A program made the position numbers and the translations under genes. The notes under the pieces are model-generated. The model worked only from the letters and a program-made list of their open reading frames with translations. It was not told where the DNA came from and searched no databases. 36,720 nt of DNA from Pseudomonadota bacterium (GTDB lineage Bacteria; Pseudomonadota; Gammaproteobacteria; Burkholderiales; Thiobacillaceae). The stretch is taken from NCBI GenBank assembly GCA_030690985.1, contig JAUYFG010000223.1, forward strand, positions 1 through 36,720. The letters run 5' to 3'. Position 1 is the stretch's first letter. Each line of letters opens with the position of its first letter. Below are positions 1 through 36,720 of the stretch, one piece after another.

Positions 1-395
1 GCCTCAAGGCGAAACAGATCAAGGCCTCCGCCGAGCGGCTGCCTACCACCCCGCTGCCGGCGCTGGCCCTGGACAAAGACGGCGGCTTCTTCATCCTCGC
101 CCGCTTCGACGACGGCCAAGTCCTTATCCACGACCCCGCCAGCCCCCGCCCGGAATCCCTCCCGCTCGAAGAACTGCAAACCCGCTGGGCCGGCAGCCTC
201 ATCCTCTTCACCTCGCGCGCCTCCCTGGCCGGCGAGTTGGCGAAGTTCGACTTCACCTGGTTCATCCCGGCCATCGTCAAATACCGGCGGCTCCTCGGCG
301 AAATCCTCCTGGTTTCCTTCGCCCTGCAACTCTTCGCTCTGGTCACTCCGTTGTTCTTCCAGGTGGTGATGGACAAGGTGCTGGTGCATCGGGGG
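1..395 (+). pseudogene. type I secretion ABC exporter (HlyB family), 5' part only, broken
   Basis: The frame running through positions 3-395 encodes the end of the N-terminal peptidase-like domain (LPALALDKDGGFFILARF), the linker (LAKFDFTWFIPAIVKYRR) and the start of the first membrane segment (ALVTPLFFQVVMDKVLVHRG) of an HlyB-type permease/ATPase. These stretches closely resemble E. coli HlyB. Just after LVHRG the similarity ends abruptly, and a stop follows at 429-431. The remaining membrane helices and the whole ATP-binding domain are missing. The gene enters from outside the left edge, so its true start is not visible. With the HlyD tail at 771-1102 in the same orientation, it marks a decayed hlyB-hlyD operon that cannot make a working exporter. 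Confidence 0.85.
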
Positions 396-509
396 TCTTC
401 ATCCTGGATTCCTCAATTGCCCGCTCCGTGACCACCGGGACGCCTCATGGATGCAGGCGCGGGAGCGTCCGCTGCTGTTCACCCTTCGGGTTACTCCGCG
501 ATGTCGTCG
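396..509. other. unassigned 114-bp filler between hlyB break and intron end
   Basis: This stretch lies between the hlyB breakpoint and the 3' end of the group II intron remnant. Read on the minus strand it would be the 3' exon flank of that intron. In one minus frame it starts with five codons (DDIAE) and a TAA, and near its far end AGGAATCCAGG precedes an ATG, so it might be a scrap of a gene junction. I do not recognise it and see no complete gene. Confidence 0.35.
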
Positions 510-605
510 ATAGGGGTAGGGAAGAGCTCCCGCCCTCCCCTCCCTCCGAACCGTGCGTGCGGTTCTCCCGCACACGGCTCTCCAGTCAGTGGTTTCACAA
601 CATCG
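510..605 (-). mobile_element. group II intron 3' end remnant (domains V and VI)
   Basis: On the minus strand, positions 580-548 form a 33-nt hairpin opening GAGCCGTGTGCGG and closing CCGCACGCACGGTTC around a GAGA loop. This matches group II intron domain V, including the catalytic AGC near the 5' side. It is followed by a G-rich/C-rich stem in which GGGGAGGG can pair with CCC-U-A-CCCC, leaving one bulged A at position 517. That is the domain VI branch-point arrangement, seven to eight nucleotides before the expected intron end near 510. Nothing upstream (domains I-IV, reverse transcriptase) is present; recognisable sequence stops around 600. The boundary at 605 is approximate. Confidence 0.72.
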
Positions 606-663
606 TGATTGGCTCGCTGTGGCAAGGGCGCTGCTGCGGGCGGTGGAAGGGGGAAGCGGTGCC

Positions 664-686
664 ATCGCGAGCAAGCTCGCTCCTAC
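664..686 (-). repeat. REP family B, single unit (GTAG-GAGC type)
   Basis: Read on the minus strand this is GTAG followed by GAGCGAGCTTGCTCGCG, a short hairpin. It is the same kind as the paired elements at 25913-25970 and 29575-29632 but with a slightly different stem. It sits alone in the debris between the hlyB and hlyD remnants, 11 bp from a family A pair. It resembles the REPs common in Pseudomonas. Confidence 0.7.
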
Positions 687-697
687 GGCGACAGATC

Positions 698-770
698 GTA
701 GGTTGGGCAAAGCACAGCGTGCCCAACAAACCGTCGCGATGTTGGGCACGCTGCGCTTTGCCCAACCTAC
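698..770. repeat. REP family A pair, copy 1 (GTAG...CTAC, 73 bp)
   Basis: Two 30-nt units face outward around a 13-nt spacer. Each unit is GTAG plus a hairpin with stem GTTGGGCA/TGCCCAAC. The two units are also complementary to each other, so the whole element can form one long stem. This copy has one mismatch between arms (AAAGCACAGC on the left against the complement of GCTGCGCTTT on the right). It abuts the hlyD remnant directly. Three more 73-bp copies lie at 28262, 30789 and 36608. Confidence 0.9.
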
Positions 771-1102
771 GGGCCGTCGTCGAAAACAAGGACATCGGCT
801 TCGTCCACGCCGGCCAGGTGGCCGAGGTGAAGGTGGAGACCTTCAACTTCACCAAATACGGCACCCTGCGCGGCACCGTCACCCAGGTCTCAGGCGACGC
901 GATTCAGGACGAGAAGCGCGGCCTGGTCTATGCGGCAAGGGTGAAGCTGGATCGCACCACCCTGAACGTGGACGGCAAGATCGTGAACTTGTCACCGGGC
1001 ATGGCGGTAACGGTGGAAATCAAGACCGGAAAACGCCGGGTGATCGAGTATTTCCTGTCGCCACTGATTCAATATGGGGAGGAGAGTTTGCGGGAGCGGT
1101 GA
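771..1102 (+). pseudogene. HlyD-family membrane fusion protein, 3' part only
   Basis: The frame ending at 1102 encodes the last ~109 residues of an HlyD adaptor: ENKDIGFVHAGQ, VKVETFNFTKYGT, DEKRGLVYAARVKL, LSPGMAVTVEIKTGKRRV and IEYFLSPLIQYGEESLRER. This is the C-terminal beta-barrel and tail typical of E. coli HlyD. The N-terminal transmembrane anchor, coiled-coil hairpin and lipoyl domain are absent. Coding similarity begins at the edge of the family A REP pair, with no start codon or ribosome site. In an intact operon this gene would follow hlyB, so the middle of both genes has been lost between positions 395 and 771. Confidence 0.87.
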
Positions 1103-1105
1103 GTT

Positions 1106-1138
1106 ACATGCCGTTTCCGCCGGGCGGAAACGGCATGT
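1106..1138. terminator. perfect 33-bp palindrome between convergent ends
   Basis: The arms ACATGCCGTTTCCGCC and GGCGGAAACGGCATGT are perfectly complementary around one central G. It lies between the hlyD remnant stop (1102) and the phaC stop (1150), which converge, so a bidirectional terminator is the simplest reading. There is no clear T-run on either side, so Rho-independent action is uncertain; it could also be a repeat of another family. Confidence 0.55.
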
Positions 1139-1149
1139 GCGCTACGCGA

Positions 1150-2217
1150 TCAGGAGTCGCGTTCGTCCAACCACTTGCCGATGGCAGGCGGTACGGTCTT
1201 CTGGGCCTTGCCGCTGACGTAGATGCCGATGTGGCCGCCGGGGAAGGAGAGTTCCGTGTAGTCCTTGGTGCCGAGCTTGCCGCGCATGGCGCGGGAGGCG
1301 TCTGGCGGGACCAGATGATCCTGTTCGGCAAACACGTTGAGCACCGGCATGGTGACGTTCTTCAGGCTGACCGGCTCGCCGATTTCGAGGCCGCCCTTCA
1401 GGAGTTTGTTCTCCTGATAGAAGTCCTTGATGAACTGGCGGAAGGCTTCGCCGGCCTGGTCGGGGCTGTCGAAAATCCACTTTTCCATGCGCAGGAAGTT
1501 CTTCAGGGCTTCCGGGTCGTCCAGGGTGTCGATCAGGCCCAGGTATTTCTGTCCCATGAGCTGATAAGGCTTCAGGTTGAGGAAGGTCCAGTTGAGCATT
1601 TCGCCGGGGACGTTGCCCAGGGTGTCCACCACCAGGTCGATGTCGATCTGCTGTACCCAGTGCGAGAGCATGTTGTCCGGGGTCTGGAAATCGACCGGGG
1701 TGACCATGGTGACCAGGTTCTTCACCTTGTCCGGGTGCAGCGCCGAGTAGCACAGCGAGAAGGTGCCGCCCTGGCAGATGCCGAGGATGTTGATCTTGTC
1801 GATGCGGTGGCGTTCGCAAATCACGTCAACGCAACGGTCGAGATAACCGTTGATGTAGTCATCCAGGGTGAGGTAGCGGTCGGAGCGGTCGGGGTAGCCC
1901 CAGTCCACCAGATAGACGTCCTGGCCGGCGTCCATCAAGGCTTTCACGGTGGAACGGTTTTCCTGGATGTCGGTCATGTAGGGCCGGTTCACCAGCGCGT
2001 AGACGATGAGCAGGGGCGTCTTGCTCTGCACCTTGTCCGCCGAGGGGTTGAAGCGGAACAGGGTGAGCTTGTCTTCCTGGTAGATCACGGTCTTGGGCGT
2101 GACACCGGTGGAAATCTCGCCGACTTCCATGAGGTTCTGCACGCCGTGCGAGAGCTTCTGGCTATACGCCATGAGTTCCTGCATGACGGCGTCCGGGCGC
2201 ATGTCGAAGGGCATCAT
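1150..2217 (-). CDS. phaC: class III poly(3-hydroxyalkanoate) synthase subunit PhaC
   Basis: This 355-residue alpha/beta-hydrolase-fold enzyme polymerises (R)-3-hydroxyacyl-CoA into PHA storage granules. The lipase-like box GICQGG at 146-151 carries the nucleophilic Cys148. Asp300 (AEQDHLVPP) and His329 (PGGHIG) complete the catalytic triad expected for PHA synthases. The length and the PhaE partner directly upstream place it in class III (Allochromatium type) rather than the longer class I enzymes. Its ATG overlaps the phaE stop in an ATGA arrangement, implying translational coupling and balanced subunit synthesis. It ends convergently against the dead secretion operon. Function is assigned confidently from motifs and context; substrate chain length (probably short) is inferred from class. 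Confidence 0.95.
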   Translation of the reverse strand: MMPFDMRPDAVMQELMAYSQKLSHGVQNLMEVGEISTGVTPKTVIYQEDKLTLFRFNPSADKVQSKTPLLIVYALVNRPYMTDIQENRSTVKALMDAGQDVYLVDWGYPDRSDRYLTLDDYINGYLDRCVDVICERHRIDKINILGICQGGTFSLCYSALHPDKVKNLVTMVTPVDFQTPDNMLSHWVQQIDIDLVVDTLGNVPGEMLNWTFLNLKPYQLMGQKYLGLIDTLDDPEALKNFLRMEKWIFDSPDQAGEAFRQFIKDFYQENKLLKGGLEIGEPVSLKNVTMPVLNVFAEQDHLVPPDASRAMRGKLGTKDYTELSFPGGHIGIYVSGKAQKTVPPAIGKWLDERDS

Positions 2218-3290
2218 TTGGCATCTCCTGCTTTCTTGGTACGGGCGGCGGGGGCGCGCTTGGCGGCTGGGGTGGCTTCCGCTACCGGTTCGGAGGTAAT
2301 TGAAGCCTTACGCATCGCCTCAAGTTGTTTGTGTATTTCCTTGATTTCCTTATGCAAGCGCAGGTTGTCGCGACGCAGTTCCTGCTGCCGGCACTGGAGT
2401 GTGCTGATCTCGGCATGGGTGGGCATGTGCATGGCTTCCAGGTTCTGATCGACCATGCGGGCCATCTGCTGCTTCAGCCCCAGCAGACTGTTGACCAGGT
2501 GGCCATAGAGCTTCTGGTATTCCTCGGTCATGACGAATTCGGCGTAGGCCGCTTCGCTCATTTCCACCCACTGGTCATACAACTCGCGCAGGCTGTGGAT
2601 GGGTTTGTTATCCGTGGCGCGGGCCTGCAACGAAGCCTGGAACTTGCGCGCGGTCTCGGCGCCAAGCTTGCCGAAGGCCATCTGATAAGTCTGGGTGGCA
2701 GTGGCGTAATCCATCTGGCGTTGCGCCAGAATCTGGAACTGCTCCTGGGATTCGCGGGTGTAGCCGACGGTCGGGATCGACAGGAAGCAGTTCATCTGGT
2801 CGCGCACGGCGCCGGTGCCTTCCGGGTGGTAAGCCTGGGTGTAATCGCCAGGCATGGGCACGATGTTGGCGGCCAGACGCTGCCAGGTGTCCATCGGCAG
2901 ATCCCAGAAGGTGTTGAAACCTTTGCCCGGGTTGTTGGCACCGAACAGGTTGGGGGTTGGGCTGGTCCACATTTTCTGCATGTTTTCCAGCCAGCCGTTC
3001 ACGGCCTCCATGCCGACTTCCTTGCCGCCACCACCGACACCACTCATGAACTGCTCGGCCAGGGTGAAGTAGCCACGGCTGACATCCATCACCTTGTCGA
3101 ACACGTCACGTCCGGATGGAGGGGTCATCGGCGACACCGCCTGCCACCATTGATTGATGCCATCGGCCCAGGGATTCTTCGGTGCTTCCGGCGCCTTCAT
3201 GCCGCGCTGGGCCAGATCGCCCCAGGCTTTCCAGTAGCCCTGCTGCGATTCCATCCAGTCATTCATCCAGGTCTTGCTTATGTCCGCCAC
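2214..3290 (-). CDS. phaE: class III PHA synthase subunit PhaE
   Basis: This 358-residue protein is the non-catalytic partner of PhaC in class III synthases and is needed for full activity of the complex. It has an N-terminal stretch rich in Trp and Met (TWMNDWMESQQGYWKAW), a long helical body, and a predicted coiled coil near 295-335 (ISTLQCRQQELRRDNLRL and on), ending in a Lys/Ala-rich tail. The start is GTG at 3290, preceded by GGAGAAAG at ribosome-site distance. It begins the phaE-phaC operon, and its promoter is visible at 3327-3355. PhaE proteins are poorly conserved, so assignment leans on the neighbour PhaC as well as on length and helical character. Confidence 0.9.
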   Translation of the reverse strand: MADISKTWMNDWMESQQGYWKAWGDLAQRGMKAPEAPKNPWADGINQWWQAVSPMTPPSGRDVFDKVMDVSRGYFTLAEQFMSGVGGGGKEVGMEAVNGWLENMQKMWTSPTPNLFGANNPGKGFNTFWDLPMDTWQRLAANIVPMPGDYTQAYHPEGTGAVRDQMNCFLSIPTVGYTRESQEQFQILAQRQMDYATATQTYQMAFGKLGAETARKFQASLQARATDNKPIHSLRELYDQWVEMSEAAYAEFVMTEEYQKLYGHLVNSLLGLKQQMARMVDQNLEAMHMPTHAEISTLQCRQQELRRDNLRLHKEIKEIHKQLEAMRKASITSEPVAEATPAAKRAPAARTKKAGDAK

Positions 3291-3326
3291 GGTCTTTCTC
3301 CTTCAGGAAGAACTGCTTCGCGGCGA

Positions 3327-3355
3327 ATTTTGTGCATTGCACAAAAAGCTGTCAA
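3327..3355 (-). promoter_or_regulatory. sigma70 promoter of phaE-phaC
   Basis: On the minus strand TTGACA (3355-3350) is followed after exactly 17 bp by CAAAAT (3332-3327), a perfect -35 and a 4-of-6 -10. Transcription would begin near 3320, some 30 bp before the GTG start of phaE. The promoter lies in the gap downstream of rluE. Confidence 0.65.
3328..3346. promoter_or_regulatory. palindromic operator over the phaE promoter (PhaR-like site)
   Basis: TTTTGTGCATTGCACAAAA is a perfect 9+1+9 palindrome covering the -10 box and half the spacer of the phaE promoter. A protein bound here would block RNA polymerase. The TGC/GCA-rich core resembles sites bound by the PHA-responsive repressor PhaR in other proteobacteria; that identity is an inference, and no phaR gene lies in the window. 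Confidence 0.6.
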
Positions 3356-3359
3356 GCGC

Positions 3360-3905
3360 CTATTTGATTATTTCAATACGCAGCTCGCCCGGCCTTAAAT
3401 CGTTCAACGTATGGCCGCCGACTGCGGCGCGAATCAGCCGCAGGGTCGGATAACCGGCCTTGGCAGTCATCCGCCGTACCTGTCGGTTCTTGCCCTCGGT
3501 GAGGATGATTTCGATCCAGGTCGTGGGGATGGCGAGGCGCTTGCGCACCGGTGGATCGCGCGGCCAGAGACCGTCTGGTTCGTCGATCACGCACGCTTTT
3601 GCCGGGCGGGTGATGAAGTCGCCCAGGTTCATCGCCTGGCGCAAAGGCTCCAGATCCGCGTCGCTCGGCGCGCCTTCGACTTGCGCCCAGTAAGTCTTTG
3701 GCAGCTTGTGGCGGGGGTCGGCGAGCCGATGCTGGAGCGCACCATCGTCGGTTAGAATCAGCAGCCCTTCGCTGTCCCTGTCCAGCCGCCCGGCCGCATA
3801 GATGCCGGGAATGTCGATGAAGTCCTTCAAGCCAGGGTGCCCATCTTCCGGGGTGAATTGGCTGAGAACGCCATAGGGCTTGTTGAACAGGACGAGGCGG
3901 GCCAT
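3360..3905 (-). CDS. rluE: 23S rRNA pseudouridine synthase, RsuA/RluE type
   Basis: This 181-residue protein belongs to the RsuA/RluB/RluE/RluF family that isomerises uridine in rRNA. The family signature GRLDRDSEGLLILTDDG (about 39-55) contains the catalytic Asp in RLD, and GKNRQVRRMTAKAGYPTLRL (about 138-157) is the second conserved motif. It lacks an N-terminal S4 domain, as E. coli RluE does, which points to U2457 of 23S rRNA. Divergent placement immediately beside icd is the same as in E. coli (rluE-icd). Its stop is the only TAG in the window not supplied by a REP element. RluE rather than a paralogue is likely but not proven. Confidence 0.88.
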   Translation of the reverse strand: MARLVLFNKPYGVLSQFTPEDGHPGLKDFIDIPGIYAAGRLDRDSEGLLILTDDGALQHRLADPRHKLPKTYWAQVEGAPSDADLEPLRQAMNLGDFITRPAKACVIDEPDGLWPRDPPVRKRLAIPTTWIEIILTEGKNRQVRRMTAKAGYPTLRLIRAAVGGHTLNDLRPGELRIEIIK

Positions 3906-3934
3906 CAGTTTCGTAATTTCAATCAGGAGTTAAC

Positions 3935-5171
<1,237 letters not shown>

Positions 5172-5191
<20 letters not shown>

Positions 5192-5411
5192 TCGCTTGCG
5201 GGGGTGGCCGGGTTTTGTTATGCACCCCGAGGTGATGCAACAAGTCGATGAGTTCCTCGGCGATGGGGCCGAGCTCTTCTTTCTGCCGTTCCAGGCCTGC
5301 CAACAGCGCGACTACTTCACCAAGCAAATACTCATCAGAAAGCGTTATCTGACGTGAGTTGCCGGCTTTGGGGGAGGTACTTCTGGGGGGAGGTACTTCT
5401 GGGGTGTTCAT
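5172..5411 (-). CDS. small helical protein of unknown function
   Basis: A 79-residue frame starts with ATG at 5411 and has a strong ribosome site, CAGGAG, seven bases upstream. The middle (about 28-60, [20 protein letters not shown] and on) looks like one or two amphipathic helices, and both ends are Pro-rich. I recognise no family. The last 20 bp overlap the icd 3' end on the other strand. A 16-bp tandem duplication just after the start (GGAGGTACTTCTGGGG on the plus strand) is not a multiple of three, so the present ATG is in frame with the helical part only because of the duplication. A palindrome and a TATA-like sequence lie upstream. Probably real, but could be a chance frame. Confidence 0.5.
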
Positions 5412-5429
5412 CTGGCCGCTCCTGCGCCA

Positions 5430-5445
5430 ACGTCATGACTGACGT
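5430..5445. promoter_or_regulatory. palindrome upstream of the small helical gene
   Basis: ACGTCA-TGAC-TGACGT, 6-bp arms with a 4-bp centre, lies between the start codon at 5411 and a TGCTATAC sequence (minus strand) that could be an extended -10. The position fits an operator, but the regulator is unknown. Confidence 0.35.
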
Positions 5446-5466
5446 ATAGCACAGGGGGCCAAAGGT

Positions 5467-5491
5467 GGCGGACGCTAAAAAACGGTCCGCC
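5467..5491 (-). terminator. hairpin downstream of the cold-shock gene
   Basis: GGCGGAC and GTCCGCC form a 7-bp stem 13-37 bp past the csp stop. On the minus strand the loop holds a run of six T. A smaller hairpin (CCGCT/AGCGG followed by GTTTCTT) overlaps the csp stop codon itself. Either could end the csp transcript. Confidence 0.5.
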
Positions 5492-5503
5492 CAAGAAACC
5501 CGC

Positions 5504-5707
5504 TTAGAGCGGATTGATGTTCGAGGCCTGTTTGCCCTTCGGGCCTTCGGTCACATCAAAGGAGACCTTCTGGCCTTCCTTCAGGCTTTTGAAGCCGTTG
5601 CCCGCAATAGCGGAAAAGTGGGCGAACAGATCATCGCCACCACCATCGGGGGTAATGAAGCCGAAGCCTTTTGAGTCGTTGAACCATTTAACAATACCAG
5701 TGGCCAT
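5504..5707 (-). CDS. cold-shock domain protein (CspA/CspD family)
   Basis: This 67-residue single OB-fold protein binds single-stranded RNA and DNA. It begins [20 protein letters not shown], with the RNP1 motif KGFGFI (13-18) and RNP2-like LFAHF (27-31). The full length matches the family. AGGAG precedes the ATG. It diverges from clpS-clpA, as cspD does in E. coli and many proteobacteria, so CspD is a reasonable guess; family members are too similar to name firmly. An A/T-rich upstream region of about 100 bp could be the long leader typical of cold-shock mRNAs. Confidence 0.93.
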
Positions 5708-5896
5708 GAAACCGCTCCTAAATCAAAAAACGAATAAACCCGTTTGGATCAGCCAAACCATTATGACTTGATACAAACGCGTGGCTTTTTACCTGTGTAA
5801 TGCGCTGTGCGTCAATCTTTTTGAAAGAATACATTGGCTTGAAAAATCGTTTCCCGGCGCCACAACCTCCTCGTTGCCATTTTTTTGCTCCCCACT

Positions 5897-6208
5897 ATGG
5901 CTGTCCGGCCTCACGAAGAAGGCGGATTGGCGGTCGCTCACAAGGTCGCCCCGCCGCCACCGCTATATAAGGTATTGCTTCTAAACGACGATTACACCCC
6001 GATGGAATTCGTCGTGAAGGTGCTGGAAGGCATTTTTTTCCTGAGCCGTGAACAAGCCACCCAGGTGATGCTCAAAGTGCATAATCAAGGCGCCGGAGTA
6101 GCGGGGGTCTACCCCCGGGACGTAGCGGAATCCAAGGTGCATCAGGTAACGGAATACGCCCAGAGCCAGCAGCATCCCCTGCAATGCGTCATGGAGGAAG
6201 ATCGATGA
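5897..6208 (+). CDS. clpS: ClpS adaptor for the ClpAP protease
   Basis: This protein of about 103 residues delivers N-degron substrates to ClpA. It has a flexible N-terminal arm, then [21 protein letters not shown] (the [10 protein letters not shown] pocket that reads N-terminal residues), and the ClpA-binding helices ending in [12 protein letters not shown] chose ATG 5897 (MAVRPHEEG); a TTG twelve bases upstream would add four residues. The stop overlaps the clpA start (ATGA), so the two are coupled, matching their shared function. Confidence 0.95.
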
Positions 6209-8469
6209 TCGCCCAGGAATTGGAAGTCAGTTTGCACATGGCCTTCATGGAGGCCCGCCAGAAGCGGCATGAATTCATCACCGTCGAGCATCTCTTGCTG
6301 GCCATGCTCGACAACCCGTCAGCCGCCGAAGTGCTGCGTGCCTGTGCCGCAAATATGGAAGACCTGCGCCGGAAGCTGGCCGACTTCGTTGAGCGCCACA
6401 CACCACGTGTTCCCGGCGAAGCCGATGTCGACACCCAGCCGACCCTGGGCTTTCAGCGCGTGATCCAGCGCGCCATCCTGCACGTGCAGTCTTCCGGCAA
6501 GAAAGAAGTGACCGGCGCCAATGTGCTGGTGGCCATCTTCGGCGAGAAGGATTCGCATGCCTTGCACTTCCTTACTCAGCAGGGTCTCACCCGACTGGAC
6601 GTGGTGAACTTCATTTCCCACGGCATCGCCAAAATTCCGCAGGAACCCGCACACAGCGGACGTACTGAATCCGGCGGCGAGCAGCAGGAAAACGAAAGCA
6701 GCGCTTCCTCCCCGCTCGATTCCTTCACCGTCAACCTCAACACCCAGGCCAAGGCGGGCAAGATCGACCCGCTGATCGGCCGCGACATGGAAGTCGAGCG
6801 GGTGATTCAGACCCTGTGCCGGCGGCGCAAGAACAACCCTCTGCTGGTGGGTGAAGCCGGTGTCGGCAAGACCGCCATTGCGGAGGGTCTGGCGCGCCGT
6901 ATCGTTGAAGGCAGCGTACCGGACATCCTCAAGGAGGCCACGGTCTTTGCCCTCGACATGGGCGCCCTGCTGGCCGGCACCAAGTATCGCGGCGACTTCG
7001 AACAGCGCCTCAAAGCGGTGATCAAGCAACTCATCAACACGCCGCACTCCATCATGTTCATCGATGAAATCCATACCGTCATCGGTGCGGGAGCCGCTTC
7101 GGGTGGCACCCTGGATGCTTCCAACCTGCTCAAGCCGCCGCTTTCCGCCGGCCAACTTCGCTGTATCGGCGCCACGACCTACACCGAATACCGGGGCGTG
7201 TTCGAGAAAGATCACGCGTTGTCGCGGCGCTTCCAGAAAATCGACGTGAAGGAACCCAGCGTGGAAGAAACCGTGGCCATCCTGCGTGGCTTGAAATCGC
7301 GCTTCGAGGCGCACCACAGCGTCAAGTACACACAGGCCGCGCTCACCACGGCCGCCGAGTTGTCCGCCCGCTATATCAACGACCGCCACCTGCCGGACAA
7401 GGCCATCGACGTGATCGACGAAGCCGGCGCCGCTCAGCGCATCCAGCCCAAGTCAAAGCAGAAAAAAGTCATCACACCCAAGGAAATCGAGGACATCGTC
7501 GCCAAGATCGCGCGAGTGCCGGCCAGAACCGTGGCCAGCGACGAACGCAATGCCTTGAAGAACCTCGATCGCGACCTCAAAGCCGTGGTGTTCGGCCAGG
7601 ACAAGGCCATCGATGCGCTGGCCTCGGCGATCAAGATGACCCGCTCCGGCCTCGGCAACCCACAAAAACCGATCGGCTCCTTCCTGTTCTCCGGCCCCAC
7701 CGGGGTCGGCAAGACCGAAGTGGCGCGGCAACTGGCCTATGTGCTGGGGGTGGAGCTGATCCGCTTCGACATGTCCGAATACATGGAGCGCCACGCCGTT
7801 TCCCGCCTGATCGGCGCGCCTCCCGGCTATGTCGGCTTCGAACAGGGTGGCCTGCTCACTGAAGCCGTCACCAAGACGCCCTATGCGGTGCTCCTGCTGG
7901 ATGAAATCGAGAAGGCGCACGCGGATATCTACAACGTGCTGCTGCAAGTCATGGACCACGGCACGCTGACCGACAACAACGGGCGCCGCGCAGATTTCCG
8001 TAACGTGGCAATCATCATGACCACCAACGCCGGTGCCGAAGCCATGAACAAGACCGGCATCGGTTTCACCCTGCCGAGCACGAAGGGCGACGAGATGGCC
8101 GACATCAAGCGGCTATTCACCCCGGAATTCCGCAACCGCCTCGACGCCACCATTTCCTTCGCGGCGCTGGACGAAGACGTCATCCTGCGCGTGGTGGACA
8201 AATTCCTCATGCAACTGGAAGAACAGCTACACGCCAAGAAAGTGGAAGCGCATTTCTCCGACAACCTGCGCAAATGGCTGGCGAAGAAGGGTTTCGATCC
8301 GCTCATGGGCGCGCGCCCGATGGCCCGCTTGATTCAGGACACTTTGCGCCGCGCACTGGCCGACGAACTCCTGTTCGGCCGTCTCGCCAATGGTGGCGAA
8401 GTGAGCGTGGATGTGGACGAGTCGGACGCGATCCAGTTGCAGTTCGAGGATGCGCTGGAACCTGCCTGA
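6205..8469 (+). CDS. clpA: ATP-dependent Clp protease ATP-binding subunit ClpA
   Basis: This AAA+ unfoldase of 754 residues feeds proteins to the ClpP peptidase. It has an N-terminal Clp-N repeat domain (to about 145), then two ATPase modules: GEAGVGKT with [12 protein letters not shown] in the first, and GPTGVGKT with [10 protein letters not shown] in the second. The TGIGF motif before TPEFRNRLD is the IGF loop that docks on ClpP. ATG 6205 was chosen because GGAGGA lies at ribosome-site distance and because [14 protein letters not shown] is the usual ClpA beginning. clpP is not in the window. The gene ends 35 bp before a REP family C pair. Confidence 0.97.
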
Positions 8470-8504
8470 CGTCGGGGATAACAGCCAGCCTCAAGCCGAC
8501 CGAT

Positions 8505-8594
8505 GTAGCCCGGATGCAGCGCAGCGGAATCCGGGAATGCTGGTGAGGGTCGCTGTCAAAGCCCCCGGATTCCGCTGCGCTGCATCCGGGCTAC
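8505..8594. repeat. REP family C pair, copy 1 (90 bp)
   Basis: Two outward-facing units, each GTAG then a hairpin with stem CCCGGAT/ATCCGGG enclosing a GC-rich loop (GCAGCGCAGCGGA), flank a ~28-bp spacer. It occupies the gap between the convergent clpA and tatD stops and may help end both transcripts. A second copy is at 16025-16105. Confidence 0.9.
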
Positions 8595-8604
8595 GTGTCT
8601 GCCG

Positions 8605-9378
8605 TCAGGCCCTGGCGGCGGCAAATAGTGTAAAGAAATTGTGGCTGCTGGCCGCCGCGACTTCCTCCAATGGAATCCCCTTCAGGGTGGCGATTTCTTC
8701 CGCCACATGGCGCACATAAGCCGGTTCGTTGCGCCTGCCGCGATGCGGCACCGGCGCGAGATAGGGTGAATCCGTCTCGATCAACAGACGATCCAGCGGC
8801 ACTCGGCGCGCCACTTCCTTCAAATCCTGGGCACTCTTGAAGGTAACGATGCCGGATAGTGAAATGTAAAAACCCATCGTTAGCGCCGCTTCGGCCACTT
8901 CCCAGCTTTCCGTGAAACAGTGCATCACCCCGCCGGGGGCGGCTGCGCCCTCCTCCGCCATGATCGCCAGGGTGTCCTCGGCGGCACTTCGGGTATGGAT
9001 GATCAAGGGCTTCCCGGCGGCGCCGGCGGCGCGGATATGGGTGCGAAAGCGCGCGCGCTGCCAATCCACCTCTTCGCGATTCAGGCGGTAGTAATCCAGC
9101 CCGGTCTCACCGATGGCGACCACGCGCGGGTGCGCCGCCAATTCAACCAGTTCTTCCACCGTGGGCTCGCGGCCTTCGTCATGGTCGGGATGCACCCCCA
9201 CCGAGGCGAACAGATTGTCGTGTGCTTCGGCCAGGGCCAGGACACGTGGGAAATTCTCCAGGTTGACCGAGACACAAAGCGCATGGCTCACCTGCGCGGC
9301 CTGCATGTTTGCGAGCAAGGGGGCGACCCCCTCGCTGAAGTTGGGGAAATCGATATGGCAATGGGAGTCGATGAACAT
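8605..9378 (-). CDS. tatD: TatD-family metal-dependent hydrolase (DNase)
   Basis: This 257-residue TIM-barrel hydrolase belongs to the TatD/YcfH family. The metal-binding HxH is in MFIDSHCHIDFP (His6, His8), the conserved Glu is in VAIGETGLDYY, and later metal ligands lie in PLIIHTRSA, GGVMHCFTES and LLIETDSPYLAPVPHRG. Members are 3'-5' exonucleases or general phosphodiesterases; the substrate here is unknown. Its place after pilZ, holB and tmk matches E. coli ycfH. It is probably the last gene of the fab-to-tatD run, though a REP pair separates it from pilZ. YcfH is the better orthologue name than TatD itself. Confidence 0.93.
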   Translation of the reverse strand: MFIDSHCHIDFPNFSEGVAPLLANMQAAQVSHALCVSVNLENFPRVLALAEAHDNLFASVGVHPDHDEGREPTVEELVELAAHPRVVAIGETGLDYYRLNREEVDWQRARFRTHIRAAGAAGKPLIIHTRSAAEDTLAIMAEEGAAAPGGVMHCFTESWEVAEAALTMGFYISLSGIVTFKSAQDLKEVARRVPLDRLLIETDSPYLAPVPHRGRRNEPAYVRHVAEEIATLKGIPLEEVAAASSHNFFTLFAAARA

Positions 9379-9400
9379 GGCGAGATGCGAGAGGCGCGGA

Positions 9401-9456
9401 GTAGCGCCGGCATCCTTGCCGGCGTTTTAAGACAGCCGGCTGGAAGCCGGCGCTAC
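9401..9456. repeat. REP family D pair, copy 1; supplies the pilZ stop
   Basis: GTAG plus hairpin CGCCGGCA/TGCCGGCG on the left, and a related unit ending GCCGGCGCTAC on the right, flank TTTTAAGACA. The CTAC at 9453-9456 contains, on the minus strand, the TAG stop of pilZ (9455-9453). It fills most of the pilZ-tatD gap. Confidence 0.9.
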
Positions 9457-9821
9457 AAGGTGTGGGTGTGGCGCGTGGATTTCATGGCATTGCCGAGGAT
9501 GCCCTCGATCTTGCCGCGCACGGTGCTGGAACCTTCGTTGTCTTCAAACTGCACACCAATGCCCTGCTGACGGTTGCCCTGGGCACCGGCCGGCGTAATC
9601 CACACGACCTTGCCGGAAATCGGCAGCTTGTTCGGATCGTCCATCAGGGTGAGCAGCATGTAGACCTGGTCGCCCATCTGGTAGGGCCGGTTGGTCGGGA
9701 TGAACAGACCGCCGCGCTTCACGAAGGGCAGATAGGCCGCATACAGCGCGGTGCGCTCCTTGATGCTCAGGGAGAGCATTCCGGCCCGGCCGCTGCTGAT
9801 TTGCTTGGGAATCTCGCTCAC
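9453..9821 (-). CDS. pilZ: PilZ-domain protein, type IV pilus PilZ type
   Basis: This 122-residue PilZ-domain protein has recognisable GGLFIPTNRPYQMGDQVYML and GIGVQFED strands. The N-terminal RxxxR and the (D/N)xSxxG motifs that bind cyclic di-GMP are absent (GGLFIPTN replaces the second), as in the founding Pseudomonas PilZ, which acts in pilus assembly without binding the nucleotide. The start is GTG at 9821, overlapping the holB stop by four bases (GTGA). The holB-pilZ order is the same as in Pseudomonas. The stop TAG (last codons CAC ACC TTG) is provided by the family D REP, so the C-terminus may have been trimmed or extended by that insertion. Confidence 0.9.
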   Translation of the reverse strand: MSEIPKQISSGRAGMLSLSIKERTALYAAYLPFVKRGGLFIPTNRPYQMGDQVYMLLTLMDDPNKLPISGKVVWITPAGAQGNRQQGIGVQFEDNEGSSTVRGKIEGILGNAMKSTRHTHTL

Positions 9822-10831
9822 GTCCTGGCTCCCGCAATTTCGCTGTAACGAATGAGCCAGGATTCTAGCAACAACTGCGCATTCAACGGATGCCGCAACC
9901 AGCGCCCGGCCTGGGCCAGTTCCCGCTGCAACGCGAGCAATTCGGCCAGGCCGCTGGCGCTGGCAATGCGGATGAGGGCTTCCGTTCTGGGCGGGAAGTA
10001 ATGCGTCTGGCCGGCGAGACGCTGCGCCAACAGATCGTGTACCCAGCGTGTCAGCCAGCCCCAGGCCTCGGCCATGACCGGCTGGAACGTCTGGGCGGCT
10101 TGGCAGGCATCAAGCTGGCGCGGCCGCGCCAGAAGATCGAGAAAAGCCTCACGCCGTGCCGCGCGTTCTGGCTCGGCATAACCCAACGCCGCCAGCGGGG
10201 CACCGCCCGCCTCGGCCAGCGGCGACGCGGGCTCGGCCAATCCCGCCGCACGCAACCAGGCAAGCGCGGTCTCCCGTTCTGGTAGCGGCACCGCCACCTT
10301 GCGACAACGCGAAATCACGGTCGGCAGCAGGCGCCCAGGCTGGTGCGAGACCAACAACAGGAGCACGCGCGCGGGGGGTTCCTCCAGGGTCTTGAGCAGG
10401 GCATTGGCGGCGGCCGGGTTCATGAACTCAGCCGGATGAATCAACGCTACCCGCCAGCCGCCGCGATGCGCAGTGAGGTTGAGAAACTCGGTGATTTCCC
10501 GAATCGCCTCGACCTTGATGATGCGGCCACCCTTCTTGGGCGCTTTCTTGGCCGCTTCCTTGGCCGGAGATGCGTCGTCGTCCCCCTCCGGCTCCACCGG
10601 TTCGACGCGACGAAAATCGGGATGGTTGCCCTGATCGAACCAGTTGCAGGCATCGCAGGCGCCGCAAGCACCTTCCACTGTCGGCTGTTGGCACAAGGCC
10701 CAGCGCGCCAACTCGATCGCGAGGTCGAGCTTGCCGACGCCTGTTGGCCCATGCAGCAGCAAGGCATGCGGCAACTGTTCCGGATCGGCGCTAAGTTGCC
10801 GAAACAGGCTGGTATTCCAGGGGTGGATCAC
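9818..10831 (-). CDS. holB: DNA polymerase III subunit delta'
   Basis: This 337-residue clamp-loader subunit begins VIHPWNTSLFRQL with a GTG at 10831 preceded by GGAGAAG. It contains a Walker-A-like GPTGVGK, a zinc module with four cysteines (CQQPTVEGACGACDAC), the sensor-region stretch ANALLKTLEEPP, and the SRC motif VISRCRKVAVP. An acidic/Lys-Ala-rich insert (EGDDDASPAKEAAKKAPKKG) sits after the zinc module. An upstream ATG at 10924 is in frame, but it lies inside a decayed REP and lacks similarity, so I rejected it. It lies between tmk and pilZ, as usual. Confidence 0.94.
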   Translation of the reverse strand: MIHPWNTSLFRQLSADPEQLPHALLLHGPTGVGKLDLAIELARWALCQQPTVEGACGACDACNWFDQGNHPDFRRVEPVEPEGDDDASPAKEAAKKAPKKGGRIIKVEAIREITEFLNLTAHRGGWRVALIHPAEFMNPAAANALLKTLEEPPARVLLLLVSHQPGRLLPTVISRCRKVAVPLPERETALAWLRAAGLAEPASPLAEAGGAPLAALGYAEPERAARREAFLDLLARPRQLDACQAAQTFQPVMAEAWGWLTRWVHDLLAQRLAGQTHYFPPRTEALIRIASASGLAELLALQRELAQAGRWLRHPLNAQLLLESWLIRYSEIAGART

Positions 10832-10847
10832 GTGAACTTCTCCAGTC

Positions 10848-10960
10848 GTGGGAGTGGGCTTGCCCCCGCAAGGGGCACGCCGGATTCGTAAAGCCGCTGA
10901 AGCGGCAACGACTCCGCTGCCCACGATTGGCGGCGGTTATCGCGGGCAAGCCCGCTCCGC
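10848..10960. repeat. decayed REP family B pair (GTAG lost)
   Basis: The left unit reads GTGGGAGTGGGCTTGCCCCC and the right unit, on the minus strand, GCGGAGCGGGCTTGCCCGCG. Both keep the family B hairpin, but the leading GTAG has become GTGG and GCGG. A small extra hairpin (GCCGCT/AGCGGC) lies between. It fills the tmk-holB gap; the right unit starts two bases past the tmk TGA. Confidence 0.7.
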
Positions 10961-10961
10961 T

Positions 10962-11570
10962 TCATCTCAGCGACTCCAGGATGCCGGTCAACTGGGCACG
11001 CACCTGGTCCAGTGTGCGGCTGCCGTCGATCACGCGAATGCGCAGCGGGTGGCTGGCGGCGCGGCGCAGGTAGGCGGCACGCACGCGGGCATGGAACTCG
11101 CCCTGCTCGCGTTCGAAACGGTCGGGTTCGCGCGCATTGGCCAGGCGAGCCGCCGCAATCTCGGTGGGCACGTCGAACAACAAGGTGAGATCGGGTTGCA
11201 GGTCGCCATGCACCCATTGCTCCAGCGCTTCCAGGCGCGCTTCCGGCAGGCCGCGCCCTCCGCACTGGTAAGCGAAACTGGCATCGGTGAAGCGGTCGGA
11301 AATCAGCACCTCGCCCGCAGCCAGGGCCGGGCGGATGACCTGTGAGAGATGTTCACGGCGCGCGGCGAACATCACCAGCGCCTCGGTTTCCGGGTGCATG
11401 GCCTGGTGCAGGACGATTTCGCGCAGGTGCTCGCCCAAGGGCGTGCCACCGGGTTCCCGGGTTTGCCGCACCACGCGACCGCGCGAACGGAACCAGTCCG
11501 CCAGCCAGTCGAGATGACTGCTCTTGCCGGCGCCGTCGACGCCTTCCAGGGTAATGAACAAGCCTTGCAT
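10962..11570 (-). CDS. tmk: thymidylate kinase
   Basis: This 202-residue P-loop kinase phosphorylates dTMP to dTDP. It has [15 protein letters not shown] (Walker A), the [14 protein letters not shown] segment, and the [16 protein letters not shown] region that contacts nucleotide. The ATG at 11570 overlaps the mltG stop (ATGA), showing coupling. mltG-tmk-holB is the standard proteobacterial order. Confidence 0.96.
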
Positions 11571-12559
11571 CAGCGTCCTCTCTGGTAACGGTTGACCGCG
11601 CGATTGTGGGCGTCGAGATTGTCGGAGAACTCGTGGCGCCCCTGCCCCTTGGCTACAAAGTACAAAGCCCGACTGCGCACCGGATTGACCGCCGCCTGCA
11701 AAGCCGCCGCGCCCGGCAGCGCAATAGGCGTGGGTGGCAGGCCGGCGCGGGTGTAGGTGTTGTAGGGCGTATCCGCAAGCAGATCATCCTTGCGCAAGTT
11801 GCCGTCGAAACGCGCACCCAGGCCGTAGATGACGGTGGGGTCAGTCTGTAGGCGCATACCAATGCGCAGGCGATTGAGGAATACCGCAGCGATCTGCGGC
11901 CGCTCTTCCGGCGCGCCGGTTTCTTTTTCGATGACAGAAGCCATGGTCAGCACCTCGTCAGGGGTGCGGTAAGGCAAACCTGACGCACGCGCCGCCCAGG
12001 CGGCATCGAGTTGCTGGCGCATGGCGGTGTAAGCACGTTTGTAGAGCGCCAGTTCGGAACTGCCCAGGTCGAAAAAGTAGGTATCCGGAAAAAACCGGCC
12101 TTCCGGGTGGATATTTTCCGCACCGATGGCCTTGAGCAATTGGTGGGCGTCCATGCCGGCCGTGTCGTGGCGCAAGCCGGGGTGGGCGTCGAGGGCGCTG
12201 CGCATCTCGGCAAACGACCACCCTTCCGGCACGGTCAGCTTGCCCAGTACCGTGTCGCCCACGGTGATTTTGCGCAGCAGGTCGAGCGGGGTGGTGGCTA
12301 CGTTCGTGGCATAACTGCCGGCCTTGATTTCCGCCGCCGCGCCTTTGAGGCGTGCCAGCAGGACAAAGGCCCCGGGGTGCTGGAGCACACCGGCCTGCGC
12401 CATGTCACGCGCGGCGGCTGTGAGGGTACTGCCCCGTTCCACCGAAAAGGCCACGGGATAATCCGTGCGCCCCTGCATGGGCGTTGTGGCATACCAGACC
12501 AGCCAGGCAAGGGCGGCTAGCGCCACCAGCAAACAGAGGAGGAGAAAACGCTTAAGCAT
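11570..12559 (-). CDS. mltG: endolytic murein transglycosylase MltG
   Basis: This 329-residue inner-membrane YceG/MltG enzyme cuts nascent glycan strands and may end their growth. A single transmembrane helix lies at about 4-26 ([19 protein letters not shown]), followed by a LysM-like part and the catalytic domain, with the active-site Glu in [34 protein letters not shown] and [13 protein letters not shown] are signature segments. The start overlaps the pabC end by eight bases. Confidence 0.95.
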
Positions 12560-13364
12560 CGAACAGGGCGACGAGTTGGGGGCTGATGGCGGGTTTCGGC
12601 CAGGTGTGTTCGCCCAGGCGGGCGACGCGGCGCAAGCCGATGAGGCTGTTGCTCAACATGATTTCATCCGCTTCCAGCACTTCATCGAGGCCAATATTTG
12701 TTTCCTTAACAGCAATACCAGCGGCAGAGGCACGACGCAGCAAACGAGCACGGGCGACGCCGGCGACACCACATTGCTCCAGGTGCGGCGTCAGCAGATG
12801 CCCATCGCGCCAGAGGAACAGATTGCTCATCACGCCCGAGATCACCTGCCCGGTTGCATCGAGCAACAGGCCTTCATGTATTTCCGGCGTATTCCATTCG
12901 GCGCGTGCCAGGACGTTTTCCAGTCGGTTGAGGTGCTTGATGCCGGCCAGATGGGGCTGAGCGCTCAGGCGTAGGTCGCAGATGCGCACGTTGAGGCCCT
13001 CAGCAGGCCAGAAGTCGCTCACAGGGGGCGTGGGGTCGTGGATCAGAATACGGGTCGCTGTAGCAGCATCAGGTGGTCGATAGCCACGCGCACCACACCC
13101 CCGGGTCAGCAACAACTTGATTAGCCCATCGGCAAGCCGACCGGCCAGATTCGCCAGATCGGCCTGCCACAGCGAGGCTTCCGGGCTGACGATGCCCAAA
13201 CGCGCAGCATCGGCGGCAAGCTTGGCCAGTTGCTCTTCCCACCAGCGTGGCCTGCCGTTCTCCACCCGCAGGGTACGGAACACCCCATCGCCGTAGTGCA
13301 GGCCACGATCAAGCGGATCGAGCGCGCCGCCTTCGATGCCATTGACCAGACAGATTGCGGGCAT
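12552..13364 (-). CDS. pabC: aminodeoxychorismate lyase
   Basis: This 270-residue PLP enzyme of fold type IV releases 4-aminobenzoate for folate synthesis. It has DRGLHYGDGVFRTLR near the N-terminus, the PLP lysine in AGIKHLNRLENVLAR, and the glycine-rich phosphate-binding region VISGVMSNLFLW. Its position between fabF and mltG is conserved across proteobacteria. An inverted-repeat element separates it from fabF, so it may have acquired or lost a promoter there. Confidence 0.94.
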   Translation of the reverse strand: MPAICLVNGIEGGALDPLDRGLHYGDGVFRTLRVENGRPRWWEEQLAKLAADAARLGIVSPEASLWQADLANLAGRLADGLIKLLLTRGCGARGYRPPDAATATRILIHDPTPPVSDFWPAEGLNVRICDLRLSAQPHLAGIKHLNRLENVLARAEWNTPEIHEGLLLDATGQVISGVMSNLFLWRDGHLLTPHLEQCGVAGVARARLLRRASAAGIAVKETNIGLDEVLEADEIMLSNSLIGLRRVARLGEHTWPKPAISPQLVALFDA

Positions 13365-13378
13365 GGCCGGCGGGCTAG

Positions 13379-13536
13379 CCCGGATGTTTCATAAATTCGC
13401 GTGATGATCGCGCTGACCATTGTTTGTAATGGGAATTTTGCGAAGGGGCTGCGTAGTTATTCATACGCTCGACTGAGCAAAGCTTTCCAGTACGGGCAAG
13501 GGGCAAGGGCGCGCGTCAATTTATGAAACATCCGGG
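13379..13536. mobile_element. 158-bp inverted-repeat element (MITE-like) between fabF and pabC
   Basis: The ends CCCGGATGTTTCATAAATT (13379-13397) and its exact complement (13518-13536) are perfect 19-bp inverted repeats around 120 bp without a coding frame. Weaker matching continues outward a few bases. The interior is more A/T-rich than the neighbours and holds another small hairpin (GCGTA/TACGC). This has the form of a non-autonomous transposable element; I cannot name its family, and no clear target duplication is visible. Confidence 0.65.
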
Positions 13537-13556
13537 CCAGGCTCACCGGCCAGCGT

Positions 13557-14795
13557 TCATAGCTTGCTGAAGATCACAGTACCGTTGGTGCCGCCAAAAC
13601 CGAAGGAGTTGGACAAGGCCACGTTCACCTTGGCCTGGCGCGCGGTATTCGGGACATAGTCCAGGTCACAGCCTTCATCCGGCTCATTGAGGTTGATGGT
13701 CGGAGGCACCGCTTGGTTGGCGATGGCCAGCACGGAGAACACCGCTTCGATGCCGCCCGCCGCGCCCAGCAGGTGGCCGGTCATGGATTTGGTGGAACTG
13801 ACCATCACGCGGCCGGCATGACCGCCAAGCGACAGTTTCAGCGCCTTGGTTTCAGCCAGATCGCCCAGCGGCGTGGAGGTGCCGTGCGCGTTGATGTAAT
13901 CGACCTGGTCAGGATTGATGCCGGCATTTTTGAAAGCATGGTTCATGCAGCGCGCCGCGCCCGAGCCATCTTCAACCGGCGCGGTCATGTGGTTGGCGTC
14001 CGCGCTCTTGCCGTAGCCGATCAATTCACAATAAATACGCGCGCCGCGTGCTTTGGCATGTTCGTACTCTTCCAGCACCATGACACCGGCGCCCTCGCCC
14101 AGGACGAAGCCATCACGCCCCTTGTCCCAGGGGCGACTGGCGCCGGCGGGATCGTCATTGCGGGAAGACAGCGCGCGCGCCGCCGCGAAGCCGCCGATGG
14201 CCAACGGGCATACGCAGGATTCCGCGCCCCCGGCGACCATCACATCGACCTCGCCGTATTCGATCATGCGGCCGGCTTCGCCGACTGCGTGGGTACCCGT
14301 GGTGCAAGCGGTGACCATCGCTACGTTGGGGCCTTGCAGGCCGTACATGATGGAGAGATGGCCGGAGATCATGTTGATGATGGTGCCCGGAATGAAGAAG
14401 GGAGAAATCTTGCGCGGCCCCTGCTCAAGGTAGATCTTGTGGGTGTCTTCGATCATCGGCAATCCGCCGATGCCGGAACCGATGTTGACGCCGATACGCT
14501 CGCGGTTGGCGTCGGTAACGATCAGTCCGCAATCCTTGAAGGCGTCAATGGCCGCAGCCAGGCCGTAATGGATGAATACATCCATGCGACGAGCGTCCTT
14601 GGGCGTCAGATATTTGCCGAGGTCGAGATTTTTGACCTCACCCGCGATCTGAACCGAAAAAGCGGAAGCATCGAAGCGGGTAATACGGGCAATGCCGGAA
14701 CGGCCCGCCATCAGATTGCCCCAAGCTTCATCCACACTGTTGCCGACCGGAGAAACGATACCAAGACCGGTGACCACGACTCTGCGCCTAGACAC
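13557..14795 (-). CDS. fabF: beta-ketoacyl-ACP synthase II
   Basis: This 412-residue elongating condensing enzyme of type II fatty acid synthesis has the Cys-His-His triad in [26 protein letters not shown] and [13 protein letters not shown]. It ends in the glycine-rich [17 protein letters not shown]. The chosen start is GTG 14795 ([18 protein letters not shown]) with GGAGTT upstream; an earlier ATG at 14843 would add 16 unconserved residues. It follows acpP in the cluster. Confidence 0.96.
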
Positions 14796-14921
14796 TGGTG
14801 AACTCCTCAGGGCGTTGGGGGAATACAAGAGAAAAGCCGGCAATTCTTCATTGCGAGGCTTGAAAAATAGAAAGGGAACAGGCGCTCAGGCCTGCCCCTG
14901 AACCAACCAATAAACCGCAAA

Positions 14922-15158
14922 TTACTTGTTGTGGGCGTTGATGTAATCGACGGCCTGTTGGACTGTGGTGATTTTTTCGGCATCCTCATCGGGAATTTCA
15001 CATTCAAATTCCTCTTCCAGAGCCATCACCAGTTCAACCGTGTCGAGGGAATCGGCGCCCAGGTCGTCGACAAAGGACGACTCCTGCTTTACATCGGCTT
15101 CATTCGCGCCCAACTGCTCGGCAACGATCTTCTTGACACGCTCTTCGATATCACTCAT
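14922..15158 (-). CDS. acpP: acyl carrier protein
   Basis: This 78-residue acidic helical carrier holds growing acyl chains on 4'-phosphopantetheine. The attachment serine is Ser37 in [14 protein letters not shown]. The start at 15158 ([12 protein letters not shown]) is standard and has a GGGAGTTTC ribosome site; further upstream codons in the frame are not conserved. It lies between fabG and fabF. Confidence 0.97.
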
Positions 15159-15260
15159 CAGAAACTCCCTACGGGTAGCAAAAAAGCGGGGGCATTCTAG
15201 CAAAAACCCCCAACGTAAAAAATGAGACGAACCCTGTTACCGATAAAGAAAGGTACGGGT

Positions 15261-15998
15261 TCAGTCCATGTACATGCCGCCATTGACGTGCACGGTGGTG
15301 CCCGTCACATAGCCGGCCCCAACGGAGGCAAGGTAAGCCACCGCATGGGCAATGTCTTCCGGGGTTCCCAGCTTGCCGGCGGGAATACGTTCCAGAAGTT
15401 TCTGGCGCGCGGCGTCGGGCAGGGAACGAGTCATGTCGGTATCGATAAAACCCGGGGCGACGCAGTTTACCGTAATGCCGCGACTACCGACTTCCTGCGC
15501 CAGAGATTTGGAAAACCCGATCATGCCGGCCTTGGCGGCGGCATAGTTGGTCTGCCCGGCATTGCCGGAGCAACCCACCACCGAGGCGATGCCGATGATG
15601 CGGCCGAAACGGGCCTTCATCATGGGACGCAGTACGGCACGCGAGAGACGGAACACCGAGGTGAGATTGGTTTCCAGAATGGCATCCCATTCCTCGTCCT
15701 TCATGCGCATCAACAGGTTGTCGCGGGTGATGCCGGCATTGTTGACCAGGATGTCGATGCGGCCATGCTTGCCGAGGATGCCGTCGATAACGACATCGAC
15801 CTGGGCGGCCTCGGTGACATTGAGCATCAGACCCTCGCCCTTCAGGCCGGCCGCCGCCAGCGCTTCAGCGATGGCGGTTGCCCCGGATTCGCTGGTGGCG
15901 GTGCCGATGACATAGGCGCCACGGCGAGCGAGTTCATGCAGGATGGCCTGGCCGATGCCGCGCGAGGCGCCGGTCACCAGGGCAATCTTTCCTTCCAT
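15261..15998 (-). CDS. fabG: 3-oxoacyl-ACP reductase
   Basis: This 245-residue short-chain dehydrogenase reduces beta-ketoacyl-ACP with NADPH. It has the cofactor motif TGASRGIG (9-16), NNAG (86-89), and catalytic Ser139, Tyr152 and Lys156 (NYAAAKAG). It ends YVTGTTVHVNGGMYMD, typical of FabG. A family C REP pair separates it from fabD upstream. Confidence 0.96.
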   Translation of the reverse strand: MEGKIALVTGASRGIGQAILHELARRGAYVIGTATSESGATAIAEALAAAGLKGEGLMLNVTEAAQVDVVIDGILGKHGRIDILVNNAGITRDNLLMRMKDEEWDAILETNLTSVFRLSRAVLRPMMKARFGRIIGIASVVGCSGNAGQTNYAAAKAGMIGFSKSLAQEVGSRGITVNCVAPGFIDTDMTRSLPDAARQKLLERIPAGKLGTPEDIAHAVAYLASVGAGYVTGTTVHVNGGMYMD

Positions 15999-16024
15999 TC
16001 CAGTCTCCTAGACTCTTGTGACTC

Positions 16025-16105
16025 GTAGCCCGGATGCAGCGCAGCGGAATCCGGGAATCTCACCATGTATCTTCCCGGATTCCGCTATCGCTCCATCCGG
16101 GCTAC
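16025..16105. repeat. REP family C pair, copy 2 (81 bp)
   Basis: The left unit GTAG+CCCGGAT...ATCCGGG is identical in form to copy 1. The right unit has drifted (CGCTATCGCTCCATCCGG), so the arms no longer match perfectly. It sits in the 122-bp gap between fabD and fabG, inside what is otherwise an operon. Confidence 0.88.
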
Positions 16106-16120
16106 CTGTTTGGTTCTGGC

Positions 16121-17056
16121 TCAGGCTCTGGTTTTTTCCAGTACATCGCTCAACGCGGCGGCATCCGCCATTGCCAGGGTGGGGATTTCCAGAGTGCGCT
16201 TGTTGAGCCCGGCCAGCACCTTGCCGGGGCCACATTCAGCAATCATCTGTACGCCCTGGTCGCGCAGGGCAAGCATGGATTCCACCCAGCGCACCGGGCT
16301 GTAGAGTTGCCGCGCCAGGGCATCGCGAATCGCATCGGCTGTGGCATGAGCGGCGACGTCGGCATTGTGCAGAACCGGCACACTCGGCACCCGCACTTCA
16401 AGCACAGCCAGCGCCGCACGCAGTTTTTCCGCCGCAGGCTTCATCAGGGCGCAATGCGATGGCACGGAAACCGGCAGGGGCAGCGCGCGTTTGGCACCTT
16501 TCTCCTTGGCCCGCGCCATGCCCCGCTCGACCGCCGCCTTGTTGCCGGCGATCACCACCTGGCCGGGGGAATTGAAATTGACCGCTTCCAACACCTCGCC
16601 CTGCGCCGCCTCGGCACAGACTGCACGGACGCCATCGTCATCGAGGCCGAGCACCGCCGCCATCGCGCCGACACCTTCCGGCACGGCGGATTGCATGGCT
16701 TCGGCGCGCAAGCGCACCAGGCGGATGGCATCGGCGAAATCGAGGGCACCGGCACAAACCAGTGCGGTGTATTCGCCCAGGCTGTGCCCGGCCATCAGCG
16801 CCGGAACCGCGCCACCACGCGCCAGCCAGAGGCGGTAGACCGCGACACCGGCGGCCAGCATGGCGGGCTGGGTATTCACGGTTTGATTGAGGGCATCGGC
16901 GGGACCATTGGCAACCAGATCCCAGAGATCGAATCCGAGCGCGGTTGACGCTTCGGCGAAGGTGTCACGTATGACCGGAGCGTCACCTGCCGAATAAGCG
17001 GCCATCATGCCGACGGCTTGCGAACCCTGGCCGGGGAAAACAAATGCAAATTTCAT
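16121..17056 (-). CDS. fabD: malonyl-CoA:ACP transacylase
   Basis: This 311-residue enzyme moves malonyl from CoA to ACP. It has FVFPGQGSQAVGM at the N-terminus, the nucleophile Ser92 in MAGHSLGEYTALV, and the catalytic His201 in VSVPSHCALM. It lies 29 bp from fabH in the same operon. Confidence 0.96.
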   Translation of the reverse strand: MKFAFVFPGQGSQAVGMMAAYSAGDAPVIRDTFAEASTALGFDLWDLVANGPADALNQTVNTQPAMLAAGVAVYRLWLARGGAVPALMAGHSLGEYTALVCAGALDFADAIRLVRLRAEAMQSAVPEGVGAMAAVLGLDDDGVRAVCAEAAQGEVLEAVNFNSPGQVVIAGNKAAVERGMARAKEKGAKRALPLPVSVPSHCALMKPAAEKLRAALAVLEVRVPSVPVLHNADVAAHATADAIRDALARQLYSPVRWVESMLALRDQGVQMIAECGPGKVLAGLNKRTLEIPTLAMADAAALSDVLEKTRA

Positions 17057-17085
17057 GAGAATTCCGAATCGAGCATGGACAACTG

Positions 17086-18045
17086 TTAGTACCGGAGCAG
17101 CACCGAACCCCAGGTGAAACCACCGCCGAATGCTTCCATCAGCACCAGTTCACCCGGCTTGATCCTGCCGTCGCGGACAGCCGTATCGAAAGCGAGCGGC
17201 ACGGAAGCGGCCGAGGTATTGCCGTGGTGATCCACGGTGACCACCACGTTGTCCATGCTCATGCCCAGTTTCTTGGCGGTGGCCTGGATGATGCGAATAT
17301 TGGCCTGATGGGGAACCAGCCAGTCGATGTCTGTCTTGACAAGTCCGTTGGCGGCCAGGGTCTCATCGACGATGGCGTCAAGCGTCTTCACCGCCATCTT
17401 GAATACGGCGTTGCCGGACATGCGCATGTAGCACTCGCCCTCCTTCTTGAGGGAGACGCCGCCGTCCACGAACAACAGATCCTGATAGCGGCCGTCGGCA
17501 TGGAGATGGGTGTTGATGATGCCGGGCTCTTCCGATGCCCGCAGCACCACGGCACCGGCACCGTCGCCCCAGAGAATGCAGTTGCCGCGATCATTCCAGT
17601 CAGTGATACGTGAGAGCGTCTCGGCGCCGACCACCAGGGCAGTCTTCACCTGGCCGGAACGAATGAACTGGTCCGCCACGGACATCGCGTAGATGAAGCC
17701 ACTGCATACCGCCTGCACATCGAACGCGGGACAACCATTGGTGATACCCAACTTGGATTGCAGGATGCAGGCGGTGCTGGGAAAGACGCGGTCCGGTGTG
17801 GTGGTGGCGACAACGATCAACTCGATTTCGGATTCATCGATGCCTGCCGCTTCGATCGCGCGCTCCGCCGCGATCAAAGCCAGATCGCTGGTCAGCTCAC
17901 CCTCCTCGACGATATGGCGCTCGCGGATGCCGGTGCGTTCGATGATCCACTCGCTGGTGGTTTCCAGCCGCGTTTCCAACTCTTCGTTGGTGAGAACGTA
18001 GGCCGGCAGATAGCTGCCGGTCCCGATGATGCGAGCATTGCTCAC
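17086..18045 (-). CDS. fabH: beta-ketoacyl-ACP synthase III
   Basis: This 319-residue enzyme starts fatty acid synthesis by condensing acetyl-CoA with malonyl-ACP. The triad is Cys114 (DVQAVCSGF), His in [11 protein letters not shown] and Asn in [10 protein letters not shown]. The C-terminus [18 protein letters not shown] is typical. Its start overlaps the plsX stop by four bases, so the two are coupled. Confidence 0.97.
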
Positions 18046-19076
18046 GCCGGAACTCCTTCGGCTGATTTGCCGTTATGGGCATCGACCTGGTCGGCGATGC
18101 GGCGCAACAAGCCGCCGCGTACTTCTTCCAGTGCTTTGAGGATGGCCTGTTCAAAGGCGAAGACATCGGCCGAGCCGTGGCTCTTGATGATGACGCCGTT
18201 CAAACCCAACAGGGTGGCACCGTTGTAACGGCGTGGGTCCATCTTGCGCTTGAAGGCGCGTATCACCGGCAATGCGATGATGCCGGCCACGCGGGTAAGC
18301 AGATTATTCTTGAATTCCCGGCGCAACACCTCGGCGATGAGCTTGGCCAGGCCTTCAGATGTTTTCAGCGCCACATTGCCGACAAAACCATCGCAAACCA
18401 CCACGTCCACCGTGCCTTTGTAGATGTCGTCGCCTTCCACATTGCCATAGAAGTTGAGGCCACTGGACTTGAGCATTTCGCTGGCCTGTTTCACCACATC
18501 GTTGCCCTTGATTTCTTCTTCGCCGACATTGAGCAGGCCAATGCTGGGCTTTTCCTTGTGCTCGATGGCCGCACACAGGGCCGAACCCATGATGCCGAAT
18601 TGCAGCAGGTTCTCGGCGGTGCAATTGACGTTGGCGCCAAGGTCGAGCATGTAGGTACAACCAGTATGGGAAGGCAGGGTGGAGGCGATGGCGGGGCGAC
18701 TGATGCCAGGCAATGTCTTCAGAACAAAACGCGAGACCGCCATGAGGGCGCCGGTGTTGCCGGCGGAGACACCGGCATCCGCTTCACCACGCTTGACCAG
18801 ATCGGCGGTCACGCGCATCGAAGAGTCTTTCTTGCCGCGCAATGCGACAGACAAGGGGTCGTCCATCTTCACCACTTCCGTGGCATGGTGGACGCGCAGA
18901 CGCGTGCCCACCTGCGCCCGGTGCAATTTCAATTCCGCATGGATAGCGTCTTGCAGGCCGATCAGGACGATATTGACGTCGTCCTCACGGCGCAGAATAT
19001 TCAGAGCCGCCTTGACGGTGACATGAGGGCCGTGGTCGCCCCCCATGGCGTCGATGGCTATCGTGATTTCACGCAT
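18042..19076 (-). CDS. plsX: phosphate acyltransferase PlsX
   Basis: This 344-residue enzyme makes acyl-phosphate from acyl-ACP for the PlsX/PlsY route to lysophosphatidate. It opens [21 protein letters not shown] and contains [15 protein letters not shown] and [17 protein letters not shown], all family hallmarks. It lies downstream of rpmF, as is usual, though a REP pair is inserted between them. Confidence 0.96.
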
Positions 19077-19096
19077 ATGCGGTCAACCCACCCGAA

Positions 19097-19162
19097 GTAG
19101 CGCCGGCATCTCTGCCGGCCCGCCTGCGCAGTCCAAAAACGCCGGCAGGATGCCGGCGCTAC
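19097..19162. repeat. REP family D pair, copy 2 (66 bp)
   Basis: GTAG+CGCCGGCATCTCTGCCGGC on the left and GCCGGCAGGATGCCGGCG+CTAC on the right flank a ~22-bp spacer. It lies in the 143-bp gap between rpmF and plsX, two adjacent cluster genes. Confidence 0.88.
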
Positions 19163-19219
19163 AGATGCCTCGCCCATCGAGGAATCCGGGATCGATCAGG
19201 ACAGGCGCATGGCGGAGAG

Positions 19220-19405
19220 TCAGCTATTGTCGCCCTTGGTGTTGACCACTTTGCGGCCACGATAGAAGCCATTCGGGCTGATGTGGTGGCGCAGATGCGT
19301 TTCGCCGGTGGTGGGCTCCACGGCGGTGCCGGGAACGGTCAGGAAGTCATGGGAACGACGCATACCACGCTTGGACGGGGATTGTTTATTCTGTTGAACG
19401 GCCAT
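19220..19405 (-). CDS. rpmF: 50S ribosomal protein L32
   Basis: This 61-residue basic protein of the large subunit begins [20 protein letters not shown] and ends [15 protein letters not shown]. It has no cysteines, so it is the zinc-free form. The ATG overlaps the stop of the upstream yceD gene (ATGA); yceD-rpmF-plsX-fab is the classic order. Confidence 0.97.
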
Positions 19406-19854
19406 CAGTGCTCTCCTAGGTAATCATCACGCCTTGGGCAGTCATCTTCCTCATGTAGAGGGACTACCGGCAGGCTCAGTAAAAGTTCGTCTTCAACCAG
19501 CGTCCGCACATCTGTACGCTCTTCGGCCACGATCGCATCCAGCAGCGGATCGAGGCGTTCCCAGCGCTCCAGTTCCGCATCATTGCGGGCCAGGAAAATC
19601 ACCCCCTCGGAATGCAGGGAATGAACATACGGAGTGAGGCATCGCTGGCAGATCAGGGTCGGATTCGCATCGATCAGAAGACGCAAGGCGGGACGACCTC
19701 CCACCAATGCACCTGTCAGGCGATACACCACCTTACCTTGATCGCCGGCAAGTTCATCCCGCAAGCGATCCATCTCCGCCAAAGCAATTTCGCCGGCATA
19801 ACTGGCTGCTTCTCTGGCGAAGCGAATGGGATCCATCACGGTCTGTGCAGACAT
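19405..19854 (-). CDS. yceD: YceD family protein (DUF177), 23S rRNA accumulation protein
   Basis: This protein of about 149 residues has [16 protein letters not shown], the Cys-x2-Cys region common in DUF177, and an acidic C-terminus with [19 protein letters not shown]. In E. coli and plants the family is needed for 23S rRNA accumulation; the mechanism is unknown. I chose the ATG at 19854 ([16 protein letters not shown]); the frame extends upstream, but only into the divergent pycA gene. Confidence 0.9.
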
Positions 19855-19885
19855 AAGCCGATAATGATATTGTGCGCGGCTCCCA

Positions 19886-21325
19886 ATGTCAAAAAACGTC
19901 TCCAGCGTGATTCGCAAGATACTCATCGCCAATCGGGGTGAAATCGCGGTTCGCATCGTGCGTGCGTGCAAGGAACTGGGCATCAAGTCGGTAGCGATAT
20001 ACACCGATGCCGATCGCAGCGCCCTTCATGTCAAGAAAGCGGACGAGGCTTACAACATCGGTTCCGACCCCGTGGTGGGCTACCTCAATGCCCACAATAT
20101 CGTGAACCTGGCCGTGGCTTCGGGCTGCGATGCCCTGCATCCCGGCTATGGTTTCCTTTCCGAAAATCCGGTAATCGCCGAAGTCTGCGCGCGCCGCGGC
20201 ATCAAGTTCATCGGCCCTTCGCCCAAGGTCATTCGCCAGATGGGCGACAAGATCCAGGCGCGACTGGCCATGATCAAGGCCGGCATTCCAGTGATCCCCG
20301 GTTCCGACCACAACCTTGCAAGCGTTGAGGAAGCCCGCGATCTGGCGAAAGGCATCGGCTATCCGGTCATGCTCAAGGCCACCAACGGCGGTGGCGGGCG
20401 CGGTATCCGCCGTTGCGACTCCGAAGCCGACCTGATGAAGAACTTCGAGCGTGTCGTCTCGGAAGCCAGCAAAGCATTCGGCAAGCCGGAAATATTCATC
20501 GAAAAGTGCGTGGTCAATCCCAAGCACATCGAAGTGCAGGTTATCGGCGATTCCCACGGCAACACCGTGCATCTGTATGAACGCGACTGCTCGATCCAGC
20601 GGCGCAACCAGAAACTGATTGAAATCGCTCCCTCGCCGCAACTCACCGAAGCGCAGCGCGAATACATCGGCAAGCTGGCGGTGCGCGCGGCCAGGACGGT
20701 GGGGTACGAGAACGCCGGCACGGTGGAATTCCTGCTCGATGCCGACAACCAGTTCTATTTCATGGAAATGAACACCCGTCTCCAGGTGGAACACACGATT
20801 ACGGAAACCATCACCGGCATCGACATCGTCCAGGAACAGATCCGCATCGCCGATGGCCTGCCGCTGCAATACAAGCAGGAAGACATCCACCACCGTGGTT
20901 TCGCCATGGAATTCCGGATCAACGCGGAAGACCCGCAGAACGGTTTCCTGCCCAGCTTCGGCCGCATCTCCCGCTACTACGCGCCAGGTGGCCCCGGTGT
21001 ACGTACCGACGCGGCGATCTATTCCGGCTATGTCATTCCGCCGTATTACGACTCGATGTGCGCCAAGATCACGGTCTGGGCACTGAATTGGGACAGCGTC
21101 ATCGCGCGCGGCCTGCGTACCCTGGACGACATGGTCGTCTATGGCGTGAAGACCACCATTCCGTACTACAAGGAAATCCTCAAGAACGAGGAATTCCGCT
21201 CCGGGCGCTTCAACACCAGCTTTGTGGAAGCCCACCCGGAACTCCTGAACTACGCGGTTCGGCGCCCCCCGGAGCTGACCGCCGCCGCCATCTCTGCGGC
21301 CATCGCCGCCCATCTCGGCATGTAA
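19886..21325 (+). CDS. pycA: pyruvate carboxylase subunit A (biotin carboxylase)
   Basis: This ATP-grasp protein of 479 residues carboxylates biotin on its partner subunit. It opens RKILIANRGEIAVRIVRACKE, carries the ATP-binding glycine loop KATNGGGGRGIR, then ERDCSIQRRNQKLIE and FMEMNTRLQVEHTITE. The following gene combines carboxyltransferase and biotin carrier, so the pair makes oxaloacetate from pyruvate rather than malonyl-CoA. ATG 19886 has no clear ribosome site; the GTG seven codons on (VIRKILIANRG) is a possible alternative start. It diverges from yceD with 31 bp between starts. Confidence 0.9.
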   Translation: MSKNVSSVIRKILIANRGEIAVRIVRACKELGIKSVAIYTDADRSALHVKKADEAYNIGSDPVVGYLNAHNIVNLAVASGCDALHPGYGFLSENPVIAEVCARRGIKFIGPSPKVIRQMGDKIQARLAMIKAGIPVIPGSDHNLASVEEARDLAKGIGYPVMLKATNGGGGRGIRRCDSEADLMKNFERVVSEASKAFGKPEIFIEKCVVNPKHIEVQVIGDSHGNTVHLYERDCSIQRRNQKLIEIAPSPQLTEAQREYIGKLAVRAARTVGYENAGTVEFLLDADNQFYFMEMNTRLQVEHTITETITGIDIVQEQIRIADGLPLQYKQEDIHHRGFAMEFRINAEDPQNGFLPSFGRISRYYAPGGPGVRTDAAIYSGYVIPPYYDSMCAKITVWALNWDSVIARGLRTLDDMVVYGVKTTIPYYKEILKNEEFRSGRFNTSFVEAHPELLNYAVRRPPELTAAAISAAIAAHLGM

Positions 21326-21347
21326 CGTGTAACGGACCTACTGAACC

Positions 21348-23201
21348 ATGGCAAAAGTACACATCTCCGAACTCGTCCTGCGTGACGGCCACCAGTCCCT
21401 CATCGCCACCCGCATGCGCACCGAGGACATGCTGCCGATCTGCGGCAAACTCGACCGGGTCGGCTTCTGGTCTCTGGAAGCCTGGGGTGGCGCCACCTTC
21501 GACGCCTGTGTGCGCTTCCTCAAGGAAGACCCGTGGGAACGCCTGAAGAAACTGCGCCGCGCCCTGCCCAATACCCAGATCAACATGCTGCTGCGCGGCC
21601 AGAACCTGCTCGGCTACCGGCACTATGCCGACGATGTGGTGCGTGCCTTCGTGCAGAAATCCGCCGACAACGGCGTCGATATATTTCGCGTGTTCGATGC
21701 CATGAACGACACCCGCAACATGCGCGTGTCCATCGAGGCGGTGAAGAAGTCCGGCAAGCACGCCCAGGGCGCGATTTCCTACACCGTCAGCCCGGTGCAC
21801 AACGTCGCCTACTTCGTGGAAATGGCAAAAACCCTGGCGGAAATGGGTGTGGATTCCATCGCCATCAAGGACATGGCCGGCCTGCTTACCCCTTATGCCG
21901 CGTTTGACCTGGTGAAAGCCGTCAAGGCGGCCACCAACCTGCCCATCAACACCCACAGCCACGCCACCGCCGGCCTTTCGACCATGGTGCACATGAAAGC
22001 CGTGGAAGCCGGCGCCGACATCATCGACTGCTGCAATTCCGCGTTCTCGGAAGGCGCCAGCCATGCCACCACGGAAAGCATGGTCGCGGCCCTGCAAGGC
22101 TCGCAATACGACACCGGCCTCGATCTGCAACTGCTCCAGGAAATCTCCGCCTACTTCCGCGAGGTGCGGAAGAAATACTGGCAGTTCGAGATGGATACCC
22201 ACCTGGTCGATACCCGCATCCTGGTTTCCCAAGTGCCCGGCGGCATGATCTCCAACCTGTCCAACCAACTGAAGGAACAGGGCGCGCTCAACCGCATGGA
22301 CGACGTCATGCTGGAAATCCCACGGGTGCGTGAAGACCTCGGCTACCCGCCCCTGGTTACGCCCACCTCGCAGATCGTCGGTACCCAGGCCGTGCTCAAT
22401 GTGCTCACCGGTGGCCGCTATAAATCGGTCACCAACGAGGTAAAAAACTACCTGCTTGGCCGCTACGGCGCCGCTCCCGGCAAGGTCAACGAAGAAGTGA
22501 AGAAGATGGCTGTGGGCAACCAGGAAGCCATCACCTGTCGCCCCGCCGACCAGATCAGCGATGAACTCGACAAACTGCGCGGCGAAGCCGAAGGCCTGAC
22601 CAAGTCCGACGAGGATGTGCTGACCTACGCCATGTTCCCCGACCTGGCCCGCGCGTTCCTGCAGGAACGCGCCGCCGGTACCCTGACGCCGGAACCGCTG
22701 CTGCCACCCGACGCGCGAGAAGCCGCCTCCTGCCCGGCCTTCTTCGCGCCCAGCGAGTTCAATGTCACCCTGCATGGCGAGACCTATCACATTCGCATCA
22801 GCGGCACCGGCCACGCCGGCGAGGGGGTGCGTCCCTTCTTCGTCCATGTCGACGGCGTTTCCGAGGAAGTGCGAGTGGAAACACTCGACGAGATCGAAGT
22901 CACCCCCGGCGGTGGCGCTCGCACCAGTGCCGGCAAGAAGAACGCGGGCGGCGCTTCCAAGGGACGGCCACGTCCGACCCACGCCGGCCACGTCACCACC
23001 GCCATGCCCGGCACCATCGTCGATGTTCTGGTCAAGATCGGCCAGAAGGTCAACGCGGGCGACGGCGTGCTGGTGATCGAAGCGATGAAGATGGAAAACG
23101 AAATCCAGTCCGCCGTCACCGGCACGGTGGTCGGCATCCATGTCGCCAAGGGCGATACGGTGACGCCGGATCAGGTGCTGGTGGAAATTCAGCCGGAGTA
23201 A
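21348..23201 (+). CDS. pycB: pyruvate carboxylase subunit B (carboxyltransferase + biotin carrier)
   Basis: This 617-residue protein has an N-terminal carboxyltransferase barrel (ELVLRDGHQSLIATRM, DIFRVFDAMNDTRN, IKDMAGLLTPYAAFDLV), a middle PYC/OADA domain, a Pro/Ala/Gly linker, and a C-terminal biotinyl domain with Lys581 in VIEAMKMENEI as the attachment site. By sequence alone it could be the alpha subunit of a sodium-pumping oxaloacetate decarboxylase. With a biotin carboxylase 22 bp upstream and no membrane beta/gamma genes beside it, two-subunit pyruvate carboxylase is better supported. Confidence 0.9.
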   Translation: MAKVHISELVLRDGHQSLIATRMRTEDMLPICGKLDRVGFWSLEAWGGATFDACVRFLKEDPWERLKKLRRALPNTQINMLLRGQNLLGYRHYADDVVRAFVQKSADNGVDIFRVFDAMNDTRNMRVSIEAVKKSGKHAQGAISYTVSPVHNVAYFVEMAKTLAEMGVDSIAIKDMAGLLTPYAAFDLVKAVKAATNLPINTHSHATAGLSTMVHMKAVEAGADIIDCCNSAFSEGASHATTESMVAALQGSQYDTGLDLQLLQEISAYFREVRKKYWQFEMDTHLVDTRILVSQVPGGMISNLSNQLKEQGALNRMDDVMLEIPRVREDLGYPPLVTPTSQIVGTQAVLNVLTGGRYKSVTNEVKNYLLGRYGAAPGKVNEEVKKMAVGNQEAITCRPADQISDELDKLRGEAEGLTKSDEDVLTYAMFPDLARAFLQERAAGTLTPEPLLPPDAREAASCPAFFAPSEFNVTLHGETYHIRISGTGHAGEGVRPFFVHVDGVSEEVRVETLDEIEVTPGGGARTSAGKKNAGGASKGRPRPTHAGHVTTAMPGTIVDVLVKIGQKVNAGDGVLVIEAMKMENEIQSAVTGTVVGIHVAKGDTVTPDQVLVEIQPE

Positions 23202-23202
23202 G

Positions 23203-23324
23203 GCGATTTCGGATTTAGGGCGATTTCGGATTTCGGATTTCGGATTGCGGATGTCAGGCGCGGCGCAGCCGCGCGAGAAAAATCCGAAATCCGAAATCCG
23301 CAATCGAAAATCCGAAATCGCAAA
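23203..23324. repeat. CGGATTT heptamer inverted repeat between convergent genes
   Basis: The left arm holds a run of CGGATTT-type heptamers and the right arm the complementary run (AAATCCG). A GC-rich hairpin, GCGCGGC-GCA-GCCGCGC (23258-23274), stands at the centre. The element fills nearly the whole gap between the pycB TAA and the glgP TGA and can fold into a long imperfect stem, so it may end both transcripts. The base composition differs sharply from both genes. Confidence 0.8.
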
Positions 23325-25877
23325 TCACAGCCATACCATCAACCCCATCTCGAACGGATGGGTGAGCAGGCCGTGAACCGGATACACGCGCACCCGGTAA
23401 AGCAGGCGGCCACACAGTTCCGGGGTGAGTTCCAGTTTGTAGACGCATTCCTGGCCTTCCCAGCCATCCGGATTCAGCGGCACGGCATCGAGATCCTTGT
23501 CCTGGCCATTTTTCGAGGCGCGTCCCATCAGTACTTCGACCCGCACGTCATCCGGGGCGAGGCCGTTGAGGTTCACCACGGCCTTGATTTCCAGGCTTTC
23601 GCCAAAGGTAATACGTTTCTTCGGGTCGTCGAGGCGGCGCAGGGCCACGCCCCCCCAGGCGAGACGCACCTTGACCTTCCAGGCAGCCAGCCCCTGGGCT
23701 GCGGCGAACCCGCCTTCCGAGTAGCGGCGCCATTGCCGGCTGGCGGGTGCATAGAACTTGTTGGCGTACTGCATGACCATGCGGGTGGCGTTGAAGGCGG
23801 GCAGCAAGGTGGCAATGGAGCGCTTGGCCATCGTCACCCATTCCCCCGAGAAGCCCAGTTCCTGGCGCCGGTAATACAGGGGAATGACCTGGTCTTGCAG
23901 CAATTCGTAGAGGGTCTGGCTGTCCTCGCGGTTGCGCCGGGCGTCGTCGTAGTACTCGGGCGCCGGTTTGATCGCCCAGCCGTTGCCGGGCTCGTAGCCC
24001 TCGTCCCACCAGCCGTCGGTGACCGAGAGGTTGAGCACGCCGTTCATGGCCGCCTTCATGCCGGAGGTGCCTGAGGCTTCCAGCGGGTAGATGGGGTTGT
24101 TCAGCCAGACGTCGCAGCCGGCCACCAGGCGGCGCGCGAAGCCGAGGTCATAGCCTTCCACCATCAGGAACTTGCCTTCGAACTCCGGCCAACGGGAAAT
24201 CTCGTGGATGCGGCGGATCAGTTCCTGTCCGGGCTTGTCGGCCGGGTGCGCCTTGCCGGCGAAAATAAACAGGACCGGGCGGCTCTCGTCGTTGATGATC
24301 TGGCGCAGCCAGTCCATGTTCTCGAAGATCAGGGTGGCGCGCTTGTAGGTGGCGAAGCGCCGCCCGAAGCCGATGGTGAGGACGTTGGGGTCGAGCGGGT
24401 TGGCGAGCTTGAGCATCCGCTCCAGGTGCGCCTCGGAGCCGTGGTTGCGCAGGTGCTGCTGGGTGATGCGGTAACGCACCGAGTAGAGCATCTGCGCCTT
24501 CAGGCCCTGGTGGACCGACCAGAAGTGGTGGTCGGGAATGGCGCCCACTTTCTGCCAGAACGCCGGCTCGCACATGCGCCGGCGCCATTCATAACCCAGC
24601 TTGTTGTCGAACAGATCCTGCCATTCCTGCGCCAGAAAAGACGCCACATGCACCCCGTTGGTGATGTAGACCATCGGCGACTCGTCCTCGGAAACCTGCG
24701 GCCACATATCCGCCAGGATGCGCGAGGAAACATTGCCGTGAATGCGCGAGACGCCGTTGTGATGACGCGAGCCATTCAGGGCCAGACGAGTCATGTTGAA
24801 ATCCTCGCCGTGGCCGGCGCCGCCCAGACGCATGAATTCTTCCCGCGAGACCCCCAGGTCGGCGCAGCAATGGCTGAAATAGTCCCAGATCATGTCTTCG
24901 GCGAAGTGATCGTGGCCGGCCGGCACCGGGGTGTGGGTGGTGAATACCGTCGAGGCGGCCACGGCTTCCAGCGCGGCATGGTAGGACAGCCCAGCCTTCA
25001 CCTTGCGGCGAATACGCTCCAGAACCAGGAAGGCGGCATGGCCTTCGTTGATGTGATAGGTGGTGGGTTTGACGTCGAGCGCGGCCAGGGCACGCATGCC
25101 GCCGATGCCGAGGACGATTTCCTGCTGGATGCGGGTGTGCTTGTCGCCGCCATAGAGCTGGTGGGTGATGTAGCGGTCTTGCTGGCTGTTGGACGGCAGG
25201 TCGGTATCCAGCAAATAAAGGCGGACATGGCCGATCAGCGCTTCCCATACTTTCACTTCCAGGCTGCGGCCGGGCAATTCGATCTGGACATGGATTTCGC
25301 TACCGTCCTCACCCAGCGCGGGGCGGATCGGCAGATCGTCGAAATCGGAATCGGTGTAATTGGCGATCTGGTTGCCGTCGTTATCGATGCGCTGATGGAA
25401 ATAGCCCTGGCGATACAGCAAGCCCACTGCCACGAACGGCAGGCGCAGGTCGGAAGCGGATTTGCAGTGGTCGCCGGCAAGGATGCCCAGGCCCCCCGAG
25501 TACACCGGGAAGCTTTCATGGAAGCCGAATTCCGCGCAGAAATAGGCGATCAGGTCGCCCGGTTTCAAATCCAGCGGCAGATCGCGCCGCAGCGGCTCGC
25601 TCATATAGGTGTCGAACGAAGACAGCACGCGGTTGTAGTTGCCCAGGAAGATGTGATCCTCCGCCGCCTCGGTCAGGCGCTCCTCGTCCACCCGCTTCAG
25701 GAACGCTTTCGGATTGTGGCCGACGGCATCCCAGAGACCGGGATGGAGACGCGCGAACAGTGTGCGCGTGGGGCGATCCCAGGCATACCAGAGGTTCTCC
25801 GCCAGTTCGGACAAACGCGCCAGGCGGCGCGGCAAACGCGGGTTGACTTCAATGACGAAGGGCGTACCGGGTTTCAT
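23325..25877 (-). CDS. glgP: alpha-glucan (glycogen/maltodextrin) phosphorylase
   Basis: This 850-residue GT35 enzyme releases glucose-1-phosphate from storage glucans. It has the N-terminal DUF3417-type domain (RRLARLSELAENLWYAWDRP), YFCAEFGFHESFPVYSGGLG, and the PLP-binding segment EASGTSGMKAAMNGVLNLS with Lys608. The N-terminal domain marks the Thermus/Mycobacterium-like branch rather than the E. coli GlgP/MalP branch. The ATG at 25877 is preceded by GGAG. It points to glycogen as a second reserve beside PHA. Just upstream, a REP pair separates it from orn. Confidence 0.93.
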   Translation of the reverse strand: MKPGTPFVIEVNPRLPRRLARLSELAENLWYAWDRPTRTLFARLHPGLWDAVGHNPKAFLKRVDEERLTEAAEDHIFLGNYNRVLSSFDTYMSEPLRRDLPLDLKPGDLIAYFCAEFGFHESFPVYSGGLGILAGDHCKSASDLRLPFVAVGLLYRQGYFHQRIDNDGNQIANYTDSDFDDLPIRPALGEDGSEIHVQIELPGRSLEVKVWEALIGHVRLYLLDTDLPSNSQQDRYITHQLYGGDKHTRIQQEIVLGIGGMRALAALDVKPTTYHINEGHAAFLVLERIRRKVKAGLSYHAALEAVAASTVFTTHTPVPAGHDHFAEDMIWDYFSHCCADLGVSREEFMRLGGAGHGEDFNMTRLALNGSRHHNGVSRIHGNVSSRILADMWPQVSEDESPMVYITNGVHVASFLAQEWQDLFDNKLGYEWRRRMCEPAFWQKVGAIPDHHFWSVHQGLKAQMLYSVRYRITQQHLRNHGSEAHLERMLKLANPLDPNVLTIGFGRRFATYKRATLIFENMDWLRQIINDESRPVLFIFAGKAHPADKPGQELIRRIHEISRWPEFEGKFLMVEGYDLGFARRLVAGCDVWLNNPIYPLEASGTSGMKAAMNGVLNLSVTDGWWDEGYEPGNGWAIKPAPEYYDDARRNREDSQTLYELLQDQVIPLYYRRQELGFSGEWVTMAKRSIATLLPAFNATRMVMQYANKFYAPASRQWRRYSEGGFAAAQGLAAWKVKVRLAWGGVALRRLDDPKKRITFGESLEIKAVVNLNGLAPDDVRVEVLMGRASKNGQDKDLDAVPLNPDGWEGQECVYKLELTPELCGRLLYRVRVYPVHGLLTHPFEMGLMVWL

Positions 25878-25912
25878 GGGGGGACTCCGTTAGCGTGAAA
25901 CAAGCCTGGTTC

Positions 25913-25970
25913 GTAGGAGCGGGCTTGCCCGCGATTGCAACGGCCGTATCGCGGGCAAGCCCGCTCCTAC
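25913..25970. repeat. REP family B pair, copy 1 (58 bp); supplies the orn stop
   Basis: Two units of GTAG+GAGCGGGCTTGCCCGCG face outward around a ~16-bp centre. The right CTAC (25967-25970) contains, on the minus strand, the TAG stop of orn. It lies in the 89-bp gap between orn and glgP. Confidence 0.92.
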
Positions 25971-26518
25971 GGGGCCATCCGAATAAAAGTGTCGCGGTAA
26001 TACTTCAACTCTTCGATGGATTCCTGAATGTCGGCCAGGGCGGTGTGGCTGTTGGCCTTCTTGAAACCGTCCTTGAGTTCCGGACGCCAGCGCGCGGCCA
26101 GTTCCTTCAGGGTGGAGACATCCAGGTTGCGGTAGTGGAACCAGGCTTCCAGCTTGGGCATGTGGCGCGCCAGGAAACGACGATCCTGGCAGATGGAATT
26201 GCCGCACATGGGCGATTTGCGCTCACCCACATGTTTTTTCATGAATTCGATCATTTTCGCTTCCACGTCCGCGTCGGACAGCGTGGAGGCTTTCACCTTG
26301 TCGATCAGCCCGGATTTGCCGTGAGTGCCCTTGTTCCAGTTGTCCATCGCATCCAGTACCGCGTCGCTTTGGTGCACTACCAGCACCGGGCCTTCTTCGA
26401 CCAGGTTGAGATCCTTGTCGGTGACGATCAGCGCCACTTCCAGGACGCTGTCGCTATCAGGTTCCAGACCGGACATTTCCATGTCGATCCAGACCAGGTG
26501 GGTATCGTTCTGTGCCAC
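25967..26518 (-). CDS. orn: oligoribonuclease
   Basis: This DEDDh exonuclease of 183 residues degrades 2-5-nt RNAs and pGpG. It has [16 protein letters not shown] (DxE motif at 12-14), the [10 protein letters not shown] region, and [19 protein letters not shown] with the last catalytic His and Asp. The start is GTG at 26518 ([15 protein letters not shown]); an in-frame ATG further upstream lies within the divergent protease gene. The C-terminus reads RMAP then TAG, and that TAG belongs to the GTAG of the adjoining REP pair. Confidence 0.94.
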
Positions 26519-26561
26519 GTTTATCGATCCTTTACAGCCCTGAAGGGCGGGGCGGGCATTG

Positions 26562-26570
26562 TGGCATAAT
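26562..26570 (+). promoter_or_regulatory. candidate extended -10 promoter for the M48 protease gene
   Basis: TGGCATAAT, a TG-N extended -10, lies 29 bp before the ATG at 26599. No good -35 is visible upstream (GC-rich), which is compatible with an extended -10 promoter. Confidence 0.35.
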
Positions 26571-26598
26571 CGCCCGTCCCTTGTAGAAAGCACTCCTA

Positions 26599-27876
26599 AT
26601 GCCTTCATTTAAAAGCATTTTTCTCGCAGCCCTGATCCTCGCCTTCGGCCTGAAGCTGTGGTTGCTGCTGCGCCAGATGCGCCATGTCCGGCAGCATCGC
26701 GCGCTGCCGCCGGCGGTATTCGCCGCCCGCATCCCGGTCGAGGACCACCGCAAGGCAGCCGACTACACCCTGGCCAAAGCTCGCCTGGGCTTGCTGCATC
26801 TGGCCGTGGAAGCCGGCCTGCTGCTGGCGTTCACCCTGGGCGGCGGCTTGCAGTGGCTCAACGATCTGCTGGTTTCGCCGCATTTGCCGACACTCACCCC
26901 GCTGTTCGCCGGCACCGCCCTGCTGCTGGGCCTGTTTCTGATCGGCGCCCTGGTGGAACTGCCGCTCAATCTCTATCACCAGTTCAGCATCGAGGCGCGC
27001 TTCGGCTTCAACCGGCAGACCGCCGCCGGCTTCGCGGCCGACCTCGCCAAGCAGGCCGTGCTCGGCCTGGCCATCGGCGGCCCGCTGATCCTGCTGGTGC
27101 TCTGGCTCATGGGCATCATGGGCGAGGCCTGGTGGATCTGGGTCTGGGGGGTATGGATGGGCTTCAATCTGCTGATCCTGATGCTCTACCCCACCGTGAT
27201 CGCGCCACTGTTCAACAAATTCACGCCGCTCGAAGACGCCACCCTGAAAGCCCGTATCGAAGCGCTGTTGCAGCGCGCCGGCTTTACCGCCAGCGGCGTC
27301 TTCGTGATGGACGGCTCACGCCGCTCCAGCCACGGCAACGCCTATTTCACCGGCCTGGGCAAGCACAAACGCATCGTCTTTTTCGACACCCTGCTCAATC
27401 AGTTGAACCCGGAGCAGATCGAGGCTGTGCTGGCACATGAACTGGGGCATTTCAAGCACCGCCACATCGTCAAGCGCATCGCCCTGATGTTCGTCCTCTC
27501 GCTGGGAATGCTGGCCATGCTGGCCTGGCTGAAACAAGCCCCCTGGTTCTACGCCGGCCTGGGCGTGGCGACGCCTTCCGATGCGGTCGCACTGGCCCTG
27601 TTCTTCCTGGCCCTGCCGGTGTTCCTGTTCCCGATGACCCCGTTGATGAGCCTGTATTCGCGCAAACACGAATTCGAGGCCGACGCCTTCGCCGCCAACC
27701 ACAGTCAACCCGAACACCTGATCGCCGCCCTGGTCCGCCTGTACCGCGACAATGCCGCCACGCTGACGCCGGACCCGATCTACTCGTTGTTCTATGACAG
27801 CCACCCGAAGGCGGTCGAACGGATCGCCAAACTTGAGTATCATGCTCAGGTATTAGCCCCGTCCCAACCTGCTTGA
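26599..27876 (+). CDS. M48-family membrane metalloprotease (Ste24/CAAX-type)
   Basis: This 425-residue integral membrane zinc protease has HELGH at 280-284, a downstream glutamate in [13 protein letters not shown] (about 351-363), and about seven hydrophobic segments spread as in Ste24 rather than the shorter HtpX. In bacteria such enzymes are thought to act in membrane protein quality control; the CAAX-prenyl role is eukaryotic and should not be assumed. It diverges from orn. A REP unit followed by T's ends the gene. Confidence 0.9.
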
Positions 27877-27883
27877 GGGATAT

Positions 27884-27913
27884 GTAGCGCCGGCTTCCAG
27901 CCGGCGTCTTTTT
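27884..27913 (+). terminator. REP family D single unit acting as terminator
   Basis: GTAG+CGCCGGCTTCCAGCCGGCG is one family D unit (27884-27906). It is followed directly by TCTTTTT, giving a hairpin plus T-run eight bp past the protease stop. This is the form of a Rho-independent terminator before the cytochrome gene. Confidence 0.7.
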
Positions 27914-27938
27914 ACGCGAACCACCAGAGAGGAACCCC

Positions 27939-28241
27939 ATGAAGACCCTGATCGCCCTACTCGCCTTGCTCAGCGCCCCCGCCTTCGCCGCCCCCTTCGA
28001 CAAGGGCGATGCCAAAGCCGGCAAAGCCACCCATGACAAGCAATGCAATGCTTGCCATGCCTCCCGCTTCAATGGCGATGCCGGCAAGATCTACACCCGC
28101 GCCGACCACCGCGTGAAATCCGCAGCCAGCCTGGCCCAGATGATTACCACCTGCAACGCCAACCTGGGCAACAACCTGTTCCCGGAAGACGAGCTGAACA
28201 TCGGCGCGCACCTGAACGGCACGTTCTACAAGTTCAAATAA
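27939..28241 (+). CDS. small periplasmic c-type cytochrome
   Basis: This 100-residue precursor has a signal peptide (MKTLIALLALLSAPAFA, cut after about 17-18) and one haem-binding motif, CNACH (36-40). The mature protein of about 82 residues is a short class I cytochrome-like protein; a distal methionine is not clearly placed (Met68 in QMITTCNANLG is a candidate). AGAGAGGAA precedes the ATG. It probably carries electrons in the periplasm, partner unknown. This gene between the M48 protease and pterin dehydratase is common in betaproteobacteria. Confidence 0.88.
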   Translation: MKTLIALLALLSAPAFAAPFDKGDAKAGKATHDKQCNACHASRFNGDAGKIYTRADHRVKSAASLAQMITTCNANLGNNLFPEDELNIGAHLNGTFYKFK

Positions 28242-28261
28242 CGAGTAGCGCGCCCGCATTG

Positions 28262-28334
28262 GTAGGTTGGGCAAAGCGCAGCGTGCCCAACAAATCGCCG
28301 CGATGTTGGGCACGCTGCGCTTTGCCCAACCTAC
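28262..28334. repeat. REP family A pair, copy 2 (73 bp)
   Basis: A perfect pair of GTAG+GTTGGGCA...TGCCCAAC units with spacer AAATCGCCGCGAT. It lies between the cytochrome stop and the start of the pterin dehydratase gene, which is transcribed in the same direction. Confidence 0.93.
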
Positions 28335-28364
28335 GAGTCTCCTCACACCTCACCCCTTACACCC

Positions 28365-28709
28365 ATGACCGATACCTTCTGCGATCTCACCAAAGGCAAG
28401 TGCAAGCCCTGCGAGGGCGGCATCGCGCCGCTCAACCCGGATGAAATCAGCGCCCTCATGCCCCAGCTCGCCGGCGACTGGCAAGTGGCGGACGGCAAAC
28501 TACGGCGCGACTTCGAGTTTGCCGACCACTACCTCACCATGACCTTCGTCAACGCCGTGGCCTGGGTCTCGCACCAGCAGGGACACCACCCCGACCTGGC
28601 GGTGGGCTACAACACCTGCCGGGTGGAATACATCACCCACGCCATCGACGGGATATCCGAATCCGACTTCATCTGCGCCGCGAAGATCGACGCGCTGTTC
28701 ACGCTTTGA
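28365..28709 (+). CDS. phhB: 4a-hydroxytetrahydrobiopterin dehydratase
   Basis: This 114-residue PCD/DCoH-family protein has the active-site pattern QQGHHPDLAVGYNTCRVEYI followed by TH and a later Asp. An N-terminal Cys-rich stretch (CDLTKGKCKPCEGG) is common in proteobacterial members. It would recycle the pterin cofactor of an aromatic amino acid hydroxylase; no such hydroxylase is in the window, and some members instead serve molybdopterin. Its TGA overlaps the rsgA ATG (TGATG). Confidence 0.92.
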   Translation: MTDTFCDLTKGKCKPCEGGIAPLNPDEISALMPQLAGDWQVADGKLRRDFEFADHYLTMTFVNAVAWVSHQQGHHPDLAVGYNTCRVEYITHAIDGISESDFICAAKIDALFTL

Positions 28710-29578
28710 TGCAAGGCAGAGTCGTCGCCGTCCACGGCCACCATTTCCTGGTGGATGGCGGAGAAGGTGATCACTGCGGCGTCATCGAATGCGTCACCCG
28801 TGGCAAAAAAGGCGGCGTGGCTTGCGGAGACAGTGTCACGTTCACCTCCACCAGTGCCGGCAAGGGCGTCATCGAAACCATCGAACCGCGCCGCAACCTG
28901 CTTTACCGCTCCGATGAATTCCGCAGCAAACTGCTCGCCGCCAATATCGACCAGGCCGCCATCGTCGTGGCGGCGGTGCCGGCGTTCAACGAGGAGTTGC
29001 TGATCCGCTGCCTGGTGGCGTGCGAGGTGGCGGAGATTCCCGCACTGATCGTGCTGAACAAGGCCGATCTGCCGGAAACCGAAGCGCTGGCGCGCGCCCT
29101 CGCGCCCTACGCCGAACTCGGTTATCCCCTGTTGCTGGTATCGGCGCGGGAAGACGTGGCCGCGCTGGAACAACGTCTGGCGGACCAAACCACCGTGTTT
29201 GTGGGCGCCTCCGGCGTCGGCAAAAGCACCCTGCTCAACCGCCTGGTGCCGGATGCCAATGCCACCACGGGTGAAATTTCACTGGCCCTGGATGCAGGAA
29301 AGCACACGACCACGCATGCGCGTCTATTTCGCCTGCCCAGTGGCGGCGGCGCCTTGATCGACTCCCCCGGCATGCAGGAATTCGGCCTCAAACATCTCAA
29401 CCTGGCCAGCCTCATGGCGGCCTTCCCGGAAATCCACAGCCGCCACGGCGAGTGCCGCTTCTACAACTGCCGCCACCTCAAGGAACCCGGTTGCGCAGTG
29501 CTGGAGGCGGCGAAGGACGGCACCATCATGGCCAACCGGATGAAGGTCTATCACTGGTTGCTGGCGGGCATCAAGTAG
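28709..29578 (+). CDS. rsgA: ribosome small-subunit GTPase RsgA
   Basis: This 289-residue circularly permuted GTPase helps mature 30S subunits. An OB-fold N-terminus is followed by NKADL (G4), FVGASGVGKSTLLN (G1), then IDSPGMQEF (G3), and a C-terminal zinc finger (CRFYNCRHLKEPGC). ATG 28709 is preferred over the adjacent TTG because it overlaps the phhB stop. The last codons ATC AAG TAG run into a family B REP: the TAG is bases 2-4 of its GTAG. Confidence 0.95.
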   Translation: MQGRVVAVHGHHFLVDGGEGDHCGVIECVTRGKKGGVACGDSVTFTSTSAGKGVIETIEPRRNLLYRSDEFRSKLLAANIDQAAIVVAAVPAFNEELLIRCLVACEVAEIPALIVLNKADLPETEALARALAPYAELGYPLLLVSAREDVAALEQRLADQTTVFVGASGVGKSTLLNRLVPDANATTGEISLALDAGKHTTTHARLFRLPSGGGALIDSPGMQEFGLKHLNLASLMAAFPEIHSRHGECRFYNCRHLKEPGCAVLEAAKDGTIMANRMKVYHWLLAGIK

Positions 29579-29632
29579 GAGCGGGCTTGCCCGCGATTGC
29601 AACGGTTGCATCGCGGGCAAGCCCGCTCCTAC
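29575..29632. repeat. REP family B pair, copy 2 (58 bp); supplies two stop codons
   Basis: Two outward-facing GTAG+GAGCGGGCTTGCCCGCG units. The left GTAG (29575-29578) contains the rsgA TAG. The right CTAC (29629-29632) contains, on the other strand, the TAG of the convergent FmdE-like gene. The whole intergenic region is the REP pair. Confidence 0.95.
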
Positions 29633-30246
29633 GCGGCGCCCTCGGGCCTGGCTTTCACCAGCGCCGGATCTTCCGCATGATCCAGCAGTATCCGCTGCAC
29701 CCGCTCCTGCCATAGCCGCGCAAATTCGGCGCGCTCGAAGGCATCGGCCTGGCCGCTCACGACGCGCGGCATCAGTGTCTGCATTCCGGCGGCCGGGGGC
29801 ACGGCTTCCGGGTGGTATTCCAGCAGCACGGCGGCGCCGCTATCCAGCCGGGTGAAGCGTACTTCGGCCGGCATCTCCACCCCGTAATGCAACAGGTCGC
29901 GGCGGCCGAAGCGAGCGCCCAGGCCTTTGAAACCGCCCTCCCCCGCCGCACCGGTGACGAGGCCCAGCACACTGCCGACCACGCCGGTGGTGCCGGCATC
30001 CTGAGCGGCGCGTAGTTCCACACGAATCTGGCCACGTTCCGGCAGGGCGTCCGGGTAAAGCGCGGCCAGGCCATGCCGCGCCAGCAACCAAGCGCCCGCC
30101 ACGGTCGGGCAGGAATGCCCGGCCAGGCGCACCACATCCTCGTAGCGGTATTCGATGACGCCGGCAGCGGCGGCGCCCAGCACTTCGGCCAGGCCGTCGT
30201 GCAGGGTCAAGGGGGGAATCTGAGCGAAGAAATCGGGGAAGGACAT
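29629..30246 (-). CDS. conserved protein, possibly FmdE-like
   Basis: A 205-residue soluble protein. LAGHSCPTVAGAWLLARHG (42-60) recalls the GHxCP motif of the FmdE family (formylmethanofuran dehydrogenase subunit E-like), with later Gly-rich GTTGVVGSVLGLVTGAAGEG and an acidic/Pro-rich middle. The His/Cys pair could bind metal. The match is by eye and weak, so function is open. It is transcribed in the same direction as ubiUVT and lies 58 bp beyond ubiT, so it could be the last gene of that unit. Its TAG stop is supplied by a REP. Confidence 0.6.
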   Translation of the reverse strand: MSFPDFFAQIPPLTLHDGLAEVLGAAAAGVIEYRYEDVVRLAGHSCPTVAGAWLLARHGLAALYPDALPERGQIRVELRAAQDAGTTGVVGSVLGLVTGAAGEGGFKGLGARFGRRDLLHYGVEMPAEVRFTRLDSGAAVLLEYHPEAVPPAAGMQTLMPRVVSGQADAFERAEFARLWQERVQRILLDHAEDPALVKARPEGAA

Positions 30247-30257
30247 GTTGGATTCTC

Positions 30258-30308
30258 GTAGCGTGCGCCGTGCGCACGTCAGTCATTCGTGCGTACGGCG
30301 CACGCTAC
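30258..30308. repeat. REP family E pair (51 bp); supplies the ubiT stop
   Basis: GTAG+CGTGCGC-CGT-GCGCACG on the left and CGTGCGTACGGCGCACG+CTAC on the right. The arms differ at a single base. CTAC at 30305-30308 contains the TAG of ubiT on the minus strand. Only one copy is in the window. Confidence 0.88.
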
Positions 30309-30769
30309 CGTAGCGCCAATTGGTGCAGCTTCATGACCACTCGCCCCAGGCCGACCGGCATGCCGGCGGCAGCGGTTTCCAGTTCCACGGCGTCGAGCAT
30401 GTTCTTCACCATCAGGCCGAGGTCAGTGTCGCCCTCGATCAGGAGTCGACGATTGAAGAACAAGGTATCCGGGTCTTCCAACCTGAGCGCCAGGCGAGCG
30501 AAATCCTGGGCAGTGGAAGTGAAGGTGACATCGCTTGGGCCATCGTGTAGCGCCCGGAAACCATGGGCGTGCACCGTGAAATGCAACTTCACGCCAAGAT
30601 CGCGCACATGCACGCAGAAACGCCGGCCGGCGACGTGCGACCAGTCCAGTTCACGCAGCGAAGGCCAGGCCGCCAGATTGCCGGCGGCCACGAAGGCGCG
30701 CGAAGCCGGCCAGGACGGTAGCGTGGCAACGAGACGGGCGAGGGGTTTGGGGAAGGTGGGCAGATTCAT
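30305..30769 (-). CDS. ubiT: SCP2-domain lipid-binding protein UbiT
   Basis: This 154-residue SCP2/sterol-carrier-like protein is homologous to E. coli UbiT (YhbT), which with UbiU and UbiV is needed to make ubiquinone without oxygen and may hold lipid intermediates. DVTFTSTAQDFARLALRLED and RLLIEGDTDLGLMVKNMLDA are characteristic. The ATG at 30769 was chosen; in-frame sequence upstream translates a REP. Assignment rests on the domain plus adjacency to ubiV and ubiU. The last codons CTA CGG TAG enter the family E REP. Confidence 0.88.
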   Translation of the reverse strand: MNLPTFPKPLARLVATLPSWPASRAFVAAGNLAAWPSLRELDWSHVAGRRFCVHVRDLGVKLHFTVHAHGFRALHDGPSDVTFTSTAQDFARLALRLEDPDTLFFNRRLLIEGDTDLGLMVKNMLDAVELETAAAGMPVGLGRVVMKLHQLALR

Positions 30770-30788
30770 GGTGGTTTCCGGGTAATTC

Positions 30789-30861
30789 GTAGGTTGGGCA
30801 AAGCGCAGCGTGCCCAACATTGCGACGGTTTGTTGGGCACGCTGCGCTTTGCCCAACCTAC
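30789..30861. repeat. REP family A pair, copy 3 (73 bp); supplies the ubiV stop
   Basis: Same arms as copy 2, but inserted in the opposite orientation: the spacer ATTGCGACGGTTT is nearly the complement of the copy 1 spacer. CTAC at 30858-30861 contains the ubiV TAG on the minus strand. It fills most of the ubiV-ubiT gap. Confidence 0.93.
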
Positions 30862-31745
30862 GTCGGGTGATAGGCCATCCCCGCCTCACCCAGCCAGTAG
30901 CCATCGCAAGGTTGGCCGGGCATGAGTTTGTCGAGTTTTTCCGGCGCGGCGGCGGCGGCGATGTCGCCCGCGAGCAGGGCGCGGAACACGTCCACCACCC
31001 GCCCCATATGCCGCGACTGCGGCGACAAGCGCAGGAGGTCGATGCCGGCGGCGCGCAGTTCGTCGACCCGGTGCGACAGGCTCATGACCTTGGCCGACTG
31101 GGTCTGGATGCCGTTGAGGGTGAGAAAATCCTCGCTTTCGCGAGTACGCATGGTCAGCCCGTCCGGATGGTCGAGACAGCGGAACTGGCAGTCATCCTTT
31201 TGCAGGTTGTAGCGGCGGGCGGTAAAACAACGCGCCGAGAAGGCCAGCGGCAGGCGGCCGTAGGTGAACAGCTCGGTTTCCATTCCTTCCGGAACAGCCA
31301 TCGACGCCAGCATCTCACGCGGCATTTCCACCGGTGGCACCCAGCGCGTTGCCCCCAGTTCGCCGAGCAGGGCCAGGGTATCCGGGTTGTAGGCATTGAG
31401 CGTCGAACCGGCCACGAAGGGCGCACCCTTTTCCGCCAGCAGGCGCACCGCGCCCCATTCGTTGGCCTCGACCAGGAAACGGCCATCGGCAATGAGCTTG
31501 CGCAGCGCTTTGAGGTCGGATTCCGATTCGATCAGGGTCTGCGTCGAGAGCACCACTTCCTTACCGGCGGCGGTGAGCTTTTCCGCCAGTTCCAGCCAGT
31601 CGGACAGGCGCAGCAGGTGGCGGCGCGAACAGACGGTTTCACCAAGGTAAATACTGTCCAACGGCCAACCGGCGGCTTCTTCATAGAACGCCAGGGTGTC
31701 TTCGCGCGACCAGTAGTAAAGGAGGGGGCCCAGGGAGAGTTTCAT
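30858..31745 (-). CDS. ubiV: UbiV, U32-family protein for O2-independent ubiquinone synthesis
   Basis: This U32-peptidase-family protein of 295 residues works as a heterodimer with UbiU in anaerobic ring hydroxylation of ubiquinone precursors. Fe-S ligand cysteines are visible: one in ETVCSRRHLL and three in the cluster FSARCFTARRYNLQKDDCQF-RCLDHPDG. The start is ATG 31745 (MKLSLGPLLYYW), where CCCTGGG lies just past it; an in-frame ATG four codons earlier is possible. Ending YHPT then TAG, the stop coming from a REP. Confidence 0.93.
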   Translation of the reverse strand: MKLSLGPLLYYWSREDTLAFYEEAAGWPLDSIYLGETVCSRRHLLRLSDWLELAEKLTAAGKEVVLSTQTLIESESDLKALRKLIADGRFLVEANEWGAVRLLAEKGAPFVAGSTLNAYNPDTLALLGELGATRWVPPVEMPREMLASMAVPEGMETELFTYGRLPLAFSARCFTARRYNLQKDDCQFRCLDHPDGLTMRTRESEDFLTLNGIQTQSAKVMSLSHRVDELRAAGIDLLRLSPQSRHMGRVVDVFRALLAGDIAAAAAPEKLDKLMPGQPCDGYWLGEAGMAYHPT

Positions 31746-31762
31746 AGGTGCGTCCATCGTTT

Positions 31763-31863
31763 ATCCGTCATTCCCGCGCAGACGGGAATCCAGAGCGTTC
31801 ATCTGATTGTTTTTCCAATCAGGCCTACAAACTGGATTCCCGCGTTCGCGGGAATGACGGATA
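31763..31863. repeat. inverted repeat of the CGTCATTCCCGCG type between ubiU and ubiV
   Basis: TATCCGTCATTCCCGCG on the left and CGCGGGAATGACGGATA on the right are exact complements. Each arm also folds on itself (ATTCCCG/CGGGAAT). The centre holds a further hairpin, CTGATTG-TTTTTC-CAATCAG. This repeat type, known from many beta- and gammaproteobacteria, lacks the GTAG start of the other families. It splits the ubiU-ubiV pair. Confidence 0.88.
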
Positions 31864-31867
31864 GGGT

Positions 31868-32887
31868 TCATTTCCACGGCCTGTAATACGCCCCGAGGGT
31901 GCTCATGCTGCCCTCGGAAACCTTGTTGAGTTGCGCCATCCAGGCCGGGTTGGGTTTGAACGCGGCTTGGTCTTTTTTCACTGCGTCAATGGCGGCGCGC
32001 CAGACTTGCGTCACCTGGGCAACATAAGCGGGGCTGCGCTGGCGGCCTTCGATTTTGATCGCGGCGATGCCGAGTCGCGCCATCTCCGGCAGCATTTCCA
32101 TGCTGTTGAGGCTGGTCGGCTCTTCCAGGGCGTAATAGGTCTCACCCTGCACGTCGAAGCGGCCTTTGCACAGGGTCGGGTAGCCGGCTTTCTCGTCATC
32201 GGCATAGCGGTCGATCAGCACGCCGTTGAGGCGGGTTTCCATGCCCTTGGGCGTCTGTTGCCAGCGCACCGCGTGGCCGGGCGAGCAGGCGCCGAAGGTG
32301 TTGGGCGAATCGCCGCAGGCATAGGAGGAGAGCAGACAGCGCCCTTCCACCATCACGCAAAGGCCGCCGAAGCCGAACAACTCGATTTCCACGTCGGTGT
32401 TGTTGATCACGTTTTCCACCTGCGGCAGCGACAGCACTCGCGGCAACACGGCGCGCTGGATGCCGAAACGTTCCCGGTAGAAATTGACCGCTTCGTAGCT
32501 GGTGGCGGAACCCTGCACCGAGAGATGCAGGCGCAGATTCGGGTGATGCTTGCGCGCGTAGGCCATGAGGCCGGGGTCGGCCAGGATGATGGCATCCAGA
32601 GGCGCGCCTGTGCCAACCCCGGCGGCGATATCAATAGCCTGGTGCCAGCGTGGCATGGTGGCCGGTTGCGGATAGGTGTTGAGCGCCATGAGCACCTTGA
32701 CGCCCTTGTTATGGGCATAACGGATGCCCTCGGCCAATGCCTTCGCATCGAAGTTGAGGCCGGCAAAATTGCGCGCGTTGGTGTTGTCCTTGAGGCCCAG
32801 ATAGACGCCATCGGCACCGTTATCGACGGCGGCCTTGAGCGCGGGCAGGCTACCGGCCGGACAGATGAGTTCAAGCAATGCAGGCAT
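31868..32887 (-). CDS. ubiU: UbiU, U32-family protein for O2-independent ubiquinone synthesis
   Basis: This 339-residue U32-family partner of UbiV begins LELICPAGSLPALKAAVDNG. The Fe-S ligands lie in CVMVEGRCLLSSYACGDSP and FGACSP, with RWQQ after. In E. coli UbiUV uses a source other than O2 (prephenate) for hydroxylation. ATG 32887 has GGAAGAAA close upstream. It overlaps the end of the radical SAM gene by 17 bp, so the two are co-transcribed. Confidence 0.94.
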   Translation of the reverse strand: MPALLELICPAGSLPALKAAVDNGADGVYLGLKDNTNARNFAGLNFDAKALAEGIRYAHNKGVKVLMALNTYPQPATMPRWHQAIDIAAGVGTGAPLDAIILADPGLMAYARKHHPNLRLHLSVQGSATSYEAVNFYRERFGIQRAVLPRVLSLPQVENVINNTDVEIELFGFGGLCVMVEGRCLLSSYACGDSPNTFGACSPGHAVRWQQTPKGMETRLNGVLIDRYADDEKAGYPTLCKGRFDVQGETYYALEEPTSLNSMEMLPEMARLGIAAIKIEGRQRSPAYVAQVTQVWRAAIDAVKKDQAAFKPNPAWMAQLNKVSEGSMSTLGAYYRPWK

Positions 32888-33824
32888 TTTCTTCCGTAAC
32901 CTTTTGATAAGACGTGAGTTTGCTACCCTGCCGCGTTCCCCGCCGTTGCAACTCGGCGGCCACGGCATTCACCACCGGCCATTTCTGGCTGCACCAGGTG
33001 GGTGCCAGCAGCAGGTTGGCCGGCGCGGTGCCGGTGACGCGGTGATAAAGCACTTCCCACGGCGTGCGTTCAATCAGATCGGAGGCAATCTGGATGTACT
33101 CCTCCAGCGCTAGCGGCGGGTATTCCCCACGCCGCCACTGGTTGGCCAACTGCGTGCCCTTCACCACATGCAGCGGATGCAACTTGAGCCCGTCGGTGCC
33201 GATGTCGAGCACGATGTCCAGGCTCTCGCGCGCATGCCAGCCGTCTTCGCCGGGCATGCCGACGATCAGATGGGTACACACGGGAATTCCCAGGCGACGC
33301 GCGGCGACGGTGGTCTGGATGTATTCCTTGAGGCCGTGGCCCCGGTTCACCTTTTCCAGACTTTCGTCGAAGGCGGACTGTAGGCCCAATTCCAGCCAGA
33401 CTTCCATGCCTCTGTCGCGGTACTCCGCAAGGAGATCGAGCACGGCCGGCGGCACGCAATCCGGCCTGGTGCCTACTGACAGTCCGATCATGCCGTCCAC
33501 CGCCAGGGCTTGGTCGTACAGGGCGCGCAGGCTCTGCACGTCGGCGTAGGTGTTGGTGTAAGCCTGGAAATAGGCGAGGTATTTTTTGGCGCGGGTGCAG
33601 CGGTCAATGCCATTGCGGCCGGAAGCGAGCTGATCGGAGAGCGGTACGGATTCGCGGCCGTTCGGGCTGAACGAGGCGTTGTTGCAGAAGGTGCAGCCGC
33701 CGATGCCTTTGCTGCCGTCGCGATTCGGGCAGGTAAAGCCCGCATCGATGGCGATCTTGTGCACGCGCTCGCCGTACTTGGCGAGCAGCCATTGGCCGAA
33801 GGTATGCACGTGATCCGGCAACAT
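32871..33824 (-). CDS. yhcC: radical SAM protein, YhcC family
   Basis: This 317-residue radical SAM enzyme has an unusually spaced cluster motif: Cys32, Cys44 and Cys47 (TCPNRDGSKGIGGCTFCN), typical of the YhcC/TIGR01212 family rather than the classic CxxxCxxC. GLSVGTRPDCVP and LELGLQSAFDESLEKVNRGH are family segments. The reaction is unknown. Placement between a membrane protein and ubiU, overlapping ubiU, suggests work under anaerobic conditions. Confidence 0.88.
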   Translation of the reverse strand: MLPDHVHTFGQWLLAKYGERVHKIAIDAGFTCPNRDGSKGIGGCTFCNNASFSPNGRESVPLSDQLASGRNGIDRCTRAKKYLAYFQAYTNTYADVQSLRALYDQALAVDGMIGLSVGTRPDCVPPAVLDLLAEYRDRGMEVWLELGLQSAFDESLEKVNRGHGLKEYIQTTVAARRLGIPVCTHLIVGMPGEDGWHARESLDIVLDIGTDGLKLHPLHVVKGTQLANQWRRGEYPPLALEEYIQIASDLIERTPWEVLYHRVTGTAPANLLLAPTWCSQKWPVVNAVAAELQRRGTRQGSKLTSYQKVTEENACIA

Positions 33825-33832
33825 TTAAGACA

Positions 33833-34927
33833 TCAATCTCTTGAAAGCCACAAACCCAGCACGATGCCGAACCAGACCAGCGCGGTCAAGGCCGGCATGC
33901 CGGAACATTGATAACCGAACAGGGGAAGTAGCGCTGCGGACAAGAACAGCAGCGCGCGCGCACCGTTCCAGCGGGTCAGGCGCATCCGTGCCGAGTGATG
34001 CCAGGCGACCGGGCGGGTGGGCTCGGTCCAGACCGGCGCCAGTTGGCCGGCGGCGCCGGTGACCAGGGGCATGAGGAAGCCCGGCAGGAACAGCGTCAGG
34101 GGCGAACCGATTTCCAGCAGCGTGCCGATCAGGGCAAAGGCGAAGCCCAGGGTGGCCGCCAACAGCACCGGCGCGGCGCCATGCAAGCCCAGAATGTGGC
34201 TGCGATGCAGCCGCCACCAGGCCAGGAGCATGCGGCCCAGCACCCAGCCCCAGAGCGCGCCGCCCAGCCAGGCCAGGAGCGGCAGCCAGGCCTGGCCGAT
34301 GGCCAGAATCAGGCTGCCGGACACGGCCCATTTCAGGTCGCCACGCAGGCGCGAGGCGGCCTGAGGATCAAATTGATTGGCGGCGGTCGGCATCAGCACC
34401 TGCAAGGTGCCCACTGCCGTCAGGCCAATGAAGCCATATAAATTGATGTGCAGATGGAAGACACGCAAAGGCGCATGCCATTCGGGCAACAGCGGAATCA
34501 GCAGGGCGGCAATCAGGCCCAGCGCCAGACAGGCCATGGCCGCGACGTACCAGTCGAGGCCGGGATGCGGGCGCCCCAGTGTCTTGCGCGCGCGGTCCAG
34601 CATCCAGACGATCATCGCCACGGCGCCGAACAAAGCCAGTGCCGCCGCCACCGGCACCCAGTAGAAATCCAACCAGCCGGCGAATATCAGCAGCGCCAGC
34701 GCGCCCGATGCCGTCATCAGCCAGGGCAATCGCGCCGTCCAGCGACCGGGGCCGCGTCCGCGCGTGAGCACCGGCACGAAGTGCTGCATCGCGGCGGTGA
34801 TCAAGGTCATCACCCCCAGCGCCAGCACCCCATGCGCCCAGAACGCGGGCGCCACACTGATCGCCTTGGGCAGCGCCTGCCCGGCGAACAGCGCAATCAG
34901 GGTGGCAACCAGGAGCGCGACCAGCAC
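33833..34927 (-). CDS. multi-spanning membrane protein, NnrS/haem-copper-oxidase-like
   Basis: A 364-residue very hydrophobic protein with about 10-12 predicted membrane segments. Conserved-looking histidines occur in FWAHGVLALGVMTLITAAMQ-HFVPVLTRG, FHLHINLYGFIGLTAVG and AWHHSARM, recalling NnrS-type haem/copper membrane proteins or a reduced oxidase subunit I. I cannot name it firmly. The start is GTG at 34927, four bases past the DUF2249 stop, and it ends eight bases before the radical SAM gene, so it is within the operon. A role in nitrogen-oxide or anaerobic respiration is an inference from context. Confidence 0.7.
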   Translation of the reverse strand: MLVALLVATLIALFAGQALPKAISVAPAFWAHGVLALGVMTLITAAMQHFVPVLTRGRGPGRWTARLPWLMTASGALALLIFAGWLDFYWVPVAAALALFGAVAMIVWMLDRARKTLGRPHPGLDWYVAAMACLALGLIAALLIPLLPEWHAPLRVFHLHINLYGFIGLTAVGTLQVLMPTAANQFDPQAASRLRGDLKWAVSGSLILAIGQAWLPLLAWLGGALWGWVLGRMLLAWWRLHRSHILGLHGAAPVLLAATLGFAFALIGTLLEIGSPLTLFLPGFLMPLVTGAAGQLAPVWTEPTRPVAWHHSARMRLTRWNGARALLFLSAALLPLFGYQCSGMPALTALVWFGIVLGLWLSRD

Positions 34928-34931
34928 CGAA

Positions 34932-35204
34932 TTACGAGGCTTTGACGATGAAGTCGATCATCACGCCCTGCTGGCCCTGGTCGAGATAATTGATCTCGAC
35001 GCGATCACCATAGCGTGCCTGCATCTGCTGCAAGAGGGGGATGGGGTTGTGGTCGTTGACGAAACGCATGCGCTCGCCGGGGTTTAGCGCATCCAGCGCG
35101 CCGAAGATGGCGGCGTGGCGGAAACGCTTGGCGATACCGCGCGCATCAAAGGGATAGATGGCATCGGCGGTCGTGTGGTCGTGAACAGGAATGTTGATTT
35201 CCAT
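34932..35204 (-). CDS. DUF2249 domain protein
   Basis: This 90-residue protein contains the DUF2249 pattern (MRFVNDHNPIPLLQQMQARYG, then the LDQGQQGVMIDFIVK end), a small domain found with denitrification and anaerobic regulators and thought to bind ligand or metal through the His in NDHNP. The ATG at 35204 follows CCTGAGGTTCACC. It is the first gene of the minus-strand anaerobic operon; an FNR-type site lies 56-69 bp upstream. Confidence 0.85.
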   Translation of the reverse strand: MEINIPVHDHTTADAIYPFDARGIAKRFRHAAIFGALDALNPGERMRFVNDHNPIPLLQQMQARYGDRVEINYLDQGQQGVMIDFIVKAS

Positions 35205-35231
35205 GGTGAACCTCAGGGTAAACGGGAGCGC

Positions 35232-35273
35232 ATAGTCAGGCCAAGCGGCTATGCCAGCCTTGACGGATGTCAT
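35232..35273 (-). promoter_or_regulatory. FNR/ANR-type class II promoter of the DUF2249-ubiUVT cluster
   Basis: TTGAC-GGAT-GTCAT (35260-35273, plus strand) matches 8 of 10 bases of the FNR/ANR half-site pair TTGAT-N4-ATCAA. On the minus strand a -10-like GACTAT lies at 35237-35232. With a start near 35225 the site is centred about 41.5 bp upstream, the class II activation distance, and leaves a leader of about 20 bp to the ATG at 35204. The site is also 106 bp before the divergent flavoprotein gene and could serve it too. Confidence 0.6.
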
Positions 35274-35378
35274 GGGACATCCCTTGGTGCAAAGGGGTCA
35301 AGCGGGCACGGCTTCCACGGTTTGCCGATACACTCGCCAACAGCCCCGCACGCGACCCAGAGAGACAGGCCCGTTCTC

Positions 35379-36539
35379 GTGAGCACACATCACACGGCAC
35401 TCATCATCGGTGGCGGCCCCGCCGGTTCCGCCGCCGCCCATACCCTGGCCAGCCACGGCATCGACACCGCCCTGATCGACAAGGCGGTCTTCCCGCGCGA
35501 CAAACTGTGCGGCGGCCTGCTCACCCTGCGCAGCAAGAAAATTTATTCCCGGATATTCGCGGTGCCATGGGACCCGGTGATCGATTTCACCGCGCATGGG
35601 GTGAAATTCTTTCATCGGGAGCGATTGCTCAACGAGGTCAGCAACGCCAGCGAGCTGTTTTTCACGCGGCGTCTGGATTTCGACCATTTCCTGCTGAACC
35701 AGGCAATCGCCCAGGGAACCCGGCACTACCAGGGCGAAACCGTCATTTCCCTGGATCTGGCCGGCAAAACCGGTCGCCTGCGCTCCGGCGCGGAATTCAC
35801 CTTCGACACTCTGATCGGCGCCGACGGCGTGAACAGCCTGGTCGCCAAAACGCTGTTCGGCAAAGCTTTCGACCACGACCGCATCGCCTTCGCCCTGGAA
35901 ATGGAGGTCGACCGCGCACAGTGCGCCGTCCCGATCGATGACCCGGAAATCATCTTCGGCCTGGCCCGCTGGGGCTACGGCTGGGTATTCCCCAAGAAGG
36001 ACACGCTCACGGTCGGCATCGGCGGGCTGCACGCGAAGAACCCCGAGTTGAAAAAGGTGTTCCACGAGTTTTTGACGGCGCGCTTCGGCGGCATTCCCGA
36101 GGGGAAGATCAAGGGCCACCACCTGCCCTTCGGCGACTACCGGAAAACGCCAGGCCGTGGCCATGTTCTGCTCTGCGGCGACGCCGCCGGCCTGGTGGAA
36201 CCCATCACCGGCGAGGGCATCGCATTCGCCATGCAGAGCGGCCTGTACGCAGCGCAAGCCATCATCGAAGCGGCCGCCGGCGGCGGTGACGCCCTGCCCC
36301 GCTATCAGGCGCGCTACCGGGAAATCACCCGCGATTTCGACCATGCCAACCGCCTGCGCACCCTGGTGTTTCCCAGGACCAGTGAACGCCTGTTTCTCAA
36401 GGCCCTGCCCAAGAGCAGCACCCTGCCGCGCAAGCATCTGGAACTGATGGCGGACAAGCTCCAATATGGCGACTATTTCCGCTATCTGATGTTCAAGGCG
36501 TTGAAAGCCCTTGCGAAGCGCGCCCTGTTCCTCAAATAA
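35379..36539 (+). CDS. geranylgeranyl reductase family FAD-dependent oxidoreductase
   Basis: This 386-residue flavoprotein has an N-terminal FAD-binding loop ALIIGGGPAGSAAAHTLA, PRDKLCGGLLT, FDTLIGADGVNSLVA and the second FAD motif VLLCGDAAGLVEPITGEGI. Such enzymes hydrogenate isoprenoid double bonds or act as ring monooxygenase relatives. GTG 35379 (VSTHHTALIIGGG) was chosen because conserved sequence starts there; the frame is open further upstream. It diverges from the anaerobic cluster, so a link to quinone or membrane isoprenoid chemistry is possible but unproven. Confidence 0.85.
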   Translation: MSTHHTALIIGGGPAGSAAAHTLASHGIDTALIDKAVFPRDKLCGGLLTLRSKKIYSRIFAVPWDPVIDFTAHGVKFFHRERLLNEVSNASELFFTRRLDFDHFLLNQAIAQGTRHYQGETVISLDLAGKTGRLRSGAEFTFDTLIGADGVNSLVAKTLFGKAFDHDRIAFALEMEVDRAQCAVPIDDPEIIFGLARWGYGWVFPKKDTLTVGIGGLHAKNPELKKVFHEFLTARFGGIPEGKIKGHHLPFGDYRKTPGRGHVLLCGDAAGLVEPITGEGIAFAMQSGLYAAQAIIEAAAGGGDALPRYQARYREITRDFDHANRLRTLVFPRTSERLFLKALPKSSTLPRKHLELMADKLQYGDYFRYLMFKALKALAKRALFLK

Positions 36540-36544
36540 ACCGT

Positions 36545-36720
36545 GCTTATCGGGTTAGCTCCCAATGACACTAGATGTAGTGGCCCGTGATTTCGCGGCA
36601 TGGCGCCGTAGGTTGGGCAAAGCGAAGCGTGCCCAACAACGCGGCGGTTCGTTGGGCACGCTTCGCTTTGCCCAACCTACGTCACTACCGGTAGTGGGCT
36701 TGGGAGACAACCGGATAAGC
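36545..36720. mobile_element. 176-bp inverted-repeat element with a REP pair nested inside
   Basis: The left end GCTTATCGGGTTAGCTCCC and the right end (read inward on the minus strand) GCTTATCCGGTTGTCTCCC agree at 16 of 19 bases. Each arm next carries its own hairpin: CACTA-GATG-TAGTG on the left and CACTACCGGTAGTG on the right. A family A REP pair lies between. It looks like a small non-autonomous element that was invaded by a REP. The right arm ends exactly at the window edge, so its full extent is not known. Confidence 0.65.
36608..36680. repeat. REP family A pair, copy 4 (73 bp)
   Basis: Same length and form as the other family A copies, but the loop base differs on both arms in a compensating way: AAAGCGAAGC on the left and GCTTCGCTTT on the right, where copies 2 and 3 have C/G at that point. 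Pairing between arms is thus kept. It is nested in the inverted-repeat element 36545-36720. Confidence 0.93.

What the first reader, a model, noticed from the sequence alone, without database searches (positions are those of the whole stretch)
9401..30861. REP elements supply the stop codons of six genes
Seven of the 38 intact genes end in TAG. Six of those TAGs are bases 2-4 of the GTAG that opens an abutting REP: pilZ (9453), orn (25967), rsgA (29576), the FmdE-like gene (29629), ubiT (30305) and ubiV (30858). All six read the REP in the same phase, xxG-TAG (TTG, AAG, CCG, GCG, CGG, ACG before the stop). Four different REP families (A, B, D, E) do this. GTAG is known as the conserved start of RAYT-linked REPs, but I recall no description of it serving systematically as a translation stop. 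Either insertion targets gene ends or existing TAGs, or only insertions in the phase that stops at once survive. It would also place a hairpin immediately after the stop on the mRNA.
Basis: partly seen in the sequence, partly recalled or inferred. Interest (0 to 1): 0.8.

Follow-up and report, generated by a model that had tools for sequence, protein, structure and literature searches.

The report
Repeat elements sit on stop codons
In this uncultured bacterium many genes end exactly where a small hairpin-forming DNA repeat begins, so that the repeat's first letters double as the gene's stop signal; this overlap was noted in print in 2013, and here it proves far commoner than chance, almost always in the one harmless reading frame, and usually without changing where the protein ends.

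Summary
In detail: six of the window's seven TAG stops are bases 2-4 of the GTAG opening a REP, all in phase xxG-TAG, four families. It is not chance. In conserved genes of the own genome and seven relatives, 29 of 439 REP heads lie exactly on a stop, against 1.07 per position 3-60 nt downstream; 29 of 30 heads entering a gene's last 150 nt are in the TAG phase.

It is not new: Di Nocera et al. [quoted passage not shown]

'Supply' mostly misleads. Orthologues without a REP at the stop end at the same residue in 127 of 147 pairs. In a nearly REP-free relative 5 of 14 such genes already end in bare G-TAG, against 5 of 57 others. In at least two genes the TAG looks new. Most likely, REPs turn over at gene ends and only junctions that keep the protein's end survive; the other two phases read a median 38-40 codons further. 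The UAG lies inside the predicted hairpin stem. Whether the REP transposase targets GTAG stops stays open.

The parts
9401..9456 (.). D-family REP pair (GTAG...CTAC)
   Evidence: sequence; family match; RNA fold -41.2 kcal/mol, z -7.2
9453..9821 (-). pilZ; its TAG (9455-9453) lies in the right-hand GTAG of the REP pair
25913..25970 (.). A-family REP pair
   Evidence: fold -51.9 kcal/mol
25967..26518 (-). orn; TAG at 25969-25967 in the REP
   Evidence: start uncertain, the open frame reaches 26608
28709..29578 (+). rsgA; TAG at 29576-29578 in the REP
29575..29632 (.). A-family REP pair that is the whole space between two convergent genes and carries both stops
   Evidence: fold -56.2 kcal/mol on either strand
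   Evidence: no Pfam or NCBIfam match
30258..30308 (.). E-family REP pair
   Evidence: fold -38.8 kcal/mol
30305..30769 (-). ubiT; TAG at 30307-30305 in the REP; start placed by eye at the ATG at 30769 (the caller put it at 30856)
30789..30861 (.). B-family REP pair between ubiV and ubiT
   Evidence: fold -64.9 kcal/mol
30858..31745 (-). ubiV; TAG at 30860-30858 in the REP

Best explanation
These are ordinary GTAG-type REP pairs (BIMEs/REPINs) that turn over quickly just downstream of genes. An edge of such an element can adjoin a coding sequence only if the protein still ends where it should. In one of three phases the element's GTAG stops translation at once (xxG-TAG); in the other two the ribosome reads a median of 38-40 more codons. 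So mainly TAG-phase junctions at the conserved stop position persist. Two routes bring REP and stop into register: a REP lands on, or is exchanged at, a stop that already reads G-TAG; or a change such as a small deletion removes the native stop and joins the gene to the GTAG of a REP lying nearby. Shown: the excess, the phase bias, the conserved C-termini, bare G-TAG in relatives, and examples with a new TAG. Inferred: that purifying selection is the filter, the order of events, and the part of RAYT.
For: Conserved genes only: 29 heads at the overlap, 0 at offsets 0-3, mean 1.07 per offset over 3-60, and one head elsewhere in the last 150 nt. Codons read before a stop, over 439 heads: TAG phase 0; other phases median 40 and 38. 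The single exception among conserved genes is an F-family REP, whose body offers a second stop (TGA) 11 nt in; two F-family heads in all use it. REP-TAG genes end at the same residue as orthologues without a REP there in 127 of 147 pairs, against 1193 of 1300 for non-REP pairs and 329 of 391 for non-REP TAG genes. Existing G-TAG: a genome without the REP has bare G-TAG in 26 of 79 cases where another genome has REP-TAG, against 20 of 468 otherwise; in G008, nearly free of the two families searched genome-wide, 5 of 14 against 5 of 57 (p 0.021). New TAG: L061:17871 (TGA in all 5 relatives found) and L066:10428 (TGA in 4, TAA in 1). Shifted TAG: at ubiV, G006 and G017 carry the same B REP 10 nt downstream of the T of another G-TAG stop; against the G017 form G000 lacks 11 nt between two CCGA repeats (my reading).
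Against: TAG use is no higher in the REP-rich genome (p 0.81), and the rise of G-TAG (46 of 391 against 13 of 178) is not significant (p 0.14). Selection was not measured; phase exclusivity would also follow from insertion only at existing GTAG stops. The orthologues' TAG share (72 of 147) equals that of orthologues of ordinary bare G-TAG genes (83 of 181), which suits pre-existing TAG better than recent capture. With the looser, family-free REP definition a few heads lie in other places near the stop (G015 two at -10 to -2, G019 two and G000 one at -40 to -11), and 21 of 59 strict sense heads lie deeper inside called genes. Most orthologous segments of relatives were chosen because the G000 segment held such ends, so pooled rates are not genome-wide.
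Confidence: 0.6

Rival explanations
1. Target choice: the mobilising tyrosine transposase (RAYT) inserts REP pairs at, or next to, an existing GTAG, so G-TAG stops are natural docking sites that leave the gene intact; excision leaves the GTAG behind and the site can be refilled.
For: Bare G-TAG at the same codon in nearly REP-free G008 (5 of 14 against 5 of 57). Some REP-less sites keep GTAG or CTAC at the junction: L119:10428 in G016, L122:444 in G017, L080:221 in G006, L055:2092 in G006. Family bodies directly follow GTAG (38), ATAG (2), TTAG (1) or GTAA (2) stops and in no case TGA, the commonest stop. Genes with REP-TAG in two or more genomes number 12, against 6.3 expected by permutation, highest of 2000 runs 13. 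A RAYT above its curated cut-off is in this genome. GTAG acts as a guide for cleavage-site choice in one REP-transposase system (PMC8266576, passages).
Against: In vitro, REP transposases cut at CT or CA, and GTAG belongs to the recognised element (PMC8266576, passages). The REP-less junctions are not polarised: at L119 the outgroups G022 and G008 lack GTAG, and at L119 and L122 other relatives hold other REP families. The intragenic REPs that I could see show no clear GTAG in REP-less relatives. Re-use of one stop by different REP families is not above chance (8 families against 5.6 expected, p 0.14). The footprint test was not significant against other TAG stops.
Confidence: 0.25
2. The REP truly supplies the stop: insertion into overlapping or abutting convergent genes cuts both off from their own stops, and the two ends of the REP pair provide new ones.
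For: REP-TAG ends are enriched at convergent neighbours (35 of 63 against 298 of 1267 other ends). In 14 of 58 convergent conserved pairs both stops are G-TAG, several with one palindrome as the entire intergenic space. REP-less G022 has rsgA and the FmdE-like gene overlapping at their ends (my reading), and the FmdE-like C-termini differ between species.
Against: Most REP-TAG proteins are not shortened or lengthened (127 of 147 pairs). The 14 pairs come from five loci seen in several species, so they are not independent.
Confidence: 0.1
3. Selected regulation: the stop codon is held inside a strong hairpin because this lowers translation, helps end transcription or protects the mRNA.
For: In all six the UAG pairs with CUA at the stem base in predicted folds of the element with six upstream bases, -38.8 to -64.9 kcal/mol. 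E. coli REPs closer than 16 nt to a stop are reported to lower translation (cited in PMC12306157, passages).
Against: Presence and family of the REP change between close relatives of the same gene, unlike a conserved control element. No expression data.
Confidence: 0.05

Closest known systems
GTAG-tagged REP families (Di Nocera, De Gregorio and Rocco 2013, PMC3733652)
   Same: GTAG head, hairpin, mostly downstream of genes and between convergent or co-directional genes; the paper states that termini often provide the TAG stop to flanking ORFs (section 15 read whole; other passages)
   Different: In the passages and the section read I saw no count of these stops, no phase analysis and no comparison of C-termini with REP-free orthologues
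REPINs of Pseudomonas fluorescens SBW25 (Bertels and Rainey 2011, PMC3116915)
   Same: Inverted REP pairs as the mobile unit; excision reported to leave about 6 bp of one end (passages)
   Different: The term 'stop codon' does not occur in the main text held
E. coli REPs close to stop codons that lower translation (cited in PMC12306157, passages; original by Liang and others recalled, not read)
   Same: A REP hairpin close behind the stop; PMC12306157 counts 446 of 4,072 E. coli REPs within 15 nt of a stop
   Different: There the measure is distance behind the stop; here the stop codon itself is in the predicted stem

Membership tests
GTAG-type REP / BIME (REPIN) | GTAG tetranucleotide at the head | tested here: met
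   265 of 273 sampled heads read GTAG, in a sample that favours GTAG by construction. Of 345 exact bodies in eight genomes 320 are preceded by GTAG.
GTAG-type REP / BIME (REPIN) | palindromic body that forms a hairpin | tested here: met
   z -5.8 to -12.1 for six strands
GTAG-type REP / BIME (REPIN) | high copy number, mostly intergenic | tested here: met
   265 exact A heads in the own genome, 486 B heads, 84 D heads; of 261 sampled heads 42 lie inside a called gene apart from stop overlaps
GTAG-type REP / BIME (REPIN) | inverted pairs | tested here: met
   11 window pairs: 698-770, 8505-8594, 9401-9456, 16025-16105, 19097-19162, 25913-25970, 28262-28334, 29575-29632, 30258-30308, 30789-30861, 36608-36680; two heads (686, 27884) lack a partner of their family
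GTAG-type REP / BIME (REPIN) | RAYT transposase in the genome, flanked by the same REP | tested here: met
   NF047646 82.7 bits (cut-off 80) in L058:14155-15993 minus, with D-family heads at 14748, 14802, 14831 and 15450 on either side of the transposase domain; four PF01797 matches in G000. Only this RAYT was looked at for flanking REPs, and only for family D.
GTAG-type REP / BIME (REPIN) | mobilisation by RAYT in vivo | not testable with these tools
   none
REP that lowers translation from near a stop (E. coli) | hairpin within 15 nt of the stop | tested here: met
   stop codon within the predicted stem
REP that lowers translation from near a stop (E. coli) | measured fall of translation | not testable with these tools
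   none

The most novel reading that the evidence does not exclude
G-TAG stop codons are reusable docking sites for REP elements: RAYT-driven insertion and excision take place exactly at the GTAG, so elements of different families can come and go at one gene's stop while the protein never changes. A stop codon would then be a safe-harbour target for a bacterial mobile element.
Probability: 0.2. Interest if true: 0.6.

Novelty: already known. Interest (0 to 1): 0.35.

Why it matters
It turns a one-sentence remark in the literature into a measured rule (position, phase, conserved C-terminus) that constrains how REP elements settle next to genes, and it gives a clean set of sites for testing whether RAYTs target GTAG. 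It also marks genes whose stop codon is predicted to lie inside a very stable mRNA hairpin, which could be tested for effects on termination.

Tried and rejected
Chance or gene-calling artefact: rejected. Restricting to genes with a reciprocal-best orthologue (765 of 1383 ends) sharpens the spike. One apparent double stop (L061:19109-19124) was dropped because the minus-strand frame looks spurious; it falls out under that filter.

Hot-spot exchange between REP families at one stop: seen in 8 families, 5.6 expected by permutation within genomes, p 0.14; within G-TAG ends only, the observed number lies below expectation (11.4). Not claimed, though REP-TAG in two or more genomes at one gene (12) exceeds the 6.3 expected.

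Empty-site analysis: 25 of 195 REP pairs have a relative with the flanks close together; several keep GTAG or CTAC at the junction, some are collapsed palindromes, others keep neither. Three of these sites and others were looked at in more relatives and could not be polarised. Intragenic REPs (56 units, output cut) include coding stretches counted as repeats and give no clear target.

Footprint test on the dinucleotide after bare G-TAG: 55 of 100 against 51 of 103 for other TAG stops, p 0.48; against G-TAA 34 of 109, p 0.0007. Inconclusive.

The same comparison between two genomes of a distant genus (G118, G122): 3 heads on stops in each, but the sampled stretches shared no orthologues, so C-termini could not be compared; in G122 one other offset (22) has 4 heads.

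The pair L055:638 of G000 and G017 (same REP, differently placed to the stop) was not used as a deletion case because the G000 gene looks replaced by a G008-like copy.
Full report
WHAT WAS CHECKED. The window lies in a 3.96-Mb, 314-contig assembly. All six stops exist as described. Six of the window's seven TAG stops are the TAG of a REP's GTAG, always in phase xxG-TAG. Four families do it: A (orn, rsgA, the FmdE-like gene), B (ubiV), D (pilZ), E (ubiT). Family libraries support the names of five of the six genes, not of the FmdE-like one.

IS IT MORE THAN CHANCE. In 430 kb of the own genome (the window plus 20 stretches on contigs known to hold A-family REPs) I called 391 genes and placed 261 GTAG heads of seven families against stops. 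Eighteen have their TAG exactly on a stop; no other offset from -40 to +80 has more than five; none lies at -10 to -2. Six of the 18 are the window's own; outside it the count is 12 of 237. A family-free definition of REP gives 21. By that definition the relatives give G019 6 (at most 2 at any other offset from -40 to 60), G016 3 (3), G022 3 (2), G015 2 (2), G011 1 (1), and none in G006, G007, G008 and G017, where 0-5 heads were found: clear in G019 only, the samples being small. In two genomes of a distant REP-rich genus, probably Pseudomonas (recalled, not named by a call), 3 and 3 heads lie on stops, against 32 heads spread over offsets 3-40, P about 0.0002 for the sum, though in G122 offset 22 has 4. 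To exclude spurious genes I kept only genes with a reciprocal-best orthologue in another genome: 765 of 1383 ends in eight genomes. Of 439 strict heads, 29 then sit on a stop, none at offsets 0-3, 62 at 4-60 (1.07 per offset over 3-60, at most 6), and one within the last 150 nt of a gene in another phase. Most segments of the relatives were chosen because the matching G000 segment held such ends, so pooled numbers are not genome-wide rates.

WHY ONE PHASE. Reading into the 439 heads in the three phases, the TAG phase stops at once and the other two run a median of 40 and 38 codons. The F family has a second stop, TGA, 11 nt after the G of its head; two genes use it (L067:11413-12999, L145:743-1537). 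One further gene reads through a C-family REP (L068:9303-10061). Among called genes of at least 300 nt the score is 35 TAG-phase to 3 others within 150 nt of the end (binomial against one third, 5e-14); 21 more sense heads lie deeper inside called genes. The looser definition adds a few heads near stops in other places (G015 two at -10 to -2, G019 two and G000 one at -40 to -11).

DOES THE REP SUPPLY THE STOP. Mostly not in the sense of resetting it. Of 63 REP-TAG ends, 49 have at least one orthologue without a REP at the stop, 147 pairs in all: 127 end at the same residue, 16 differ by 1-3 residues, 4 by more; 13 are shorter and 7 longer. Non-REP genes compared with each other agree in 1193 of 1300 pairs, non-REP TAG genes in 329 of 391. 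The stops of the 147 orthologues are G-TAG 53, other TAG 19, TAA 19, TGA 56; the TAG share (72 of 147) matches that of orthologues of ordinary bare G-TAG genes (83 of 181) and exceeds the share among all non-REP ends (203 of 1320). Within the genus, where another genome has REP-TAG, a genome without it has bare G-TAG in 26 of 79 cases, otherwise in 20 of 468. G008 is a useful outgroup because it has almost none of the two families searched genome-wide: one exact D head and no B head; other families were judged only on the 89 kb, which held no REP head. There, 5 of 14 genes with REP-TAG in the ingroup end in bare G-TAG, against 5 of 57 other families (p 0.021; any TAG 7 of 14 against 13 of 57, p 0.054). 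A first count on fewer genes had been 2 of 7 against 3 of 27, p 0.27. The set is small, and secondary loss of REPs from G008 cannot be excluded.

CASES WITH A NEW OR SHIFTED TAG. L061:17871-19112 ends ACG-TAG on a collapsed D palindrome in G000; all five relatives found end in TGA, and in G006 and G019 a D REP begins just after the TGA. L066:10428-11627 ends TTG-TAG on a B REP; relatives have TGA (4) or TAA (1) at the same codon. At ubiV, G006 and G017 have one G-TAG and then the same B REP 10 nt further on; against the G017 form G000 lacks 11 nt between two CCGA repeats and stops on the B REP's own TAG, with the protein unchanged in length (read by eye). pilZ is mixed: TGA or TAA in five relatives, bare G-TAG in G008.

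CONVERGENT GENES. REP-TAG ends favour convergent neighbours: 35 of 63, against 298 of 1267 other ends with a known neighbour. In 14 of 58 convergent pairs of conserved genes both stops are G-TAG, and in several a single palindrome is the whole intergenic space, as at window 29575-29632. The 14 come from five loci seen in several species. Here the claim that the REP supplies the stop is most plausible, since REP-less G022 has the rsgA and FmdE-like ends overlapping (my reading).

ON THE RNA. For all six genes the predicted fold of the element with six upstream bases has the UAG paired at the foot of the stem, -38.8 to -64.9 kcal/mol, z -5.8 to -12.1. In E. coli, REPs closer than 16 nt to a stop are reported to lower translation (cited in PMC12306157; passages seen). 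Whether this happens here is untested.

MACHINERY. The own genome has four PF01797 matches; one is a REP-associated tyrosine transposase by NCBIfam (82.7 bits, cut-off 80), inside a frame that also holds D-family REPs and a uracil-DNA glycosylase; the other three were not run against NCBIfam. GTAG acts as a guide for cleavage-site choice in one REP-transposase system, while cleavage falls at CT or CA (PMC8266576, passages). REPIN excision in P. fluorescens leaves about 6 bp of one end (PMC3116915, passages). Bare GTAG junctions are compatible with that, but not polarised.

PRIOR ART. Di Nocera et al. [quoted passage not shown] In the listings of full-text searches and the passages read I saw no count by phase and no comparison with REP-free orthologues; supplements and papers outside the open library were not seen.

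VERDICT. A true, strongly non-random feature, already noted in print. Best account: REP turnover at gene ends, filtered so that mainly junctions that keep the protein's end survive, with part of the sites being older G-TAG stops and part being captured. Whether RAYTs target GTAG stops stays open and is testable.

Noticed in passing
L058:14155-15993 (minus), own genome: One open frame joins a REP-associated tyrosine transposase to a family-4 uracil-DNA glycosylase through D-family REPs read in frame as VAQASSPA: a REP read as a protein linker.
   Followed up: partly
rsgA of G019, G006 and G016 (L039, L041, L043), near residue 155: In-frame insertion of about 20 codons (longer, with a second copy, in G016) that looks like a G-family REP in the antisense direction; absent from the other 12 rsgA copies aligned.
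   Followed up: partly
window 10848-10961: A degenerate A-type REP cluster (heads GTGG and AGCG) directly behind the stop of the gene at 10962-11570; six relatives have at most 11 bases between the aligned flanks there.
   Followed up: partly
whole genomes G000, G006, G016, G019, G022, G017, G008: B-family heads number 486, 689, 129, 10, 1, 3 and 0: an uneven, probably recent expansion.
   Followed up: no
L049 (G015) and L050 (G011): Two genes of G015 (one is orn) and orn of G011 end in GTAG followed by short tandem GTAG-bearing repeats, a different kind of repeat that also begins with GTAG at a stop.
   Followed up: no
L055:638-2095: The G000 protein is 84.5% identical to that of distant G008 but only 55-57% to nearer relatives, although its C-terminus resembles all: probably replaced by transfer.
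   Followed up: no
L043:8115-8237 against L039 (G019); L061:19109-19124: REP pairs collapsed to the 16-bp palindrome GTAGCGCCGGCGCTAC that keep the TAG.
   Followed up: partly
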